In this document: in pieces, positions 1-64,000 of the stretch | Position numbering within the stretch: position 1 is the first letter of the stretch | How the letters are laid out: each line of letters begins with the position of its first letter | Translations under genes and position numbers: made by a program | The notes under the pieces: model-generated | The model's database searches: none | Told to the model about the DNA's origin: nothing | Seen by the model: the letters and a program-made list of their open reading frames with translations, nothing else | From: Rhizobium sp. GN54 | GTDB taxonomy: Bacteria > Pseudomonadota > Alphaproteobacteria > Rhizobiales > Rhizobiaceae | Assembly: GCF_021026345.1 (NCBI RefSeq) | Contig: NZ_JAJNCZ010000016.1 | Coordinates: forward strand, 1-64,000 | Direction of reading: 5' to 3' | DNA: 64,000 bases

Positions 1-109
1 CACTCATCGCAATCAATCCCATCCGCAATCTCCCAGACGTCATTCAGACCCGGGGAGTGTGACATTCCAACTTTGCAGAAACAGGACATTCTAACTTTGC
101 GGCTACACA
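1..109. mobile_element. Possible terminus of an IS21-type insertion sequence (interior lies left of the window)
   Basis: Two 16-bp direct repeats, GACATTCCAACTTTGC (61-76) and GACATTCTAACTTTGC (85-100), differ at one base and are spaced 24 bp apart. They are followed by GGCTACACA, which read outward on the minus strand begins TGTGTAGCC. Multiple short direct repeats inside a TG...CA end are typical of IS21-family termini. No transposase is visible because the element would extend off the left edge. Bases 1-60 show no convincing reading frame. The family assignment rests on pattern only. Confidence 0.4.
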
Positions 110-204
110 AGAAGATCACATAAGTTCTATTATGGAACTCGTTTGCTTACCCCGGATCAGCGCGCATTTTCCGGTGTGGCGGCGCGGGCCTTTCACGCCC
201 GACA

Positions 205-1488
205 TCACCGCGCGCCGAACAGGTAAAGCGACGCCAGGCTGACGCCCGGGATATAGGTGATCAGCGCCAGGCACAGGACGATCACCCCGACGAGCGGCAC
301 CAGATAGGGGATCATCCGGTGCAACGAGATGTTGGCGACCGCGCAGGCAGCAAAGAGATTGACCCCGAAAGGCGGCGTGATCATGCCCATCGCGAGGTTG
401 GTGATCATGATCATGCCGAAATGCACCGGGTCGATGCCGTAGCGCATGGCGACAGGCGCAAGGATCGGCGCGATGACGACGATCGAGGCAGACGTCTCTA
501 CGAACATGCCGATCAGGAACAGGATCAGGTTGACCGCGAGCAGGAACATGATCGGGCTGTCGAAGGTCGCCACGAGCCACTCGCTGATTGCCGCAGGGGT
601 GCCGGCCCGTGTCAGCACGAAGGAGAAAAGCCCGGCCATCGAGATGATGAACATGATGATCGCCGACGACAGCGTCGAGCGGCGAAGGACGGACAGAAGG
701 CCCGCGAAAGTCAGTTCGCGATAGACCGCCATGCTGACCACAAGCGCGTAGAAGACGGCGATGACGGAGGCCTCCGTCGGCGTGAAGACGCCGCCATAGA
801 TGCCGCCGAGAATGATCACCGGCATGGCGAGCGCGAAGACGGACCGGCGGAGGCTGGGCAGGAAAGCCTTGCGCTCGCTTTCGGCCGCCTCGGGCGGCTG
901 GTGCCGGAAGCGCGACCAGACGATGACGAAGATGCCGAGCGCAACCGCGATGAGCAGGCCCGGACCGAGTCCGGCGATGAAGAGGTCGCCGACCGGCGCG
1001 CCTGCCGATACGCCATAGAGGATCATGGGGATCGACGGCGGGATGATGACGCCGAGTTCGGCGGCGGTTGCCTGCAGCGAGGCGGCAAATCCGACCGGAT
1101 AGTTCTGCCTGACCATCGCCGGGATGAGGATCGCGCCGATGGCATAGGTGGTCGCGACCGAGGAACCGGAAACAGCGGCGAAGATCATGCAGACGATTAT
1201 GCAGGTGACCGGCAGGCCACCGCGCGTATCGCCGACGAGGCTTTCAACGAGGTCGACCAGACGCTTCGAGATGCCGCCGGCAGCCATCAGGTTGCCCGCA
1301 ACGATGAAAAACGGAATGGCGGCCAGCGGAAATTTGTCGAGCGCGATGAAGGCCTGCTGCGGGATAACCAGCAGCGGCAGGTTGGAAAAGCCGGCGGTAC
1401 CGACCACGCCCGCAAGCCCGATGGCGACAGCGACGGGGACTGCTAGCCCCATCAGGACGACCATGACGGCAATCATCGAAAACAGCAT
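205..1488 (-). CDS. dctM: TRAP transporter large permease (DctM family)
   Basis: A 427-residue, strongly hydrophobic protein with about twelve membrane segments, the normal size for the DctM/YiaN large permease of a tripartite ATP-independent periplasmic transporter. The family uses an ion gradient to drive uptake of carboxylates delivered by a periplasmic DctP protein. Conserved-looking loops are visible, such as PLAAIPFFIVAGNLM near residue 60 and a Pro-rich MITPPFGVN segment near 375. It is the last gene of a dctP-dctQ-dctM set on the minus strand, 9 bp after dctQ. Its position next to CoA-transferase, hydratase and lyase genes suggests a small dicarboxylate such as itaconate as substrate (inference). 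Confidence 0.93.
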   Translation of the reverse strand: MLFSMIAVMVVLMGLAVPVAVAIGLAGVVGTAGFSNLPLLVIPQQAFIALDKFPLAAIPFFIVAGNLMAAGGISKRLVDLVESLVGDTRGGLPVTCIIVCMIFAAVSGSSVATTYAIGAILIPAMVRQNYPVGFAASLQATAAELGVIIPPSIPMILYGVSAGAPVGDLFIAGLGPGLLIAVALGIFVIVWSRFRHQPPEAAESERKAFLPSLRRSVFALAMPVIILGGIYGGVFTPTEASVIAVFYALVVSMAVYRELTFAGLLSVLRRSTLSSAIIMFIISMAGLFSFVLTRAGTPAAISEWLVATFDSPIMFLLAVNLILFLIGMFVETSASIVVIAPILAPVAMRYGIDPVHFGMIMITNLAMGMITPPFGVNLFAACAVANISLHRMIPYLVPLVGVIVLCLALITYIPGVSLASLYLFGAR

Positions 1489-1497
1489 GATCGTGTC

Positions 1498-2016
1498 CTA
1501 ACCCGCGTTTTCGGTGCGGTGATCGCCGGTTTGGGCGGGATCGACGAGGTGGGCGACAAGGGCGAGCGCCGAGAGCACCGCGCCGACAGGCAGCGCCGCA
1601 TAGGCATAAGAGGCAGAGATGCCGAGACCGGCGATCGTCTGGAACTGGACGCGCTGCACCAGCACGCAACCGAACCAGAAGAGGATGGCGAGCAGCGCGA
1701 GGATCGACACGGTGGAAACAAACCGCACCAGCACCCGCAAGCGTCCGGTGCTGATCTTCATCAGCAGGTCGACCGAGATCAGCGTGCCGGTGCGCATGGC
1801 GCCCGCAAGCGCCACATAGGCCATCCAGATCAGCGTCGTCTGGATCAGCGGCTCCGACCAGGAAGCCGGCGCATGCAGGACGAAGCGGGCGAGCACCTGA
1901 TAGAAGCCGACGAGGCAGGCAAGCGCCAGCCCCGCCGTTCCAAACCAGACGGCCATCCGGGTGACGAGGTCTTCCACGAGAAGGAAGGCCTCACGAAAGG
2001 TCGAACCGGCAATCAT
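1498..2016 (-). CDS. dctQ: TRAP transporter small permease (DctQ family)
   Basis: A 172-residue protein with four predicted membrane helices, matching the DctQ small permease in size and topology. It pairs with the large permease encoded 9 bp downstream. The start codon overlaps the dctP stop codon as ATGA (2013-2016), which suggests translational coupling. The segment SWSEPLIQTTLIWMAYVALAG near residues 55-75 is characteristic of the family. It has no catalytic role and serves as the membrane partner that helps dock the substrate-loaded DctP protein. Confidence 0.92.
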   Translation of the reverse strand: MIAGSTFREAFLLVEDLVTRMAVWFGTAGLALACLVGFYQVLARFVLHAPASWSEPLIQTTLIWMAYVALAGAMRTGTLISVDLLMKISTGRLRVLVRFVSTVSILALLAILFWFGCVLVQRVQFQTIAGLGISASYAYAALPVGAVLSALALVAHLVDPAQTGDHRTENAG

Positions 2017-2987
2017 TTCGTGGCGGCGATCGCGTCGAGCCGTTCCTGGCCGAAGGTCTTGGCGAACTCGGCATAGAGCCCGTCGAGCTTGCCGCGGAAC
2101 GAGGCCTTGTCGACGTCGGTGACGACGGTCATGCCCTGCGACTTCAGCGTATCGAGGCCGGAGGTCAGCACCGTCTCGACTTCCTTCCGATTGCGCGCCA
2201 TGGCGTTCCTCGCGGCCTCCTTGAACACGGCCTTGTCCTCGTCGCTCAGGCCGTCAAAGACCGACGGCGAAACGAGCAGCACGAGCGGCGTGAAGGCATG
2301 GTCGGTCATGCTGAGATATTTCTGCACCTCGCCGAAGCGGTTGTTGATGATGGCGCCGACCGGGTTTTCCTGCCCGTCGACGACGCCCTGCTGGAGGGCG
2401 GTGTAGACTTCCGGGATCGCCATCGGCGTCGGCAGGACGCCGAGTTCACGCCATACGGCGATGTGCATGTCGTTCTGCTGCGTGCGGATCTTCAGCCCTT
2501 CCGAATCCGCCGCCGTCTTCACGGGGCGCACATTGTTGGTGAGCTGGCGGAAGCCCATGCCGCCGAAGGCGAGGCCGACCAGCCCCTTCTTCGGCAGCTC
2601 GTCCAGGATCTGCTGGCCGATCGGACCGTTCAGCACGGCCTGCGCATGATCGAAATCCCGGAACAGGAAGGGGATGTCGAAGATCGCGAAGGACGGATCG
2701 AAATTGACGACGATCGAGGTGCTGACGACGGTCATGTCGACGGTGCCGAGCTGCACGCCCTCGATCACCTCGCGGTCGCCGCCGAGCGCGCCACCGCCCT
2801 GCAGGCGGATCTCGATGCGGCCGCCGGTCTTTTCCTTCACCTCTTCGGCGAACTGGCCCATCGCGATCGCCTCCGGTGCCTGCGCGCCGCCGACGAAGCC
2901 CAGATTGAGCGTGGTTTCGGCCTGCGCCCAGGCAAGGCCCGGCAGGCTCGCCAGCAGGATGCCGGCTGCGACAAGTGCTTTCTTCAT
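2013..2987 (-). CDS. dctP: TRAP transporter periplasmic substrate-binding protein (DctP family)
   Basis: A 324-residue precursor from the ATG at 2987, chosen because a strong GGAGGAGAGA ribosome site lies just upstream; an upstream in-frame start at 3002 has none. Residues 1-26 (MKKALVAAGILLASLPGLAWAQA) form a Sec signal peptide. Family motifs include KIRTQQNDMHIAVWRELG near residue 165 and the substrate-contact region YTALQQGVVDGQENPVG near 200, whose Arg and Asn residues bind the ligand carboxylate in DctP proteins. It is the first gene of the dctPQM set and follows the enolase-superfamily gene by about 37 bp, so all four are probably one transcript divergent from the LysR gene. Confidence 0.93.
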   Translation of the reverse strand: MKKALVAAGILLASLPGLAWAQAETTLNLGFVGGAQAPEAIAMGQFAEEVKEKTGGRIEIRLQGGGALGGDREVIEGVQLGTVDMTVVSTSIVVNFDPSFAIFDIPFLFRDFDHAQAVLNGPIGQQILDELPKKGLVGLAFGGMGFRQLTNNVRPVKTAADSEGLKIRTQQNDMHIAVWRELGVLPTPMAIPEVYTALQQGVVDGQENPVGAIINNRFGEVQKYLSMTDHAFTPLVLLVSPSVFDGLSDEDKAVFKEAARNAMARNRKEVETVLTSGLDTLKSQGMTVVTDVDKASFRGKLDGLYAEFAKTFGQERLDAIAATK

Positions 2988-3024
2988 GGTTCTCTCCTCC
3001 ACTTCAATTTCCGAGCCGGCAGGC

Positions 3025-4203
3025 TCAGGCTTCGAGGACCCAATGGTCCGTCACGTAATCCGCAAGGCGCTCGATGTCGATCGCAATGCCGAGACCCGCC
3101 CCGTCGGGAACGGCGATCTCGCCCTTTCCATCCGGCCGGGGATCGTAGAGCCGCTCGCGCAGCGGGTTGAAACTCATATCGTATTCGAAGACAGGCGCGC
3201 CGATGCGCCCCCTGCCCGGCAACAGCGTCGCGGCATACTGCAGCGAGGCAAGGAAATTGATCGCCGAGCCCCAGACATGCGGGGCGACGGGCACGTCGAA
3301 GGCGTCGGCGAGCCCGGCCACCCTGATGCCCTCGGTGAGACCGCCGCAGATGGCGAGATCCGGCTGGACGATGTCGAGCGTGCCGGCTGCAATGAAAGGC
3401 GCAAAGGCCTGCACGCCGCAGAAGGATTCGCCGCCCGCCAGCGGCAGCGGCAGCATCTGCGCAAGACGCCGGTAGGCGTCCAGATCGTCGTGGCGCACCG
3501 GCTCCTCGAGCCAGGCGAGCTTCGCATCGGCCGCCTGATAGGCGAGCGAGACGGCGTCGCGCACGGTGGATGCCTCATTGAGGTCCGCCATCAGCATCGC
3601 ATCCTCGCCGAGGATCGTGCGCGCCCGCCGGATCGCCGAAAGGTCCGACGCTTCATCGATGCCGATCCGGATCTTGACCGCGCTGAACCCCAGTTCGGCA
3701 TAAAGCCCGATCGCCGCGTCGAACCCGTCGTAGCGATCATCGCCGGCCGGGAGCAGCGGGCCGCTGGCATAGGCCTTGATGGAGGAACGCAGCGCGCCTC
3801 CGAGCAATTCATGGATCGGCTTGCCGACGGTCCGGCCGTATCCGTCCCAGAGCGCGATGTCGAGCGCGCTGACGGCCATGTGAACCTGGCCGCGCCTGTC
3901 GGGCACCGCGGCCTCCAGCAGCCTGGCCTGTGCGGCGCGCGGATTGGTGATGTCCATGCCGAAGAGCTTCGGCGCGAGCATCGTCCGGATCAGTTCGCTG
4001 GCGGCCGCCGGATAGGCCCAGGTTTCGCCCCAGCCGGATATTCCGCCGGCGGTCGTGACCTTGACCAGCAGCGACGCGCGCTCGCGGAAGGTTCGCAGCG
4101 CATTGCCCGCGACTCTCGGCATGGCACACCGAAGCCCAAAGGCTTCCACCCGGACGATACGCTCACTCGACTGCAATCTGACGGCTCCCCTGCTTGCAGT
4201 CAC
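3025..4203 (-). CDS. Enolase-superfamily enzyme, mandelate racemase/muconate lactonizing type
   Basis: A 392-residue protein with the superfamily pattern. The first acid/base strand reads VKIRIG (K-x-R where mandelate racemase has K-x-K). Metal ligands are in MADLNEA, WLEEPV and GGESFCG, and the end-of-barrel His is in APHVWGSAINF, paired with an Asp in DIVQPD. This predicts a racemase, epimerase or acid-sugar dehydratase acting on an alpha-hydroxy or alpha-branched carboxylate; the substrate cannot be read from sequence. The GTG at 4203 is the only plausible start before conserved sequence, and no clear ribosome site precedes it. It heads the TRAP operon, so its substrate is probably what the TRAP system imports. 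It is not part of the itaconate locus known from Pseudomonas. Confidence 0.85.
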   Translation of the reverse strand: MTASRGAVRLQSSERIVRVEAFGLRCAMPRVAGNALRTFRERASLLVKVTTAGGISGWGETWAYPAAASELIRTMLAPKLFGMDITNPRAAQARLLEAAVPDRRGQVHMAVSALDIALWDGYGRTVGKPIHELLGGALRSSIKAYASGPLLPAGDDRYDGFDAAIGLYAELGFSAVKIRIGIDEASDLSAIRRARTILGEDAMLMADLNEASTVRDAVSLAYQAADAKLAWLEEPVRHDDLDAYRRLAQMLPLPLAGGESFCGVQAFAPFIAAGTLDIVQPDLAICGGLTEGIRVAGLADAFDVPVAPHVWGSAINFLASLQYAATLLPGRGRIGAPVFEYDMSFNPLRERLYDPRPDGKGEIAVPDGAGLGIAIDIERLADYVTDHWVLEA

Positions 4204-4269
4204 CGGGATAGCGATTTAGTTTTCCTGCGACAAATTAGAAGTTTTCCGAATGAAAGATTAGGTAAGCAA

Positions 4270-5172
4270 ATGAATCGGATCACGATCGCCCAGCTCGAAG
4301 CCTTGTTCTGGACGGCGACGCTGCGATCCGTCGATGCGGCGGCACGGCGCCTGAACCTCTCCCAGCCGACGATCTCGCTCAGGCTGAAGGCGCTGGAGAG
4401 CGAGATCGGCACGCCGCTCTTCGAGCGCGTCGGACGCGGCATCCGGCCGACGCTCGCCGGGCATGCGTTGATCGAGGACGTGAAGGGCGTGCTCGACGGG
4501 GTGGAGCGCATCGCGGGCCACAGGCCGGGCACCGGCGTCGGCGGCACGATCCGCGTCGGCTTCGCGGAGGGTTTCGCGATGATCTGCCTGTCGCCGATCC
4601 TGAAACGCGTCCATGCGCTCTATCCCGAACTGACACCGGAGGTCATGGTATCGACGACGGCTTTCGTCGAGCCGGACCTTCATGCCCGCAAGCTCGACCT
4701 CGCCTTCCTCGTCAACCCGGCCGAGCATGAGGATTTCACGCTTGTGCCGCTCGGCGCGCAGGAAACCGCGTGGATCGCCGCCACGAGCTTCGACCTCCCG
4801 CAGGTCGTCACTCCGCACGGCCTCGTCAGCCTGCCGGTCATCTCCAACCCGTCGGGCAGCATCAACTATCGGCAGGTGCGCGGCTGGTTCGCCAGCGCCG
4901 GCCTGACGCCGCGCCGTCTCGACATCTGCAACAGCGTCGCCATGCTCGCCCATCTTGTCGACACGGGCGTGGCGATCGGCATCTATCCGAGCAAGATGGC
5001 GGAGCAAGGTGCGAAGGAGGGACGCGTGCGGGTGCTCCGCAGCAGCCCGCCGATTGCCGATACACCGATCTTCGCCAGTTACCCGACCGACACGAGCGAC
5101 GCCAATGTGCGTGCTTTCGTCAACACCGTGCGGCAGGTGCTGTCCGAGATGGACTACCTCAAGGGCGGCTGA
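4270..5172 (+). CDS. LysR-family transcriptional regulator
   Basis: A 300-residue protein beginning MNRITIAQLEALFWTATLRS. The N-terminal winged helix-turn-helix is clear (AARRLNLSQPTISLRLKALE, residues 22-41), and residues 90-295 form the periplasmic-binding-like effector domain. It is divergent from the enolase/TRAP operon across a 66-bp gap and convergent with the CitE-like lyase gene, whose stop lies only 6 bp away. That placement is usual for a LysR activator of the neighbouring catabolic genes. A LysR gene also adjoins the itaconate genes of Pseudomonas. Control of both flanking operons is inferred. Confidence 0.9.
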   Translation: MNRITIAQLEALFWTATLRSVDAAARRLNLSQPTISLRLKALESEIGTPLFERVGRGIRPTLAGHALIEDVKGVLDGVERIAGHRPGTGVGGTIRVGFAEGFAMICLSPILKRVHALYPELTPEVMVSTTAFVEPDLHARKLDLAFLVNPAEHEDFTLVPLGAQETAWIAATSFDLPQVVTPHGLVSLPVISNPSGSINYRQVRGWFASAGLTPRRLDICNSVAMLAHLVDTGVAIGIYPSKMAEQGAKEGRVRVLRSSPPIADTPIFASYPTDTSDANVRAFVNTVRQVLSEMDYLKGG

Positions 5173-5178
5173 CGGCCC

Positions 5179-6015
5179 TTACGGCCCCTCTCCTGCCGCA
5201 TCGAGAACGGCCCGCGCGCGTTCGACGACCGGGCGATCGATCATCCTGCCGTCGAGTTGCACGACGCCGCCTTTCGCCGCGCGGACGGCGGCGACGATGC
5301 GGCGCGCCCGGTCGATCTCCGCTTCGGTCGGCGCGAAGCCGCAGTTCACCGCCGCCACCTGCCGCGGATGCAGGCAGAGCTTTGCCGTGAAGCCGAGATC
5401 GCGGGCACGCGCCACATCAGCGGCGAGCGCGCCCATGTCTTCAAGGTCCACCGTGACGCCGTCGACGGGCGGCGGCAGGCCGGCATGGCGGGATGCGATG
5501 GCGATCTGAAGCCGCACTGGATCGAGGCTTGCACCGGTGCCGGGGATGCGCGCATCGAGCCCGAAATCGAGATTGCCGAAGGCGATGCGGCAGAGGCCGG
5601 GCGCGGCCGCGAGATCGTGGAGTTGCATGAGCCCCTCGACGCTTTCGACAAGCGCGATCAGGGGACGGCCCGGCAGTCGTCGGGAGACGTCGTTCAACGC
5701 GGCCACGCTGGCCTTGGGGACCATGACGACCGCTGCCGGATAGGCCGCGAGTGCCGCAAGGTCCGGGGTGAACCACGGCGTATCGGCACCGTTGATGCGC
5801 AGAACCCCGCCCCCGCCCTGCCGGAACCAGTCCGCCGCAGCCGCCCGAGCCGCCTCCTTGTCGTCCGGCCCGACAGCATCCTCCAGATCGATGATGATGC
5901 TGTCGGCACCGGATGCCGCGGCCTTTGCGACGCGGTCGGGGCGATTGCCCGGTACGAAGAGATAGCTCGCCGGCTGCCGCCGTCCGGAACGGTCCGGGTT
6001 GCCCGCCTCAGTCAT
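5179..6015 (-). CDS. ccl: HpcH/HpaI (CitE-like) lyase, probable citramalyl-CoA lyase
   Basis: A 278-residue CitE/Ccl-like protein. Motifs include SYLFVPGNRPDRVAKA at the N terminus, the metal-site region IIIDLEDAV, a substrate Arg in VLRIN, the catalytic-region Glu in ALVESVEG, FGNLDFGLD and KLCLHPRQV. CitE-like lyases cleave C5 or C6 acyl-CoAs; citramalyl-CoA lyase yields acetyl-CoA and pyruvate. The start at 6015 overlaps the end of the upstream hydratase gene by 8 bp, so the two are coupled. Together with the MaoC-like hydratase and CoA-transferase it completes an itaconate-type route. The family call is firm; the exact substrate is inferred from the neighbours, and malyl-CoA-type substrates remain possible. 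Confidence 0.82.
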   Translation of the reverse strand: MTEAGNPDRSGRRQPASYLFVPGNRPDRVAKAAASGADSIIIDLEDAVGPDDKEAARAAAADWFRQGGGGVLRINGADTPWFTPDLAALAAYPAAVVMVPKASVAALNDVSRRLPGRPLIALVESVEGLMQLHDLAAAPGLCRIAFGNLDFGLDARIPGTGASLDPVRLQIAIASRHAGLPPPVDGVTVDLEDMGALAADVARARDLGFTAKLCLHPRQVAAVNCGFAPTEAEIDRARRIVAAVRAAKGGVVQLDGRMIDRPVVERARAVLDAAGEGP

Positions 6016-6865
6016 CGAACCGCGCCTCCGCCCGCATGGCGAGCTCTCCCTCCGGCCCGCGCGCCCGGAGCGACAGGACGCCGTCGCTATCCGATGGTGT
6101 CGCTTCCAGACGGAACGGGCGATCGACGAAGAGCGGTGCGGTTGCCCGGAAGGTGAAACCTCGGAGCGAGGCACCGGTCCCGCAACGGGCGGCAAGACCG
6201 TGCAGCAACGTGGCGATCAACGGGCCATGCACGACGAGATCGCGATAGCCCTCCACCGTGCGGGCATAGGGCTGGTCGTAGTGGATGCGATGCCCGTTTT
6301 CCGTCAGCGCCGAGTAGCGGAAGAGGAGCACCGGGTCCGGCGTGAAGGGCTCCGACCACCGCGCGTCACCGGGAGCAAAAACCGGCGTCGCGCCCGGCGC
6401 GCCCGGAAGGGCGGCTTCGCGGAAGACGAGATCCTGTTCCTCCTCGATGCAGAGCGTCGCCCCCGAGGAGATGCGGTGGCGGACCGTCACGAAGGCGAGA
6501 CGCCCCGAGCGGCCCGGCTTGGAGACGACGTCCAGGATTTCGCTTTCGCGGCTTGCCTTCGTCCCGACCGGCAGCGGCGTATGATAGGTCAGCCGCCCGC
6601 CCGCCCACATGCGGCGCGGCAGGCCGAGGTCCGGCAGGAAGCCGCCGCGCTTCGGATGGCCGTCCGGCCCCAGTTCGCTGCGCCGCGCGGCGGGATTGAA
6701 GAACATCCAGTGCCAGGCCGGTGGCAGCGCCGCACCGCCGCCCGGCACGCCGTCAAGGTCGAGTGTCGCGGCCAGCGCCGCGACACGGTCTGCCGCGATC
6801 ACCGCGTGCCGGCGGTCCGTCCGGCCGATGGTGTCCCTGCCGTCCGGGGTGCTGTCCGAGGACAT
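6008..6865 (-). CDS. ich: MaoC/HTD2-like acyl-CoA hydratase, probable itaconyl-CoA (mesaconyl-C4-CoA type) hydratase
   Basis: A 285-residue double hot-dog protein. The C-terminal half has the hydratase-2 signature FRYSALTENGHRIHYD followed by VHGPLIATLL, with the Asn-x-His-x-Ile-His-x-Asp residues of the active site. Proteins of this layout include mesaconyl-C4-CoA hydratase and the itaconyl-CoA hydratase of Pseudomonas. The ATG at 6865 is preferred over 6880 because AAAGGAAGAG precedes it. It lies between an MmgE/PrpD gene and the lyase gene. The expected reaction is itaconyl-CoA plus water giving citramalyl-CoA; the substrate is inferred from context. Confidence 0.82.
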   Translation of the reverse strand: MSSDSTPDGRDTIGRTDRRHAVIAADRVAALAATLDLDGVPGGGAALPPAWHWMFFNPAARRSELGPDGHPKRGGFLPDLGLPRRMWAGGRLTYHTPLPVGTKASRESEILDVVSKPGRSGRLAFVTVRHRISSGATLCIEEEQDLVFREAALPGAPGATPVFAPGDARWSEPFTPDPVLLFRYSALTENGHRIHYDQPYARTVEGYRDLVVHGPLIATLLHGLAARCGTGASLRGFTFRATAPLFVDRPFRLEATPSDSDGVLSLRARGPEGELAMRAEARFDD

Positions 6866-6895
6866 CGCTCTTCCTTTCATTGACTGGCGGAGACG

Positions 6896-8371
6896 CTACC
6901 CCGCTGCGCCGCCCTGCCATTCCAGCAGCTCGAAAATCCGCCCGACATCGCCGGCCTCGTCCAGCGACCAGACGAAATCGAAGACCTGCTGCATGCGATC
7001 CGCATCGATCAGGCCCTCGGCGCAATCGCGGAATTTTCCTTCGAGCTCCGCGTCTGACAGCGGGTTGTGCGGGCTGCCGCGATAGTTCTCGTCGGCCCAG
7101 CGCTCGAAATGGCGGCCGTCCTTCGTCGTCACCTCGATCTTCGAGCGGATGCGGTCCCAGCCCATGTCCTCGATCGACTGGTCGAACGCGGTCTCGATCC
7201 GCCGCTGCATGTCCTGCGACGCCTTTGAGGAGACAAATTCGTCGGTGAATTCCGCCTTGCCCGCTCGGCCGGCGAGGATGATCGCCGTCAGCAGGAAGGC
7301 GAAGGAGAATTTTCCCTCGAGCTCCGTCGTCGCGATGCGGAAGCGGATGGGGCCGAGCACGTTGCTGCCGGCCTTCAACGTGACGGACTGGATGTCGTCG
7401 GCGGCAAGCCCGTTCTCGCGCATCAGGAAGAGCATCGCATCCATGCTCGGATGGGTCAGCACGCCCGACGGATAGGGTTTGATCGAGACGCCGGGGCTTG
7501 CCATCGTGTGCGGCTTGCCGAAACGGTCGCGCACCAGCGCCGGCTCGCCGCCGGGACCGGCGATCGCCAGATACCCCCAGCGCCCGTCGAGCGATTCCGG
7601 ATTGGCGGAGAGGCCGTGACGGGCGAGCAGCGCCGCCGTGACGCCGTTTTCCGCCGCCCGGCCGACATGCATCGGCTTGGTCATCGTGCCGAAGCCGGCG
7701 CGGATGCCCGACGCCATCGAGGCGGCAAGGCCGAGCGCCTGCGCAACGCCCGCCGCGTCGAGGCCGAGCATCTTGGCCGCAGCGGCCGCAGCCGCAAAGG
7801 TGCCGATGGTGCCGGAGGTGTGGAAGCCGCGCATGTAATGGTCCGGATTGATTGCTTCCGCCACCTTGCAGCCAACCTCGAAACGCGCCGAGAAGGCCGT
7901 CAGGAGCCGCTTGCCGTCAACCGGGCGCCCCGTCTCGGCGGCCACGAGGTCCGACATGGTTAGCGCCGCGATCAGCGGCGGCATGGTCGGGTGCATCAGC
8001 AGGCCGTAAGGGCGGCCCGGACCTTCGGCAAGCTGCGTGTCGTCCCAGTCCATCGCATGGCCAGCCGTGCCGCCCCATAGTGCTGCGAGATGGGCGGGCA
8101 CCCGGCTTGCCGCCCGGCCAATCAGCCGGGCCTGCGGCGTGCCTGCAAGGCTGGCGACATAGGCCCCGAGCGGCTTCATGCCAGGCTGCTCGGTGCCGGC
8201 GAGGGCTACGGCGAGACCGTCGAGTACGCAGCGACGCGCGAGCCGGAGCGTCTCGCCGTCGAGGTCGGTATAGTCGAGGTCGGCGACGAAGCTTGCGGCC
8301 GCCTTCGTGAGGCCGGAAAGATGGGCGTGCGGATCATCGCTCGCGGCGGACGTCTTTGGGTGCTGGTTCAC
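6896..8371 (-). CDS. MmgE/PrpD-family protein 1
   Basis: A 491-residue member of the family that contains 2-methylcitrate dehydratase and cis-aconitate decarboxylase. The helical-domain active-site strip reads AMDWDDTQL, followed by a GRPYGLLMHPT segment that keeps the HP pair. The Lys/His motif is GTMTKPMHVGRAAENG. It starts with GTG at 8371 behind GGGAGGAA. The DDTQL variant and the longer RPYGLL insert match the third paralogue (25544-26962). An MmgE/PrpD gene is also part of the Pseudomonas itaconate locus. Whether it makes itaconate from aconitate, dehydrates another acid or isomerises is unknown; it is one of four paralogues in this window. Confidence 0.88.
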   Translation of the reverse strand: MNQHPKTSAASDDPHAHLSGLTKAAASFVADLDYTDLDGETLRLARRCVLDGLAVALAGTEQPGMKPLGAYVASLAGTPQARLIGRAASRVPAHLAALWGGTAGHAMDWDDTQLAEGPGRPYGLLMHPTMPPLIAALTMSDLVAAETGRPVDGKRLLTAFSARFEVGCKVAEAINPDHYMRGFHTSGTIGTFAAAAAAAKMLGLDAAGVAQALGLAASMASGIRAGFGTMTKPMHVGRAAENGVTAALLARHGLSANPESLDGRWGYLAIAGPGGEPALVRDRFGKPHTMASPGVSIKPYPSGVLTHPSMDAMLFLMRENGLAADDIQSVTLKAGSNVLGPIRFRIATTELEGKFSFAFLLTAIILAGRAGKAEFTDEFVSSKASQDMQRRIETAFDQSIEDMGWDRIRSKIEVTTKDGRHFERWADENYRGSPHNPLSDAELEGKFRDCAEGLIDADRMQQVFDFVWSLDEAGDVGRIFELLEWQGGAAG

Positions 8372-8413
8372 GGTATTCCTCCCATCGCGCTGGTCTGCGC
8401 ATATCTCATCGGC

Positions 8414-9535
8414 TCAGCCGAATTCCCGGCGGATCGCCGCGCCGTCGGCATCGACGGCGGGCACCGCGCCGAAGGCCGGTACGCTGCCCCGCCTCAGCGC
8501 CGGCGGCGCGGGCACGGCGACCGCGCCACCATCCGTCGCAACATCGATCCGTCTCAGATGCGGATGCCCGGCCAGGTCGAGCGGCGTATTGACCATGGCA
8601 TAGGCAATGCCCGCCTTGTCGAGGCGCTCGATCATCGTTTCGTGCGGCTCCGTGGCGAACACCGCAGCGATCAGCCCGTCCATCACGGCCCGGTTCTCGA
8701 TCCGGCGGAAGGCGTCGCAGAAGCGCGGATCGGTGGCGAGCCCCATATTGCCCATCACACCGCCGCAGAAGGATTGCCATTCGCGCTCGTTCTGGATAGA
8801 GATCAGCACGCCGCGGCCGTCGGCGCAGGAAAAGACGCCATAGGGGGCGATCGACGGATGGCGAAGCCCCATGCGCGGCGGGTTCCTCCCTGCCCCCTCG
8901 GCCTGGAGCAGCGGCACCGCCATCCAGTCGGCCATGGCATCGAACATGGCGACGTCGATGACGGCGCCGCGGGCGGTCGAGCCCCGCTCGATCAGTGCTT
9001 CGAGGATCGCCGCATGGGCATACATGCCGGTGCCGATGTCGCAGACCGAGATGCCGACACGCGCGGCTTCCTCCGGCGTACCGGTGACGGAAGCCAACCC
9101 GCTTTCCGCCTGGATCAACAGGTCGTAGGCCTTGCGGTCACGATAGGGGCCATGGTCGCCGTAGCCGGAAATATGGCACTGGATGAGCCGCGGATTGAGC
9201 CCTGCCAGCACGTCCACGCCGAGCCCGAGGCGCGCAACGGCGCCGGGCGCGAGATTTTCCACGAAGACATCCGCCTTCAGGAGCATTGCCTTTAGCACCG
9301 CGAGGTCCTCACCATGCTTCAGATCGAGCGCGATCGACTGCTTGCCGCGGTTCAGCCAGACGAAATAGGAGGACTGGCCCTTGGCCAGCCGATCATAGTT
9401 GCGCGCGAAATCGCCTTCCGGCCGCTCGACCTTGATGACCCGCGCGCCGGCATCCGCCAGCCGCGAGGTGCAGAAAGGGGCCGCCACTGCCTGTTCCAGC
9501 GAGACCACGAGCAATCCATCGAGCGGCCCGGGCAT
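8414..9535 (-). CDS. ict: Family III (CaiB/BaiF) CoA-transferase, probable itaconate CoA-transferase
   Basis: A 373-residue family III CoA-transferase beginning MPGPLDGLLVVSLEQAVAAP. It shows ARVIKVERPEGDFAR near residue 35 and the usual ISGYGDHGPY segment; the catalytic Asp is expected in VCDIGTGMYAH. These enzymes move CoA from succinyl-CoA or another donor to a free acid, forming an Asp-linked intermediate. In the cluster it would activate the acid that the hydratase and lyase then degrade. Pseudomonas itaconate CoA-transferase belongs to this same family. The family is certain; the substrate is inferred from context. Confidence 0.85.
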   Translation of the reverse strand: MPGPLDGLLVVSLEQAVAAPFCTSRLADAGARVIKVERPEGDFARNYDRLAKGQSSYFVWLNRGKQSIALDLKHGEDLAVLKAMLLKADVFVENLAPGAVARLGLGVDVLAGLNPRLIQCHISGYGDHGPYRDRKAYDLLIQAESGLASVTGTPEEAARVGISVCDIGTGMYAHAAILEALIERGSTARGAVIDVAMFDAMADWMAVPLLQAEGAGRNPPRMGLRHPSIAPYGVFSCADGRGVLISIQNEREWQSFCGGVMGNMGLATDPRFCDAFRRIENRAVMDGLIAAVFATEPHETMIERLDKAGIAYAMVNTPLDLAGHPHLRRIDVATDGGAVAVPAPPALRRGSVPAFGAVPAVDADGAAIRREFG

Positions 9536-9546
9536 CCTCCCGACCC

Positions 9547-10725
9547 TCAATAGGAACGGGGCATGCCGAGCACATGCTCGGACAGGTAGGCGAGGATGAG
9601 GTTCGTCGAGATCGGCGCCACCTGGTAGAGCCGCGTTTCGCGGAACTTGCGCTCGACATCGTATTCCTCGGCGAAACCGAAGCCGCCATGGGTCTGGAGG
9701 CAGGTGTCGGCCGCCTGCCAGGAGGCTTCGGAGGCGAGCAGCTTGGCCATGTTCGCTTCCGGCCCGCAGGGTTCGCCCCGGTCGAATTGCTCCGCCGCGC
9801 GGTAGACCATCAGCTTCGCTGCCTCTGCCGCCGCATAGGCGCGGGCGATCGGGAACTGCACGCCCTGGTTCTGGCCGATCGGCCGGCCGAAGACGATGCG
9901 CTCGTTGGCATAGCGGGTGGCGGTCTTCGTGAACCAGGCCGCATCGCCGATGCATTCGGCGGCGATCAGGATGCGCTCCGCATTCATGCCGTCGAGGATA
10001 TAGCCGAAACCCTGGCCCTCCTCGCCGATCAGGCTGTCGGCCGGGATGTCCAGATTGTCGAAGAAGACCTCCGTCGTCGCATGGTTCAGCATGGCGCGGA
10101 TCGGCTTGATCGAGAGCCCGTTGCCGAGCGCCGCCTTCATGTCGACGAGGAAGACCGAGAGCCCGTCGCGCTTCCTCGCCACCTTGTCCTTCGCCGTCGT
10201 GCGGGCGAGCAGGATCATCAGGTCGGAATGCTCGGCCCGCGAGGTCCAGACCTTCTGGCCGTTGATGACGTAGGTCTCGCCGCGTTTCTCCGCGAAGGTG
10301 CGGATCGACGTCGTGTCGGTTCCGGCCGTCGGCTCCGTGACGCCGAAGGCCTGGAGCCGCGTCTCGCCGCTCGCGATCCTCGGCAGCCACAGCGTCTTCT
10401 GCGCCTCGCTGCCGTGGCGCAACAGCGTGCCCATCGTGTACATCTGCGCATGGAGGGCCCCCGCATTGCATCCCTGCGCGTGGACCTCTTCCAGGATGTT
10501 GGCGGCGACCGTGATGCCCTGCCCGCTGCCGCCATACGCCTCCGGCACCAGCACGCCGAGGAAGCCGCCCTCGGTCATCGCGTTGACGAAGGCGGTCGGA
10601 TAGGCCTTTTCCCGGTCGAGCGCGCGCCAGTATTCGCCCGGAAAGCCGGCACAAAGGGCGGCCACCGACTGGCGGATCTCGCGGATCGTATCGGCATCGA
10701 CCATGGCTGGCTGCTCCACGTTCAT
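9547..10725 (-). CDS. Acyl-CoA dehydrogenase family protein
   Basis: A 392-residue flavoprotein of standard length. The FAD-contact motif FGVTEPTAGTDTTSIRT and the KVWTSRAEHSDLMILLART region are intact, as are the C-terminal THGGFGFAEEYDVERKFRETRLYQVAP residues that in the family hold the ETF- and FAD-contact residues, with a Glu for catalysis. It would oxidise an acyl-CoA at the alpha-beta bond, passing electrons to ETF. It starts 12 bp before the CoA-transferase start, in the same transcript. An acyl-CoA dehydrogenase is also present in the Pseudomonas itaconate locus, where it is dispensable for the three-step route. It may widen the substrate range, for example to methylsuccinyl-CoA (speculative). 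Confidence 0.9.
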   Translation of the reverse strand: MNVEQPAMVDADTIREIRQSVAALCAGFPGEYWRALDREKAYPTAFVNAMTEGGFLGVLVPEAYGGSGQGITVAANILEEVHAQGCNAGALHAQMYTMGTLLRHGSEAQKTLWLPRIASGETRLQAFGVTEPTAGTDTTSIRTFAEKRGETYVINGQKVWTSRAEHSDLMILLARTTAKDKVARKRDGLSVFLVDMKAALGNGLSIKPIRAMLNHATTEVFFDNLDIPADSLIGEEGQGFGYILDGMNAERILIAAECIGDAAWFTKTATRYANERIVFGRPIGQNQGVQFPIARAYAAAEAAKLMVYRAAEQFDRGEPCGPEANMAKLLASEASWQAADTCLQTHGGFGFAEEYDVERKFRETRLYQVAPISTNLILAYLSEHVLGMPRSY

Positions 10726-10748
10726 CGGCTCTATCCTCTCGCCGCCGC

Positions 10749-11918
10749 TCAGGTGTTCGTCGCTTCGCGCATCGCCTTGATCAGCGCCGAGTTCTGCTCG
10801 AAACCGATGCCGGTTGCGTCCGGCAGGCCGACGCGGCCGTTCTCGATGCGGTTGCCGTCGGCAAAGCCGCAGAAGGGCTTGAAGACCTCCGGATAGGATT
10901 CGTTGCCGCCGAGCTTCAGGCCGGCGGCGATGTTGAGCGACAGCTGGTGTCCGCCGTGGGGAATGCAGTTGCGGCTGGAAAAGCCCTCCTTACCGATCGC
11001 CTTCAGCGTACGCAGGTATTCGACCAGCCCGTAGGAGAGCGCACAGTCGAACTGAAGCCAGTCGCGGTCCGGCCGCATGCCGCCGTAGCGCGCGAGGTTG
11101 CGGGCGTCCTGATGCGAGAACAGGTTTTCTCCCGTCGCCATCGGCCCCGGATAGACCTTCGCCAGTTCCGCCTGGATATGGTAGTCGAGCGGATCGCCGG
11201 CCTCCTCGTACCAGAAGAGATCGTAGGGCTTCATCGCCTCAGCATAGGCAAGCGCCGTTTCGAGGTCGAAGCGGCCGTTGGCGTCGACGGCGAGGTACTT
11301 GCCCTCGCCCACCACTTCCAGCACCGCCTCGATCCGGCGGATGTCCTCGTCGAGCGGCGCGCCGCCGATCTTCATCTTGACGACCTCGTAGCCCATGGCG
11401 CGATAGCGGCGCATCTCATCCTGGAGCTGGCTGTCGTCCTTGCCCGGATAGTAGTAGCCGCCGGCGGCATAGACGAAGACGGAGGTGTCGTGGCTGCCGT
11501 CGCCATAGGTGTCGGCCAGGTGCTTGTAGAGCGGCACGCCGGCGATCTTGGCGACGGCATCCCAGACCGCCATGTCGACGACGCCGACGGCGACCGAACG
11601 CTCGCCATGCCCCCCCGGCTTTTCGTTGACCATCATCGCCGCCCAGATCCTGTGCGGATCGAGATTGTCGCCGGCGTCGTTGACAAGTCTCTCCGGCTTC
11701 GCCTCGCGCAGCCGCGGCAGGAAGCGTTCATTGAGCAGCCCGCTTGCCGCATAGCGCCCGTTCGAGTTGAAGCCGTAGCCGATGACCGGCTTGCCGTCCT
11801 TCACCTGATCGGTCACGACCGCCACGACGCTCGCCGTCATCTTCGAGAAGTCGATGAAGGCGTTGCGGATGGGCGAGGAGATCGAAACCACGGCCTCGCG
11901 AATGTCGACGATCTTCAT
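10749..11918 (-). CDS. tarD: D(-)-tartrate dehydratase (enolase superfamily)
   Basis: A 389-residue protein that I recognise as close to Bradyrhizobium D-tartrate dehydratase. It dehydrates D-tartrate to oxaloacetate. The N terminus (MKIVDIREAVVSISSPIRNA) and FSKMTASVVAVVTD are typical. The catalytic Lys pair is K181/K183 in VVKMKIGG. Metal ligands are in LAVDANGRF (D212), WYEEAGDP and ATGENLFS (E264). The catalytic His is in IPHGGHQ (H321). It is separated by 3 bp from the AbrB-family gene and by 23 bp from the acyl-CoA dehydrogenase gene, so it links the transport and SDR half of the operon to the CoA half. Confidence 0.9.
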   Translation of the reverse strand: MKIVDIREAVVSISSPIRNAFIDFSKMTASVVAVVTDQVKDGKPVIGYGFNSNGRYAASGLLNERFLPRLREAKPERLVNDAGDNLDPHRIWAAMMVNEKPGGHGERSVAVGVVDMAVWDAVAKIAGVPLYKHLADTYGDGSHDTSVFVYAAGGYYYPGKDDSQLQDEMRRYRAMGYEVVKMKIGGAPLDEDIRRIEAVLEVVGEGKYLAVDANGRFDLETALAYAEAMKPYDLFWYEEAGDPLDYHIQAELAKVYPGPMATGENLFSHQDARNLARYGGMRPDRDWLQFDCALSYGLVEYLRTLKAIGKEGFSSRNCIPHGGHQLSLNIAAGLKLGGNESYPEVFKPFCGFADGNRIENGRVGLPDATGIGFEQNSALIKAMREATNT

Positions 11919-11921
11919 GGG

Positions 11922-12959
11922 TCACTTGCCTTTCGGACTGGCCGCCAAACGCACGAGCAGCGGCGGCGCGATGATGTTGGTGAGGAAGGAACGCGTAAAC
12001 TGGAACCCCGCGACGATGGCGGCGGCGGCACCGAGCGCCTTGGCCGAGGCGATCATCTCGCCAAGGCCGCCGGGCGCGACGCCGAGCGCCAGCGAGACCG
12101 GCGCGACATCGACGAAGAGGCGGAGCACCGGCACGAAGCCGAAGACCATGATGAGGATCAGCCCGCCGCTGCAGATGACGGCTGCGAGCGCGGCACGCGG
12201 CACGCGCTCGAAATCCTCCTTCTTCAGCCGCGCGCCGAGCGAGAAGCCGATCAGCACCTGCGCCCCGACGATCAGCCACCAGGGCATGGTCGCGATGGAG
12301 ACGTTCATCGACACCAGCGCGATGCCGACCGCCATCGGCATGATGACCCAGGGGTTCAGCACACCGAGCCGCGACGTCACCACCGAAAGCAACAGACCAC
12401 CGGCGACGCAGGCGGCGAGCGCCAGCACGCTCGCCTCCGGAGCGGCGGCGGCCACAACGGCGCTGCGGTCGACACCGAAGAGAAAGGGCACCAGCACGAC
12501 GATCATCACCACGCGCAGCGTGTGCACGACCATGACCACATCCGCCTGCGCGCCGGTTTCGCGCGCGAGCGACGCCATTTCCGACATGCCGGCCGGCAGC
12601 GTCGAGAGCAGCGCCGTCTTGCGGTCCACGCCGGCTATCTTCTGCAGCGGAAATGCGAGCGCGACGCCGAGCGCATTGGCGACGAAGGCGGCGGCGATCA
12701 TCGCCGGCAGGAAGGACCAGAGCTCGCCGAGAATGCCGGGAGTCAGGATCGCAGCCGTCGCGCCGCCGATCAGGAGCTGGCCGAGACGGCGCGCATATTT
12801 CGTCTTGCCGCCGAGCCCGACCGTATTGGCATAGACGGCGCTGCCGGCCATCGCGCCGAGGATCCAGGCGAGCGGAACGCCCGTCAGCGACAGGAGCCAA
12901 CCTGCCACGGCCGAGGTGGCGATGCCGCCGGCCAGCGTGAGGTTGGGTCCGAGGGTCAT
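11922..12959 (-). CDS. AbrB-family integral membrane protein (duplicated membrane domain)
   Basis: A 345-residue hydrophobic protein of the family often mislabelled AbrB transcriptional regulator or ammonia monooxygenase. It has about ten membrane segments in two internally similar halves: GVPLAWILGAMAGSAVYAN near residue 30 and LGVLNPWVIMPMAVGIALVS near 205. A conserved loop LLSTLPAGMSEMASLARETGA lies near 120 and VAPGGLGEMIASAKALGA in the second half. No DNA-binding domain is visible, so a transporter or channel role is more likely; function is unproven for the family. The start overlaps the upstream SDR stop by 4 bp. A second copy lies at 26984-28108, also beside an SDR and MmgE/PrpD genes. 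Confidence 0.85.
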   Translation of the reverse strand: MTLGPNLTLAGGIATSAVAGWLLSLTGVPLAWILGAMAGSAVYANTVGLGGKTKYARRLGQLLIGGATAAILTPGILGELWSFLPAMIAAAFVANALGVALAFPLQKIAGVDRKTALLSTLPAGMSEMASLARETGAQADVVMVVHTLRVVMIVVLVPFLFGVDRSAVVAAAAPEASVLALAACVAGGLLLSVVTSRLGVLNPWVIMPMAVGIALVSMNVSIATMPWWLIVGAQVLIGFSLGARLKKEDFERVPRAALAAVICSGGLILIMVFGFVPVLRLFVDVAPVSLALGVAPGGLGEMIASAKALGAAAAIVAGFQFTRSFLTNIIAPPLLVRLAASPKGK

Positions 12960-13711
12960 GACAGGTAGGCACCGCCGTTGACATGCAGCGTCTCGCCGGT
13001 GACGTAGCGCCCGCCCGTGCCTGCGAGATAGGCGACGGCTTCCGCCACCTCCTCCGGCCGACCGTGCCGGCCGACGAGATTCTTGCGGTTGCCGTGGTGC
13101 CTGGGTGCCGCGCCGTCATTGCCGATGCGCACCGTATCGATCAGGCCCGGCGCGACGCAGTTTACGGTGATGCCCTTTGGCGAAAGCTCGTGCGCCATCG
13201 CCTTGGTCAGGCCTACCACACCGGCCTTTGCGGTGATGACATGCGCCCGGTGCGCTGCTCCGGTATGGCCTGTCAGGCCGCCGAGATTGACGATCGCCGC
13301 CTGGTCGCTTTGTTCCAGATGCGGAAGGGCGGCCTGCGAGACGAGAAAGACGGCATCGAGCGCGACGCCCATCACCTTTCGCCAATCGGCATAGGTGATC
13401 TCGGCAAAGGCGCCTTCCGGGCGGATTGCGGCATTGTTGACGACGACGTCGAGCCTGCCGAAGGCGCCTGCCGCTTCCCGCACGACCCGTACTGCCACAT
13501 CCGGGTCCGAGAGATCGCCACTGACCAGAACCGCCCGCCGCCCGAGCGCCTCGACGGCCGCTACGGTCTCGCCGCCGGCTGTCGTGTCGTTCGCCACGTG
13601 CACGACGATGTCGGCGCCACGCCCGGCCAGCGCGACGGCGATGGCCCGCCCGATGTTGCGCGAGGCGCCGGTGACGAGGGCGGCGCGGCCCTGGAGATCG
13701 CTGATCGTCAT
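12956..13711 (-). CDS. SDR-fold protein lacking the catalytic Tyr and Ser
   Basis: A 251-residue classical SDR fold. The nucleotide-binding motif is TGASRNIG (residues 14-21), NNAAI sits at 92-96 and the C-terminal GETLHVNGG is normal. The active-site strip is not: Lys162 is present, but the position four before it is Val158 instead of Tyr, and the usual Ser is Gly145 (VNLGGLTGHTGAAHRAHVITAK). It may therefore not be an ordinary dehydrogenase; a dehydratase, epimerase or binding role is possible. It overlaps both neighbours by 4 bp (MmgE/PrpD upstream, AbrB downstream). The SDR at 28092-28883 has the same loss. Confidence 0.85.
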   Translation of the reverse strand: MTISDLQGRAALVTGASRNIGRAIAVALAGRGADIVVHVANDTTAGGETVAAVEALGRRAVLVSGDLSDPDVAVRVVREAAGAFGRLDVVVNNAAIRPEGAFAEITYADWRKVMGVALDAVFLVSQAALPHLEQSDQAAIVNLGGLTGHTGAAHRAHVITAKAGVVGLTKAMAHELSPKGITVNCVAPGLIDTVRIGNDGAAPRHHGNRKNLVGRHGRPEEVAEAVAYLAGTGGRYVTGETLHVNGGAYLS

Positions 13712-15081
13712 TTCGCAAGCTCCGAAATCATCTCGTGTCCGCCCTTCATCGACGCAATGGCATCGCAGGCCGCGAGCAGCGCGCTCGCGTTCCCATGTCC
13801 GCCAAAGGCGACGTTGGCGCGGAACTTCGCATCGATCTCGTCCCGCGTCAGCGGCTCCTCGACGCCGCCGCGCATGTGGCCCTGCTCCGCCTCCTCGACG
13901 CGGCCGTCCTCGTACTCGACGCGCACATGGCCGGTGAAGGCGGCGGGATAGGGATTGTCCGGGTCGATCTCGAAATCGACGACCTCGCAGAGACGCAGCA
14001 GATCCGGATCGCGGATCGCCTCCTCGGTGAAATCGCCGAGCTCGGCATGGCCGCGCACGAGGCCGAGCGCCACGCCGAAGGGCGTCGAGAACTTGGCGGC
14101 ATAGGCGGTCGGCGGCTGGCGCTTGAGCTCGATCGGCTCCCAGAGGCGGTGCACGATACCTTCCGCCGTCTTGCAGACGATGCGCCTAATACCGTCCAGC
14201 GGTACGTTTCGCGCGCGCAGCTTCATGGCGACGTCGATATAGGGCTGCACCATCGTGCCGCAGGGATAGGGCTTGAAGGTGATGCCATCCATCACGAAGG
14301 TCTTGCCGAGGCCGTCGAACAGCCGTTCGGTCTTCGGCTCGATCGACGGGGCGAAGGTCTTGAAGGCGCCGTGCGTTCCCTCGAAGACCAGGCGCGGCCC
14401 GACGAAGCCCGCCTCCGCCATGGCGACGGCCCTCAGCGCCGATTGCGCCGACCAGCCGGGATGCATGCGCTTTGTCCAGCTACCGTCGCCGAGATATTCG
14501 ATGATGCCCGACGCCATCGATCCGGCGATGCCGAGCGCATCGACGATGACCTTTTCCGGCGCGCCGCGGGCGACCGCGATACCGAAGGTGGCGGCAAAGG
14601 CGCCGAGCACGGCGGTCGGGTGAAAGCCCGCCTTGTGCACGGCCTTCGGCAACGTCAGCGCCAGCCGGCAGAGCACCTCGGTTCCGATAGCGATGCCAAG
14701 CATGACCCGGTCGTTGGTCAGTTGATACTTCTGCGCGGCGGCAAGAAGCGCCGGCACGATCACCACGCCGGAATGCACTGGCCCGCCCTCGAACGTGTCG
14801 TCGAAATCCTCACCATGCGCCGCCGTGCCGTTGACAAGCGCGGCACTGGAGGCGGAGACGCGTTCCGCGTGACCGACGATGATATGGTCGCCCGGTTCGG
14901 CGGCAGCCTTCGCGGCCGCGACATAGTCTGTTCCCCGCGCAGAGATGCAGAGGCCGACGATGTCGACCAGGATGTCGCGGCTCTTGGCCAGCGTCGCCGC
15001 CGGCAGGTCGCCCGGCCCGAGCGTCGCGCCCCAGGCGGCGAGGCGTTCGGAAACGGAAAGTGTGTTCGCGTCTTTCGTCAT
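13708..15081 (-). CDS. MmgE/PrpD-family protein 2
   Basis: A 457-residue MmgE/PrpD protein. The active-site strip reads GEDFDDTFEGGPVHSG, so it lacks the HP pair found in the other three copies, but the Lys/His motif is kept (SWTKRMHPGWSAQSA). C-terminal residues 330-440 form the smaller alpha/beta domain. Family members dehydrate, decarboxylate or isomerise substituted tricarboxylates or dicarboxylates. It is coupled to the SDR by a 4-bp overlap and follows tctA by 3 bp. This suggests that it handles the acid imported by the adjacent TctCBA system. It looks like a different subfamily from copies 1 and 3. Confidence 0.87.
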   Translation of the reverse strand: MTKDANTLSVSERLAAWGATLGPGDLPAATLAKSRDILVDIVGLCISARGTDYVAAAKAAAEPGDHIIVGHAERVSASSAALVNGTAAHGEDFDDTFEGGPVHSGVVIVPALLAAAQKYQLTNDRVMLGIAIGTEVLCRLALTLPKAVHKAGFHPTAVLGAFAATFGIAVARGAPEKVIVDALGIAGSMASGIIEYLGDGSWTKRMHPGWSAQSALRAVAMAEAGFVGPRLVFEGTHGAFKTFAPSIEPKTERLFDGLGKTFVMDGITFKPYPCGTMVQPYIDVAMKLRARNVPLDGIRRIVCKTAEGIVHRLWEPIELKRQPPTAYAAKFSTPFGVALGLVRGHAELGDFTEEAIRDPDLLRLCEVVDFEIDPDNPYPAAFTGHVRVEYEDGRVEEAEQGHMRGGVEEPLTRDEIDAKFRANVAFGGHGNASALLAACDAIASMKGGHEMISELAK

Positions 15082-15084
15082 GGA

Positions 15085-16599
15085 TCAGCTTTCAGCACTT
15101 TCGGAAAATGTCGAGGTCGGGCGGTGGCGCACGAGATCATAGATGCGCTTGGCGATCGATCCGCCGATGAAGAGGAAGGCGAGGATGAGCAGGCCGAGCG
15201 AAATCCGGTCGTCGACGAAAATCATCCAGTCGTCGCCGGAGAGCACCAGCGAGCGGCGAAAGTTGCTCTCCACCAGATAGCCAAGCACGAGGCCAAGCAC
15301 TGTCGGCAGGAAGGGGAAGCGCAGCATGCGCATGAAGAACCCGAGCATGCCGGCGGCGATCATGATGCCGAGATCGAAGGCCTCGTTGTGGATCGAATAG
15401 ATGCCGGAGAGGATCAGCGCGAAGATGAAGGCGTTGAGATAGGGGCGCGGCCGGTTGACGAGCCAGATGCAGACCGGAAGCATCGCCATGCCGATGAGAA
15501 GCTGGCCGATCGCCGCCGTGAAGAGGCCGGCATAGAGCCCGTAGACCACCTCGCCGGACTTCTGGAACAGCATCGGACCCGGCACGATGCCGTGAATGAG
15601 AAACCCGCCGAGCAGGATCGCCGTCGAATTGGAGCCCGGAATGCCGAAGGAAAGCAGCGGCACCAGTGCGGTTTCGGCGACCGTGTTGTTGGCGGTTTCC
15701 GGGGCGGCAATACCTTCCGGCGAACCCTTGCCGAATTCCTCCGGATGACGCGACCAGCGGCGCGCCTCGTTGTAGGACATAAAGGAGGCAATGGTGCCGC
15801 CGGCGCCCGGCATGACGCCTTCGAAAGTGCCGATGCCGTTGCCGATTATCTGCGCTGGTATGAGCCTCTTGGCGAGCGGCCAGTCGGGAAACTGGATGCG
15901 CGGCCGCGAAGTCACGCGCTCGTCCTGCTCCCGCTTGGAAGCCTGGACCAGAAGCTCGCTCATGGCGAAGAGGCCGACCATGATCATCACCGGTTCGATG
16001 CCGCCGAGAAGCTCCGCCGAGCCGAAGGTGAAGCGGGTGCCGCCGGTGACCGGATCGCTGCCGATGGTGGCGATGATCAGGCCCAGGATGGCGGCGATCA
16101 GGCCCTTGACGAGATTCTCGCCCGACAGCGTCGCGATGACCGAGAGGCCGAGGATGCCGAGGGCAAAATAGGCCATGGGCGTGAAGGCGAGCGCCACCTT
16201 CGCCAGCGGGCCGGAGAGCGTCATCAGCATGGCAAGCCCGAAGAGGCTGCCGATCACGCCGGAATAGAGCGAAATGCCGAGCGCCAGCCCCGCCTTGCCC
16301 TGCCGGTTCATCTCGTAGCCGTCGATGACGGTCGCCGCCGCTGCATTGGTGCCGGGCGTGCGGATCAGGATCGCCGGAACCGAGCCGCCATATTCGGCGC
16401 CGATATAGGTGGAGGCGAGCAGCACGATCGCGCTCGTCGGGTCGAGCGTGTAGGTGAAGGGAAGAAGCAGCGCCATCGTGATCGACGGCGAGATGCCAGG
16501 CAGCGCGCCGCCCATGATGCCCCAGGTGACGCCGATCAGGGCGGCGAGGATCACGTGCCAGTCGAAGAGGAAGGCCGCGGTGTGGGTGAGGGTTTCCAT
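15085..16599 (-). CDS. tctA: Tripartite tricarboxylate transporter large permease TctA (set 1)
   Basis: A 504-residue protein with about twelve membrane segments, the usual TctA size. It shows the family loops GALPGISPSITMALLLPFTYTLDPT near residue 35 and a second TctA motif, EGVMPGAGGTIASFMSYNEARRWSRHPEEFGKG, near 255. IPGSNSTAILLGGFLIHGIVPGP follows at about 315-335. It forms the ion-coupled permease with TctB. The start lies 20 bp after tctB ends. The downstream MmgE/PrpD gene begins 3 bp later, so transport and metabolism genes are co-transcribed. Confidence 0.94.
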   Translation of the reverse strand: METLTHTAAFLFDWHVILAALIGVTWGIMGGALPGISPSITMALLLPFTYTLDPTSAIVLLASTYIGAEYGGSVPAILIRTPGTNAAAATVIDGYEMNRQGKAGLALGISLYSGVIGSLFGLAMLMTLSGPLAKVALAFTPMAYFALGILGLSVIATLSGENLVKGLIAAILGLIIATIGSDPVTGGTRFTFGSAELLGGIEPVMIMVGLFAMSELLVQASKREQDERVTSRPRIQFPDWPLAKRLIPAQIIGNGIGTFEGVMPGAGGTIASFMSYNEARRWSRHPEEFGKGSPEGIAAPETANNTVAETALVPLLSFGIPGSNSTAILLGGFLIHGIVPGPMLFQKSGEVVYGLYAGLFTAAIGQLLIGMAMLPVCIWLVNRPRPYLNAFIFALILSGIYSIHNEAFDLGIMIAAGMLGFFMRMLRFPFLPTVLGLVLGYLVESNFRRSLVLSGDDWMIFVDDRISLGLLILAFLFIGGSIAKRIYDLVRHRPTSTFSESAES

Positions 16600-16619
16600 G
16601 GATCAGAACTCCGGAACCG

Positions 16620-17111
16620 TCAGAGGCTGAGGCTGGCGAGAAGACCGGACGGCATGCGCACGCCCAGCACGATGACGAACATCACCCAGAGGAAGATTGC
16701 GCCGAGCACCGCCACCGACAGCACGCGTCCCTTGTTGCCGGCACCGAGATAAAGCGCGGTCACAAGAAGCAGCACGGCGACGGAGATGAGATAGCCGAGC
16801 GTCTCGACAAGGAAGATGTAGCCGACGCCGATAGCGAGCAGGCCGGCAGCAAAAAGCAGCTTTCGCCCCTGCCCGTCCCATTCGCCTTTTTCATCCGTCG
16901 TAGCGCCCGCCACGGCCATGCGCCGCGAGACAATCGCCTGGATCGTCAGGATTGCGCCGAGGCCGATCAGCAGCCAGCCATAAACGCGCGGCAGGCCGCC
17001 CGGACCCATGCTGTCGTCGAGCGCACTGGTGCGCAACTGATAGGCGAAGAAGAGATAGACGGCACCGATTGCGATGGACGCGACACCGCCGACGAAGTCC
17101 CGGGTTAGCAT
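16620..17111 (-). CDS. tctB: Tripartite tricarboxylate transporter small permease TctB (set 1)
   Basis: A 163-residue membrane protein with four predicted helices, beginning MLTRDFVGGVASIAIGAVYLFFAYQL and containing the SMGPGGLPRVYGWLLIGLGA segment typical of TctB. It is the small membrane partner of TctA. A 94-bp gap separates it from tctC. The gap contains a weak GC-rich inverted repeat around 17137-17196 (CGGCTTCGG facing CCGAAAGCCG). Confidence 0.88.
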   Translation of the reverse strand: MLTRDFVGGVASIAIGAVYLFFAYQLRTSALDDSMGPGGLPRVYGWLLIGLGAILTIQAIVSRRMAVAGATTDEKGEWDGQGRKLLFAAGLLAIGVGYIFLVETLGYLISVAVLLLVTALYLGAGNKGRVLSVAVLGAIFLWVMFVIVLGVRMPSGLLASLSL

Positions 17112-17205
17112 GACAGCCTCACATGGAAGACGCGGCTTCGGAGAAGGGCGAAGAACGAACGCGGCACGGTCCGAAAGCCGCGCCGTGCTCAGGGGAGGAC
17201 CTTTG

Positions 17206-18159
17206 TTATTCGATAACGCCGGTCTTCTTCAGGAAGTCCGCCGTTTCCGTGCCGAAGGTCTCGATGAACGTGACATAGTCGACATGGGGCATGAATTCGG
17301 CGCGGAGATTGGCGCCCTCATAGGCTTCCTTGTATTTCGGGTCGGCGAGCACCTTCTGCGTCGCCGCTTCCCAGGCGGCGACCACGTCGTCCGGCAAGCC
17401 CTTCGGCCCCGCCAGCCCACGGAACTTGCGCACGACCACGTCGTAGCCGGATTCCTTGACGGTCGGGAGATCCGGGAACGCGTCGAGGCGCTGGTCGCTG
17501 AAGGTGGCGAGCAGCCGGAGCTCACCGGCCTCGATCTGCGACTGGATTTCCTGCACTTCGCCGACACCGATCTGAAGCGTGCCGTTCAGCACGTTGATCA
17601 TCATGTCGCCACCGCCTTCATGCGTGACCACCGCCGCGTTGACCCCGGATGCCGCCTTCAGCTGTTCCAGCGCCTGGCGCTCGAGCGACGCCGGGTTGGC
17701 CGCACCCCACTGGCCGCGGCCGTCGCGGGCGTACTGGATGACATCCTCCAGCGTCTTGAACTCGCTCTTCGCCGATGTGTAGATCACCTCGGGGTCGATG
17801 AAGAAGTTCACCAGCGGCTCGAGGTCGGTATACTTGTATTCCGGTTCGGAGAGCAGCGACGTGTAGATGAAGGTCGGCGTCGTCGCGTAGAAGATCGAGC
17901 CGTCGGCAGGCGCCTGCGCAAGCTGCGCCATCGCCTTGGCGCCCGAACCGCCGCTGATATTTTCCACGATGACGTTGGCGCCGAGATAGGGCGACAGGTA
18001 TCGCGACAGTTCGCGCAGGAAGACGTCGCTGCCGCCGCCGGGGCTGGAATGGGTGACGAGCGTCACCGTATCGACGGGGTATTCCTGGGCCTGAGCGACC
18101 GCAAGCCCGCCTGCCAGGACAGCAGCAGCGGCGGCGGAGACGAAATACAGCTTGTGCAT
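17206..18159 (-). CDS. tctC: Tripartite tricarboxylate transporter substrate-binding protein TctC (Bug family, set 1)
   Basis: A 317-residue precursor with a Sec signal peptide (residues 1-24, ending VAQAQ). Bug-family features are present: VTLVTHSSPGGGSDVFLRELS near residue 35, NISGGSGAKAMAQLAQAPADGSIFYATTP near 65-95 and a ligand loop around VVTHEGGGDMMINVLNGTLQIGVGE near 180. It begins at 18159 behind GGGAGGATTT. It is the first gene of the 13-kb minus-strand run and has its own predicted GntR operator and promoter 110-130 bp upstream. The ligand is probably a hydroxylated di- or tricarboxylate. Confidence 0.92.
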   Translation of the reverse strand: MHKLYFVSAAAAAVLAGGLAVAQAQEYPVDTVTLVTHSSPGGGSDVFLRELSRYLSPYLGANVIVENISGGSGAKAMAQLAQAPADGSIFYATTPTFIYTSLLSEPEYKYTDLEPLVNFFIDPEVIYTSAKSEFKTLEDVIQYARDGRGQWGAANPASLERQALEQLKAASGVNAAVVTHEGGGDMMINVLNGTLQIGVGEVQEIQSQIEAGELRLLATFSDQRLDAFPDLPTVKESGYDVVVRKFRGLAGPKGLPDDVVAAWEAATQKVLADPKYKEAYEGANLRAEFMPHVDYVTFIETFGTETADFLKKTGVIE

Positions 18160-18270
18160 TGGTAAATCCTCCCAGATTGTGGCCGAACCCCCCGCTCGGC
18201 TCGTTTGATCATGTCTTTCGGCTTTTCGGCGCTTTCCGGCAGTCCAGTCGGGGCAAGCCTATGCCCCCAT

Positions 18271-18289
18271 ATTGTCAAGTGTCAACAAT
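18271..18289. promoter_or_regulatory. Predicted GntR operator 1 (tctC set 1 promoter)
   Basis: The 19-mer ATTGTCAAGTGTCAACAAT has ATTGT/ACAAT arms. On the minus strand it contains TTGACA (18285-18280), followed after 18 bp by TAGGCT (18261-18256), a plausible sigma-70 promoter for tctC. It matches four other sites in the window with the pattern ATTGTnGAnnnTCnACAAT. Confidence 0.65.
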
Positions 18290-18322
18290 TTTATCACGGG
18301 ATCGAACGTGGCAATCCCCTCC

Positions 18323-19438
18323 TCAGTCGAGAGCCACGCGCGTATCGCGGAACGCGTCCTGGTCGAGCGTCAGGCCGAGACCCGGACGGTTGGGAATCTC
18401 GATGAAACCGTTCTTCGGCTTCGGCGCATCGGTGAAGAGCGTTTCGCCGACGGCCACCATTCCGAGGTGCCATTCGACGATCCAGCCGTTCATCATGCCG
18501 GCCAGGAGATGCATGTTGAAAAGCGGCCAGCCGCCGCCATTGGCGATCGGCATGTTGTAGATCTGGGCGAGATGCGCGATCTTGCGGGCCTCGGTGTAGC
18601 CACCGCAATAGGTGACGTTCGGCTGCAGAATGTCGAGCGACTGGTGCTCGATGAACTCCCGCATGCGCCAGCGATGTCCTTCCATCTGGCCGGCGGCCAG
18701 GGGTATCCTGGTCGAGCGGCGGAGGTCGGCGAGCGCCCGCGCATCGTTCTGCGTCAGCGGTTCCTCGAACCAGGTGATGCCGCAGTCCTCGATCTCCCGG
18801 CAGAGATATTTCGCCTCGACCGGGTTGAAGAGATAGTTCGCGTCAATCATCAGGTCGATATCGTCGCCGACTGCGTCGCGAATCGCCTTGACCCGCCGCG
18901 CATCCTCACGCCAGCCGCCCTTGTCGACCGCGACGACCGATTTCAACGCCAGGAAACCATTGGAAACATGAAGTTTCGCGGCCTCGCCGAGCAGGTCAAT
19001 GTCATATTGCGGAAAACCGAATGTGACGTAGCAGGGCACCTTGTCGCGCGCGCCGCCGAGCATCGCGGCGATCGAGCGGCCTTCCGCCTTGCCGATGATG
19101 TCCCAGAGCGCGATGTCGAGGCAGGAGAGCGCCATGGAAATGGTGCCGCTCATGGCGCGCGGGTTGAGCTTCTGCCAGACCCGCTGGTGGATCTTCTCCA
19201 GATCGCGTACGTCCATACCCTTGACGCAGGGAAGCACGTGCTTTTCGAGCGCGACGATGACGGCACGCGACAGGAAATGGCCCGTCAGCCCGTAGCCGAC
19301 GATGCCCTCGTCGGTCTCCACCTGGCAGAAGACGAAATGGGTCTGTTCCTCGCGGCCGTAGCCTTGAACGCGCCCCTGGAGCAGCGGAATTTCGATCGAG
19401 AAACCGTGCAGGCTGGCTCTGATGTCCTGAATGATCAT
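18323..19438 (-). CDS. Enolase-superfamily enzyme with an atypical C-terminal active-site strand
   Basis: A 371-residue protein starting at 19438 behind GGGAGGG. Superfamily ligands are visible in LMIDANYLF, WFEEPLTQND and AAGQMEGHRWRM, with LALKSVVAVD as the first acid/base strand. Where mandelate-racemase-type enzymes carry a His in a PHxxG/S strand, this protein has IANGGGWPLFNMHLLAG, so the usual Asp-His dyad appears replaced; the only nearby His is in NMHLL. It probably acts on an acid sugar or hydroxyacid, but the reaction cannot be assigned. It is divergent from the dehalogenase-like hydrolase gene and shares with it an intergenic GntR-type operator. Confidence 0.82.
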   Translation of the reverse strand: MIIQDIRASLHGFSIEIPLLQGRVQGYGREEQTHFVFCQVETDEGIVGYGLTGHFLSRAVIVALEKHVLPCVKGMDVRDLEKIHQRVWQKLNPRAMSGTISMALSCLDIALWDIIGKAEGRSIAAMLGGARDKVPCYVTFGFPQYDIDLLGEAAKLHVSNGFLALKSVVAVDKGGWREDARRVKAIRDAVGDDIDLMIDANYLFNPVEAKYLCREIEDCGITWFEEPLTQNDARALADLRRSTRIPLAAGQMEGHRWRMREFIEHQSLDILQPNVTYCGGYTEARKIAHLAQIYNMPIANGGGWPLFNMHLLAGMMNGWIVEWHLGMVAVGETLFTDAPKPKNGFIEIPNRPGLGLTLDQDAFRDTRVALD

Positions 19439-19495
19439 GAAAGCGCCCTCCCCGCGCCGTGGAGCAATCGAGGGCATTGTCTAGCGCACTTCATT

Positions 19496-19514
19496 ATTGT
19501 AGACAATCTACAAA
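19496..19514. promoter_or_regulatory. Predicted GntR operator 2 (divergent promoter region)
   Basis: ATTGTAGACAATCTACAAA contains the perfect inverted repeat TTGTAGA-CAA-TCTACAA (19497-19513). It sits 17 bp before the hydrolase start and 57 bp before the divergent enolase-superfamily start, so one bound repressor could cover both promoters. Confidence 0.7.
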
Positions 19515-19530
19515 ATGGGAGGTTTCGCGA

Positions 19531-20472
19531 ATGAATGCTGCTAAAATGCCGACGCTCACCCAAAACGCCACATTGATGGAGGGGTTCCGCCGAGAGACAG
19601 TCAAGACGTTCGGCGCCGAGATCGAAGTCGCCGTCGCCGGCAGCGGCCCGCCGCTCCTCCTGATCCACGGCAATCCGCTGACGCTCGTGAGCTGGCACAA
19701 GATCGCGCCGGCGCTCGCCAAGACCTTCACGGTCATCGCGCCGGATCTGCGCGGCTATGGCGACAGCTCGAAGCCGGACGGCGGCGACGACCATGCGGCC
19801 TATACGTTCCGCGCCATGGGCGAGGACAATTTCGAAGTGATGGATCATTTCGGCTTTGATCGCTTCCAGGTTGCCGGCCACGATCGCGGCGCGCGCGTCG
19901 GCTTCCGCATGGCGCTCGACCGGCCGGAGCGCGTCGAACGGCTGGCCGCCCTCGACATCGTGCCGACGCATCACGTCCTGACCAACGTCACGCTCGGCTG
20001 GGGGCTGGAGAGCTATCACTGGTTCTTCATGGCGCAGAAGGCGCCCTTCCCCGAGCGACTGATCTGCGCCGACCTCGACTATTACATCCACTACAAGCTG
20101 AACAAGAAGGGCGTCGGGCTGGAGATCTTCACGCCCGAAGCCATGGCCGAATATGTCCGCTGCACCACGGCCGAACAGATCCATGCCGTCTGCGAGGACT
20201 ATCGCGCAACGGTAACGCTCGACCTCGCCATGGACACGGCCGACCACGGCAAGCGCCGGATCGGATGCCCGGTCATGGTGATCTGGGGCACCAACAGCCA
20301 TTGCGGCCGCCATTTCAGGCCAGTCGAGGCCTGGAGCGAATGGGCCGACAATGTCAGCGGCTTCGGCATTCCGACCGGACACTACCCGGCGGAGCATCGC
20401 CCGGACATCGTCTATCCGCTGTTCTGGGATTTCTTCACCGGCCGCAAGCCGCATTGGAGCGACGCACCATGA
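19531..20472 (+). CDS. Alpha/beta hydrolase of the haloacetate (fluoroacetate) dehalogenase type
   Basis: A 313-residue alpha/beta hydrolase from the ATG at 19531 (TGGGAGG upstream). It aligns by eye with fluoroacetate dehalogenases: nucleophile D118 in AGHDRGAR with carboxylate-binding R119 and R122, acid D142 in ALDIVPT, H163-W164 in SYHWFFMAQ and Y224 in CEDYRA (the halide pocket), and base H284 in TGHYPAE. This predicts hydrolytic dehalogenation of a short 2-haloacid to a 2-hydroxyacid. A related ester hydrolase is the main alternative. It overlaps the rhodanese gene as ATGA and shares a GntR operator with the enolase-superfamily gene. Confidence 0.82.
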   Translation: MNAAKMPTLTQNATLMEGFRRETVKTFGAEIEVAVAGSGPPLLLIHGNPLTLVSWHKIAPALAKTFTVIAPDLRGYGDSSKPDGGDDHAAYTFRAMGEDNFEVMDHFGFDRFQVAGHDRGARVGFRMALDRPERVERLAALDIVPTHHVLTNVTLGWGLESYHWFFMAQKAPFPERLICADLDYYIHYKLNKKGVGLEIFTPEAMAEYVRCTTAEQIHAVCEDYRATVTLDLAMDTADHGKRRIGCPVMVIWGTNSHCGRHFRPVEAWSEWADNVSGFGIPTGHYPAEHRPDIVYPLFWDFFTGRKPHWSDAP

Positions 20473-22055
20473 CGGCGCCGATCGTCCCGGTCGGGGAAGC
20501 GCGGCGGCGGTTGCACGACAGAAGCGAAATTGCGCTGCTCGACGTCCGGGAGGCCGGGCAGTTCGGCGAGGCGCATCCGCTTTTCGCAACGCCCTACCCC
20601 TATTCCCGGCTGGAACTTCTCGCGCCCCGACTTGTGCCGCGACGGACGGTGAGAGTGATGCTTCTCGACGCCGGAGACGGCTTGGCAGAGCGCGCCGCGA
20701 TGCGGCTCGAAGCCCTCGGTTACACGGATGTCAGCGTCATCGCCGGCGGCATGCCGGCCTGGGCGGCGGCCGGATTTCCCGTCTACAAGGGCGTCAACGT
20801 GCCGTCGAAGACGCTCGGCGAACTGGCGGAGCAGATTTGGCAGCCGTCGATGATCACGCCCGAACAGCTTGCCCACTGGAAGGCCGAGGGACGCGACTTC
20901 CGCTTCTTCGATGCGCGCCCGGCCGACGAATATGCCAAGATGCGGGTACCGGGCGCCGCCTGCCTGCCGAACGGCGAACTCGCGCACCGCCTGCCCGTCG
21001 CAGCCGCTGCAGACACGCCCGTCGTCATCACCTGCGCCGGCCGCACGCGCGGTATCATCGGCGCCATCGGCGCCAAGCTTGCTGGCCATGGAGGGCCTGT
21101 CCTCGCGCTGGAAAACGGCACGCAGGGCTGGGCACTGGCCGGTGGAAGGCTGGAGCGCGGCAACAGGGCCGCGGACTTACCGACGCTCTCGCTCGCCGAC
21201 GCCGAACATACGCGCGCCGCGGCTCAGTCCCTGATAGAGCGCTTCAGCCTCGATACGGTCAATGCGGCCGGGATCGACGGCTTCCTCGCCGACGACGCGA
21301 CGACTACCTATCTGCTTGACGTGCGCTCCACCGCCGAGGCCGCAGCCGATCCGATCCCCGGCGCCGTACATGCCCTGTCGGGCCAGCTCGTGCAGGCGAC
21401 CGACCAGTGGGTTGCGGTGCGCCATGCGCGGCTCGTTCTCCTCGACGACCTCGGCCTGCGCGCGGGGCTTGCCGCCTTCTGGCTGCGGCAGCTAGGCTAC
21501 CGTCCCTATGTGGCGATCATCGACGACGCCATGCGCCAACAGCGGCAAAGAGACACGGCCGCGATACCGGCGCCACCACCCGCCCTGCCGTCGATCGAGC
21601 CCGATGAAGCCCTTTGGCGGGTCGCCGAGGACAAGGCGGTCTTCGTCGACTTTCGCGGATCGCTCGCCTATCGCGAAAACCATGTCGATGGGGCAATCTG
21701 GCTCGTGCGACCGAAGGCCGATGCCGTCGCCGGCGCCATCGGTGGTCGGGCGGCGCTGCTGATCGCCGATGACCGGCTCGCTGCCGAACTAGCGGCCGGT
21801 GACCTGCGCGAAACGGGATCCCACGCCGTGCATCTGGTGGACGGTGGCCACAAGGCCCTGGTCGAAGCCGGCGCGCGCACCGTCGCAACTCCGGACACGC
21901 CGTCGGACGCGGAGGCCATCGACCATCTTTTCTTCGTCCACGACCGCCATGACGGCAACCTGGAGTCCTCGCGGCGCTACCTTGCCTGGGAAACCGGGCT
22001 GATCGACCAGCTTGATGACGTCGAGCGCGCGGAATACCGGCTCGACCGTCCCTGA
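20469..22055 (+). CDS. Protein with four tandem rhodanese-like domains
   Basis: A 528-residue protein. Four rhodanese-like repeats can be traced at about residues 1-107, 125-225, 260-365 and 390-490. Each has an ALLDVRE / FFDARPADEY / LLDVRST / FVDFRGSLAY entry motif. Only repeat 2 has the catalytic loop Cys, C189 in VVITCAGRTR. Repeats 1, 3 and 4 have LLDAGDGLA, LLDDLGLRA and LIADDRLAA at that point. One active sulfurtransferase site with three structural or binding repeats is likely. Translation is coupled to the dehalogenase-like hydrolase (4-bp overlap), an uncommon pairing. Sulfur acceptor and physiological role are unknown. Confidence 0.85.
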   Translation: MTAPIVPVGEARRRLHDRSEIALLDVREAGQFGEAHPLFATPYPYSRLELLAPRLVPRRTVRVMLLDAGDGLAERAAMRLEALGYTDVSVIAGGMPAWAAAGFPVYKGVNVPSKTLGELAEQIWQPSMITPEQLAHWKAEGRDFRFFDARPADEYAKMRVPGAACLPNGELAHRLPVAAAADTPVVITCAGRTRGIIGAIGAKLAGHGGPVLALENGTQGWALAGGRLERGNRAADLPTLSLADAEHTRAAAQSLIERFSLDTVNAAGIDGFLADDATTTYLLDVRSTAEAAADPIPGAVHALSGQLVQATDQWVAVRHARLVLLDDLGLRAGLAAFWLRQLGYRPYVAIIDDAMRQQRQRDTAAIPAPPPALPSIEPDEALWRVAEDKAVFVDFRGSLAYRENHVDGAIWLVRPKADAVAGAIGGRAALLIADDRLAAELAAGDLRETGSHAVHLVDGGHKALVEAGARTVATPDTPSDAEAIDHLFFVHDRHDGNLESSRRYLAWETGLIDQLDDVERAEYRLDRP

Positions 22056-22066
22056 CCGGAAACGCA

Positions 22067-22090
22067 ACGGGCCGGCAACTGCCGGCCCGT
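22067..22090 (+). terminator. Rho-independent terminator between convergent genes
   Basis: A perfect 10-bp stem ACGGGCCGGC / GCCGGCCCGT with an AACT loop is followed by TCTTGTTCGTT. It lies 12 bp after the rhodanese gene and before the end of the convergent tctA gene. Confidence 0.8.
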
Positions 22091-22117
22091 TCTTGTTCGT
22101 TCGGTTTTCTGGAAACG

Positions 22118-23641
22118 CTAGCTGGACTGCACCGCAGAAAGCGCTTCTTCCTTTGCCCGGCGCCGCTTGGAGATGAGCTGCAGCAGGATGGAACCAAGCA
22201 TCAGTGCAAAGATCACCAGCGCCCAGGGTCGATCCAGGCCGTAGCCGATGAAGTCGCCGCCGCTGATCTGGTTCGTCCTGAGCAGATTGCCTTCCAGCAG
22301 GCTGCCGAGCAGCAACCCGACCACGGCCGCCGCCACCGGATAGCCGTAGCGCACCATCGCCCAGCCGAGCACCGAGAAGACCCAGAGCGTGATCGGCCCG
22401 GCGGAACTACCCTCGATGGCATAGGCGCCGTAAGTCGAGACGACGAGGACGCTCGGGATCAGGAAGCGCAGCGGGACCCGGACGACATAACCCGCCACAT
22501 AGACGAAGCCGAGGCCTACGACGAAGAGCAGGATAGCCTGCGCGAAGTTGGAGAAGATGACTGCATAGACGATGTCCTTGTTGTGGGCGATGAAGCTTGG
22601 CCCGCCGACGATATTGTGCATCGCGAAGGCCGCAAGCAGGATCGCCGTCGCACCACCGCCGGGAATGCCAAGCGCCAGCATCGTTGCCATCGCGCCGCCC
22701 TCGGAGGAGGAATTCGCCGCCTCGGCCGCGATAACGCCCTTCGGATTGCCCTGCCCGAAGGTGTCGCCATCGGCGGCGTTGCGCTTCGTCTCCGAATAGG
22801 ACAGCAGGTTGGAAATCGACGAGCCGACGCCTGGTATGGCCCCGATGATCACGCCGATCAGCGATCCGCGGAAGATGATTGTCGGGTGGCTGAAGGTCTG
22901 CCGCACCCCGCCAAGAATTTTGGCGAAACTGATCTTGCGCGACCCTTCGTCATCGATCAGGTAGGTCGTATTGATGAGCCCGATCAACTGGCTGGCCGCC
23001 AGCAGCCCCATCATCGCGGGGATCTGGGGCACGCCATCGAGAAGCCAAGGAATGCCGATCGTGCCCCGAACGAAACCGGCGGTGTTCATGCCGACCGTTC
23101 CGAGCAAGACACCGAAGGTGCCGGCGAGAAGGCCGCGGCTCATATGCGTGCCGGCAAGAGAGCCGAGCAGCAACATGCCCCAGACGGCCACGGCAAACAT
23201 TTCGAGCGGCCCGAGTTTCAGGACGACGCCCGAAATCGGCACGATCAGTATGAAGAGAATGACATAGCTTGCAAGGCAGCCGACGACCGAGGAGGCAAGC
23301 GCAATGCCCAGTGCCTCGTTGTGCAGCCCCTTGCGGGCCATCGGATAGCCGTCAAAGGTGGTGGCGACGGCCGAGGACGTGCCGGGAATGCCCATCAGCA
23401 CGGCCGGGACCGATCCACCGAAGCCGGCGCCGGTATAGATTGCGGTCAGGAAGACGATGGCCGGCAGGAACTCCATGTAGAGCGTCGCCGGCAGGGCGAA
23501 CGCCATGGCCATGGTGATCGATATGCCCGGCATTGCACCAAAAATCAGCCCGATCGCCAACCCCGGAAGCAGATAGAGCCAGGCGTTGATGTCGGACGAC
23601 AACAGTGCGAAGGCTCCGAAAACAGAATTCAGTTCGATCAC
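22118..23641 (-). CDS. tctA: Tripartite tricarboxylate transporter large permease TctA (set 2)
   Basis: A 507-residue TctA protein of about twelve membrane segments. Typical loops are FGAMPGISITMAMAFALPATLYMEF near residue 35, GGSVPAVLMGIPGTSSAVATTFDGYPMARKG near 75 and IGAIPGVGSSISNLLSYSETKR near 260, followed by IPGGGATAILLAAFAMHNIVGGP. It starts with GTG at 23641, 10 bp after tctB. It differs clearly from set 1, so the two systems probably arrived separately or serve different acids. The C-terminal tail is charged (KRRRAKEE). Confidence 0.93.
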   Translation of the reverse strand: MIELNSVFGAFALLSSDINAWLYLLPGLAIGLIFGAMPGISITMAMAFALPATLYMEFLPAIVFLTAIYTGAGFGGSVPAVLMGIPGTSSAVATTFDGYPMARKGLHNEALGIALASSVVGCLASYVILFILIVPISGVVLKLGPLEMFAVAVWGMLLLGSLAGTHMSRGLLAGTFGVLLGTVGMNTAGFVRGTIGIPWLLDGVPQIPAMMGLLAASQLIGLINTTYLIDDEGSRKISFAKILGGVRQTFSHPTIIFRGSLIGVIIGAIPGVGSSISNLLSYSETKRNAADGDTFGQGNPKGVIAAEAANSSSEGGAMATMLALGIPGGGATAILLAAFAMHNIVGGPSFIAHNKDIVYAVIFSNFAQAILLFVVGLGFVYVAGYVVRVPLRFLIPSVLVVSTYGAYAIEGSSAGPITLWVFSVLGWAMVRYGYPVAAAVVGLLLGSLLEGNLLRTNQISGGDFIGYGLDRPWALVIFALMLGSILLQLISKRRRAKEEALSAVQSS

Positions 23642-23651
23642 GATGCCTCGC

Positions 23652-24119
23652 TCAAAGAAATGTCAGAGGGAAAGGGAAAGGCGTGATGGTTCCATATCCG
23701 TATATGAGGAACACGGTGAAGATCGCACTGAACAGCAGATTGACCCACCATCGCTTTTCGCCGCAGACCGCTAGCCCAACCACCATGAAGATGAAGGTCG
23801 CAATATCGAAACCGACCACTTCCAGCGAGAAGGCAAGACCTGCGAGGGCGGCGATCAGGATGAAGACGCGAATGAGGTCGGCCCGCGTCTCGCTGTTGAT
23901 TTCGGCCTCTTCGGTCGAATCGGCCCGCGGAAAGATGCCCGGCAGCACAAGGGCGGCAAGCACAAGCGCGAGGATCGCGGCCGGCTGTACCAGCAGCAGA
24001 TTGTTCGTGCGCAGCGACACGCCACGCGCGTCCAGGAGATAGGCGGTGACGACACAGACGATGACGGTCAGCAGGATGAGGTGACCCCATACTATTTTGC
24101 GACCTGATTTGGTGCTCAT
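23652..24119 (-). CDS. tctB: Tripartite tricarboxylate transporter small permease TctB (set 2)
   Basis: A 155-residue protein with four to five predicted membrane helices, including LILLTVIVCVVTAYLLDARGV, LLVQPAAILALVLAALVLPG and FIFMVVGLAVCGEKRWWVNLLFSAIFTVFLIYGYG. It occupies the TctB position between tctC and tctA. A start at 24119 behind GGAGAT is supported. A strong hairpin precedes it (24137-24170). Confidence 0.87.
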   Translation of the reverse strand: MSTKSGRKIVWGHLILLTVIVCVVTAYLLDARGVSLRTNNLLLVQPAAILALVLAALVLPGIFPRADSTEEAEINSETRADLIRVFILIAALAGLAFSLEVVGFDIATFIFMVVGLAVCGEKRWWVNLLFSAIFTVFLIYGYGTITPFPFPLTFL

Positions 24120-24136
24120 GGATACGATCTCCGTGG

Positions 24137-24170
24137 TTCGGGAGTGTCCGCGTTGGCGGACACTCCCGAA
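24137..24170 (-). terminator. Strong intra-operon hairpin after tctC (set 2)
   Basis: A perfect 15-bp inverted repeat, TTCGGGAGTGTCCGC and its complement, has a 4-nt GTTG loop. It sits between the tctC stop and the tctB start. There is no clear T-run, so it may stabilise the tctC transcript or act as a partial terminator, giving more binding protein than permease. Confidence 0.75.
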
Positions 24171-24184
24171 ACGTTGCCAGCCGA

Positions 24185-25186
24185 CTAGTTACCCTTCAGC
24201 AGATCGATATACTGCTCCATCACTTTCGCGGTGCGGGCGAGCATCTTGTTCGACTCCTCAGGACCGTACCAGTCGGTGGCGAGTTGCTGGTTCTTCAGCG
24301 CCTCGATCGCCGCCGGATTCTGCGAGGCGGCGGCGATGGCGTTCACAAGCGTCTTGAATATTTCGGGGTTCGACGTCTGCATCGAGCCGTGCAGGCCCCA
24401 GCCCCGCTGAGAACCGACCACGAAATCGGCATCGGAGCCGAGAACGTCGGTCACGATCGCGCCGTCCCAATTGTCGCGCTTGCGGGTGTCGAAGGTCATC
24501 AGCGGACGGACCTGCTCCTTGAGTGGCAGGAAGCCTTCGCCGCCAACGAAGCCGACGTCGACGACACCGCCGGCAACCGCGTTGCGGGCCGGGCCGCCGC
24601 CGTCATAGGTGACGACGCGTACGGCATTGGCGTCGATCTGGTTCGCTGCGCACAAGATGTTGAAATTCACGAGGTCGGCCGATGCCGGCTGGAGACCGAC
24701 CGAAAGGCTGCCAGGATCGGCCTTGAGGCGGGCAATGGCGTCGTCGACCGACTTGACGTCGGAACCGGCGTTGGTCGCCATCAGCGTGTAATCTTGCGAC
24801 GGTAGGTTGACCATATAGAAGTCTTCCAGCTTGAAGGAAGCATCCTGCGTCAGAATATTGAGCGGCAGATAGGGCGCAGCAGACGTGCAGAGGATGGTGT
24901 AGCCGTCGTCCGGCTGCTGCAGGAAGAAGGTGTGTCCGAGCAGCGCGCCCGCGCCACCGCGGTTGACGATCGTCAGCGGCTGACCGAGCTTTTCTTGCAG
25001 GAACGGTGCGAAGGCCCGTGCCAGGCGGTCGTTGTAGCCGCCGGTGTCGAAAGGCACCACGATGTTGATCGGCCGGTCCGGATAGGCGCCCTGCGCGCGC
25101 AGGATCGATGGCATGCCGAGCGCGGCGATGGCGGCGCCACCTCCGGCGATCTTCAGTATGTTACGGCGTGAAAGTTGCGTTTTCAT
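24185..25186 (-). CDS. tctC: Tripartite tricarboxylate transporter substrate-binding protein TctC (Bug family, set 2)
   Basis: A 333-residue precursor with a twin-arginine leader (SRRNILKIAGGG, residues 6-17; cleavage probably after ILRAQG). Bug-family features include INIVVPFDTGGYNDRLARAFAPF near residue 40, NRGGAGALLGHTFFLQQPDDGYTIL near 70-95 and VTYDGGGPARNAVAGGVVDVGFVG near 190. The ATG at 25186 is chosen because CGGGAGGAGAA precedes it and the leader begins there; an upstream in-frame start at 25312 lacks support. Its promoter region has a GntR-type operator. Confidence 0.9.
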   Translation of the reverse strand: MKTQLSRRNILKIAGGGAAIAALGMPSILRAQGAYPDRPINIVVPFDTGGYNDRLARAFAPFLQEKLGQPLTIVNRGGAGALLGHTFFLQQPDDGYTILCTSAAPYLPLNILTQDASFKLEDFYMVNLPSQDYTLMATNAGSDVKSVDDAIARLKADPGSLSVGLQPASADLVNFNILCAANQIDANAVRVVTYDGGGPARNAVAGGVVDVGFVGGEGFLPLKEQVRPLMTFDTRKRDNWDGAIVTDVLGSDADFVVGSQRGWGLHGSMQTSNPEIFKTLVNAIAAASQNPAAIEALKNQQLATDWYGPEESNKMLARTAKVMEQYIDLLKGN

Positions 25187-25276
25187 GCGTTCTCCTCCCG
25201 AGCTTTTCGTTGCTCTCTCCCGTTTCGGCCCGGACCATGTCCTTCTCCTCGAGCCGAGCGAAAAGCTAAGAGTGAA

Positions 25277-25295
25277 TTGGTAAACTGTCAACAAT
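25277..25295. promoter_or_regulatory. Predicted GntR operator 3 with tctC set 2 promoter
   Basis: TTGGTAAACTGTCAACAAT matches the 19-bp pattern. On the minus strand it contains TTGACA (25291-25286) followed after exactly 17 bp by TAGCTT (25268-25263), so a repressor here would block the -35 element of the tctC promoter. Confidence 0.65.
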
Positions 25296-25429
25296 AATGC
25301 AAATCTGCGCAAGAAAAGCTGAAGAGTCCGGCGGGATGGCCGGCATTTGGCATCACATATTACGGATTAGCTGACAGTCCGGACGGCTTCTCATGCCAAC
25401 GAGTTCCATTTCTTCTGGTCTCTTCAAAA

Positions 25430-25448
25430 TCTGTTGACAATCTACAAC
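25430..25448. promoter_or_regulatory. Predicted GntR operator 4 (MmgE/PrpD-AbrB-SDR operon promoter)
   Basis: TCTGTTGACAATCTACAAC shares TGTnGACAATCTACAA with operator 2. It contains a perfect TTGACA (25434-25439) on the plus strand about 105 bp before the MmgE/PrpD gene at 25544; the matching -10 is weak. The divergent gap 25187-25543 (357 bp) holds operators 3 and 4 and no credible gene. Confidence 0.65.
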
Positions 25449-25543
25449 GAGTAACGTTTTGTGCTGGCGAGATGGCAGCGCGTCACGCGGCGCGGCGCCA
25501 TGAGCACAAGAAACAAAGCCACATGTCGGGAGGAAATAGATCT

Positions 25544-26962
25544 ATGACCGCTGCCGCCAAAGTTCCAAGCGAAGCCACGGGCCTGACCCGCGAAGTGGCG
25601 GAATTCGTTCACGGCATACGGCAGGGCGACCTCCCGGCGGTCGTCGTGGAAAACGGCAAGAAGTCGATCCTTGACGGCCTCGGCCTCGCCCTGTCCGGCT
25701 CCGTCGCGAAATCAGGCGAATATGTCCGCCATCACCTCGACGATATCGGTGCGGTCAACGGTACGGCTACCGTCATCGGCACGGATCGCAAGGTCCCGCC
25801 GCGTTTCGCGGCCTTTGCGAACGGTGTCGGCATCCACGCGGACGATTATGACGACACGCAGCTCGCGGTCGCCAAGGACCGGGTCTACGGCCTTCTGACG
25901 CATCCGACCGCGCCGGCCCTGCCCTCGGCGCTCGCCATGGGCGAGACGCTGGGCGCCAGCGGCGCGGATGTCATGCTGGCCTACCACATCGGCGTCGAGG
26001 TCGAATGCAAGATCGCCGAGGCGATCAATCCGCGCCACTACCAGACCGGTTTCCACGCGACTGCCACCTGCGGCACCTATGCGTCGGCCGCCGCCGCCGG
26101 CCGCCTGATGGGGCTGAACGTCGAGCAGTTGCTGCGCGCCCTTTCCATCGCCGGCAGCCAGTCTGCCGGTCTGCGCGAAAACTTTGGCACGATGACAAAG
26201 CCCTTCCATGCCGGCCGCTCCTCGGAGAGCGGCGTGGCCGCCGCGCAGTTCGCCTCCTATGGCTGGACGGCCGCGCCGACGATCCTCGAAGCCCCCCGCG
26301 GCTTCTTCTCGGCCGCCGGCGGCGGCTATGACGAAAACGCGATCAGCGGCAAGCTCGGCAATCCCTGGACCTTCGACAGCCCCGGCATCTCCATCAAGCC
26401 GCATCCGTCGGGCTCGCTCACCCATCCGGGAATGACCGAGATGCTTCGCCTCATCAAGGAAAACGGCATCAAGGCGTCCGACGTCGAGCACGTGCGCATC
26501 GGCACGAACCACAACATGCCGAACGCGCTGATCCATCATCGTCCGCAGAATGAGTTGCAGGCGAAATTCTCCATGCAGTTTTGCATGGCGATCCTTCTCC
26601 TGGAAGGCCGCGCCGGGCTCAACGAATTCACCGACGAGGTGGTGCTACGCGACGACGTCAAGGCGATGATCGCCAAGGTGGACTTCGTCGTCGACGAGCG
26701 CGCCGAGGCCGCCGGCTATCACCTGATGACCACCTATATCGACATCAAGCTGAAAGACGGCCGGACGATCTCCGGCATGGCGGATTTCGGCAAGGGCAGC
26801 CCGGCCAACCCGATGAGCTACGACGAGGTCGCGACGAAGTTCCTCGAATGCGCCGAATTCGCGCGGTGGGACATGGGCAGGGCCCGCGAGGTGGTCGGCA
26901 TGGTGGCCGAGTTCGAGAAGCTTGCGGACATCCGCAAGCTGATGGCGCTGGTCAGCAACTGA
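25544..26962 (+). CDS. MmgE/PrpD-family protein 3
   Basis: A 472-residue MmgE/PrpD protein from the ATG at 25544 (TCGGGAGGAAAT upstream). The active-site strip is ADDYDDTQLAVAKDRVYGLLTHPT and the Lys/His motif GTMTKPFHAGRSSESG, both close to copy 1 (6896-8371). The two are therefore likely recent paralogues or isofunctional. It is the first gene of a plus-strand operon: MmgE/PrpD, AbrB, SDR, MmgE/PrpD and two beta-decarboxylating dehydrogenase-type enzymes. A GntR operator overlaps the presumed promoter. Confidence 0.88.
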   Translation: MTAAAKVPSEATGLTREVAEFVHGIRQGDLPAVVVENGKKSILDGLGLALSGSVAKSGEYVRHHLDDIGAVNGTATVIGTDRKVPPRFAAFANGVGIHADDYDDTQLAVAKDRVYGLLTHPTAPALPSALAMGETLGASGADVMLAYHIGVEVECKIAEAINPRHYQTGFHATATCGTYASAAAAGRLMGLNVEQLLRALSIAGSQSAGLRENFGTMTKPFHAGRSSESGVAAAQFASYGWTAAPTILEAPRGFFSAAGGGYDENAISGKLGNPWTFDSPGISIKPHPSGSLTHPGMTEMLRLIKENGIKASDVEHVRIGTNHNMPNALIHHRPQNELQAKFSMQFCMAILLLEGRAGLNEFTDEVVLRDDVKAMIAKVDFVVDERAEAAGYHLMTTYIDIKLKDGRTISGMADFGKGSPANPMSYDEVATKFLECAEFARWDMGRAREVVGMVAEFEKLADIRKLMALVSN

Positions 26963-26983
26963 GGCCGCACCCGGATTCCCGTG

Positions 26984-28108
26984 ATGGATGACAAGCCTCG
27001 ATCAGCAACGCTCGGGCAAACGGGCACGCAACCGGACGCGGCGGTGCGCCATCGCCAGCCGCGCTGGTGGCTGACGCTTGCGCTCACCTATGCCATCGCG
27101 GCGGTGGCGGGCTTTGCGGCGAAGGCTGTCAACATGCCGCTGCCCTTCATGCTCGGCCCGTTCTTCGTCATGGCGGCGCTCTCGATCTTCGGCTTCCGGT
27201 CCGCGCTGGTTCCAATGGGCCGCGAGCTCGGCCAGGTCGCGATCGGGGTTGCAGTCGGCATGCGTTTCACGCCGGCGGTGCTCGCCGCCATGACCAGCCT
27301 CTTGCCGGCCATGATGCTCGGTACGATCTATGTCGTCATATTCACGATGGCCGCAGCATTTCTCTTCAAACCGCTAGCGAAGGTGGACGACGTCACCGCC
27401 TTCTTCGCGACCGCCGCCGGCGGCGTCGCCGACATGGCGACGGTCGCGAAGGACTATGGCGGAGCGGCCGGATCGGTCGCAGTGGTGCATGCCATGCGCG
27501 TTTCCGGCGTGGTGGCGCTCGTGCCTTTCCTCGTCGTTCTCTTCGGAGAGCCGGGCAATGCGCCGGACGCGGCGGCCGTTGGGTCACACTGGCTGCTGGT
27601 GATCGTCTCGCTGGCGCTCGGCTACCTGATGGCGCGGCTTCTCAAGCCAACACCGTTGCCCAATCCCTGGCTCGTCGGGCCGATCTTCATGGGCATCATC
27701 ATTGGCGTGCTCGGGCTCTACTCCGTAAAGATTCCGCCTCTGCTGATCAGCATTGCGCAGATCATGCTCGGCACCTGGCTCGGCTGCCAGTTTAAGCGCG
27801 ACCTTTTGGCGGCGCTGCCACGCGTGACCTTCGCGGCCCTCGTCATATCGCTCTTCATGATCGGCTGTGCGGCGGCGGGCGCCGTCGTGCTGACGTTCGC
27901 GACCGGTCTTCCCTATCCGACGAGCTTCCTGTCGTTGGCGCCGGCCGCCGTCACGGAAATGGTTGTGACGGCCCAGGTCATGCATCTCGAGGCGGAGGTA
28001 GTTACGGCCTTCCATGTGATGCGCATCGCCGTCGTCTCGTCGACGGTGCTCATCGTCTTCAAATTCTATCTTCGATTGAGGGGAGGCTCCATTGGACCTG
28101 GGGTATAG
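26984..28108 (+). CDS. AbrB-family integral membrane protein, second copy
   Basis: A 374-residue protein with a charged 25-residue N terminus followed by about ten membrane segments in two related halves. Shared family features are FATAAGGVADMATVAKDYGGA near residue 145 (compare the PAGMSEMASLA loop of the first copy) and LAPAAVTEMVVTAQVMHLEAE near 320. The ATG at 26984 is one codon after an in-frame GTG. It overlaps the SDR start. The conserved MmgE/PrpD-AbrB-SDR association suggests a dedicated exporter or importer for the acid these enzymes handle (inference). Confidence 0.84.
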   Translation: MDDKPRSATLGQTGTQPDAAVRHRQPRWWLTLALTYAIAAVAGFAAKAVNMPLPFMLGPFFVMAALSIFGFRSALVPMGRELGQVAIGVAVGMRFTPAVLAAMTSLLPAMMLGTIYVVIFTMAAAFLFKPLAKVDDVTAFFATAAGGVADMATVAKDYGGAAGSVAVVHAMRVSGVVALVPFLVVLFGEPGNAPDAAAVGSHWLLVIVSLALGYLMARLLKPTPLPNPWLVGPIFMGIIIGVLGLYSVKIPPLLISIAQIMLGTWLGCQFKRDLLAALPRVTFAALVISLFMIGCAAAGAVVLTFATGLPYPTSFLSLAPAAVTEMVVTAQVMHLEAEVVTAFHVMRIAVVSSTVLIVFKFYLRLRGGSIGPGV

Positions 28109-28883
28109 GGGGCGACGCGCGCTGATCGTCGGCGGTAGCTACGGTATCGGCAAGGCCTCAGCCGCCATCATGGGCGCGGAGGGCGCCGACGTACTGATCG
28201 CCTCACGCAGTGCAGACAATCTCAACGAGGCGGCTGACGACATCGCGGCATCAGGCGCCGCCCGGCCGGCGACGCTCGTCTGCGACGTCACGGAACCGGG
28301 CGCCGGAGAGACGCTGGCTGCTGCGGCGATGGAGCGTTGGGGTGCGCTGGACCTGCTTTTAACCGCCGTCGGCGGCAGCATCCGCTCCTCCTTTGAGGAC
28401 CTGACGGACGAGGACTGGCTCGCCAACTACACCTTCAACATCCTGTCGACCGTGCGCGCCATCCGCGCCCTGCTGCCGGCGCTGGAAAAGGGCGAGAACC
28501 CGGCGATCGTGACGCTCGGCGCCGCGGCCTCGAAGATGCCCTACCAGCACCAGATCGTCTCCAACGTTCATAAGGCCGGCCTTCTCGGCCTGACCAAGAC
28601 GCTCGCCGCCGAACTTGCCGACCGAAAGATCCGCGTCAATTGCGTGGCGCCTGGCCGCACGCTGACGCCACTCTGGACCAAGCGCGCCGACAAGATGGCC
28701 GGCGAACAGGGCCGGACGCGCGACGACATCCTCGGCGATTTCTCGAAGGACATTCCGCTCGGCCGCTTCGCAAGCCCCGACGAGGTGGCGAGTATGGTGG
28801 TGTGGCTCGCAAGCCCCCGCGCCAGCTACGTCACCGGCCAGACAGTCAACGTGGACGGCGGCATAGCCCGCGGTCTTCTGTAA
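28092..28883 (+). CDS. SDR-fold protein lacking the catalytic Tyr and Ser, second copy
   Basis: A 263-residue SDR with TTG start at 28092 behind GAGGGGAGG, overlapping the AbrB gene by 17 bp. The dinucleotide motif is GGSYGIG (residues 14-20). Lys161 is kept in NVHKAG, but the Tyr position is Ser157 (QIVSNVHK), the Ser position is Ala, and the NNAG motif is replaced by TAVGG. The C-terminal GQTVNVDGG is normal. This is the same active-site loss as in the SDR at 12956-13711, although the proteins are otherwise divergent. The SDR at 62887 in this window keeps Ser/Tyr/Lys and serves as a contrast. Confidence 0.85.
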   Translation: MDLGYRGRRALIVGGSYGIGKASAAIMGAEGADVLIASRSADNLNEAADDIAASGAARPATLVCDVTEPGAGETLAAAAMERWGALDLLLTAVGGSIRSSFEDLTDEDWLANYTFNILSTVRAIRALLPALEKGENPAIVTLGAAASKMPYQHQIVSNVHKAGLLGLTKTLAAELADRKIRVNCVAPGRTLTPLWTKRADKMAGEQGRTRDDILGDFSKDIPLGRFASPDEVASMVVWLASPRASYVTGQTVNVDGGIARGLL

Positions 28884-28900
28884 GTTACAAGGAGAATGAA

Positions 28901-30301
28901 ATGAGTCAGCACCAGGCAACCGCCCCCGGCATTCCCAAGGTGACGGAAATCCTCGCCGACTGGGTCGTCACCATCAAGGGCAGCGACATCGCGCCCGACG
29001 TTCGCCGAGAGGGGCTGCGGACCTTCGTCAACTGGGTCGGCTGCGCGGTCGGCGGTGCAAGCCACGAGACGGTCGACCGAGCACTGGCCGCCGTGGCGCC
29101 CTTCTCGGGCAAGCCAACCTCCACCGTTCTGGGCCGCAGCGAGAAGCTCGACGCGCTGCATGCGGCGCTCGTCAATGGCATCACCTCGCATGTGCTGGAC
29201 TATGACGACACCCACCTGAAGACGATCATCCATCCGGCAGGCCCGGTTGCCTCGGCACTGCTGGCGCTGGCGGAAGTGCGCCCCGTTTCCGGCTACGACC
29301 TTCTGACGGCGCTGATCGTCGGCGTCGAGGTCGAGTGCCGTATCGGCAACTCCGTCTATCCGCATCACTACGACCGGGGCTGGCACATCACCGGGACGGC
29401 CGGCGTCTTCGGGGCGGCGGCTGCCGTCGGCAAGGCGATCGGCCTCGATGCGCAGCAGATGCGCTGGGCCTTCGGCCTGGCCGCCACCCAGTCCTCGGGT
29501 CTCAGAGAAATGTTCGGCACGATGACCAAGAGCTTCCACCCCGGCCGCGCCGCGCAGAACGGCATGTTCGCAGCCTTGCTCGCCGAAGCGAACTTCGACA
29601 GCACGGAACGCGCCATCGAGGCGCCGCGCGGCTTCGCCAACGTCATGTCCGACAAGCAGGACTATTCCGAAATCCTCGACGACCTCGGCACGCGCTGGGA
29701 AGCGGCGCTGAACAGCTACAAACCGTTTGCTTGCGGCATCGTCATCCATCCAACCATCGACGGCTGCATCCAGCTTCGCGACGAACTCGGCGACGAGAAA
29801 GTGCGCCGCATCCGCTCGGTCGAACTGACCGCCCACCCGCTGGTGCTGGAACTGACCGGCAAGACCACACCGAAGACCGGGCTCGAGGGCAAGTTCTCGG
29901 TCTACCATGCGGCCGCGGCTGCCCTTCTCAAGGGCGACGGCGCACCGACCGCCTTCACCGACGAGATCGTCAACGATCCCGAGATCATCGCGCTTCGTGA
30001 CCGCACCAAAGCCACCGCCGACCGGAACTGCCACGAGGCCTCCGTCGACATCCTCGTCACCTTCGACGACGGCTCGACGGTCTCCAAGCGTGTCGAGCGC
30101 GCGATCGGTTCCAAGGACGTGCCGCTCACCGACGCGCAGATCGACCACAAGTTCACGGTCCAGTCGGCGCTCGTGGTCGGCGACGCGGTGACGAAACAGC
30201 TCCTCGATACGTCGTGGAAGCTCGAAGAACTCAAGGACGCCGCCGACGTCGCGCGCGCCAGCGTTCCCGGATCCACCTCCAAGACGGCAGCAGCGGAATG
30301 A
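28901..30301 (+). CDS. MmgE/PrpD-family protein 4
   Basis: A 466-residue MmgE/PrpD protein from the ATG at 28901 (CAAGGAGAATG upstream). The active-site strip is LDYDDTHLKTIIHPAGPV, the variant nearest to the aconitate decarboxylase and general PrpD pattern, with the Lys/His motif GTMTKSFHPGRAAQNG. It ends ATGA into the next gene. It differs from copy 3 of the same operon, so the operon may need two different dehydratase or isomerase steps, or the two could form a heteromer. Confidence 0.88.
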   Translation: MSQHQATAPGIPKVTEILADWVVTIKGSDIAPDVRREGLRTFVNWVGCAVGGASHETVDRALAAVAPFSGKPTSTVLGRSEKLDALHAALVNGITSHVLDYDDTHLKTIIHPAGPVASALLALAEVRPVSGYDLLTALIVGVEVECRIGNSVYPHHYDRGWHITGTAGVFGAAAAVGKAIGLDAQQMRWAFGLAATQSSGLREMFGTMTKSFHPGRAAQNGMFAALLAEANFDSTERAIEAPRGFANVMSDKQDYSEILDDLGTRWEAALNSYKPFACGIVIHPTIDGCIQLRDELGDEKVRRIRSVELTAHPLVLELTGKTTPKTGLEGKFSVYHAAAAALLKGDGAPTAFTDEIVNDPEIIALRDRTKATADRNCHEASVDILVTFDDGSTVSKRVERAIGSKDVPLTDAQIDHKFTVQSALVVGDAVTKQLLDTSWKLEELKDAADVARASVPGSTSKTAAAE

Positions 30302-31401
30302 ACCAGATGATGAAGAAGACCTCGCTCAGAATCGGTATCCTTGAAGGCGACGACATCGGCCACGAGGTCGTGCCGGCCTCCGTCCGGATCGCCAAGGCCG
30401 CGGCGGCCGCAACCGGCATGGCCATCGAATGGGTCGAGGTGCCGATCGGCCGGCGCGCGCTCGACACGCATGGCCACACCATGCCCGAAGGCACGCTGGA
30501 GACGCTCGGAACGCTCGACGGCTTCATCCTCGGCCCGATCGGACATCGCGAATATCCGAAGGTGCCGGAGGCGATCAATCCGCATCCGATCCTGCGCAAG
30601 CGCTTCGACCTTTTCGCCAATGTGCGCCCGACGCGATCCTTCCCGGGCATCGGCTGCCTGCACGACGACATCGACATGGTGATCGTGCGCGAGAACAACG
30701 AGGGCTTCCAGCCGGACCGCAACGTCGTCATGGGCTCCGGCGAGTTCCGCCCGACGCATGACGTGACGATCTCGGTCCGAGTCATCACCGTCGAGGGCTC
30801 CTCCAAGGTGGCGCGCGCCGCCTTCGAGATCGCCCGGTCGCGGCGCAAGAAGTTGACATTGGTGCACAAGAACACCGTCTACAAGCTCGGCTGCGGCATG
30901 TTCGTCGACAGTTGCTACGAGGTCGCCAAGGACTTCCCCGACGTCGAGGTGAACGAGGTGATCGTCGACACGATGGCGATGCGGCTTGTGCGTGACCCGC
31001 AGAGCTTCGACACGGTCGTCACCACCAACATGTTCGGCGACATCCTGACCGACGAGGCGGCTGGCCTTGTCGGCGGCCTCGGCATGGCGCCGGGGCTCTG
31101 CATCGGCCGCGGCTCGATCGCGATGGCGCAGGCGACGCACGGCTCCGCCCCCGACATCGCCGGCAAAGGCATCGCCAATCCATTCGCGATGATCGAATCG
31201 ACGCGCATGCTCTTCGACTGGATGGGACACCACCACAAGATCGATGCGGCGCTCGAGATGTCGCGCATCATGAAGGCCGGCATCGATGCGGCGCTCGCCG
31301 ACCCTGCGACGCGCACACCCGATATCCGCGGCACCGGCACGCAGGCGGATATGGTCGCCGGCATCCTCCACGGCATGGAGGCAGCCCATGCGAAGGCATA
31401 G
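30298..31401 (+). CDS. Isocitrate/isopropylmalate dehydrogenase-family enzyme (tartrate/malate-type), substrate unknown
   Basis: A 367-residue beta-decarboxylating dehydrogenase. It shows the start GILEGDDIGHEVVP, substrate arginines in FDLFANVRPTRS, VIVRENNEGFQPDRNV, the catalytic Tyr/Lys region VHKNTVYKLGCGMF, DTMAMRLV and the metal-site strip TTNMFGDILTDEAAGLVGGLG. It oxidises a 2-hydroxy dicarboxylate with NAD(P), usually with decarboxylation. It is coupled by ATGA to the MmgE/PrpD gene and overlaps the next dehydrogenase gene by 14 bp. Two such enzymes in tandem suggest two stereoisomers or two related acids. Confidence 0.87.
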   Translation: MNQMMKKTSLRIGILEGDDIGHEVVPASVRIAKAAAAATGMAIEWVEVPIGRRALDTHGHTMPEGTLETLGTLDGFILGPIGHREYPKVPEAINPHPILRKRFDLFANVRPTRSFPGIGCLHDDIDMVIVRENNEGFQPDRNVVMGSGEFRPTHDVTISVRVITVEGSSKVARAAFEIARSRRKKLTLVHKNTVYKLGCGMFVDSCYEVAKDFPDVEVNEVIVDTMAMRLVRDPQSFDTVVTTNMFGDILTDEAAGLVGGLGMAPGLCIGRGSIAMAQATHGSAPDIAGKGIANPFAMIESTRMLFDWMGHHHKIDAALEMSRIMKAGIDAALADPATRTPDIRGTGTQADMVAGILHGMEAAHAKA

Positions 31402-32458
31402 GATCGCCGCGATCGGCGGCGACGGCGTCGGCCCGGAAGTGATCGAGGCTGGGCTTTCGGTCCTCTCGGATCTCGCCGGGCGCGAAGGCTTCACGCTCGA
31501 CGTCACCCGCTTCGACTGGGGCTCGGATTATTACCGCCGCACCGGACGCATGATGCCGGCGGACGGGGTAGAGCAGTTGAAGGGATTCGACGCCATCTAT
31601 TTCGGCGCCGTCGGCGATCCCGATATTCCCGACCACATCACGCTCTGGGATCTCCGGCTCGCCATCTGCCAGGGTCTCGACCAGTATGCCAACGTGCGCC
31701 CGACCAAGCTGATCGGGGGCATGCGCGGGCCGCTGCGGCCGGAACTCGGCGAAGCGATCGACTGGGTGATCGTGCGCGAGAACTCGGAAGGCGAATATGC
31801 CGGCATCGGCGGGCGGACCCATGCAGGGCTGCCGATCGAGCTTGCCATGGACGTCGCGGTCTTCACGCGTGCCGGCGTCGAGCGCATCTGCCGCTTTGCC
31901 TGCGAGACCGCCATGGCGCGGCCCCGCAAGCGGCTGACCGTCGTCACCAAATCCAACGCCCAGCGTCACGGCATGGTGCTCTGGGACGAGGCCTGCCGCG
32001 ACGTGCTCAAGGGCTTTCCGGAGCTCGATGTCGACTGGAAGTTGGTCGATGCCATGGCCGCCCTGATGGTGACCAGGCCCGGCAATTTCGACACGATCCT
32101 CGCCAGCAACCTGCATGCCGACATTCTCTCCGACCTCGCCTCGGCACTGACCGGAAGCCTCGGCAACGGCGCGACCGGCAATGTCGATCCGTCCGGAACG
32201 CACCCGTCGATGTACGAGCCGATCCACGGCTCCGCCTTCGACATCATGGGCAAGGGCATCGCCAACCCGATCGGCGCCTTCTGGACCGGCGCGATGATGC
32301 TGGAACGGCTCGGCGAGGCGACAGCGGCAGAAAAACTGATGAACGCCATTGAGACGGTCAGCCGGTCGGGACCGCACACGCCCGACCTCGGCGGACAGGC
32401 CGATACGCGTGCGGTCACCGCCGCCATCCTGGATGCGACAAGACGAGGCCGCCAATAG
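31388..32458 (+). CDS. ttuC: Tartrate dehydrogenase/decarboxylase-type enzyme (TtuC/DmlA family)
   Basis: A 356-residue protein very like the TtuC/DmlA tartrate or D-malate dehydrogenases. Features are IAAIGGDGVGPEVIEAG, YFGAVGDPDIPDHITLW, QYANVRPTKLIGGMRGPLR, VIVRENSEGEYAGIGGR, VTKSNAQRHGMVLWDE, ASNLHADILSDLASALTGSLG and EPIHGSAFDIMGKGIANPIG. The expected reaction is NAD-dependent oxidation of L- or meso-tartrate or D-malate. With D-tartrate dehydratase in the same window it points to tartrate isomers among the substrates. It is the last enzyme gene before the GntR regulator. Confidence 0.87.
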   Translation: MRRHRIAAIGGDGVGPEVIEAGLSVLSDLAGREGFTLDVTRFDWGSDYYRRTGRMMPADGVEQLKGFDAIYFGAVGDPDIPDHITLWDLRLAICQGLDQYANVRPTKLIGGMRGPLRPELGEAIDWVIVRENSEGEYAGIGGRTHAGLPIELAMDVAVFTRAGVERICRFACETAMARPRKRLTVVTKSNAQRHGMVLWDEACRDVLKGFPELDVDWKLVDAMAALMVTRPGNFDTILASNLHADILSDLASALTGSLGNGATGNVDPSGTHPSMYEPIHGSAFDIMGKGIANPIGAFWTGAMMLERLGEATAAEKLMNAIETVSRSGPHTPDLGGQADTRAVTAAILDATRRGRQ

Positions 32459-32478
32459 CAGTTGCAGCTTACATTCCC

Positions 32479-32497
32479 ATTGTTTATTGCCTACAAT
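32479..32497. promoter_or_regulatory. Predicted GntR operator 5 (autoregulatory)
   Basis: ATTGTTTATTGCCTACAAT has ATTGT/ACAAT arms. It contains TACAAT (32492-32497), a good -10, with TTACAT (32469-32474) 17 bp upstream as -35. It lies 15 bp before the GntR start, so the regulator probably represses itself. Confidence 0.65.
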
Positions 32498-32511
32498 AGC
32501 AATCGAATTCA

Positions 32512-33222
32512 ATGGAACGCGCCATGTATCATCAGGAACCGAAGGTGCAGCAGAACGATCTCACCGTGTTGAGAACGTCGTCGCTGACCGGTGTCATCGA
32601 GCGCGAGCTTGAGCACCTCATCCTGACCGGCGAACTGAAACCCGGCGAGCGCCTTAACGAGATCCAGCTCTCAACCCATTTCGGCACCAGCCGCGGACCG
32701 CTGCGCGAGGCGACGCGCAGCCTGCAGGCCAAGGGCCTCGTCGAGAGCATCCGCAACCGCGGCGTCTTCGTGCGCTCGGTTTCGCCGAAGGAGGCACTGG
32801 AAATCTACGACGTGCGTGCAGCGATCTTCGGCCTTGCCGGACGGCTGCTCGCCGATCTCGTCAACGACCAGATGTTAACCCGGCTCAATGCCTTCCTCGA
32901 CCAGATGGACGAGATCGCCGCCAGCAAGAACTTCGATGACTACTACCCCGTCAACCTCGCTTTTCATGACTATCTCGTCACCTCGACCGGCAACGGGACG
33001 CTCGTCAGGGAATACAAGGGCTTCGTCAACAAGCTGCATCTGGCTCGCGCACGCGGCCTCGTCCAGGCGGGCGGGCTCTCGGTCTCCAACCGCGAGCACC
33101 GCGAGATGGTCGACGCACTTGCCTCCGGCAACCGCGAACGCGCCCAGGAAGCCTTCTTCCGCCACGTCGAGCGCTCGAAGATCCGTTTTCGCTCGACACT
33201 CGATGGCGAAACGGACGTCTGA
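32512..33222 (+). CDS. GntR-family transcriptional regulator, FCD subfamily
   Basis: A 236-residue regulator (an alternative start at 32524 is behind a weak GGAA). The N-terminal winged helix reads LKPGERLNEIQLSTHFGTSRGPLREATRSLQAKGLV (residues 43-78). The C-terminal FCD domain has the usual His ligands in NLAFHDYLV, NREHREMV and FFRHVERSK, so a metal-assisted carboxylate effector is expected. It closes the carboxylate region. The five matching 19-bp palindromes at 18.3-32.5 kb, including one at its own promoter, are its likely operators. Confidence 0.9.
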   Translation: MERAMYHQEPKVQQNDLTVLRTSSLTGVIERELEHLILTGELKPGERLNEIQLSTHFGTSRGPLREATRSLQAKGLVESIRNRGVFVRSVSPKEALEIYDVRAAIFGLAGRLLADLVNDQMLTRLNAFLDQMDEIAASKNFDDYYPVNLAFHDYLVTSTGNGTLVREYKGFVNKLHLARARGLVQAGGLSVSNREHREMVDALASGNRERAQEAFFRHVERSKIRFRSTLDGETDV

Positions 33223-33233
33223 CGCCTGAGCGT

Positions 33234-34076
33234 GAGCCTTGGTGCAGGGATCGTTAAGCGTGGTGGAGCTGGGCCAGCCCGATAACTGGTCTCTGCTACG
33301 ATGCCTTTCAAGCACAACGCGTCTTGCCGCCATCGTGTCGGCAAGATGAAGTTCAAGGTGACGAACTGGCGGGATACGAGACAGGCCTTCGTCGGCGTGG
33401 CAGCCTTACACTTTGGATGACGCCCGTGGCACTGTTGTCCTGGCCGGTGCCGAAGCGCACTACACGCGGTGGCCAGCCGTGCTATTCCGATCTGGCGATC
33501 GAGAGCGCCGAACAAGCGGCCAGGTGATCGCATCCCGGAGAAAGGGCCCGCCCACGTCCTGATCGATAGCACAGGGCTGCAGGATGCCGGCGACGCTTCA
33601 CAGGTGGAGCCGCTACTCGACCAGATCGACATGCCGATCGGGCAGTTCACGGCCGATGGAGCCTATGGCGGTGAGCCAACCTACGACGCCGTCGTCACGC
33701 ACAGCGCCGATGCTGCGGTGGTCATCCCGCCGCGCGCCAATGCGTTGGAACGCCAGCACGACGATCCCACCATTCAACGAAACCAACATATCGCCACGAT
33801 CATCGCCGATGGCCGGATGAAGCGGCAGGCCGCGACCGGCTACGGCAAACACTCTCTGGTCGAGACCGCCATCGGTCGTTACAAATCGATCCTCGGCCGC
33901 CGGCTGCGGGCACGCCATTCGCGGCACAGCAGACGGAAGTCGCCCTTGGCTGCGCCGCCCTCAGTCAAATGCTGGCCTGCGCACGCCCGAAATCCGTCCG
34001 CTGCAAGACGGCTTCCGCGTAGCTCGGGACATCAAAGGGGGGAAATCCGACCTTTCACCGATCGATGCACCAGCGC
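33234..34076. mobile_element. Decayed IS5-like insertion sequence
   Basis: The left end GAGCCTTGGTGCAGGGATCG (33234-33253) and the right end CGATCGATGCACCAGCGC (34059-34076) form an imperfect terminal inverted repeat (about 14 of 20 positions). They enclose a broken DDE transposase of the IS5 group. The span of about 840 bp is shorter than usual, in line with internal deletions. Confidence 0.6.
33301..34033 (+). pseudogene. Broken IS5-family DDE transposase
   Basis: The start MPFKHNASCRHRVGKMKFKV is followed by a frameshift near 33365 into YETGLRRRGSLTLWMTPVAL...YSDLAIE. A deletion of roughly 90 codons near 33520 follows. A third frame then continues PAHVLIDSTGLQ...SQVEPLLDQIDMPIGQFTADGAYGGEPTYDAV (carrying one of the DDE Asp residues) to KRQAATGYGKHSLVETAIGRYKSILG and a degenerate end. 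I recognise the family from its conserved HVLIDSTGL and IGQFTADGAYDG blocks. It cannot make an active protein. Confidence 0.8.
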
Positions 34077-34083
34077 CAATTGC

Positions 34084-34110
34084 GCCCCCATGCTAAACAG
34101 CAATGGGGGC
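34084..34110 (-). terminator. Hairpin downstream of the aromatic-acid operon
   Basis: GCCCCCAT and ATGGGGGC form a perfect 8-bp stem with an 11-nt loop, 37 bp after the BenE gene stop on the minus strand. There is no T-run, so terminator function is uncertain. Confidence 0.4.
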
Positions 34111-34146
34111 CACCTCGAAGCAAACGCCGATAGCGATAACCCGCAA

Positions 34147-35409
34147 TCACGCGGCCTGTTTCTCTCCGAGTTTTCCGGCCTCGACGAGGGCCGAGACGAT
34201 AACGCCGGCGACAAGTGCCCAGAAGGGTGCACTTATGCCGAGAAGCGAGATGTTCGACATGGCGACGGCAAGCGCCACGAAGGCGCCGGTCTGGTTACTG
34301 AGCGACTTGCCGAAGGCGTTCTGGAAGGCCGACAGAAGCACGCTGATCATGGCGAGGCCGGCTACCGTACCGATGAGAGCGGATGGCAGGCTGAGAACGA
34401 CAGGAACGGCGGCGCCGGCGATCAGGCCGAAGGCGGCGAAGAGCACGCCGTTGACGACCGTCGCGGCATAGCGCCCCTCCTTGTTCTCGCCAGCCTGTTC
34501 GGACGAGCATATCGCCGTCATCGGGCCAGCGATATTGGCATTATGGCCGCCAAGGAAGCCTGCCACAACGCCACCGATTCCGGAAATGATCGTCATCGCG
34601 TTGACGGGCGGCCGATAGCCTTCGGCCATCAGCACGCCGGTCGCCTGCGCGTTCTCGGCACCGATCACGAGAAGGGCGAGCGGGATGGCGATCGCGAAGA
34701 AGGCATCGACGGAGAACACCGGTATCGTGAACTCCGGTGCCGCGAAGGCGATGTTGGCTACGCCGCCCCCAACCGCACCGGTCGCAAGCGCCGCGATCAG
34801 GCCGGCGACGAGGGCAGCCAGCACTGGCGGAATGGTTTTGGTCAGCCGCATCGATGCGAAGAAAGCGAGGATCGCCGCGCCTGCAATCAGCGGTGACGTG
34901 CCGAGTGCCGTGACCGTTCCGATCGCGAAACGGATCAACGCACCGGCGATCATCGCCATGACGATCGGCATCGGCAGCCAGCGCATAACCTTGCCGATGA
35001 GCCCGGTGACGCCGAGCAGCAGAACCAGCAGCCCCGCAAGGATGAAGGCGCCCACCGCTTCGTTGAACGGGATGGTCGCAAGCGAGCCGGCAACGAGGGC
35101 AGCACCGGGGATCGAATAAGCACCGTTGATCGGCTGCTTGTAATAGAGCGCGAGCAGCAGGCTGATGAGTCCGCCGAGCACGTATATCGCAAAGAGCCAG
35201 GCGACGGTCTGCCCGTTGGTCAAACGACCTGCCTCGGCCGCACCGATGACGATGAGGGCCGGGCCGGAGCAGCCGAAGATTGCGGCGACGAGCCCGGCGC
35301 TCATCGTCTTGATGCCGAGATGTTTCGGCAGATCGCGCAGACCCGACGCAAGGCCGGGTCCCCTTTCGACAAGACTTCTTTCCTGTATTTTCTGGTCGAT
35401 TGTTGCCAT
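34147..35409 (-). CDS. benE: BenE-type benzoate/H+ symporter family transporter
   Basis: A 420-residue membrane protein with about twelve segments from the ATG at 35409 (GGGAGGAACG upstream). BenE-family marks are AAIFGCSGPALIVIGAAEAG near residue 45, YYKQPINGAYSIPGAALVAGSLA near 95, VIGAENAQATGVLMAEGYRPPVNAM near 270 and GGHNANIAGPMTAICSSEQAGENKEGRYAATVVNG near 310. The family imports benzoate and related aromatic acids with protons. It is the last gene of the operon carrying a CoA ligase, a hydratase and a molybdenum hydroxylase, so its ligand is probably the aromatic or heterocyclic acid they degrade. Confidence 0.88.
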   Translation of the reverse strand: MATIDQKIQERSLVERGPGLASGLRDLPKHLGIKTMSAGLVAAIFGCSGPALIVIGAAEAGRLTNGQTVAWLFAIYVLGGLISLLLALYYKQPINGAYSIPGAALVAGSLATIPFNEAVGAFILAGLLVLLLGVTGLIGKVMRWLPMPIVMAMIAGALIRFAIGTVTALGTSPLIAGAAILAFFASMRLTKTIPPVLAALVAGLIAALATGAVGGGVANIAFAAPEFTIPVFSVDAFFAIAIPLALLVIGAENAQATGVLMAEGYRPPVNAMTIISGIGGVVAGFLGGHNANIAGPMTAICSSEQAGENKEGRYAATVVNGVLFAAFGLIAGAAVPVVLSLPSALIGTVAGLAMISVLLSAFQNAFGKSLSNQTGAFVALAVAMSNISLLGISAPFWALVAGVIVSALVEAGKLGEKQAA

Positions 35410-35483
35410 GTTCGTTCCTCCCGAAGCGGATACGAGGCCGCTCCCTCCTCGTGGAAATGAAGCCAGGTTCCCGCCCGGCCGGT

Positions 35484-36290
35484 TCAGCGTCCGACGAAGG
35501 TCGGCGCGCGTTTTTCGTGGAAGGCGACCACGCCCTCGCGGAAGTCTTCCGATGTCCGAAGTCGGCTGTAGCAATGGCCTTCGAGCTCGATGGCCGTCGA
35601 AAGCAGTGCGTCGTCGGTATCGTTCAAGAGCTTTTTCGCCGTGCGCTGGGCGAGCGGCGAGAAGCCGGTCAGTTCCTCGACAAGCGCATCGACGGCCTTT
35701 TCCAGATCGGCATCCGCAACGACCTCCGAGGCGATCCCCCAGTCGTAGGCTTCCTGACCGGAGATCCGCTTCGAGCGCATGACGATGTTCTTGGTGCGGG
35801 TGACGCCGACCATCTTCTGCAGGCGGGCCGAGCCGCCGGAGCCTGGGATCTGGCCGAGCTTCTGCTCGGGCAGAGCGTAGCGCGTGGTGTCGGTCGCGAT
35901 GCGAAAGTCGCAGGCAAGCGACAGTTCGAAGCCGACGCCAAAGCAATAGCCGCGGTTGGCAGCGATGACAGGCTTGGAGCAACGGGCCGGTGCGGCGATG
36001 TTCCAGGCGAGGTGCGAAACGTGTTCCGGGCTTGCCTCGAGGAAGCCCTTGATATTGCCGCCGGACGAGAAGTGCCCACCCTTGCCCGCAATAACGATGA
36101 CGCGCACGCGATCGTCCTCATCGAGGGCCTCGAAGACGAGGCGCAACTGGTCGCGAGCCAGCATTGACACGACGTTGTAAGGCGGATGGTCGAGCGTGAT
36201 GTCGGCGCGCTGCCGGGCCGCGTCGATTGTTACGGTGAAGCCATCAAGCTCGGCGAGGCGCGGGTCCTTGAATGCAGCGTGTTCGGCCAT
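35484..36290 (-). CDS. Enoyl-CoA hydratase/isomerase (crotonase) family protein
   Basis: A 268-residue crotonase-fold protein from the ATG at 36290 (AAGGAC upstream). The oxyanion-hole regions GKGGHFSSGGNIKGF and NRGYCFGVGFELSLACDFRIA are present, followed by ALPEQKLGQIPGSGGSARLQKMVG with the first catalytic Glu. The second Glu position of hydratases appears to be Asn (TKNIVMRS), so isomerase, hydrolase or ring-specific hydratase activity is as likely as simple hydration. It lies between the CoA ligase and the BenE-like transporter in an aromatic-acid operon. Confidence 0.85.
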   Translation of the reverse strand: MAEHAAFKDPRLAELDGFTVTIDAARQRADITLDHPPYNVVSMLARDQLRLVFEALDEDDRVRVIVIAGKGGHFSSGGNIKGFLEASPEHVSHLAWNIAAPARCSKPVIAANRGYCFGVGFELSLACDFRIATDTTRYALPEQKLGQIPGSGGSARLQKMVGVTRTKNIVMRSKRISGQEAYDWGIASEVVADADLEKAVDALVEELTGFSPLAQRTAKKLLNDTDDALLSTAIELEGHCYSRLRTSEDFREGVVAFHEKRAPTFVGR

Positions 36291-36328
36291 GGAAAGTCCT
36301 TTCGTTGGTCTGTCGGCGTTTCTGCCGC

Positions 36329-37846
36329 TCACTGGTGTTCGGGAATGCGTTCTTCGATGTACTCGCCGGCAACCAGAAGGCGGCGCAGCAACTTGCCGAC
36401 GGGGGATTTCGGGATCGCCTCGACGAAGACGAAGCGGCGGGGGCGGCGGAAATTAGCAAGACCGGAATCGCGGCAATGACGGTCGAGATCCTCGGCCGTG
36501 ACATCCCCTCGCCGCTTGACGAAGGCGACGACGATCTTCCCCCAGCGCTCGTCGGGGAGGCCGACGACAGCGACCTCGGCGACGCCTTCGTGCAGCGATA
36601 GGCAGCTTTCCACCTCGACCGGCGAAACGTTCTCGCCACCTGTAATGATCATGTCGTCGGCCCGGCCGGTGACGAAGAGATCACCATCCCTGTCGACTAA
36701 GCCGGTGTCGCCGGTGAAGTACCAGCCGCCGTGCAGGGCCTTGGCGTCCGCATCGGGCCGGTTCCAGTAGCCCTCGAAGGCCTCGTCGCTCTTCATCAGC
36801 GCGATGATCTCACCTTCCTCGCCGACGGCCGCCCGCTCGTCCGGATTGCGGCTGCCCAGCTTCACCACTCGGATCATCTGGTTGATGCCAGCGCGGCCGG
36901 CAGAACCGGGTTTCGCGGCCGCCGACTGCTCGATCGTGAAGGTGTAGATTTCCGAGGAACCATAGTGGTTGACGAAAAGTTCCGGCCGGAAGGTCTGGTC
37001 CAGCCGCCTCAGCAATCCGTCGGTCATCGAGGCGCCGGCATAGCCGAGCTTGCTGACGGATGCGATGCGCTCGGGCGAAAAAGCCTCGTGGCGCACGAGG
37101 TCGTGGTAGAGCGTCGGCACCAGATAAAGATTGGTGATCTTCTCCTTCTCGATCAGGTCGAGCGCCTTCGCCACGTCGAAGCGTGGCAAGCAGACGAAGG
37201 TGCCGCCGATCAGCGAGGATGCGATCAGTGAGCGCACGCCCATCGTGTGATAGAGCGGCATGACGCCGAGCGTGCGTTCGCCATGCCGATAGAGATTCTG
37301 CGCCACATGGGCGACGGCGCCGGCGCGTTCGGCCTGGTGGCGGCGCGGCACACCCTTCGGCTTCGACGTCGTGCCGGACGTATAGAGCATCAGCGACCAG
37401 TCCGCAGCGTCGGCGACAGGCATCGCATCGGCGGCTCTGCCCTCCATGATGCCGGCGAGCGCATCGGCGGAGAATTGCGGCAAGTCCTGCGCGAGGCGTG
37501 ACAGGCGCACAGCCTCTTCCGTCGAGGCCTCGTGGAACACGGCCTTCGCGTCGGCATCGGCGATGCCGAAGTCGATTTCGTCGGCCTTCGCCCGCCAGTT
37601 GAGCGGCGTGACGATCAGGCCGAGAAACTGGCAGGCCCAATGCAGCGAAGCATTCTCCCAGCGGTTCTGCATGGCGGTCAGCACATGGTCTCCCCGCTTC
37701 AAGCCGGTCTCGCCGAGGGCTGCGGCAAGCGCCGAAACCTTGTCATACCAGGCGCGATAGCTCAGTCGCATCTCCCCGTCGACGATCGCGAGCGCGTCCG
37801 GGTCGCGCTCGACGCTTGCGAGGAAGCTTGTTCCAAGGTCAAGCAT
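36329..37846 (-). CDS. Aromatic-acid-type acyl-CoA ligase (AMP-forming)
   Basis: A 505-residue ANL-superfamily ligase resembling 4-chlorobenzoate and benzoate CoA ligases. Core motifs are LMLYTSGTTSKPKGVPRRH (P-loop), YGSSEIYTF (A5), GWYFTGDTG (A7), GRADDMIITGGENVSPVEVE (A8 hinge) and PKSPVGKLLRR with the catalytic Lys (A10). It activates a free acid to its CoA ester with ATP. The start overlaps the end of the iron-sulfur subunit gene by 8 bp and is preceded by GGAGGAGATA. An aryl or cyclic acid is likely from the BenE neighbour; the exact acid is unknown. Confidence 0.86.
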   Translation of the reverse strand: MLDLGTSFLASVERDPDALAIVDGEMRLSYRAWYDKVSALAAALGETGLKRGDHVLTAMQNRWENASLHWACQFLGLIVTPLNWRAKADEIDFGIADADAKAVFHEASTEEAVRLSRLAQDLPQFSADALAGIMEGRAADAMPVADAADWSLMLYTSGTTSKPKGVPRRHQAERAGAVAHVAQNLYRHGERTLGVMPLYHTMGVRSLIASSLIGGTFVCLPRFDVAKALDLIEKEKITNLYLVPTLYHDLVRHEAFSPERIASVSKLGYAGASMTDGLLRRLDQTFRPELFVNHYGSSEIYTFTIEQSAAAKPGSAGRAGINQMIRVVKLGSRNPDERAAVGEEGEIIALMKSDEAFEGYWNRPDADAKALHGGWYFTGDTGLVDRDGDLFVTGRADDMIITGGENVSPVEVESCLSLHEGVAEVAVVGLPDERWGKIVVAFVKRRGDVTAEDLDRHCRDSGLANFRRPRRFVFVEAIPKSPVGKLLRRLLVAGEYIEERIPEHQ

Positions 37847-38342
37847 TCGGTATCTCCTCCTTCCGTTGTTCCTCCGCGGCGGAGAGCGCCGCTTCGACGA
37901 TGGTCGCGTAGCCGGTGCACCGGCAGAGATGGCCGGAGAGGTGCTCGCGAATGTCTTCCATGCCCGCGTCTGGCTGCTCGCGCAAAAGGGCGTCGAGCGA
38001 CATCAGGATGCCGGGAGTACAGAAGCCGCATTGCAGGCCATAGTGGCGGCGAAAGGCCGCCTGAAGCGGGGAAAGCTCGGCCGGGTCGGGCGAAAGCGCT
38101 TCCACGGTCCGCACATCGCTGCCACGCACCTGCTGGGCGAGCGTCAGGCAGGCACGTGCCGGCTTTCCGTCGATTTGCACGGTGCAGGCGCCGCACACGC
38201 CGTGTTCGCAGCCAACATGGGTGCCGGTCAATCCGATCTCGTGGCGCAGCAGGTCCGAGAGCAACATGCGGTTTTCGGCTTGTGCGCGGACGTTCCGGCC
38301 GTTCAGTGTGAAATCGACCACATGCCTCTGGGCGGCGTTCAT
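37839..38342 (-). CDS. [2Fe-2S] subunit of a xanthine-dehydrogenase-family molybdenum hydroxylase
   Basis: A 167-residue small subunit with two [2Fe-2S] clusters. The plant-type cluster uses CEHGVCGACTVQIDGKPARAC; the second uses CGFCTPG and, 31 residues on, CRC (HLSGHLCRCTGY). The start at 38342 (MNAAQRHVVDF) overlaps the stop of the FAD subunit as ATGA; an alternative start lies at 38351. It passes electrons from the molybdenum centre to FAD. Length and motifs are typical of CO dehydrogenase, nicotinate and 4-hydroxybenzoyl-CoA reductase small subunits. Confidence 0.92.
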   Translation of the reverse strand: MNAAQRHVVDFTLNGRNVRAQAENRMLLSDLLRHEIGLTGTHVGCEHGVCGACTVQIDGKPARACLTLAQQVRGSDVRTVEALSPDPAELSPLQAAFRRHYGLQCGFCTPGILMSLDALLREQPDAGMEDIREHLSGHLCRCTGYATIVEAALSAAEEQRKEEIPNA

Positions 38343-39166
38343 GCGCGGCATCGGCTTGCCTCCTTGAGGGTCTCGCAGCCGAGATTGCGGACCAGTTCGC
38401 GCCGGTAGCGGGCGCTTGCGTGAATGTCGTCGCGGGCGTTCAGCGACCAGGCGATGTCGTTGATGGCATCGTTGAACTGGTCGTCATCAAGACCCGGCAA
38501 CGGAAAGACGCGCGGCCGGTCATCGACCCCGGCAATGCCGAGCCGCAATCCGCTGTCGTCGGCGACGGCAGCACAGGCGACGATGGCGAAATCGCCATGC
38601 CGGCGGCCAATCTCGCGGAAGGCATAACCAGTGCCGGGTCGGGCCTTCGGGAAATGCACGGCTTCGATCATCTCGCCCTCTGCGAGATCGGTCGCCATCA
38701 TACCGATGAAGAAATCGTCCGCCGCGACCTTGCGCTTCTGCTTGCGGCTGCGCAGACCGACGGTGCCGCCGAGCGTCACCAGAGAAAGCGGCAACTCGGC
38801 GCTTGGGTCGGCATGGGCGACCGAGCCACAGACCGTGCCGCGTGCCCGTGTCTGCACGTGGCCGAGCCAGGGGAAAGCGGCGGCCAGAAGCGGCAGGTCG
38901 CGCGAAAGGTTTGGCCAGGCTTCCAGTTCGGCCTGCCGCACACCCGCGCCGACGACGATTTCGTCGCCTGACGTTTCGATCTGACGTAGCGGCGCGAGCC
39001 GCATTATGTCGACGAGCAGGGCGGGACGGGCGAGCCGCATGTTGAGCATCGGCACCAGCGACTGTCCGCCGGCGATCACGCGAGCCTCACTGCCGCCCTC
39101 CGCGAGCGCAGCCAAAGTTTCCTCTAGCGTTTCCGGACACAGGAAATCGAAGGATGCGGGCTTCAT
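38339..39166 (-). CDS. FAD subunit of a xanthine-dehydrogenase-family molybdenum hydroxylase
   Basis: A 275-residue FAD-binding protein (CoxM type) from the ATG at 39166, which overlaps the large-subunit stop as ATGA. FAD-binding motifs are VIAGGQSLVPMLNMRLA near residue 35 and the TRARGTVCGSVAHADPSAELP segment near 110-130. It lacks the roughly 40-residue [4Fe-4S] insertion that marks 4-hydroxybenzoyl-CoA reductase, so a hydroxylase rather than that reductase is more likely. It forms the middle subunit of the three-gene enzyme. Confidence 0.9.
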   Translation of the reverse strand: MKPASFDFLCPETLEETLAALAEGGSEARVIAGGQSLVPMLNMRLARPALLVDIMRLAPLRQIETSGDEIVVGAGVRQAELEAWPNLSRDLPLLAAAFPWLGHVQTRARGTVCGSVAHADPSAELPLSLVTLGGTVGLRSRKQKRKVAADDFFIGMMATDLAEGEMIEAVHFPKARPGTGYAFREIGRRHGDFAIVACAAVADDSGLRLGIAGVDDRPRVFPLPGLDDDQFNDAINDIAWSLNARDDIHASARYRRELVRNLGCETLKEASRCRA

Positions 39167-42138
39167 CGGCGCCTCCCGAAAAGTGACGAGAGTTGCTGGA
39201 TGAGGCCGGCGGCAGCACTGGGACGCACGCCGCCGCCCGCATGACGAGCGAGCGCCTGGAAGAACTGGCCGATCACCACGCGCGCCGCACCGTCGAGAAG
39301 GCGCCCGCCGACCGAGGCGACTTTGCCGCTGATCGCCGCCTCGTAGCGATATTCGATGCGGGTGCCGTTCGCGGTTTCGGTCAGTGTCACGCGGCCTGTG
39401 CCGCGGCCGGAGCCGAGCGCTCCCTCCGTACCGCCAGAGAGCGTGACCGCTTCCGGTGCGACCATGTCGGATAGGCGGATGTCGGCGCGATATCGGCCCT
39501 TGACCGGACCGATGCCGAGCGTGACCTCGGCTCGAAAATGCGTGTCGGAAACCTTTCGGACCTCGTGTGCCCCGGGAATAATCGCCTTCAGCGTGTTCGG
39601 GTCGAGCAGCATCGTCCAGACGGAATCGCGGGTGGCAACGACATCGGCCGAGCCTGCGCCGGTCAGTAGACGCTCGCCCGAAGCCCCGGTCGCGACCGGT
39701 GCCGGACCCTGAGGCTTCGACGGCGGGCATTCCTCGCCATAGAGCCATTCGCTGACCCGACTCGGCGACAGCGGCAGTCGGATGTCCTCGACCCCGAGCG
39801 CATCGGCGACGGCGTTCGCGATGCAGACCGGCGTCGACATGCAATTGCCCTCGCCGACGCCCTTTGCGCCAAGTGGCGTAAACGGCGATGGCGTCTCCTG
39901 ATGGAGGATCAGCGGCTCTGGCGTCTCCATCACGGTCGGGATCAGGTAGTCGGCGAGCGTGCCCGTCAGGAAACTGCCATCGCTGCCATAGGCGTATTCC
40001 TCATAGAGCGCTGCGCCGACCGCCTGGGCGAAGCCGCCGCGGACCTGGCCATCGACCATGCCGGGATGCAGGATGCGGCCGCAGTCGTGCATCGTCACAT
40101 AGCGGTCGATACGCACCTGACCGGTCGTCCGGTTGATCTCCACGCCGCAGAAGTCGAAGATGAAGCCGTGACAGAGCGACGAGTTGATGCCGTCTGTTGC
40201 CGTCGGTGCCTGAAGCTCGTCCGGCGTCCAGAAGACCGTTTCGCGGATCGTCTGGCCGGTGCCCTCGGGCAGGGTGTCGGGCGCCCAGTGACTTGCGGCC
40301 GCCACGCGCCCGAAGGAAACGGCATTGTCCGGATTTTCGCGATCGAAGAGCTTTCCGGCGCGAAAGGATATGCGGTCGGCGGTGACGTTGAGCTGACTGG
40401 CGGCAATAGCCGCGAGGCGCGCCCGGATTCGGTCGGCCGCAAGTGCCGCAGCGCCGGCGACGGCGGGCGCGAAACGGCTTGCATAGTTGCCAGAGGCAAT
40501 AGACCAGGCGTCGCGCGCCGTGTCGAGTTCTGTGTTGACGCGCACGGACGCCAGGGGAAGTCCGAGCCGCTCGGCGACCACCTGCGCCAGAACGGTGCGG
40601 TGGCCCTGACCCTGCGGCACCGAAGCGACCTTGACTGTGACCGAGCCGAGCGGATCGATGGCGACCGTCGCGACAGCCTGTGCGCCGTTCTTCGGGCCCG
40701 CCTTCGCCCGTTCCTCCGGCGTAAGGACCGTCGTAATGTAGCCCATGTTGGAGACGCTCGGCTCGATCACCGTCGCATAGCCGATGCCGTAGAGCCGCCC
40801 TTCTGCGCGCGCGCTGTCCCGTCGTTGCCGCAGCGCCTCGAGGCCGCCTTCCGCACAGGCGCGATCAAGCGCTGTCTGGTAGTCGCCCGAGTCGAGTAGC
40901 CCGCCGGTCGCGGTGCGATAGGGGAAGGCGTCGGCCGGCACGAGGTTGCGGCGAATGATATCGAGCCGGTCGAGGCCGAGTTCGTCGGCGACCTTGTGGA
41001 TGAGCCGCTCGAGCGCGAAATAGATTTGCGGTCCGCCGAAGCCGCGATTCAGCCCGGTCGGCGTCTTGTTGGTCAGCACGACACGGTTGCGGATGGCGAC
41101 GTTTTCGATCGCATAGGCGCCGGTCATGTTGCCGTGCATGCGGTAGAGCGTCGCCGGTTCCGGCGCACGCAGGTGGGCGCCGCAATCTTCCAGTTGATCC
41201 CAGCAGAGCGCGGTGATGCGACCGTCGGCGGCAACGGCCGCCTCCAGAGTCGTGACGCGGTTGGTTGCCGAGACGGACGCCGTCAGGTGTTCGAGCCGGT
41301 CCTCGATCCATTTCACCGGCCGTCCGGCGACGCGGGCGGCGACGGCGGCGAGGATGACATAGGGAAACACGCCCTGCTTGATGCCAAAGGAGCCACCGGA
41401 ATCGGGCGGCGTGCGCAGCCGCATGCGGTTACCGGGCACGTTCAGCGCGCGGGCAATCACTGCATGGATCGAGAACGGCCCCTGGAAATTCGCTGTGACG
41501 TCATAGGCGTCCTCGCCGGGGTCGTATTCCGCGATGACGCCGTAGGTTTCGATCGGCGTGCAGGCATTGCGCGGATAGGCGATGCGGATCGAAATGCGAC
41601 GGGCGGCCGCTGCGAGTGCTGTTTCCGGATCGCCGTAGCGAAAGGTGCGCTCGTTGATGAGGTTGGTGCCAAGCGAGGGATGCAAAACCGGTGCATCTGC
41701 GGCGAGTGCCTTCTCGGGATCGACGATGGCGGCCAGCGTCTCGTAGTCAACTTCGATCAGGTCAAGCGCATCCTCGGCGACGTAGCGGTTCTCGGCGACG
41801 ACGAGGGCGACGGGTTCGCCGACATAGCGTACCCGGTCGCGGGCTATCGGCCAGCATTCAACATTCGCCTTGACCCCAACCGTCATGCTTCGGGTAAGCC
41901 GTGCCACGTCCGCGCCGGTCATGACGGCAATAACGCCAGGCAATGCGCTGGCTGCCGTCGTATCGATCGCCCTAATTTCTGCATGGCCGTGCGGCGAGCG
42001 TAGGATCGCCAGATGCGCGGTGTCGCGCCGGACCGGAAGGTCGTCGATGTAGCGGCCGCGGCCGGTCAAAAGTCCGGCATCCTCGACCCGTTCGACGGTC
42101 CGGCCAATCAGGCCTCCCGCCGTTTCCAAACTCTTCAT
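39163..42138 (-). CDS. Molybdenum-binding large subunit with fused C-terminal CoxG-like (SRPBCC) domain
   Basis: A 991-residue protein from the ATG at 42138 (GGGAGGAGCG upstream). Residues 1-800 are a complete XdhA/CoxL-type subunit: IGRTVERVEDAGLLTGRGRYIDDL, DSGGSFGIKQGVFPYVILAA, GLNRGFGGPQIYFALERLIHK, SVPQGQGHRTVLAQVVAERLGLP, and the catalytic-Glu region LGAKGVGEGNCMSTPVCIANAV. Residues about 811-991 form a carbon-monoxide-dehydrogenase-subunit-G-like domain (VWTMLLDPNTLKAIIPGAHEV, GPVKGRYRADIRLSDM, IEYRYEAAISGKVASVGGRLLDG) ending in a basic tail. CoxG is usually a separate protein tied to membrane recruitment and maturation, so the fusion is unusual. The Cys of CO dehydrogenase (AYRCSFR loop) is not seen, so CO is not the substrate. 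Confidence 0.9.
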   Translation of the reverse strand: MKSLETAGGLIGRTVERVEDAGLLTGRGRYIDDLPVRRDTAHLAILRSPHGHAEIRAIDTTAASALPGVIAVMTGADVARLTRSMTVGVKANVECWPIARDRVRYVGEPVALVVAENRYVAEDALDLIEVDYETLAAIVDPEKALAADAPVLHPSLGTNLINERTFRYGDPETALAAAARRISIRIAYPRNACTPIETYGVIAEYDPGEDAYDVTANFQGPFSIHAVIARALNVPGNRMRLRTPPDSGGSFGIKQGVFPYVILAAVAARVAGRPVKWIEDRLEHLTASVSATNRVTTLEAAVAADGRITALCWDQLEDCGAHLRAPEPATLYRMHGNMTGAYAIENVAIRNRVVLTNKTPTGLNRGFGGPQIYFALERLIHKVADELGLDRLDIIRRNLVPADAFPYRTATGGLLDSGDYQTALDRACAEGGLEALRQRRDSARAEGRLYGIGYATVIEPSVSNMGYITTVLTPEERAKAGPKNGAQAVATVAIDPLGSVTVKVASVPQGQGHRTVLAQVVAERLGLPLASVRVNTELDTARDAWSIASGNYASRFAPAVAGAAALAADRIRARLAAIAASQLNVTADRISFRAGKLFDRENPDNAVSFGRVAAASHWAPDTLPEGTGQTIRETVFWTPDELQAPTATDGINSSLCHGFIFDFCGVEINRTTGQVRIDRYVTMHDCGRILHPGMVDGQVRGGFAQAVGAALYEEYAYGSDGSFLTGTLADYLIPTVMETPEPLILHQETPSPFTPLGAKGVGEGNCMSTPVCIANAVADALGVEDIRLPLSPSRVSEWLYGEECPPSKPQGPAPVATGASGERLLTGAGSADVVATRDSVWTMLLDPNTLKAIIPGAHEVRKVSDTHFRAEVTLGIGPVKGRYRADIRLSDMVAPEAVTLSGGTEGALGSGRGTGRVTLTETANGTRIEYRYEAAISGKVASVGGRLLDGAARVVIGQFFQALARHAGGGVRPSAAAGLIQQLSSLFGRRR

Positions 42139-42229
42139 TCGCTCCTCCCGCACCCGCTTGAGAAGGGGTGCCGTAGCGCGAAGAGTGAAGAAGGGTGCGC
42201 GATCGGGCGATACCGCCGCGTATCAGACC

Positions 42230-43096
42230 TTACCTAGAAGTCTCAAAATCCTGAGCCGAGAGGCGACTGACACTGCGGAATATGCTCGGCGAGGAGCCGG
42301 CATGATCGTGGAAGAAGCGGGAAAAATGCGCTGGCACGGAAAAGCCGAGCTGGTCGCCGATCGCCGCGAAGCTCTCCGTTCCGTCGGCGACGGCCGCAAC
42401 CGCCCGTTCCAGCCTTTGCACGTTGAGGAAGACCCGCGGTGTCACCCCCATCGAGGTCTCGAACAGCCGGAAGAAATGCGCCCGCGACAGGCCGACGTCG
42501 GTCGCGAGAAGATCGAGATCGGCAATCTCGCCCGGTGCAGCCTTCATGCGCTCGACGGCGTTGCGGATGCGGAAATCAACCCGGTGGCGCGAGGCGAGGT
42601 CACGGATCGAATTCGGCACCGCCCGCCAGTCGGCGAAGCGTTCGATGACGGCAACCATCAGTTTGCCGAGAAGCACCTCGTGCATGTCGGCACTGTTCGG
42701 CTCCTGCACCATGGCCTCCGCAAGCGTACGTGCGCACAAGCGGATGTCGTGAGTGATCGAGCCGACATTGGAGGCGAAGAAGTCGGGCGCGTGGCTCACC
42801 GCCCAGTTCGGCCGGAAATGACCGAGCCATTGCGGTTCGATATAGAGTGCAAGAATCACTGTCTTCGGCCGAGTCTGGTCGTGCGCATAGGCATGCGGTT
42901 CCCAGGCGTTGATGAGAACAGCGCTATCGTCGGTGAGCGGCACGAGCTTGTCGCGCACCGAAAACCGCGTGTCGGCGCCCTCGACCTTCAACAGGACATG
43001 ACAATGCGGGTGCGCGTGCCGTACCAGGGGCCGATCCATATCCAACAGCGCCACCCTCCCGAAGCGGCCACGTGCGATGCGAAGAGCATTCGACAT
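42230..43096 (-). CDS. AraC-family transcriptional regulator
   Basis: A 288-residue regulator. The N-terminal half is a cupin-type sensor with HAHPHCHVLLKVEG near residue 27. The C-terminal double helix-turn-helix runs from about residue 185 to 275 (LDLLATDVGLSRAHFFRLFETSMGVTPRVFLNVQRLERA and FAAIGDQLGFSVPAHFSRFFHDHAGSSPS). It lies 91 bp upstream of the molybdenum hydroxylase operon in the same orientation and probably activates it in response to the aromatic substrate. The 214-bp gap 43097-43310 holds a small hairpin (43276-43293) and no gene. Confidence 0.9.
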   Translation of the reverse strand: MSNALRIARGRFGRVALLDMDRPLVRHAHPHCHVLLKVEGADTRFSVRDKLVPLTDDSAVLINAWEPHAYAHDQTRPKTVILALYIEPQWLGHFRPNWAVSHAPDFFASNVGSITHDIRLCARTLAEAMVQEPNSADMHEVLLGKLMVAVIERFADWRAVPNSIRDLASRHRVDFRIRNAVERMKAAPGEIADLDLLATDVGLSRAHFFRLFETSMGVTPRVFLNVQRLERAVAAVADGTESFAAIGDQLGFSVPAHFSRFFHDHAGSSPSIFRSVSRLSAQDFETSR

Positions 43097-43310
43097 TGCT
43101 CAATTATTGGACATTTCGCAGCAACTACAAGCCCCGGAAGGTTTCAGCGCTCAAAGCTAGTGTTGGTCATATTTTTTTCCTGACCGACGAGCCTGATTTT
43201 TCCGAGAACTTCGTGGGACGCGGATGCCGGCCTGTCTGAACGGTAGAACTCGTCAGCAAAGGCCGCCAAATGATCTCCGCTTCGCCAAGCGGATATTCAA
43301 TGTCATTGTC

Positions 43311-44306
43311 TCAACCGCCGCGGATTGATGACCTCCAAACCAGTTCGGCGTGCAGCTTCACGCGCTCGTTCAGATCTTGCCCTTGTGAAAGCCACATGAC
43401 GGCTGTCCGCGCAATTTCATCCACCGGCTGAGCGAAAGTTGTAAGATCGTAAGATGCCCAGGAGGCCTGTTCGATGTCGTCGAAGCCGGCGACGCAGAGT
43501 TGGTCGGGGATCGAGATCGAGAACTGCTGGCGGGCCGCATCCATGAAGCCACAGGCGATGAGGTCCGTGGCGCAGAAGACCGCGTCAGGACGATGCGGCA
43601 AAGTCAGCAGGCGTTGCGCCAGCACGCGACCGGCTTCATAGCCGGTATGACCGTAGCGTGCGACGGTGACCTCCAGCTGCATCTCCATCGCAGCGGCGAT
43701 GAAGCCGCTTTCCCGCGCCATCAAGCTCGGCGTGCCAGCTTCGGAATTGGCAAAGGCGAGGTTCCGGCAGCCGGCGCGGACGAAAGCAGTCAGGACGCGC
43801 CGGGCAGCTTCTGCGTCATCGAGATTGATCCGAAGCGGCCCTTCCTGGTCGTCATCCCTGTTGATCAGCACAAGCCTCTGGCCGCTCTTGAGGCAGAGCT
43901 GGGCGATGCGTTTGTCAGGCAGTCCCGAGAGGATGATCGACGCATCCGCTCGGTATCGGATCGCCTGGCGCAGCGCGAGATCCACGCTGCCATCCGAGCG
44001 GTCGGTGTTGATCAGCATGGCAATCTTGCCGGAAAGTTGCAATTGCTGGGTGATCGCCCGGATCAGGGCCGAGCGGTAGGGCGTGCCGATCTCGGAAACG
44101 ATCAGGCAGACAATACCGCTCTCATTGCGCATGAGCCCGCGTGCGAGGTGGTTGACGTGATATCCAAGACTCTCTGCGGCTTCGAGCACTTTGCGCCTCG
44201 TCTCCGCAGAAACGCTGGCACCTTGCGTGAACGTCCTGGAAACTGCAGACCGTGAGACGCCGGCCCGCTCGGCTACCTCCTGCGCGCTGACAAATACCTT
44301 GCTCAT
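43311..44306 (-). CDS. LacI-family transcriptional regulator
   Basis: A 331-residue LacI/GalR protein from the ATG at 44306. The DNA-binding part is VSAQEVAERAGVSRSAVSRTFTQGASVSAETRRKVLEAAESLGYHVN (residues 5-51), followed by the hinge LARGLMRNESG and a periplasmic-binding-like effector domain (DAVFCATDLIACGFMDAARQ near 255). It is divergent from the ABC importer operon across 197 bp that contain two large palindromes, so it most likely represses that operon and itself. Confidence 0.92.
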   Translation of the reverse strand: MSKVFVSAQEVAERAGVSRSAVSRTFTQGASVSAETRRKVLEAAESLGYHVNHLARGLMRNESGIVCLIVSEIGTPYRSALIRAITQQLQLSGKIAMLINTDRSDGSVDLALRQAIRYRADASIILSGLPDKRIAQLCLKSGQRLVLINRDDDQEGPLRINLDDAEAARRVLTAFVRAGCRNLAFANSEAGTPSLMARESGFIAAAMEMQLEVTVARYGHTGYEAGRVLAQRLLTLPHRPDAVFCATDLIACGFMDAARQQFSISIPDQLCVAGFDDIEQASWASYDLTTFAQPVDEIARTAVMWLSQGQDLNERVKLHAELVWRSSIRGG

Positions 44307-44339
44307 GGGTCCCTCGTAGCCAGTGGATTGCACGCCTTC

Positions 44340-44365
44340 TTGCACAGTATTGCAATGCTGTGCAA
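44340..44365. promoter_or_regulatory. Predicted LacI operator 1
   Basis: A 26-bp near-perfect palindrome has arms TTGCACAG and CTGTGCAA around a symmetric ATTGCAAT core; 24 of 26 positions are symmetric. It lies 34 bp before the lacI-type start, in the divergent region. Confidence 0.65.
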
Positions 44366-44435
44366 TCCAGTTCAGTCAATTCTTCTATTCGAATTACTGG
44401 CCTACTGTTGACAACCTCTTTTTTTGTATGCGAGC

Positions 44436-44455
44436 CTTTGCACACGCTTGCAAAG
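44436..44455. promoter_or_regulatory. Predicted LacI operator 2
   Basis: CTTTGCA-CACGCT-TGCAAAG is a 7-bp perfect inverted repeat with 6-bp spacer, sharing the TTGCA/TGCAA half-sites of operator 1. It lies 49 bp before the substrate-binding-protein start. TTGACA at 44408-44413 may be a -35 element of the ABC operon. Confidence 0.6.
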
Positions 44456-44503
44456 CGAGCGGCATGGAGGATGTCGCACGGACCATGATTTGAGGAGGGT
44501 ATC

Positions 44504-45532
44504 ATGAAATCTATCAATTGGGTCGCCGCAGGGCTGGCGGCGGGTACGTCGCTTCTGGCTCACTCTAGTCAGGCAGCGGGCGATCTGAACCTAATCTGCT
44601 CGGCTGACGTCGTCATTTGCGAGCAGATGAAGAACAGTTTCGAGAAGGAGCACGACATAAAGGTCAACATGGTGCGCCTGTCTTCCGGCGAGACCTATGC
44701 CAAGGTCCGCGCCGAGGCCCGCAATCCGAAGACCGATATCTGGTGGGCCGGCACGGGCGACCCGCATATGCAGGCCGCAGCCGAGAACCTGACACAGGAG
44801 TATAGATCGCCCATGCTGGGCGAACTCAACGACTGGGCCGTACGCCAGGCCGAAAGCTCGGGTTACAAAACGGTCGGCGTCTATGCCGGGGCGCTCGGCT
44901 GGGGCTTCAATACCGACATCTTCAAGCAGAAGAATCTGAAGGAGCCGAAGTGCTGGGACGATCTGCTCGACGTCTCCCTCAAGGGCGAAATCCAGATCGC
45001 CAACCCGAATTCCTCGGGCACTGCCTACACGGCTCTCGCAACGCTCGTGCAGATCATGGGCGAGGATAAAGCGTTCGAATACCTCAACAAGCTTAACGCC
45101 AACGTTTCCCAATACACCAAGTCCGGCTCGGCGCCGGTAAAGGCCGCCGCCCGGGGCGAAACCGCGCTCGGCATCGTCTTCATGCATGATGCTGTTGCCC
45201 AGAAGGTCGAAGGCTTCCCGGTGACCGTCGGCGCCCCCTGCGAGGGCACGGGCTACGAGATCGGCTCGATGTCGATCATCAAGGGCGCCAAAAACCTTGA
45301 GAACGCCGAGATCTGGTATGATTGGGCACTCAAGGCAGACGTGCAGTCACACATGAAGGATGCGAAGTCCTTCCAGCTTCCCTCCAACAAGAATGCCGAG
45401 ATCCCAAAGGAGTCGCCCAAGTTCGAAGACATCAAGCTCATCGACTACGACTTCGAGACTTTTGGCGATCCGGCGAAGCGCAAGGCCCTACTTGAGCGGT
45501 GGGATTCTGAAATTGGCGCAAACGCCAACTGA
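44504..45532 (+). CDS. ABC transporter substrate-binding protein, AfuA/FbpA type
   Basis: A 342-residue precursor with Sec signal peptide (residues 1-25, ending SSQAAG), behind GAGGAGGG. The fold is that of iron/thiamine/sugar-phosphate binding proteins: LNLICSADVVICEQMKNSFEKEHDIKVNMVRLSSGETYAKVRAEARNP near the N terminus, DIWWAGTGDPHMQAA near 80, NPNSSGTAYTALATLVQIMG near 170. The tyrosine pair that binds iron in FbpA is not obvious, and a phosphatase gene ends the operon, so a phosphorylated organic ligand is more likely than iron (inference). First gene of a LacI-controlled operon. Confidence 0.85.
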   Translation: MKSINWVAAGLAAGTSLLAHSSQAAGDLNLICSADVVICEQMKNSFEKEHDIKVNMVRLSSGETYAKVRAEARNPKTDIWWAGTGDPHMQAAAENLTQEYRSPMLGELNDWAVRQAESSGYKTVGVYAGALGWGFNTDIFKQKNLKEPKCWDDLLDVSLKGEIQIANPNSSGTAYTALATLVQIMGEDKAFEYLNKLNANVSQYTKSGSAPVKAAARGETALGIVFMHDAVAQKVEGFPVTVGAPCEGTGYEIGSMSIIKGAKNLENAEIWYDWALKADVQSHMKDAKSFQLPSNKNAEIPKESPKFEDIKLIDYDFETFGDPAKRKALLERWDSEIGANAN

Positions 45533-45538
45533 GCCTGT

Positions 45539-45569
45539 ACCGGGCCGTGCGGTTCCCCGCGGGCCCGGT
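45539..45569 (+). terminator. Hairpin with T-tract after the AfuA-like binding-protein gene
   Basis: ACCGGGCC pairs with GGCCCGGT, with an inner GCGG/CCGC stem, followed by TTTTCTCTT. It lies between the binding-protein and permease genes of one operon, so it probably acts as a partial terminator that favours binding-protein expression. Confidence 0.75.
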
Positions 45570-45595
45570 TTTCTCTTGATTGACCGAGGCTGGAC

Positions 45596-47821
45596 ATGGA
45601 CAATAGCAGACGGCGGGTGACGATCGTGCTCGCGCTCGGTGTTGCCGCCTTCCTCCTCCTGCCATGGTATCGCATCGACAGTGGCTTCTTCGCCCTGGAT
45701 TGGCTAGCCGGTTTTCCGGGAGACGCCGCCAGTGCGCCTGGCATCCTGCAGATCTTTTCATATGACCGCTGGTGGCTGGGGATCGCAGTGCTGATGATGC
45801 TGGCGGGTATGGGCGCGCGCTACATCGATGACCCTATGCGCCGCGGCACGTTGTTCGCCTGGATCGGCGCCGTGGGCGTCATCTTCCTTGCCCTCCAGGG
45901 GCTCGCAATTGGTTTTTCCGGCTGGACCTGGACGATCGGCGAGGGCCTGTTCGGCCCGCTTCAGGAAGGCCAGCCCTCCATGGGTGCCGGAGCGGTCATC
46001 ATGGCGCTTGGTTTCGTCCTCCTCTTCGCGTTCGGATTTGCGGATCGCGGCGCAATGCGCGGCGATGCCTTCATTGTCGCCTCGATCACGATGCTGGTCT
46101 TCCTCGTGGTGATCTTCGTCTTCTATCCGATTGGCAGCATGTTCGTCGGTGCCTTTCAGGATTTCGACGGCTCCTTCAATTCCGAGGGGTTCGCCAAGAA
46201 CATCGTCGACCCTTCGATCTGGAGCCTCGATTGCATCGTTGGCGGAAACCGCTGCGGCGTCGCCTGGCGTACGCTGTTTCTGGCGATCCTGACCGCCACC
46301 GGCTCAACTGTAATGGGGCTCGCCTTCGCGCTGCTCGCCACTCGCACCCGCTTTCCCTTCAAAAAGGGGTTGCGACTGCTGACTGTGCTGCCGATCATCA
46401 CGCCGCCTTTCGTCGTCGGCCTCGCACTCATCCTGCTCTTCGGCCGCTCGGGCGTCGTGACGCAAACGCTATCTTCCGTCTTCGGCATCGAGCCCGGCCG
46501 ATGGCTCTATGGTCTCACCGGCATCTGGATCGCGCAGGTTCTCTCCTTCACACCGATCTCGTTCCTCGTTCTGATCGGTGTTGTCGAGGGCGTCAGCCCC
46601 TCAATGGAAGAGGCGTCGCAGACATTGCGCGCTGACCGCTGGCGCACCTTCTGGCACGTATCCCTACCCTTGATGAAGCCCGGCCTTGCCAATGCATTCT
46701 TGATCGCCTTCATCGAAAGCATGGCCGACTTCGGCAACCCCATGGTGCTCGGCGGTAGCCACGGCGTCTTGTCGACGGACATATTCTTCGCGGTGGTGGG
46801 TTCGCAGAACGATCCGACACGGGCAGCGGTTCTAGCCATGATCCTTCTGGTATTCACGCTCTCCGCCTTCCTTGCCCAGCGCCTCTGGCTTTCGGGTAAG
46901 AACTTCGCCACGGTGACCGGCAAGGGCGATTCCGGCCAGCACGCGGCGCTGCCGAAGCCCATCTCGATCGCCGTCCATGCGCTGGTGATTCCGTGGATGA
47001 TCTTCACCGTCGTCGTTTATTGCATGATCCTGTTCGGCGGCTTCGTGAAGACCTGGGGCCTCGACAACTCCCTGACGTTCGCCCACTACGTCAAGGCCTT
47101 CTCCATAAGCTTCGAGGCGGATGGCGTGGCCTGGACAGGCGTCGCCTGGAACTCCTTCTGGACCACGATGGAGATTGCGCTTGTCTCTGCACCGCTCACC
47201 GCCGCTGTCGGCCTGCTCACAGCTTATCTCATTGTGCGGCAGAAATTCGCGGGCCGTGAGCTCTTCGAATTCGCGCTGATGATGAGCTTCGCCATCCCTG
47301 GCACTGTCATCGGCATCAGCTACATCATGGCGTTCAACCTGCCGCCGCTGGAAATGACGGGCACGGCCGCGATCCTGGTCGCCTGCTTCGTCTTCCGCAA
47401 CATGCCAGTTGGCGTACGCGGCGGCGTGGCAGCGATGAGCCAGCTCGATAAAAGTCTCGATGAGGCATCGCTGACGCTCCGCGCCGACAGCTTCAGGACG
47501 ATCCGCAAGGTGGTACTTCCGCTGCTCAGGCCCGCGATCAATGCGGCACTGGTCTATTCCTTCGTGCGTGCCATCACCTCGATCAGCGCGGTCATCTTTC
47601 TGGTCAGCGCCGAATACAACATGGCAACGTCCTACATTGTCGGCCTTGTCGAGAACGGCGAGTACGGAGTGGCGATTGCCTATTCCTCAACCCTCATCGT
47701 CGTGATGGTCGCCATCATCACGGGCTTCCAGTATCTCGTCGGTGAACGGCGATTGCGGCGCGAGAACCGTGTCGCTGGCTCGCACGCCCGCCTCCCCATT
47801 CCCCAGGAGAAAACCGCATGA
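45596..47821 (+). CDS. ABC transporter permease with two fused permease domains, AfuB/FbpB type
   Basis: A 741-residue protein. The first ~165 residues add four or five membrane segments not found in short FbpB proteins. Two binding-protein-dependent permease domains follow, at about residues 215-430 and 520-720. Each carries an EAA loop: EGVSPSMEEASQTLRADRWRTFWHVSLPLMKPGL and SQLDKSLDEASLTLRADSFRTIRKVVLPLLRPAI. The fused arrangement matches iron/sugar-phosphate importers. Its stop overlaps the ATPase start as ATGA. Confidence 0.9.
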   Translation: MDNSRRRVTIVLALGVAAFLLLPWYRIDSGFFALDWLAGFPGDAASAPGILQIFSYDRWWLGIAVLMMLAGMGARYIDDPMRRGTLFAWIGAVGVIFLALQGLAIGFSGWTWTIGEGLFGPLQEGQPSMGAGAVIMALGFVLLFAFGFADRGAMRGDAFIVASITMLVFLVVIFVFYPIGSMFVGAFQDFDGSFNSEGFAKNIVDPSIWSLDCIVGGNRCGVAWRTLFLAILTATGSTVMGLAFALLATRTRFPFKKGLRLLTVLPIITPPFVVGLALILLFGRSGVVTQTLSSVFGIEPGRWLYGLTGIWIAQVLSFTPISFLVLIGVVEGVSPSMEEASQTLRADRWRTFWHVSLPLMKPGLANAFLIAFIESMADFGNPMVLGGSHGVLSTDIFFAVVGSQNDPTRAAVLAMILLVFTLSAFLAQRLWLSGKNFATVTGKGDSGQHAALPKPISIAVHALVIPWMIFTVVVYCMILFGGFVKTWGLDNSLTFAHYVKAFSISFEADGVAWTGVAWNSFWTTMEIALVSAPLTAAVGLLTAYLIVRQKFAGRELFEFALMMSFAIPGTVIGISYIMAFNLPPLEMTGTAAILVACFVFRNMPVGVRGGVAAMSQLDKSLDEASLTLRADSFRTIRKVVLPLLRPAINAALVYSFVRAITSISAVIFLVSAEYNMATSYIVGLVENGEYGVAIAYSSTLIVVMVAIITGFQYLVGERRLRRENRVAGSHARLPIPQEKTA

Positions 47822-48912
47822 AGAGCAATTCGGCCGGTTCGGTGGTCTTCGAGAATGTGTGCAAGACTTTCGGCGCCTTCGTCGCGATCCCGGATCTGTC
47901 ATTCACAATCAGTCCGGGAGAGCTCGTGACACTGCTCGGTCCGTCCGGCTGCGGCAAGACCACGACGCTACGCATGCTGGCCGGGCTCGAACATCCGAGC
48001 GCCGGCCGCATCCTGATCGGAGGCAGGGACGTCACCATGCTGCCCGCCAATGAGCGTGACGTTTCGATGGTGTTCCAGTCCTACGCCCTCTTCCCGCACA
48101 TGAATGCCCTGGACAATGTCGCCTATGGCCTCGAATCCTCGGGCCTGAAGAAGAAAGAGGCACGAGAGCAGGCCGAAGCGGTCCTCGAACTTGTCGGCCT
48201 GGGCGGCTTTGGGCAGCGATTGCCTGCGGAACTCTCGGGCGGCCAGCAGCAGCGCGTGGCGGTCGCACGCGCCCTCGCCCTCGAGCCCCAAGTGCTGCTG
48301 CTCGACGAGCCGCTTTCCAATCTCGATGCCCGCCTTCGCCGCCGAGTACGGACCGAGATCCGCGAACTGCAGCAGCGGCTCGGCTTCACCGCCGTCTATG
48401 TGACCCACGACCAGGACGAGGCGCTTGCCGTCTCCGACAGGGTGGTGATCATGAAAGACGGCGAGATTGCCCAGGCGGGCTCGCCCCGCGAGCTCTACGA
48501 GGCCCCCGCATCCGCCTTCATCGCCGACTTCATGGGCGAGGCGAATGTCGTCGATTGCGAGGTATTGACCTCCGAGGGCGATCGGGCCCGGATTCGCATC
48601 GGCGCTCTGGAACATTTCATCCCGGCCAGGGGTGCACGACCCGGCCCTGCCCGCCTTGCCGTCCGCCCCAACGCCGTTACCCTCGAACCCGCCTCCGAAG
48701 CAGCGCTTTCCGGGACCATCACCCATTCCGCCTATCTTGGCGATCATGTGGAATACGAGGTGAAGACAGCGGCCGGCACCTTCTTCGTCGTGGATCCCGC
48801 CGTGGACCGCTCGCTGGAAACAGCCTCCAGCGTCGCCGTCGGTTTCCGGGATCGGGGCATAGCCCTCATACAGCCTGACCTCAATGAACCCGGATTTTCC
48901 TATGGCATTTGA
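47818..48912 (+). CDS. ABC transporter ATP-binding protein, AfuC/FbpC type
   Basis: A 364-residue ATPase: Walker A GPSGCGKTT (residue 42 on), Q-loop FQSYALFPHM, signature LSGGQQQRVAVARALALEPQ, Walker B VLLLDEPLSNLD and switch His in YVTHDQDEALAVSD. Residues 245-364 form the C-terminal OB (TOBE) domain typical of importers regulated in the cytoplasm. It energises the adjacent permease. Its 3' end overlaps the phosphatase gene by about 29 bp. Confidence 0.93.
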   Translation: MKSNSAGSVVFENVCKTFGAFVAIPDLSFTISPGELVTLLGPSGCGKTTTLRMLAGLEHPSAGRILIGGRDVTMLPANERDVSMVFQSYALFPHMNALDNVAYGLESSGLKKKEAREQAEAVLELVGLGGFGQRLPAELSGGQQQRVAVARALALEPQVLLLDEPLSNLDARLRRRVRTEIRELQQRLGFTAVYVTHDQDEALAVSDRVVIMKDGEIAQAGSPRELYEAPASAFIADFMGEANVVDCEVLTSEGDRARIRIGALEHFIPARGARPGPARLAVRPNAVTLEPASEAALSGTITHSAYLGDHVEYEVKTAAGTFFVVDPAVDRSLETASSVAVGFRDRGIALIQPDLNEPGFSYGI

Positions 48913-49702
48913 CACCGCAACCGATATCGACCCTCGTTTCATGCTTGCCTGCGCCATGGCCGAGGAGGCGGGCGCGCTTGCGCTCGACTATTTCAACCGT
49001 CGCGAAACACTGGTGATCGAACAGAAGCGCGATCCACAGGACGTGGTCTCGGTTGCTGACCGGGAGGTCGAGAACCTGATCCGGAAACGCGTCGCGGAGA
49101 AGTTTCCCGAGGACGGCTTTCTCGGCGAGGAATACGGTCTGCAGCCAGGCACTTCAGGGCTCATCTGGGTGGTGGACCCAATTGACGGCACCAGTCCGTT
49201 CGTCAACGGCATGCCAAACTGGTGCGTTTCGATTGCGCTGCTCAAGGATAACGAACCAATCATCGGCGTCATAGCTGCGCCCTGTCACCAGGAAGTCTAT
49301 GCGGCCGCTGCCGGCCGCGGCGCGACGCTGAACGGAAAGCCGCTCCTGCTCGACGGGTCCCGCAACATCCGCAACGCGGTGACAGGCATCGGCGCCAACA
49401 ATTACGTAGCCCCGCAGGTCGTCGCAAAGATGGTTGAGGATCTCCTCTCCGCCGGCGGAAATTTCATCCGTAACGGGTCGGGCGCGTTAATGCTGGCCTA
49501 TGTCGCTGCCGGTCGCTTGGTTGGTTACTATGAGCCTTATATGCACGCCTGGGACTGCCTTGCCGGCTATTGCCTCGTGAAGGAAGCGGGCGGTTGGTAT
49601 CATCAATTCCCGACTTCGGGCGACCGGCTGACGAAAGGTGCGCCCGTTCTTGCGACGGCGCCTGGTGCAAAGGACGACCTACGACGCGTCGCGGGGCTAT
49701 AG
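48884..49702 (+). CDS. Inositol-monophosphatase-family phosphatase
   Basis: A 272-residue Mg-dependent, Li-sensitive-type phosphatase (an alternative start lies at 48902; neither has a strong ribosome site, in keeping with coupling to the overlapping ATPase gene). The metal site is complete: FLGEEYG (Glu), WVVDPIDGTSPFVNGMPNW (Asp-Pro-Ile-Asp-Gly-Thr) and HAWDCLAGYCLVKEAGG. There is no signal peptide, so it works in the cytoplasm. Members hydrolyse inositol phosphates, histidinol phosphate, fructose bisphosphate or nucleotides. As last gene of the ABC operon it would dephosphorylate the imported compound. Confidence 0.88.
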   Translation: MNPDFPMAFDTATDIDPRFMLACAMAEEAGALALDYFNRRETLVIEQKRDPQDVVSVADREVENLIRKRVAEKFPEDGFLGEEYGLQPGTSGLIWVVDPIDGTSPFVNGMPNWCVSIALLKDNEPIIGVIAAPCHQEVYAAAAGRGATLNGKPLLLDGSRNIRNAVTGIGANNYVAPQVVAKMVEDLLSAGGNFIRNGSGALMLAYVAAGRLVGYYEPYMHAWDCLAGYCLVKEAGGWYHQFPTSGDRLTKGAPVLATAPGAKDDLRRVAGL

Positions 49703-49859
49703 ATCAAGCATTGGAGCGAACAGAAGGCGCGAGGCGGACCAACTGCTTCCAGGTTGTTGATTGCCACTGAGAACTGATGGAGTGGATGCCCCCTTCCGAC
49801 GGCATCGCAATGTGCCAGAGTGATGTTCGCAAGAACGTCCCTTAGAGGAGAGAGCATTC

Positions 49860-49961
49860 ATGAGGGAAGTTGGTATTGTTGGCCTGGACCTAGCAAAGCG
49901 GGTGTTTCAGGTTCATGCGGCCGGAAGCGATGGCGGCGTTCGCAAAGCACCGCCCGCCTGA
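49860..49961 (+). pseudogene. N-terminal fragment of an IS110-family transposase
   Basis: A 33-codon fragment behind AGGAGAG starts MREVGIVGLDLAKRVFQVHA, the conserved DEDD-transposase N terminus with its first Asp in GLDLAK, and ends in a stop after KAPPA. Bases from about 49765 (GGATGCCCCCTTCCGACGGC) look like the left flank of such an element. The rest is lost. Confidence 0.75.
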
Positions 49962-49970
49962 TGTCCTAGG

Positions 49971-50336
49971 TGTTTGATCCCGGAGTTTGATGGTGCAATT
50001 TTATCCATTGAATGGAGGGATGCACTATGGGCCAGGTTTTGCACGGATGCGCCACAACGACAGAGGCAATCCGTCGAGCAATACAAAATAGTGAAGAGAG
50101 CCTGAGAGCGCTTTCGAAGCGCTATGGGATCAACGAAAAGACGGTCGCCAAATGGAGGAAGCGAACCTCGGCTGCTGATCTACCGACCGGTCCAAGGGAA
50201 CCGAAGTCCACGGTTCTATCCGGCGAGGACGAGGCGATTATCGTCGCTTTTCGCCGGCATACCCTGTTGCCGCTCGACGACTGTCTCTACAGCTTGCAAG
50301 CGACGATTCCGCGACGATGATGCAAAGAGCGACTAG
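49971..50336 (+). mobile_element. Left-end fragment of an IS481-like element
   Basis: The fragment starts near TGTTTGATCCCGGAG, a probable terminal repeat, and runs into a truncated transposase (50027-50320). It directly abuts the IS110 fragment on the left and the dld gene on the right. Confidence 0.6.
50027..50320 (+). pseudogene. Truncated IS481-family transposase (N-terminal helix-turn-helix part)
   Basis: Ninety-seven codons from MGQVLHGCATTTEAIRRAIQ. The helix-turn-helix ALSKRYGINEKTVAKWRKR and the block RHTLLPLDDCLYSLQATIP are typical of IS481 transposases. The catalytic core is missing because the frame ends just after ATIP. An in-frame ATG also lies at 50012. Non-functional. Confidence 0.8.
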
Positions 50337-50339
50337 GTC

Positions 50340-52079
50340 TCAGCGCTTTGTAGAGGTAACGTTGACGCCGGCTTTGGCGGCTGCATGAGAGCCGGGCTCC
50401 ATCCAGTCGAGGTTGAGCGATGTCTTGCCAATACCAGGATTGAAGGAATTGGTAGGATCGAGCTCCTTATAGAAAGCCCTCAGGCTGTCGGCCGCTTCGT
50501 ACTGATGGCCGACATTGTGCTCTGCCGGATATTCCGCCCCGCGTGCCTTCAGCAGGGACAGGATTTCCTCCTTCACCGCATCGCAGTCCTCGCCCTTCCT
50601 GACCAAATATTCCTGATGCAGGACGTGGCAGAAGAAATGGCCGCAATACATGGTGAAGTCGATCTTTCGGCTGATCTCGTCCGGCAGCTTTTCGAACCAG
50701 TCGAACGTATTGCGCGGCAGGGCGATATCCAGCGCCACGATGTCCTCCACCGTCTTGCGATGGACAGCGCGATACCGCACGATCGAGCCACCGACGGCGA
50801 AGCGGTTGAGGAATGCCGCCTGCCCTTCCTTCTCGTTGCATTCGAAATAGTCGCCCTGCGCAGACGGGAAGCGAGCCCTCAGATAGGCGCGTGCCTCCTC
50901 TATGCCGTCATCCCCCATTTTCAGGAGCAAGTGGTGTTCGTATCGGTCGCGGAAGGCATTCAGCCGTTGCGGCAGATGGTTCGGCCAAAGCTTCATCAAG
51001 CCTTGCAGCAGCCGGTCGCTGATCGCGCCGCCAAGGCCGAGTTTCTCGCTAAAGCCGTCGAAGCGGCTCTTGATGGCAAATGCCAGCGGCACGCGGTCGG
51101 TGCCGAAGGCCTGGATGAAGAGGAAAAGGTCCTTTCCGTAGCGACTGCTGGCATCATATGCGCCCCGGTGCATGTACTCGCCGGCGATCGGAAGGTTGTC
51201 GAACTCCCCGAGTATGTCGCGCCGGATGGTCTCCAGTTCTGCCGGATCGTTGCTACCGATATAGAATGTCTGCGTCTTTTCATCTGCGACAAAGGTATCG
51301 AGCCGAAGCGCGAAGACGGCGATCTTGCCGGCCGAGCCCGATGCCTCGTAGAGGCGCCGCGGGTCGGCGTTGTAGCGCGCCGGCGTCGATGCGGAGATAT
51401 CGCGGACGTGGTTGCAATATTCGTGGTCAGACGCGTGCAGATTGGACGACGGCAGAATGTCGGCGTCGGCGATCCTCCCCTCATCCAGCCGGGCAAGGAT
51501 ATCTTCGGGAGCTTCACCAAGCGCGATGCCGAGATTGTTGACGAGCCGGAGTTCGCCATCGGCATCGATCTTTGCATAGAGCGCGAACTGCGTGAATGCC
51601 GGACCGCGGCGGATCAGGGAGCCGCCCGAATTGTTGCAGATGCCGCCGATCACCGAGGCGCCGATGCAGCTGGAACCGATCACGGAGTGAGGCTCGCGCC
51701 CCAGCGGGCGCAAGGCTTTTTCAAGCTGGTTCAGCGTCACGCCCGGATGGGAAACGACCTGCGCCCCATCTCTGACCAGATCGAGACGTCGAAGGCGCAG
51801 CGTGCTGATGATCACCACCGGCCGGTCGTACCCCTCCTCGACGGGTGTCGAGCCGCCGGTCAGGCCGGTATTGGCAGCCTGCACGATGACGACGACCTTT
51901 GCCCGGTGGCATGCCTGCAAAATGCGCCACATCTCCACGAGCGTTCCCGGCTGGATGACCGCCAGCGCATCACCGCCGCCGTAGCGATATCCCTGCCGAA
52001 ATCGTCGGGTCTCCGTTTCGCCGGTCAGCACGTTGCGGCGACCGACAACGGTGCGAAATTGTTCGAGAAGATCGTTCAT
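50340..52079 (-). CDS. dld: FAD-dependent D-lactate dehydrogenase (quinone), Dld type
   Basis: A 579-residue protein matching the E. coli respiratory D-lactate dehydrogenase in length and order: an FAD-binding PCMH domain (VIVQAANTGLTGGSTPVEEGYDRPVVIIS, residues 63-91; HPGVTLNQLEKALRPLGREPHSVIGSSCIGASVIGGICNNSGGSLIRRGPA), a membrane-binding middle domain and a C-terminal domain (MYCGHFFCHVLHQEYLVRKG; EYPAEHNVGHQYEA). It oxidises D-lactate or another D-2-hydroxyacid to the keto acid and feeds electrons to quinone at the inner membrane. It is the last gene of the sugar ABC operon, 90 bp after the permease, behind a hairpin. Confidence 0.92.
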   Translation of the reverse strand: MNDLLEQFRTVVGRRNVLTGETETRRFRQGYRYGGGDALAVIQPGTLVEMWRILQACHRAKVVVIVQAANTGLTGGSTPVEEGYDRPVVIISTLRLRRLDLVRDGAQVVSHPGVTLNQLEKALRPLGREPHSVIGSSCIGASVIGGICNNSGGSLIRRGPAFTQFALYAKIDADGELRLVNNLGIALGEAPEDILARLDEGRIADADILPSSNLHASDHEYCNHVRDISASTPARYNADPRRLYEASGSAGKIAVFALRLDTFVADEKTQTFYIGSNDPAELETIRRDILGEFDNLPIAGEYMHRGAYDASSRYGKDLFLFIQAFGTDRVPLAFAIKSRFDGFSEKLGLGGAISDRLLQGLMKLWPNHLPQRLNAFRDRYEHHLLLKMGDDGIEEARAYLRARFPSAQGDYFECNEKEGQAAFLNRFAVGGSIVRYRAVHRKTVEDIVALDIALPRNTFDWFEKLPDEISRKIDFTMYCGHFFCHVLHQEYLVRKGEDCDAVKEEILSLLKARGAEYPAEHNVGHQYEAADSLRAFYKELDPTNSFNPGIGKTSLNLDWMEPGSHAAAKAGVNVTSTKR

Positions 52080-52104
52080 CTGCAGGCTTTCACTCTTGAA
52101 ACGG

Positions 52105-52146
52105 ATCGGCCGTCACGCCCTTCGACAAAGGCGGGTGACGGCCGAT
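52105..52146 (-). terminator. Hairpin between the sugar permease and dld
   Basis: ATCGGCCGTCAC and GTGACGGCCGAT form a perfect 12-bp stem extended by an inner GCC/GGC. It lies between the permease stop and the dld start. There is no T-tract. It may reduce read-through into dld or protect the upstream message. Confidence 0.65.
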
Positions 52147-52169
52147 GCGCTGCTTGCCTTGGGAGGATA

Positions 52170-53171
52170 TCAGGCGAAGTAGCGAACGCGGACGGCATCG
52201 ATCGCCACGGCGATAAAGATCATGAAGCCGCCAATCATGCCGACATAGAAGGAGGGCACGTTGGTGATAGCGAGGCCGACCTGGATGACGGTGAGCAGCA
52301 GGACGCCGCCCAGAATGCCGACGACATTGCCGCGTCCGCCGAAGACGCTGACGCCGCCGATGATCGGTGCTGCGATCGCATAGAGGAGATAGCTCGATCC
52401 CTGGTTGGAGGTGATCGCCATCTGCCACGAGGCCAACAGGAAGCCGGCGATGCCCGCCAGGAAGCCGGCGATCGTGTAGGTGATGATCTTGATGCGATCG
52501 ACGCGGATACCCGCCGAGTTCGACGCAAGCGGATTGCCGCCCACGGCATAGATCGAACGGCCGAGAACCGTCATCTTCAGCATGATGCCGACGATCACCA
52601 GCGCCAACACCATGATGAGCGGCATAACGGGCCAGCCGCCGATGCTGGCATTGCCGATCCAGACATAGCCGTCGGACAGGTTCGTCAGCGTCTTGCCCTG
52701 GGTAAGCGCCAGCAGCGCGCCCTGCAGGATGATCATCATAGACAACGTCTGGATCAGCGACACCATGCGCAGCTTGGTGATGCAGAGACCGTTGAAGAAG
52801 CCGATGAGCGTCGCAACGCCGACGCCGACGAGCATGGCAATGAACCAGGGCATGCCCCAGTCGGCATAGGCGATAGCACCGATGGCGGAGGAGAATCCGA
52901 GGTTTGCCGGGATCGAAAGATCGATCTCAGCCACCAGCAGCGGCAGCGCGACGGCAAGACCGAGCATGCCAAGAACCGTCGCCTGTACGGTGATGTTTTG
53001 CATGTTCATCACGCTGAGGAAGAATTCGTTGAACATGCCGAAGCCGAGGATCAGCGCAACGAGCCATATCCACACCACATTGTGCAGAATCCAGCCGACG
53101 GCCTTGTGCATGCCGATACTCGTCTTCTCGGTTGCTTCCTTCGATGGGGTTGAGGTCATCACGGTGCTCAT
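52170..53171 (-). CDS. Ribose-type sugar ABC transporter permease (RbsC family)
   Basis: A 333-residue permease from the ATG at 53171 (TGAGCACCGTGATGACC strand sense, first codons MSTVMTS). It has eight to ten membrane segments with the family signature LGMLGLAVALPLLVAEIDLSIPANLGFSS near 70-98 and TVLGRSIYAVGGNPLASNSAGIRVDRIKIITYTIAGFLAGIAGFL near 200-245. It is the single permease gene in the set and probably forms a homodimer. Pentose or pentitol uptake is inferred from the neighbours. Confidence 0.92.
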   Translation of the reverse strand: MSTVMTSTPSKEATEKTSIGMHKAVGWILHNVVWIWLVALILGFGMFNEFFLSVMNMQNITVQATVLGMLGLAVALPLLVAEIDLSIPANLGFSSAIGAIAYADWGMPWFIAMLVGVGVATLIGFFNGLCITKLRMVSLIQTLSMMIILQGALLALTQGKTLTNLSDGYVWIGNASIGGWPVMPLIMVLALVIVGIMLKMTVLGRSIYAVGGNPLASNSAGIRVDRIKIITYTIAGFLAGIAGFLLASWQMAITSNQGSSYLLYAIAAPIIGGVSVFGGRGNVVGILGGVLLLTVIQVGLAITNVPSFYVGMIGGFMIFIAVAIDAVRVRYFA

Positions 53172-53197
53172 TTTCTCGTTCCTCTGCGGATCGCCGG

Positions 53198-54718
53198 TCA
53201 CGCCTGTGCGAGGCGGCGCAGGTTTTCGGTTGTTATGTCGTCGCCAGTGACGGTTTGGTGGATGGCGCCATTCCCGAACACGCAGACGCGATCGACCGCA
53301 CGAACCAGTTCGTCCGTGTCGGTGGAGACGATGATGACGCTGACGCCAGTCTTGCTCAGTTCGTCGATAATGCGCAGCACATCCTGCTTGACGCCGACGT
53401 CGATGCCGCGCGTCGGCTCGTCGAGGATTAGCAGGCGCGGCTCGGTTGCCAGCACGCGGCCGAGGCACACCTTCTGCTGGTTGCCGCCGCTCAGCGTGTT
53501 CACCACCGCCTCGGCATTCGGCGCCTTGATACCCATGCTGGCAAAATAGCCCGCGCACAGGCTCGCCTCCTTGCCGCTTTCGACAAAGCCGAAGACGGCT
53601 CTGCGATCGAGCGAGGACAGCGCGATGTTTTCGGCGATCAACAGATGCCCGACGGCGCCATCCTTGCGACGGTCATCCGACAGGTATGCTATGCCCGCAT
53701 CGAAGGCCGCCTTCGGGTGCTGCGGCAGGCTCGAGCCCTCCACGCCATCGAAGCCGATGGTGCCGGACTTCGCCCTGTTCAGCCCGAAGATGGCCTTCGC
53801 CAGTTCCTTGGCGCCGGCGCCCGGCAGGCCGGTAAAGCCGATGATCTCGCCCTTGCGGATATCCAGCCTGTCGAGGTTCACATGGTTCGCCACGACGTTT
53901 CGCAGGCTGACCGCGACGGGTTCGCTCTCGAAGGAGCGCCTTTCGCGCTGGAAGAGTACGAGACCGCGCCCGAGCACGAGTTCGGAAAGCTGCTCGGATC
54001 TCATCGATGCGATGTCTTCGCTACCGCCGGCAAGCGCGCCATCTCTCAGGACGGATACGGCATCGCAGATTTCAAGAATCTCGTCGTTGTAGTGGGAGAT
54101 GAAGATGAAGGTGACGCCGTCGTTCTTCAGCTGTCGCATGAAATCGAAAAGCTGACGGCGATCCGGCACCGTCAAGGCTGCCGTAGGTTCATCAAGGATG
54201 ATGACCTTGCCGCCGGAAAACATGGCGCGAAGGATATTCAGCTTGCGACGGGCGACGGCGTTCAGCCTCCCGGCGTCAACGGTGGGATCGATACCGGATC
54301 CCTTGAGCATGCGTGCGGCATCGGCCTTCAGCTTGCGCCATTGCACGAAGCCGCCCTTCGAAGGCCAGATTCCCAGCATGAGATTTTCGGCTGCGGAGAT
54401 ATGATCGATAATCATCGGCTCCTGCGTGACGAGGAAGACGCCGGCCTCCTCCATCGACCGGACATCTGCTCCGGCGACTTCCGTGCCATTCAGGTAGATC
54501 GTGCCTTCGGTCGGCGAGCGCTGTCCCGAGATGATGCCGACCAGCGTGCTCTTTCCGGCACCGTTTTCGCCGAGCAGGCCGTGGATGCTACCACGGCGAA
54601 TGTTCAGGCTGACCGAGCGCAGGGCATAGAAAGCGCCGTAGCTCTTGCTGACATTGTCGATGCGGAGCGCGAACTCCGTGTCGGCAGATGCATCCTGTTT
54701 CAACGTCTGACTGGTCAT
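53198..54718 (-). CDS. Ribose-type sugar ABC transporter ATPase with two nucleotide-binding domains (RbsA family)
   Basis: A 506-residue double ATPase starting at 54718 (MTSQTLKQDAS). Domain 1 has Walker A GENGAGKST and Walker B VIILDEPTAALTV, but its signature region reads LNAVARRKLNIL and lacks the usual LSxGQ. Domain 2 has the expected degenerate Walker A (GLPGAGAKEL), an intact LSGGNQQKVCLGRVLATEPR signature and LLILDEPTRGIDVG. One canonical and one degenerate composite site are normal for this family, though the degree of change in domain 1 is notable. It energises the adjacent permease. Confidence 0.9.
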   Translation of the reverse strand: MTSQTLKQDASADTEFALRIDNVSKSYGAFYALRSVSLNIRRGSIHGLLGENGAGKSTLVGIISGQRSPTEGTIYLNGTEVAGADVRSMEEAGVFLVTQEPMIIDHISAAENLMLGIWPSKGGFVQWRKLKADAARMLKGSGIDPTVDAGRLNAVARRKLNILRAMFSGGKVIILDEPTAALTVPDRRQLFDFMRQLKNDGVTFIFISHYNDEILEICDAVSVLRDGALAGGSEDIASMRSEQLSELVLGRGLVLFQRERRSFESEPVAVSLRNVVANHVNLDRLDIRKGEIIGFTGLPGAGAKELAKAIFGLNRAKSGTIGFDGVEGSSLPQHPKAAFDAGIAYLSDDRRKDGAVGHLLIAENIALSSLDRRAVFGFVESGKEASLCAGYFASMGIKAPNAEAVVNTLSGGNQQKVCLGRVLATEPRLLILDEPTRGIDVGVKQDVLRIIDELSKTGVSVIIVSTDTDELVRAVDRVCVFGNGAIHQTVTGDDITTENLRRLAQA

Positions 54719-54757
54719 TCGGCTCCGGTCCTCTCCTGCCCGCCTGCGGCGCGATGA

Positions 54758-54786
54758 GACCGGCCACCTTGAAAAGGCGGCCGGTC
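54758..54786 (-). terminator. Hairpin after the sugar-binding-protein gene
   Basis: GACCGGCC pairs with GGCCGGTC, with an inner CCTT/AAGG stem and a GAA loop. It sits between the binding-protein stop (54796) and the ATPase start (54718). It probably sets the excess of binding protein over ATPase. Confidence 0.7.
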
Positions 54787-54795
54787 GGGCAGTCA

Positions 54796-55890
54796 TCAGG
54801 TGTAGGGTACGCCCCATTCCTTCTCGGCGACATAGCCCCAATGGCGCTTGTCGGCGGCATTCTCGCCGTTGATGATGAACGGCGGGATGATGAGCGTCGG
54901 GCCGGTGGTGCCGGCAACGATCTCGCCCTTTTCCCAGAAGTACTTCTTGTTTTCGTAGGCACCGAGCGGAACGGCCTCTCCCTTCATCGAATGCTTTTCA
55001 AGCATCTCGACGGCAATTTCGCCGTAAGCGATCGGATCCTGCGATACGCAGGCGTCCATGTAGCCTTCCTGCAGCAGCCGGACGGCGACCGGCTCGCCAT
55101 CGATCGTCACGAAGATGACATGACCGTCTTCACCGACCTTCTTCCAGCGTCCCTTCTGCTGCAGGGCCGTTGCGATGCCACGCGCGGGCGAGTCGCTCGG
55201 CGCGTGAACCGCGTCAAGGTCGGGATGCTCGGACAACGTCGCCAGCGTAACCGCCAGCATCTGATCGAGCGCGCCTTCCGTCGGGCGGCTGATATAGGTG
55301 ATGTCCGGGTACTTCGCGAATTCCTCGTCCATGCCCTCCTTGCGAAGGCGCCAAGCGACGCTGGCGAGCGCGCCGAAGCAATTCAGCACCTTGCCCTTCG
55401 GGCTGCCATACTTCTTCGTCAGGCGATCGATGATCTCGCGGGCTGCCATGACGCCGCCGAGCTTGTTGTCGAAGCTGACGGTGATCGCGACATCGCCACC
55501 GTCTGCCGGCGTGTCGATGATGGCGACCGGAATCTGATTCTGGTTATAGCGGCGAATGGCGCTGACGATCGCCTGACTGTCGATGGGGTCGGCAACGAGG
55601 CCGGCCGGTTGGGACAACATGAGGCTCTGCCACTGCTCAAGCTGGCGGGTGTTGTCGAAGCTAGCATTGGTCGCCTGGAACGACCACTTGCGGCCTTCCA
55701 CCGCGCGCTTGACCGCCTCTTCTTCGATGACGAAGAAGTAGTAGTCCAGACTCTTGTTGCTGAATGGCAGGAACACCCTGTCCTGCGCGAAGGCTGCGCC
55801 CCCTGCCATCGCACCCGTCATGGCGCCTGCGCCGAGCGCGAGGCCACCAACCAGAACCTGACGTCTGTTCACCCTGAAGTCGTTACCCAT
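54796..55890 (-). CDS. Ribose-type periplasmic sugar-binding protein
   Basis: A 364-residue precursor with a twin-arginine leader (VNRRQVLVGGLALGAG, residues 7-22; cleavage probably after AAFAQ). The mature part has two-domain periplasmic binding protein 4 features: VFLPFSNKSLDYYFFVIEEEAVKRA, LMLSQPAGLVADPIDSQAIVSAIRRYNQNQIPVAIIDTPADGG (substrate-contact Asp residues) and ITVSFDNKLGGVMAAREIIDRL. The ligand may be a pentose, pentitol or a branched sugar acid. It is the first gene of an ABC-dld operon with RpiR-type sites upstream. Confidence 0.89.
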   Translation of the reverse strand: MGNDFRVNRRQVLVGGLALGAGAMTGAMAGGAAFAQDRVFLPFSNKSLDYYFFVIEEEAVKRAVEGRKWSFQATNASFDNTRQLEQWQSLMLSQPAGLVADPIDSQAIVSAIRRYNQNQIPVAIIDTPADGGDVAITVSFDNKLGGVMAAREIIDRLTKKYGSPKGKVLNCFGALASVAWRLRKEGMDEEFAKYPDITYISRPTEGALDQMLAVTLATLSEHPDLDAVHAPSDSPARGIATALQQKGRWKKVGEDGHVIFVTIDGEPVAVRLLQEGYMDACVSQDPIAYGEIAVEMLEKHSMKGEAVPLGAYENKKYFWEKGEIVAGTTGPTLIIPPFIINGENAADKRHWGYVAEKEWGVPYT

Positions 55891-55914
55891 TTCATCCTCC
55901 CTTTGGTAGCGTGA

Positions 55915-55929
55915 TATAGTTTCACTACA
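55915..55929. promoter_or_regulatory. Predicted RpiR operator 1 (ABC operon)
   Basis: TATAGTTTCACTACA fits the inverted repeat TGTAGTnnnACTACA (one mismatch in the left arm). It lies 25 bp before the binding-protein start. Confidence 0.6.
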
Positions 55930-56068
55930 TTTTCTCCCGAAGTGTCAAGGCATTTCGGCGTGATCGCCTGAGACCCTTGTCGAAAAAGCCGTGAAAATCG
56001 ACAGTAATTCACCAATAGCGCGAAGACGGCCGCCTCTTGCCGAGTGGCAGCCATCATCCCACCGAAAT

Positions 56069-56083
56069 AGAAGTTTTACTACA
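56069..56083. promoter_or_regulatory. Predicted RpiR operator 2 (between rpiA and the ABC operon)
   Basis: AGAAGTTTTACTACA keeps the ACTACA half-site and AGT of the other arm. It is directly after the rpiA stop and about 180 bp before the binding-protein start. The 194-bp gap holds no gene. Confidence 0.5.
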
Positions 56084-56084
56084 T

Positions 56085-56789
56085 TCAGCGCATTGCGACG
56101 TAGGAGCTTCCATCGAAGCAGCCAACGACCATGCCTGCGGATTCCCGCGTGAAAAGCCCGTTCTCGACAACGCCGGGGATGCGGTTCAACTCGATTTCCA
56201 ACGGCGCCGGATCGGTGATCGCGCTACATTTGCAGTCCAGAATGAAATTGCCGCTGTCGGTTACAACAGGCTGTCCGTCACGCATGCGACGGTAGATGTC
56301 GGCGGTCAGGCCGTGGTCGGACAAAACGCGTCCAACCATGCGCTCGGTCTGCTTCCAGGCAAACTGCACGACCTCGACGGGCAGCGGAAACGCACCCAGA
56401 TGATCGACGATCTTCGTTTCGTCGCAGACCGTGATCATCTGCTTGGACGCATGCGCAATGATCTTCTCCCACAGCAGGCAGGCGCCACCGCCCTTGATCA
56501 TGTTGAAACGGCGGTCGATCTCGTCGGGGCCATCGACGGTCAGGTCCAGTTCGCCGATGTCGTTCGGATCGGCAATGGCGATGCCGACCTCACGTGCAAC
56601 ATCGATCGTCGAGCGCGAGGTGGTGGTGCAGGTCAGCTTCATGCCATCGGCGACATGCTTGCCGAGTTCACGCACGAAGAAATGCGACGTGGTGCCGGAA
56701 CCAAGCCCGAGCTTCATCCCGTCACGGACAAAGTCCTGGATGACCCGGCGACCGGCGACTTTCTTTGCTTCATTCTGTTGGTCGGACAT
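56085..56789 (-). CDS. rpiA: Ribose-5-phosphate isomerase A
   Basis: A 234-residue RpiA: GLGSGTTSHFFVRELG (phosphate loop, near residue 30), DLTVDGPDEID (two active-site Asp), MIKGGGACLLWEKI (Lys and Glu), and the C-terminal NGLFTRESAGMVVGCFDGSSYVAMR. It interconverts ribose-5-phosphate and ribulose-5-phosphate in the cytoplasm. It starts at 56789 behind AGGAAACACC as last gene of the aldehyde dehydrogenase-xylB-gph-rpiR-rpiA operon. A second, plasmid-type copy beside pentose genes would increase flux from pentulose phosphates into the pentose phosphate pathway. Confidence 0.95.
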   Translation of the reverse strand: MSDQQNEAKKVAGRRVIQDFVRDGMKLGLGSGTTSHFFVRELGKHVADGMKLTCTTTSRSTIDVAREVGIAIADPNDIGELDLTVDGPDEIDRRFNMIKGGGACLLWEKIIAHASKQMITVCDETKIVDHLGAFPLPVEVVQFAWKQTERMVGRVLSDHGLTADIYRRMRDGQPVVTDSGNFILDCKCSAITDPAPLEIELNRIPGVVENGLFTRESAGMVVGCFDGSSYVAMR

Positions 56790-56849
56790 GGTGTTTCCTT
56801 GAGATTTCCGGGCGTTGCGATGCGCGGCCCATCGGGTAGGCGAAAAAAG

Positions 56850-57689
56850 TCAGATCTTGTCAGTCAGCCAGGAATCGAGTGCCGGCAACTGGTCGGGGAA
56901 TTCGCTGCCGCTCGATACGGCGATGGCCGTGACAAGCATGTTGATGACCAGATGGTGGTTGAGACGCGAGGCGAGCGGCGTCATCAGTTCCGTCTGGTCG
57001 TAGGGCAGAACGGCAATGAGTGCGTCGGTCACGCGGGCAAGCGGACTTTCCGCCGCCGTCACGGAGACAACGCGCGCGCCGCCGGCGCGGGCCGCGATCG
57101 CCAGTTCCACCATCTGCTTCGTATGGCCCGACTGGGAAAAGATCAGAGCCACCTCGCTCGGACGGGCACTTTCGGCGTGCATCCACTGCTTGTTTCGGCC
57201 AAGAATCGCTGAACAGCGCATGCCGAGGCGCTGAAACTTGTGTTCGGCGTCGATCGCCGTCACCTCGGAGATGCCGCTCGCGTAGATACCCGTCCATGCG
57301 GCATCGCGCAGAAGCAGGGCTGCCGCCTCGATCTGTTGCGGGACGAGATCCTCCAACGCACGCTGGATCGCGTTGAGCGAATTCCGGCAGGTTTTGCGCA
57401 CGATGTTGTCAATGCCGTCATTCGGCACGATCTGTTCGTAGGCAAACGGCGCGGAGGGTACGAGGCTTTGGGCGAGCTTCAGCTTGAAATCCTGATAGCC
57501 TTCATATCCGAAGCGACGACAGAAACGCATGATCGTCGGGTCGCTTACCGAGCATGTCTCGGCAAGCTTCGCCATGCTCATGTGAATGACCTCGCCCGGG
57601 GAAGCGTTCACAAAATTCGCGATACGCCGCTCGGCAGCGCCCATATTGTCCATTTCCTGGAAAATGCGCTGGAGCAGGCTGACATTCAT
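56850..57689 (-). CDS. RpiR/MurR-family transcriptional regulator with SIS domain
   Basis: A 279-residue regulator. The N-terminal helix-turn-helix is MSMAKLAETCSVSDPTIMRFCRRFGYEGYQDFKLKLAQSL (residues 37-76). The C-terminal sugar isomerase (SIS) domain spans about 105-245, with IYASGISEVTAIDAEHKFQRLG and ALIFSQSGHTKQMVELAIAARAGGARVVSVTA. SIS domains sense phosphosugars, here probably a pentulose or pentose phosphate. The start overlaps the gph stop by 4 bp. The four TGTAGTnnnACTACA-like sites flanking this region are its likely targets. Confidence 0.92.
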   Translation of the reverse strand: MNVSLLQRIFQEMDNMGAAERRIANFVNASPGEVIHMSMAKLAETCSVSDPTIMRFCRRFGYEGYQDFKLKLAQSLVPSAPFAYEQIVPNDGIDNIVRKTCRNSLNAIQRALEDLVPQQIEAAALLLRDAAWTGIYASGISEVTAIDAEHKFQRLGMRCSAILGRNKQWMHAESARPSEVALIFSQSGHTKQMVELAIAARAGGARVVSVTAAESPLARVTDALIAVLPYDQTELMTPLASRLNHHLVINMLVTAIAVSSGSEFPDQLPALDSWLTDKI

Positions 57690-58378
57690 GCGATATCTCC
57701 TCCGGCAGACAGCGGTTGCGCTGCCTGCATAGCATAGGCGAGAAGATCGGCGATGCGGGTCAGGCGCTGTTCGGGCGCCACTTCCACAGACGAGCCCGTC
57801 CCCCAGGGCACGACGAAGAACGGCGCATTGATCGCAACGGCGGTTGCCTTGTCGACGTTGGTGTCGCCGACATAGGCCCAGCTTCCGTCTGGCAGCTCCA
57901 TCTGTTCGGCAACGGCCAGAAGATGCCGCGGATCAGGCTTGCAGGCCGGCACGGCATCGGCACCGAGCGCAACCTCGATCACGCTGTCAAGGCCGAGGAT
58001 AGCGAGGATTTGCTGTGTCAGCGCATGCGGCTTGTTCGTACAGATGCCGAGCCGGAATCCGGCCGCATGCAAGGCCTGGAGGTCCTCGCGGACATGCGGG
58101 AAGAAGCGGGTGCGGTTCGCCGGCTCGCGCTCGTAGTTGTCGATATAGCTCTTGACCGCCGCATCCACCGTCGCGTCATCGGATGGGAGCCCCTTGTCTA
58201 TGAAGATGTCAAGCAGAAGGCGCCTCGGCCCGTTGCCGATGAACCCTTCGACATAATCCACTTCAAGCGGCGGCCAGCCTTTGGATGCCATGTGGACGTT
58301 GACGGCCGCGGCGATATCCGGCGCGCTGTCGATCAGCGTGCCGTCCAGATCGAAGATCAAAGCTGAATACTGTTTCAT
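57686..58378 (-). CDS. gph: HAD-superfamily phosphatase, phosphoglycolate-phosphatase-like
   Basis: A 230-residue HAD subfamily IA enzyme from the ATG at 58378. Catalytic motifs: FDLDGTLIDS (nucleophile Asp, acid Asp), RLGICTNKPH (Thr), ACKPDPRHLL (Lys) and YVGDTNVDKATAVAINAP (Asp). The cap resembles Gph. It could dephosphorylate 2-phosphoglycolate or, more in keeping with its operon, a pentose or pentitol phosphate side product. It lies between xylB and rpiR, overlapping rpiR by 4 bp. Confidence 0.85.
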   Translation of the reverse strand: MKQYSALIFDLDGTLIDSAPDIAAAVNVHMASKGWPPLEVDYVEGFIGNGPRRLLLDIFIDKGLPSDDATVDAAVKSYIDNYEREPANRTRFFPHVREDLQALHAAGFRLGICTNKPHALTQQILAILGLDSVIEVALGADAVPACKPDPRHLLAVAEQMELPDGSWAYVGDTNVDKATAVAINAPFFVVPWGTGSSVEVAPEQRLTRIADLLAYAMQAAQPLSAGGDIA

Positions 58379-58410
58379 GATCTGCCCAATTCCAGGTTTG
58401 GTCCGGTTCA

Positions 58411-59931
58411 TCAATCGGCGAAAACCGGATCGTTCAACGCGGAGAAGCTTTCCGAAAGCGCGGGGTAGAGGTTGCGATAGATGCCGTGCGCCTTGCGATA
58501 GACGGTGCGCGAAGCCTCGTTGGCCGACTGGCGGGTCAATACCTTCAGCGTACCGGCCGCTTCCGTCGCATCGCTCCAGATGCCAATGCCAACGCCGGCG
58601 ACGAGTGCTGCCCCGAAAGCAGCGCCTTCGGCAGCGCCTTCCGTCGTCACGACATCGCACTCGAACATATTGGCCTGAATCTGGCGCCAGAGCTCGGACT
58701 TTGCACCACCGCCGGATGCCTTGACGAGCGTGCCCTCGATACCCATCAATTTCATCAGCGCGTGCATATCGCAGAAGGCATGGACCACGCCCTCCATGAC
58801 GCTGCGCGCCACGTCTCCGAGATCATGGCGGGCCGTCAGACCGACGAAGGCACCGCGCGCGGTCGGGTCAGGGTGGGGGCAGCGTTCACCGTTCAGATAG
58901 GGCAGAAACAGGGCGCCCTTCGCGCCCGCAGGGCTTCTTGCAGCGGCCGAGCAGATCGCATCGAATGTCAGGTCCTCGCCTTTGCCGGCTCCGGCAAGAA
59001 TGGAGCGGAACCAGCCCATCGCGCCGCCGGCATTCAGCGACACGCCCATGGCATGCCATTTGGAGGGCGCGACGTTGCAGAACATCTGGATGCGGCCATC
59101 CGGGCTCGGCGAAGGCGCATCGAGCGCTGCGGCAAGAATGCCGGCCGTCCCGATCGTCGTTTGCAATTCGCCGGGCGCGATGACACCCGAACCGATCGTC
59201 TGGATGACGCTGTCGCCGCCTCCGCCCGCAACCGGAACACCCGCCGGCAAGCCGAAGAATGCCGCCCCTTCGGCACTGACGCGGCCTGAGATTTCGTGGG
59301 ATTCAAAACAGGCCGGCAAGAGCGCCGGATCGATATCCAGCGTTTCGATCAGCGCGGATGCCCAGGTGCGGTTCTTCACGTCGAACAGACCGGTACCGGA
59401 CGCGTCCGAAACCTCGGTTGCAAGCTCGCCGGTCAGGACCATGCGGAGATAGTCCTTCGGGTTGAGCACATGACGCATCTGCGCGAAAAGCTCGGCCTCC
59501 CTGTTACGCATCCAGACGATCTTGCCACCGGTGTAACCGACAAGCATGCGATTGCCGGTTTGCTCGATCAACGCGTCAAGACCGCCAGCCTTTTGCGTGA
59601 TCTCGGCGACCTCCGCGGCATTGCGCTGGTCGTTCCACAGAAGAGCGGGACGCAGGACTTTCCTGTCCTTGTCGAGCGGTGTCAGGCCGTGCATCTGGCC
59701 GGACAAGCCGATGCAGATCAGCTCGACATCACTACGCTTTTCCATGACCTGGGCCACAGCCTTGCGCGTACCCTCGATCCAAAGCGCCGGGTCCTGCTCT
59801 GTCCAGCCGACATGCGGCTGGGACAGTCCGTAAGTCGCGGTGCTCGTGGCCAGCACATCGCCATCGACCGACAGCAGGAGCGCCTTGCAGCCGGACGTGC
59901 CGATATCGATGCCGAGAAGCGCCGACGTCAT
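58411..59931 (-). CDS. xylB: Xylulokinase
   Basis: A 506-residue FGGY kinase: GIDIGTSGCKALLLS (phosphate-1 loop), VGWTEQDPALWIEG, CIGLSGQMHGLTPLD, LLWNDQRNAAEV with the catalytic Asp, VAGGGGDSVIQTIGSG, TIGTAGIL and LVKASGGGAKSELWRQIQANMF. It phosphorylates D-xylulose with ATP to xylulose-5-phosphate, feeding the pentose phosphate pathway. It lies 3 bp after the aldehyde dehydrogenase gene. Pairing with the xylitol dehydrogenase at the window end supports xylulose as substrate. Confidence 0.92.
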   Translation of the reverse strand: MTSALLGIDIGTSGCKALLLSVDGDVLATSTATYGLSQPHVGWTEQDPALWIEGTRKAVAQVMEKRSDVELICIGLSGQMHGLTPLDKDRKVLRPALLWNDQRNAAEVAEITQKAGGLDALIEQTGNRMLVGYTGGKIVWMRNREAELFAQMRHVLNPKDYLRMVLTGELATEVSDASGTGLFDVKNRTWASALIETLDIDPALLPACFESHEISGRVSAEGAAFFGLPAGVPVAGGGGDSVIQTIGSGVIAPGELQTTIGTAGILAAALDAPSPSPDGRIQMFCNVAPSKWHAMGVSLNAGGAMGWFRSILAGAGKGEDLTFDAICSAAARSPAGAKGALFLPYLNGERCPHPDPTARGAFVGLTARHDLGDVARSVMEGVVHAFCDMHALMKLMGIEGTLVKASGGGAKSELWRQIQANMFECDVVTTEGAAEGAAFGAALVAGVGIGIWSDATEAAGTLKVLTRQSANEASRTVYRKAHGIYRNLYPALSESFSALNDPVFAD

Positions 59932-59934
59932 GGC

Positions 59935-61404
59935 TCAGGCTCCCACGCCGTGGAACAGGCGGACATGCTTGAAGTTGAAATATTCCAGCAGGCCTTCACG
60001 GCCATGTTCGTAACCGATGCCGCTCTGCTTGCGGCCGCCATAGGGGGCATTCATGATACCGGCATCGACATTGTTGATGGCAACGTTGCCGTAGTCCAGC
60101 TCTGCCGAGAGCGTGTAGATCTCGCTGAGGTCGCGTGCGTAGACATAGGATGCCAGCCCATAGGGCGTGTCATTGGCGCGTTCGGCAGCCTCTTCGAGCG
60201 TATCGAACGGGGCGACACCGACGAGCGGACCGAACGTCTCCTCGCTCATCACTTTCATGTCATGGGTGCAGTCCGCAACGACGCTCGGGCGGAAGAAGAA
60301 ACCCTTTGCGAAGGCCTCGCCCGCCGGCGCATTGCCGCCGGCAATCAGCCGCGCGCCCTTTTCCAGCGCATCCGCCAGATGCTCGCGCGTCTTCTTCAAC
60401 GGGTCGGCCGACGCCATCGAACCGATATCGGCCGTTGGATTGTCGAGACCATCGCCGACAGTCAGCGCATCGGCGGCCTTTGCGAGCTTTTCAAGAAACT
60501 CTTCATAGAGCGGGCGTGCAACGTAGATGCGATTGATCGCGATACAAATCTGTCCCATGTTGCGGAAGGCACGGCGCGCCGCACCCTTGACCGCCGCATC
60601 GACATCCGCACTTGCGGTTACGATCAGCGGGCAATTACCGCCGAGCTCGAGCGACAGGCGCTTCACGCTCGAGCAGGACCGCTGGATGTGAAGGCCGACG
60701 GCGCTTGATCCTGTGAAGGCGATCTTGTCGATACCGGGATGATCCACGAGTGCCTGACCGACGATCGAGCCCTTGCCCGTCAGCACATTGACGACACCGG
60801 CGGGAATACCGGCTTCCATTACCTTTTCGGCGATCGCAAGCGCCGTGAACGGAGTAAGCTCCGCCGGCTTTATGATGATCGCGCAGCCGGCGGCCACGCT
60901 GGCGCACAGCTTCCAGCCGACGAGTTCGGCCGGGTAATTCCAGGGCGTTATGGCACCTACGACGCCGATCGGCTCTCGGATGACCTGGCTTTGAAAACCG
61001 TTCTGATCGTTCGGCACGATTTCGCCGAGAACGCGTACGGCTTCCTCGCCATAGAAGTGGCAGGCTTCCGCCAGCTTGAGGATTTCGCCTTTGGCTTCGT
61101 TCAGCGGCTTGCCCTGTTCGCTGGTCATGATGTGCGCCATGCGTGGCGCATCGGCGGCGATAAGATCCCCGAGCTTGTGCAGCGCATTGGCGCGTACCTT
61201 TGCCGGGACGCGCGACCACACGCGAAAGGCAGCCCGCGCCGCCTTCACCGCCGCCTCGACCTCGTCCGGCGTCGTCGCCGCGATCTGCCCGATAACCACG
61301 CCGCGCGCCGGGTTCATGACATCGATCCGCTGCCCTGCTCCCTCGACGAACTCGCCATTGATGAACAGCCTGCCGCTGATCTGCGACAACGTTGCCTCGG
61401 TCAT
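59935..61404 (-). CDS. NAD(P)-dependent aldehyde dehydrogenase (semialdehyde/glycolaldehyde type)
   Basis: A 489-residue aldehyde dehydrogenase from the ATG at 61404 (GGAGGAG upstream). Motifs: GVVGAITPWNYPAELVGWKL, cofactor loop AFTGSSAVGLHIQRS, general-base Glu in LSLELGGN, catalytic Cys in MGQICIAINRIYV, and SEETFGPLVGV. Of the succinate-semialdehyde and alpha-ketoglutarate-semialdehyde dehydrogenase type. With the FAH-family dehydratase across the divergent promoter it could complete an oxidative pentose route to 2-oxoglutarate; glycolaldehyde is the alternative. First gene of the five-gene operon with xylB, gph, rpiR and rpiA. Confidence 0.9.
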   Translation of the reverse strand: MTEATLSQISGRLFINGEFVEGAGQRIDVMNPARGVVIGQIAATTPDEVEAAVKAARAAFRVWSRVPAKVRANALHKLGDLIAADAPRMAHIMTSEQGKPLNEAKGEILKLAEACHFYGEEAVRVLGEIVPNDQNGFQSQVIREPIGVVGAITPWNYPAELVGWKLCASVAAGCAIIIKPAELTPFTALAIAEKVMEAGIPAGVVNVLTGKGSIVGQALVDHPGIDKIAFTGSSAVGLHIQRSCSSVKRLSLELGGNCPLIVTASADVDAAVKGAARRAFRNMGQICIAINRIYVARPLYEEFLEKLAKAADALTVGDGLDNPTADIGSMASADPLKKTREHLADALEKGARLIAGGNAPAGEAFAKGFFFRPSVVADCTHDMKVMSEETFGPLVGVAPFDTLEEAAERANDTPYGLASYVYARDLSEIYTLSAELDYGNVAINNVDAGIMNAPYGGRKQSGIGYEHGREGLLEYFNFKHVRLFHGVGA

Positions 61405-61450
61405 GCACTCCTCCACAATCACAAACAGCTGCCCTGACCAGAGAGCAGCA

Positions 61451-61465
61451 AAATAGCATAACTAC
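61451..61465. promoter_or_regulatory. Predicted RpiR operator 3 (aldehyde dehydrogenase-xylB operon)
   Basis: AATAGCATAACTACA keeps the ACTACA half-site and TAG of the other arm, 47 bp before the aldehyde dehydrogenase start. Confidence 0.5.
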
Positions 61466-61578
61466 ATGTACGCGAATTCGCGATCGGCGCAACAGTCAAA
61501 CGGTGGAATTTCGAACCTAGTGGATCATCCATATGTTTTTAAACGTTAAAAACAGAAATCATTGGAATATCTGGCATT

Positions 61579-61665
61579 ATGGGCGATCCCACCAGGCCGG
61601 CCTATCGCGGCAACTTCATCGAAGGATTCGGTTTGGGCTTGACGATCGGCGTCGCGCTAAAATAG
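61579..61665 (+). CDS. Possible 28-residue hydrophobic peptide
   Basis: An open frame from ATG 61579 to TAG 61663-61665 encodes MGDPTRPAYRGNFIEGFGLG and then eight more residues (LTIGVALK). Third positions are GC-rich like those of real genes nearby and the C-terminal half is hydrophobic, but no ribosome site precedes it and the frame ends inside the RpiR-type operator. It may be a small membrane peptide, a leader peptide, a gene remnant or chance. The rest of the 291-bp divergent gap (61405-61695) holds operators 3 and 4. Confidence 0.25.
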   Translation: MGDPTRPAYRGNFIEGFGLGLTIGVALK

Positions 61666-61675
61666 TTTTACTACA
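61661..61675. promoter_or_regulatory. Predicted RpiR operator 4 (FAH-SDR-xylitol dehydrogenase operon)
   Basis: AATAGTTTTACTACA fits TGTAGTnnnACTACA with two mismatches and is 20 bp before the FAH-family start, just ahead of its GGAGGAG ribosome site. Confidence 0.6.
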
Positions 61676-61695
61676 AAGCAATTTGGAGGAGACCC

Positions 61696-62841
61696 ATGCT
61701 TCCTGAAAATTCTCCCGGCGCGCGACTTGTCGGGCGCGTCTGGCGCGCGGATATCGATACCCCCTCGGTGGTCATTCTCCGCGATGGCATTCTGCTTGAT
61801 GTTACGGAGACCGTGAAGTCCGTGGCCGATTTTCTGGACGACAATCCCACGGAACGTTTCGACAGGCTGAAGGGAGACCCCATCGGCAGGCCGGAAGACC
61901 TGGTCCTCACGCCTGCCGAAACCGGCTACGGCGCAGCACGGCATTGCCTGCTTGCTCCTTGTGATTTCCAGGCCATCAAGGCCTGCGGCGTGACATTCGC
62001 TCAGAGCATGATCGAGCGCGTCATCGACGAGCGGACGCTTGGAGACCCCGTGAAGGCGGACGAAATCCGCAACCGTATCGGCGATTTCATCGGTGGCAGC
62101 CTGTCGAACATCAAGGCCGGCTCCGATGAAGCCGCGCAGGTCAAGGCTGCGCTCGAAAAGGACGGGCTCTGGTCGCAATATCTCGAGGTCGGGATCGGCC
62201 CGGATGCCGAGGTCTTCACCAAGTCGCAGCCCATGTCGTCCGTCGGGTACGGCGCCGAGGTCGGCATCAACAAGATTTCCAAATGGAGCAACCCGGAACC
62301 GGAAATCGTGCTGGCGGTCGATAGCAGCGGCAACATTCGCGGCGCCACGCTCGGCAACGACGTCAACCTGCGTGATGTGGAAGGCCGCTCGGCGCTGCTG
62401 CTCGGCAAGGCGAAGGACAACAACGCCTCCTGCGCGATCGGCCCGTTCATACGGTTATTCGACGAGGCTTTCACGCTTGCAGACATCGAGAACGCGACCC
62501 TGACCATGGCGGTGACGGGTGACGACGGTTTCGAAATGTCCGGACGTTCGAACATGGCGGAAATCAGCCGCAAGCCAGCCGAACTGGTAGCTCAGACGAT
62601 GAACGCCAGCCATCAGTATCCCGATGGTTTCATGCTGTTCCTCGGCACCATGTTCGCTCCGACCCTGGACCGGGCGGAAAAGGGCAGCGGTTTCACGCAC
62701 AAGATCGGCGATGTCGTCGAAATCTCCACGCCGTCGCTCGGCACGCTGCGCAATGTCGTGACGACGTCCGACAAGGCCCGCCCCTGGACCTACGGCACCC
62801 GCGCCCTGATGCGCGACATGGCCAAACGCGGCCTGCTGTAA
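61696..62841 (+). CDS. Fumarylacetoacetate-hydrolase-family protein, putative 2-keto-3-deoxy-pentonate dehydratase
   Basis: A 381-residue FAH-fold protein behind TTGGAGGAG. The metal and catalytic region runs from SVGYGAEVGINKISKWSNPEPEIVL (Glu ligands) through GATLGNDVNLRDVEGRSALLLGKAKDNNASCAIGPFI (Asp and Lys). Length and motifs resemble the XylX/AraX-type dehydratases of the oxidative (Weimberg-type) pentose pathway, which turn 2-keto-3-deoxy-pentonate into 2-oxoglutarate semialdehyde. The aldehyde dehydrogenase across the divergent promoter could finish that route. No aldonate dehydratase gene of the IlvD/EDD family is in the window, so the assignment stays tentative. Confidence 0.8.
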   Translation: MLPENSPGARLVGRVWRADIDTPSVVILRDGILLDVTETVKSVADFLDDNPTERFDRLKGDPIGRPEDLVLTPAETGYGAARHCLLAPCDFQAIKACGVTFAQSMIERVIDERTLGDPVKADEIRNRIGDFIGGSLSNIKAGSDEAAQVKAALEKDGLWSQYLEVGIGPDAEVFTKSQPMSSVGYGAEVGINKISKWSNPEPEIVLAVDSSGNIRGATLGNDVNLRDVEGRSALLLGKAKDNNASCAIGPFIRLFDEAFTLADIENATLTMAVTGDDGFEMSGRSNMAEISRKPAELVAQTMNASHQYPDGFMLFLGTMFAPTLDRAEKGSGFTHKIGDVVEISTPSLGTLRNVVTTSDKARPWTYGTRALMRDMAKRGLL

Positions 62842-62886
62842 GCGGCCAGCAACGCTGGCAGACGCAACCCAATTCGAGTTAAGAAG

Positions 62887-63639
62887 ATGACCTATCGATC
62901 CAAGATGGACTTGAATGGCCGGCTGGCCCTGGTGACCGGAGCCGGTCAGGGTATCGGCGCAGCCTGCGCCCAGGCTCTGGCCGAAACCGGCGCTGACGTG
63001 ATCTGCACCGATATCGACCTCGGCCGTGCCGAGAATACGGCACGCGCGATCGGCGGCAATGCCAAGGCGCGACAACTCGACGTGACCGACAGCGCACAGT
63101 TGAACGCGCTTGCCGGTGAATTGCCATCGCTCGACATCCTCGTCTGCAATGCCGGCATCGTCAGCAATGTACCCGCCGAAGACATGACGGACGAGCAATG
63201 GGACCGGGTTATCGAGGTCAACCTGAGCGGCGTATTCCGCACATGCCGGGCCTTTGGTCGCCGCATGCTTGAGGCCGGCCGCGGCTCAATCATCAACATC
63301 GGCTCGATGTCGGCCGATATCGTCAATGTGCCGCAGCCTCAGTGCCATTACAATGCCTCGAAGGCCGGCGTTCATCACCTGACGCGCTCTCTCGCCGTGG
63401 AATGGGCCAAACGCGGGGTCCGGGTCAATGCCGTCGCCCCCACCTACATCGAGACGCCGTTGCTGCATGGGCTCGAAAGCCAGCCGGGACTGATCGAGCG
63501 CTGGATGGACCTGACACCCGCCGGCCGCATGGGCAAGCCCGACGAGATCGCCTCGATCGTCCAGTTCCTCGCATCCGATGCGTCGAGCCTGATGACGGGC
63601 TCCATCGTAAGTGCCGACGCGGGCTATACCAGTATCTGA
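62887..63639 (+). CDS. SDR-family polyol/sugar dehydrogenase
   Basis: A 250-residue classical SDR (alternative start 62905). NAD motif TGAGQGIG (residues 17-24), LVCNAGI, catalytic Ser142, Tyr155 and Lys159 (IGSMSADIVNVPQPQCHYNASK) and the C-terminal TGSIVSADAGYT. An Asp at the end of the second strand (CTDIDLGR) favours NAD over NADP. It resembles arabinitol, galactitol and xylulose reductase-type SDRs. It sits between the FAH-family and xylitol dehydrogenase genes, so oxidation of a pentitol or pentose is likely. Confidence 0.87.
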   Translation: MTYRSKMDLNGRLALVTGAGQGIGAACAQALAETGADVICTDIDLGRAENTARAIGGNAKARQLDVTDSAQLNALAGELPSLDILVCNAGIVSNVPAEDMTDEQWDRVIEVNLSGVFRTCRAFGRRMLEAGRGSIINIGSMSADIVNVPQPQCHYNASKAGVHHLTRSLAVEWAKRGVRVNAVAPTYIETPLLHGLESQPGLIERWMDLTPAGRMGKPDEIASIVQFLASDASSLMTGSIVSADAGYTSI

Positions 63640-63648
63640 GGTCATATC

Positions 63649-64000
63649 ATGCCGATTGCCCTTGTCCTCGAAAAGGAACGCGAGCTCGCCCTGCGAGACA
63701 TGGAGCTCGACCTGACCGTTGGCGATCATGACGTCCGGATCGCGATGGATGTGGTCGGCATCTGCGGCAGCGACGTCCATTACTACCGTCATGGAAAGAT
63801 CGGCCCGTTCGTCGTCCGGGAGCCGATGATCCTGGGGCATGAAGGCGCCGGCACCGTCGTCGCCTGTGGTGGCGCCGTCCGTCATCTCGCCGTTGGCGAC
63901 CGCGTCTGTATCGAACCCGGCATACCCGACTTTTCCAGCCGCCCGAGCCGGATCGGCCTCTACAATCTCGATCCCTCACTTACCTTCTGGGCGACGCCGC
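63649..64000 (+). CDS. Xylitol dehydrogenase (D-xylulose reductase), zinc-dependent MDR family, truncated by the window end
   Basis: The first 117 codons of a zinc-dependent medium-chain dehydrogenase. [33 protein letters not shown] carries the catalytic-zinc Cys and His-Glu residues, followed by [36 protein letters not shown], the pattern of bacterial xylitol dehydrogenases, which here lack the four-Cys structural zinc site in that loop. It oxidises xylitol to D-xylulose with NAD. D-xylulose would go to the xylulokinase in this cluster. It begins 9 bp after the SDR gene. Confidence 0.9.

Follow-up and report, generated by a model that had tools for sequence, protein, structure and literature searches.

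Among the closest described systems is the methylsuccinate/itaconate cluster of Cupriavidus and Pseudomonas, in which, according to the sections of the source consulted, genes for a CoA-transferase, an acyl-CoA dehydrogenase, an MmgE/PrpD protein, a hydratase and a lyase adjoin one another (PMC12290011). The same sections mention, close to the cluster of C. necator, a gene for a TTT receptor with no assigned function, and describe MmgE/PrpD chemistry as proton abstraction at C2 of a 1,4-dicarboxylate unit (PMC12290011). Excerpts of a study on Paracoccus yeei replicons mention mmgE/prpD as propionate catabolism only (PMC11578231). Among open-licence papers, our literature search found none on the SDR1 family described here, on the MmgE-SDR pair, or on AbrB beside TTT genes.

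The window analysed here is a 64,000-nucleotide stretch of the Rhizobium sp. GN54 genome. It contains an island in which the five gene types of the methylsuccinate/itaconate cluster, as given in the sections consulted, stand side by side (PMC12290011). Unlike that cluster, the island adds SDRs, AbrB proteins, two TTT systems, MR/MLE proteins and isocitrate-type dehydrogenases.

Gene content of the island

Pfam and NCBIfam profiles and the loci of relatives show a conserved island at ~5.2-33.2 kb, around both of its MmgE/PrpD-SDR-AbrB modules. The 5.57-Mb genome yielded four MmgE/PrpD genes, all of them in one 23-kb stretch that also includes two of its three AbrB genes. This clustering is not a matter of chance, given these counts and the recurrence of the arrangement in other genomes. 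A comparable layout is found in relatives G040, L090 and L091.

The minus-strand genes start with a HpcH/HpaI-type CoA-ester lyase resembling RipC/citramalyl-CoA lyase (5179-6195, start uncertain; PF03328, 97.5 bits) and a FAS1/MaoC-type hydratase (6008-6880; PF13452, E 5.5e-7), both also present in G040 and L090. They are followed by the MmgE/PrpD protein W1 (6896-8371), a class III CoA-transferase (8414-9550; PF02515, 350 bits), an acyl-CoA dehydrogenase (9547-10725; PF00441/PF02770/PF02771) and an enolase-superfamily (MR/MLE) protein (10749-11918; PF13378). The first module, on the same strand, contains AbrB1 (11922-12959), SDR1 (12956-13711) and the MmgE/PrpD protein W2 (13708-15081), and the junction sequences show a 4-bp overlap of the SDR1 gene with each of its two neighbours. 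Further along this strand are TTT transporter 1, consisting of TctA (15085-16599; PF01970, 464 bits), TctB (16620-17111; PF07331, 68.6 bits) and the TctC receptor (17206-18159; PF03401, 119 bits), and a second enolase-superfamily protein (18323-19477; PF13378, 192 bits).

Two plus-strand genes with uncertain true starts encode an alpha/beta hydrolase (19459-20472; PF00561) and a rhodanese with three domains (20265-22055; PF00581 in 3 stretches), which also adjoin in relatives. TTT transporter 2 lies on the minus strand, with TctA (22118-23641; PF01970, 371 bits), TctB (23652-24119; PF07331, 41 bits) and the TctC receptor (24185-25312, start uncertain; PF03401, 54 bits). There are thus two complete TctA/TctB/TctC sets, beside and between the modules, and all their matches exceed the Pfam cut-offs. 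The second module, on the plus strand, contains W3 (25544-26962), AbrB2 (26984-28108), SDR2 (28092-28883, with a 17-bp overlap with AbrB2) and W4 (28901-30301). The same strand continues with an isocitrate/isopropylmalate-type dehydrogenase (30298-31401; PF00180, 278 bits), a tartrate dehydrogenase (31286-32458, true start ~31388; TIGR02089, 489.5 bits against a cut-off of 470.4) and a GntR/FCD regulator (32512-33222; PF00392 and PF07729).

Pfam agrees with the AbrB, SDR and MmgE/PrpD assignments that an earlier note on this DNA had made for both modules (PF05145, PF13561 and MmgE/PrpD). The genes listed in that note are all present; its gene set omitted the fourth MmgE/PrpD gene, the two TTT importers, the CoA-dependent set and the two isocitrate/tartrate-type dehydrogenases. 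The association that it described reaches past this genome, as the arrangement recurs in plasmid records and in loci of other genomes.

A putative pathway for substituted dicarboxylates

The earlier proposal of acid metabolism and transport is still the best reading of the gene set. With moderate confidence, we read the island as a system that imports and catabolises one or several substituted succinates, be they 1,4-dicarboxylates or tricarboxylates; AbrB would serve as a carrier, and each SDR as an NAD(P) enzyme relying on lysine alone. Gene content, conservation, key residues, clades and predicted folds are observed, whereas the following account of substrates and reactions, of the use of NAD(P), and of transport with its direction is inferred. 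The two TTT systems, judging from their TctA/B/C components, would import the acids. The MmgE/PrpD proteins would abstract the C2 proton of a 1,4-dicarboxylate unit, resulting in epimerisation, dehydration or decarboxylation, and the isocitrate/tartrate-type dehydrogenases would then decarboxylate 2-hydroxy-3-R-succinates. The CoA-transferase, acyl-CoA dehydrogenase, hydratase and lyase would break down an alkylsuccinate branch in the manner of the methylsuccinate pathway. As elevator carriers with the AspT/CitS fold, AbrB1 and AbrB2 would transport substrate, intermediate or product. SDR1 and SDR2 would act on polyanionic substrates in an NAD(P)-dependent manner, with the lysine working without the tyrosine as in eugenol synthase.

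The lyase scores 161 bits against NF038242 (RipC_Ccl), below the cut-off of 375 and therefore outside this itaconate/methylsuccinate equivalog, and the CoA-transferase likewise misses the NCBIfam cut-offs set for the equivalogs of itaconate and mesaconate. The substrate is therefore probably not itaconate. A sulfur dicarboxylate such as thio- or sulfino-succinate, with the rhodanese handling sulfur and the acyl-CoA dehydrogenase homologue acting as a desulfinase, seems to us quite improbable. The three-domain rhodanese of the island and several relatives would fit such a substrate, but it occurs in just 5 of the best 80 SDR1 loci listed; likewise, the model of 3-sulfinopropanoyl-CoA desulfinase matches the acyl-CoA dehydrogenase with 203.7 bits, but this is under the cut-off of 600 and ranks fourth.

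SDR1 lacks the catalytic tyrosine and serine

SDR1 is a FabG-like SDR (PF13561, 179 bits), a description that also rests on its structure model. Its homologues form one clade (106/106 rows; L136 and L042 are identical, and the 105 distinct rows give an unchanged picture). The model has a Rossmann SDR fold with a pLDDT of 93.1 and a TM-score of 0.91 to FabG 4jro, apart from low confidence at residues 191-210 (block means 61 and 53). SDR1 resembles classical FabG-type SDRs in this modelled fold and in Lys162, which is retained in all 106 rows. It differs from them in lacking Ser (position 145 is Gly in 106/106), Tyr (position 158 is Val in 103/106) and mostly Asn, since the Asn-Ser-Tyr-Lys tetrad has its Asn, at position 117, in only 9 of the 106 rows.

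It also differs in the nucleotide-binding motif. The earlier note held that this motif stays, which is incorrect for SDR1: its sequence is TGASRNIG, and the middle Gly of TGxxxGxG is replaced by Asn in 95/106 family rows and by Arg in 8/106. The same glycine is present in 54 of the 59 other SDR matches of this genome. The Asn, at position 19 of SDR1, could weaken NAD(P) binding. The loss of the catalytic residues that the note had reported is confirmed for SDR1 (Gly145, Val158, with Lys162 kept) and for SDR2 (Ala at the Ser position, Ser157, with Lys161 kept).

A shifted catalytic Tyr in SDR1 was looked for and discarded: among the Tyr columns in the family alignment, the highest count is 85/106 rows, at Y236 in the C-terminal end. 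Around the catalytic site, the family carries new conserved residues, Arg97, Arg155, His157 and Arg195, which may hold the carboxylates of the substrate. Arg97 and Arg155 align with a Gln and a Lys of the genome's own 3-hydroxybutyrate dehydrogenase, which we take to bind the substrate carboxylate. Our search of open-licence papers found none on carboxylate-binding residues of 3-hydroxybutyrate dehydrogenase.

By its sequences, the SDR1 family is widespread, and its breadth beyond Proteobacteria is drawn from metagenome bins. The 577 "relatives" retrieved by the scan may take in distant SDRs and should not be read as the size of the family. One of the three search patterns includes the Val, and the best 80 loci listed come from that scan; 17 homologues outside the window that were found without a pattern all carry Val too. 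Structure alignments covered 57 of these 80 SDR1 loci and 11 of 12 AbrB loci.

The partner of SDR1 is MmgE/PrpD

Family members in the loci were identified with profiles (E 1e-8) made from a small number of window and plasmid proteins. Among the best 80 SDR1 loci listed, 68 have MmgE/PrpD no more than 10 kb away from SDR1, and so do 38 of the 44 that have ~10 kb on either side. MmgE/PrpD is within 400 bp in 56 of the 80, of which 48 have it directly upstream on the same strand, and an exact 4-bp overlap is possible at 16 of 49 upstream MmgE-SDR1 junctions when the start is placed at the start codon closest to the stop. The 12 loci of these 80 without MmgE/PrpD include six with 10 kb on either side (L116, L120, L143, L157, L163 and L167). 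In the order sample, where neighbourhoods were called by BLAST at 1e-15, 5 of 17 SDR1 homologues are without MmgE/PrpD. AbrB is near SDR1 in 12 of the best 80 loci listed (within 400 bp in nine), so the Tyr-less SDR1 clade is tied to MmgE/PrpD, not to AbrB as had been suggested.

All four MmgE/PrpD proteins of the island contain the N- and C-terminal domains and H85, D88, H99, H150, K198 and K266 (2hp0 numbering, as used in the consulted sections of PMC12290011). In these domains and substrate-holding residues, they resemble IDS epimerase and cis-aconitate decarboxylase (2hp0, 7br9). The position of the catalytic Tyr145 of IDS epimerase and methylsuccinate isomerase is occupied by Tyr in W1, W3 and W4 and by His in W2. 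W1 (PF03972 and PF19305) has IDS epimerase 2hp0 as its best PDB match and 7/7 active-site residues; W2 matches the same two profiles; W3 and W4 are assigned by Pfam, with an IDS epimerase match at 8.5e-52 for W3 and matches to 7bra and 2hp0 for W4.

The His-type is characteristic of the SDR1 partner. Of the 55 MmgE proteins beside SDR1, 43 are His-type, compared with 11 among 44 further MmgE frames from these loci (Fisher 1.9e-7); the remaining 12 of the 55 are without His, five of them with Tyr. Frames shorter than 380 aa were excluded from this residue and clade analysis. The His-type clade, the best fit chosen over all tree branches, has 57 tips, 56 of them with His, and a support of 0.996, with two His-type proteins outside. 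The divergence of SDR1 and that of MmgE are correlated over 50 loci (Mantel r 0.664; maximum of 500 shuffles 0.243). These sequence comparisons indicate that the partner of SDR1 is MmgE/PrpD, mostly of one His-type clade, and that AbrB is an occasional neighbour. SDR1 and the His-type MmgE, which tend to be inherited together, would operate as a pair.

SDR2 and the possible activity of the Tyr-less SDRs

SDR2 (PF13561) belongs, by tree and family alignment, to a separate and rare Ser-type family. Its six sequences carry Ser (5/6) or Thr (1/6) at the Tyr position and Lys in all six, and the catalytic Ser is lost in five. A plasmid search with SDR2 gave no match at E 1e-40. SDR1 and SDR2 fall into separate clades, as expected from the earlier claim of loss in two divergent SDRs, and the Tyr was therefore most simply lost twice. 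Of the 59 own-genome SDR matches, 11 were excluded from the tree: the copy of SDR2 itself, a match of at most 180 residues, and nine classed as FabI-like, atypical or fragmentary. The loss in SDR2 may be one event shared with the PDB entry 2z1n ("dehydrogenase") and paralogue L182; 2z1n is 34% identical to SDR2 and also has Ser at the Tyr position, but it has Arg where SDR2 keeps Lys, and the SDR2-2z1n grouping has a support of 0.159. Y113, invariant in the six SDR2 sequences, may have a role. The proposed tie of the Tyr-less form to AbrB holds for SDR2 insofar as AbrB and MmgE adjoin it in five of seven loci, the other two being without AbrB or MmgE; there are, however, further Ser-type SDRs, of which the solved 2z1n is an example.

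Alternatively, SDR1 and SDR2 might have no catalytic activity, each being a Rossmann-fold partner that binds or senses a dinucleotide or polycarboxylate; SDR1 would then stabilise or regulate the neighbouring MmgE/PrpD, and SDR2 the neighbouring AbrB. We regard this as somewhat unlikely but a serious possibility. The absence of Ser, Tyr and mostly Asn from SDR1, the loss of Ser (5/6) and Tyr (6/6) from SDR2, and the close pairing and correlated divergence of SDR1 and MmgE are consistent with it, but the invariant Lys162 and the new Arg/His set speak against it. The dN/dS of SDR1 is low (0.089 against L090, the locus of a Rhizobium rhizolycopersici strain whose SDR1 is 93% identical), although selection would preserve a binding partner as well. 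Lysine-only activity has a precedent in eugenol synthase, which the consulted part of its report describes as an SDR-fold enzyme without the catalytic Tyr and with an essential Lys (PMC1991597); it belongs to another branch and has other substrates, and is a precedent only.

We favour the reading of the SDRs as enzymes. A more specific form of it is speculative and, to us, unlikely: SDR1 and the His-type MmgE would be one co-inherited two-protein enzyme, whose SDR-fold subunit uses a new Lys-plus-Arg/His site free of Tyr and Ser, together with NAD(P), for an undescribed SDR reaction on substituted succinates or tricarboxylates supplied by MmgE, and the two AbrB clades would perform AspT-like exchange of acid and pathway product.

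AbrB1 and AbrB2 as predicted carriers

AbrB1 and AbrB2 match PF05145 with 178.7 and 227.7 bits, respectively (cut-off 29.2). The AbrB1 model shows a duplicated reentrant fold that matches the aspartate:alanine exchanger AspT and the citrate symporter CitS over its full length, with 11% identity in both alignments and longer solved chains. A PDB sequence search with AbrB1 returned only matches of E 1.3 or worse. From the model, AbrB1 is predicted to be an elevator-type carboxylate carrier. We note that a common fold with AspT and CitS does not by itself establish transport by AbrB. The plasmid records annotate these proteins as "AbrB family transcriptional regulator", but a regulatory role is very improbable: the consulted part of the literature places AbrB in the CPA/AT reentrant-fold membrane family (PMC8396727), the model is AspT/CitS-like over the full length, and the island has its own GntR/FCD regulator.

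AbrB frames of 280 aa or shorter were excluded from the AbrB analysis. MmgE is nearby in none of 40 AbrB control loci of the order, which were hand-picked across the match list (33 of them span 19.3 kb or more). The idea that AbrB, MmgE and SDR always occur together was rejected on this count and on the AbrB frequency in the SDR1 loci, and a tie of AbrB at large to MmgE/PrpD is not found in these controls.

Implications

If the carrier and enzyme reading is true, succinate-type di- and tricarboxylates would be a concrete substrate class for three protein groups without assigned function: the FabG-like Tyr-less family, the separate MmgE/PrpD clade, and two AbrB clades recorded as transcriptional regulators.

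Results

The earlier note described two modules pairing an AbrB-family membrane protein with an SDR and MmgE/PrpD genes. Pfam located all three domains where the note had placed them: W2, SDR1 and AbrB1 on the minus strand (13708-15081, 12956-13711 and 11922-12959) and W3, AbrB2, SDR2 and W4 on the plus strand (25544-26962, 26984-28108, 28092-28883 and 28901-30301), W2 to W4 being MmgE/PrpD proteins. However, the description missed the tripartite tricarboxylate (TTT) transporters, a CoA-transferase, dehydrogenases and a fourth MmgE/PrpD gene (W1, 6896-8371, minus strand). Overlaps of 4 bp occur at both the W2/SDR1 (13708-13711) and SDR1/AbrB1 (12956-12959) junctions on the minus strand, and by gene coordinates SDR2 starts 17 bp inside AbrB2 on the plus strand. 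Two complete TctA/B/C transporters adjoin and separate the SDR modules, with an alpha/beta hydrolase and a three-domain rhodanese (19459-22055, plus strand) between the two TTT sets. Beside or between the modules are two enolase-superfamily proteins and a class III CoA-transferase with an acyl-CoA dehydrogenase; a GntR/FCD regulator lies beside them, and there are two isocitrate/tartrate-type dehydrogenases, one above the tartrate dehydrogenase cut-off. The minus-strand run extends through W1 to a MaoC/FAS1-type hydratase and then an HpcH/HpaI lyase. The four MmgE/PrpD genes of the island are the only ones found in the genome (5.57 Mb, 28 contigs), in which one further AbrB gene was found besides the island's two (three in total). 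A TRAP transporter (DctP/Q/M), a third enolase-superfamily gene and a LysR regulator adjoin the island at 205-5172, and a transposase remnant (DDE_Tnp_1, 26.6 bits; 33469-34896, plus strand) follows the FCD regulator.

The claim that both SDRs have lost the catalytic Tyr and kept Lys holds: the Ser/Tyr/Lys positions are Gly145, Val158 and Lys162 in SDR1, and SDR2 has Ser157 and Lys161 at the last two. An SDR1 alignment was scanned against a species-genome collection, and the best 80 loci among the matches listed represent Alpha-, Beta- and Gammaproteobacteria, plus bins with the labels Chloroflexi, Acidobacteria and Rokubacteria. With 25 loci from order genomes and plasmids, and SDR1 itself, they form a set of 106 rows (105 distinct). 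Position 158 is Val in 103 rows, Ile in 2 and Asn in 1, while Gly145 and Lys162 are present in 106/106 and Asn replaces the middle Gly of TGxxxGxG in 95. Further marks are Arg97 (106), Asp119 (103), Arg155 (105), His157 (105) and Arg195 (103). For comparison, 47 of 59 other SDR matches in the same genome, SDR2 included, have the Tyr and 54 the middle Gly. The predicted structure of SDR1 has a FabG fold. SDR1 is under purifying selection: its dN/dS against the Rhizobium rhizolycopersici homologue (L090) is 0.089.

All 106 rows form a single clade (support 0.994), whose nearest paralogue, L170, keeps the Tyr (0.85). The six SDR2 sequences form a separate clade elsewhere in the tree (0.998), adjoining paralogue L180 (0.859); their grouping with paralogue L182 and PDB 2z1n has a support of only 0.159. 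In L180 and L182 (contigs C25 and C1), Ser has replaced the Tyr and Arg the Lys (SAVFR, SNTLR). On the simplest reading of the tree, the Tyr has been lost at least twice.

The proposed gene association is real, conserved and widespread, but the note put the wrong partner at its centre for SDR1. Within 10 kb of SDR1 in the best 80 loci, MmgE/PrpD occurs in 68, TctC in 50, FCD regulators in 33, TctA in 29, TctB in 24 and AbrB in only 12; among 44 loci with ~10 kb on both sides, MmgE occurs in 38 and AbrB in 8. MmgE lies within 400 bp of SDR1 in 56 of the best 80 loci, directly upstream on the same strand in 48/56. In a control set of 40 loci, each with an AbrB gene of the order at its centre, MmgE was found in none and TctA in 4. 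SDR2 is flanked by AbrB and MmgE in 5/7 loci (the window, G040, G077, G189 and G366) and has neither alongside in G285 and G188. In loci L030, L056 and L059, two chromate-transporter family genes come next after SDR1, with PdxA-like and tartrate dehydrogenase genes then present in L030 and L056. On Paracoccus versutus pTAV3 (L057), the neighbourhood of SDR1 and AbrB includes genes annotated as tricarballylate dehydrogenase TcuA and PrpF, a hint of tricarboxylates. The PF05145 membrane protein is recorded as 'AbrB family transcriptional regulator' in L029, L030, L031, L055 and L057, in L029 also with a gene-regulation GO term; contrary to this name, the modelled fold of AbrB1 indicates a carrier.

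All four MmgE/PrpD proteins of the window keep H85, D88, H99, H150, K198 and K266 (2hp0 numbering). The epimerase Tyr145 position is Tyr in W1, W3 and W4 and His in W2. His occurs there in 43/55 MmgE beside SDR1 versus 11/44 other MmgE frames of the same loci (Fisher 1.9e-7). Of the 57 tips in the best-fitting His-type clade (support 0.996), 56 have His, and 2 His-type proteins fall outside it. In 50 loci, the distances of SDR1 correlate with those of His-type MmgE (Mantel r 0.664, against at most 0.243 in 500 shuffles), with r partly raised by shared descent of species.

SDR1 was found in 16/297 genomes of the order, and SDR2 is rare, with 6/297 of the order and 2/385 of the class, own genome counted. 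As SDR1 was absent at E 1e-55 from all 12 other same-family genomes in the order sample, the island has a patchy distribution and may have been acquired. Genome G040 has the same gene order in the opposite reading direction, and L090 (SDR1 93% identical) has the TctA-to-lyase part. The hydrolase and rhodanese are also paired in G040, G077, G189, L090, L091, L093, L094 and L100; a link of this pair to sulfur would be conjectural.

Discussion

Acid-catabolic islands with MmgE/PrpD are already known in kind from PMC12290011, in which these enzymes act on substrates with a 1,4-dicarboxylate unit through a proposed enolate. The methylsuccinate cluster in that paper has the same gene kinds as here (CoA-transferase, acyl-CoA dehydrogenase, hydratase and lyase). 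Because the island lyase scores 161 bits against the methylsuccinate/itaconate lyase model, below the cut-off of 375, another alkylsuccinate is the likelier substrate of the CoA branch than itaconate.

In open-licence papers, we found no description of the SDR1 family, which lacks the Tyr and has a distinct active-site signature, or of its His-type MmgE partner and AbrB link. SDR1 Arg97 aligns with the Gln of NNAGIQ, and Arg155 with the Lys of KSAY, in the genome's own 3-hydroxybutyrate dehydrogenase (TIGR01963, above cut-off); in that enzyme we take these two residues to be carboxylate-binding. The chief rival reading is that SDR1 is a catalytically dead partner of MmgE. Eugenol synthase (PMC1991597) is an SDR-fold enzyme that works by Lys alone and is inactive as Lys132Ala. 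Because of the alignment of Arg97 and Arg155, we favour SDR1 as a putative active lysine-only enzyme, which would act on a polycarboxylate.
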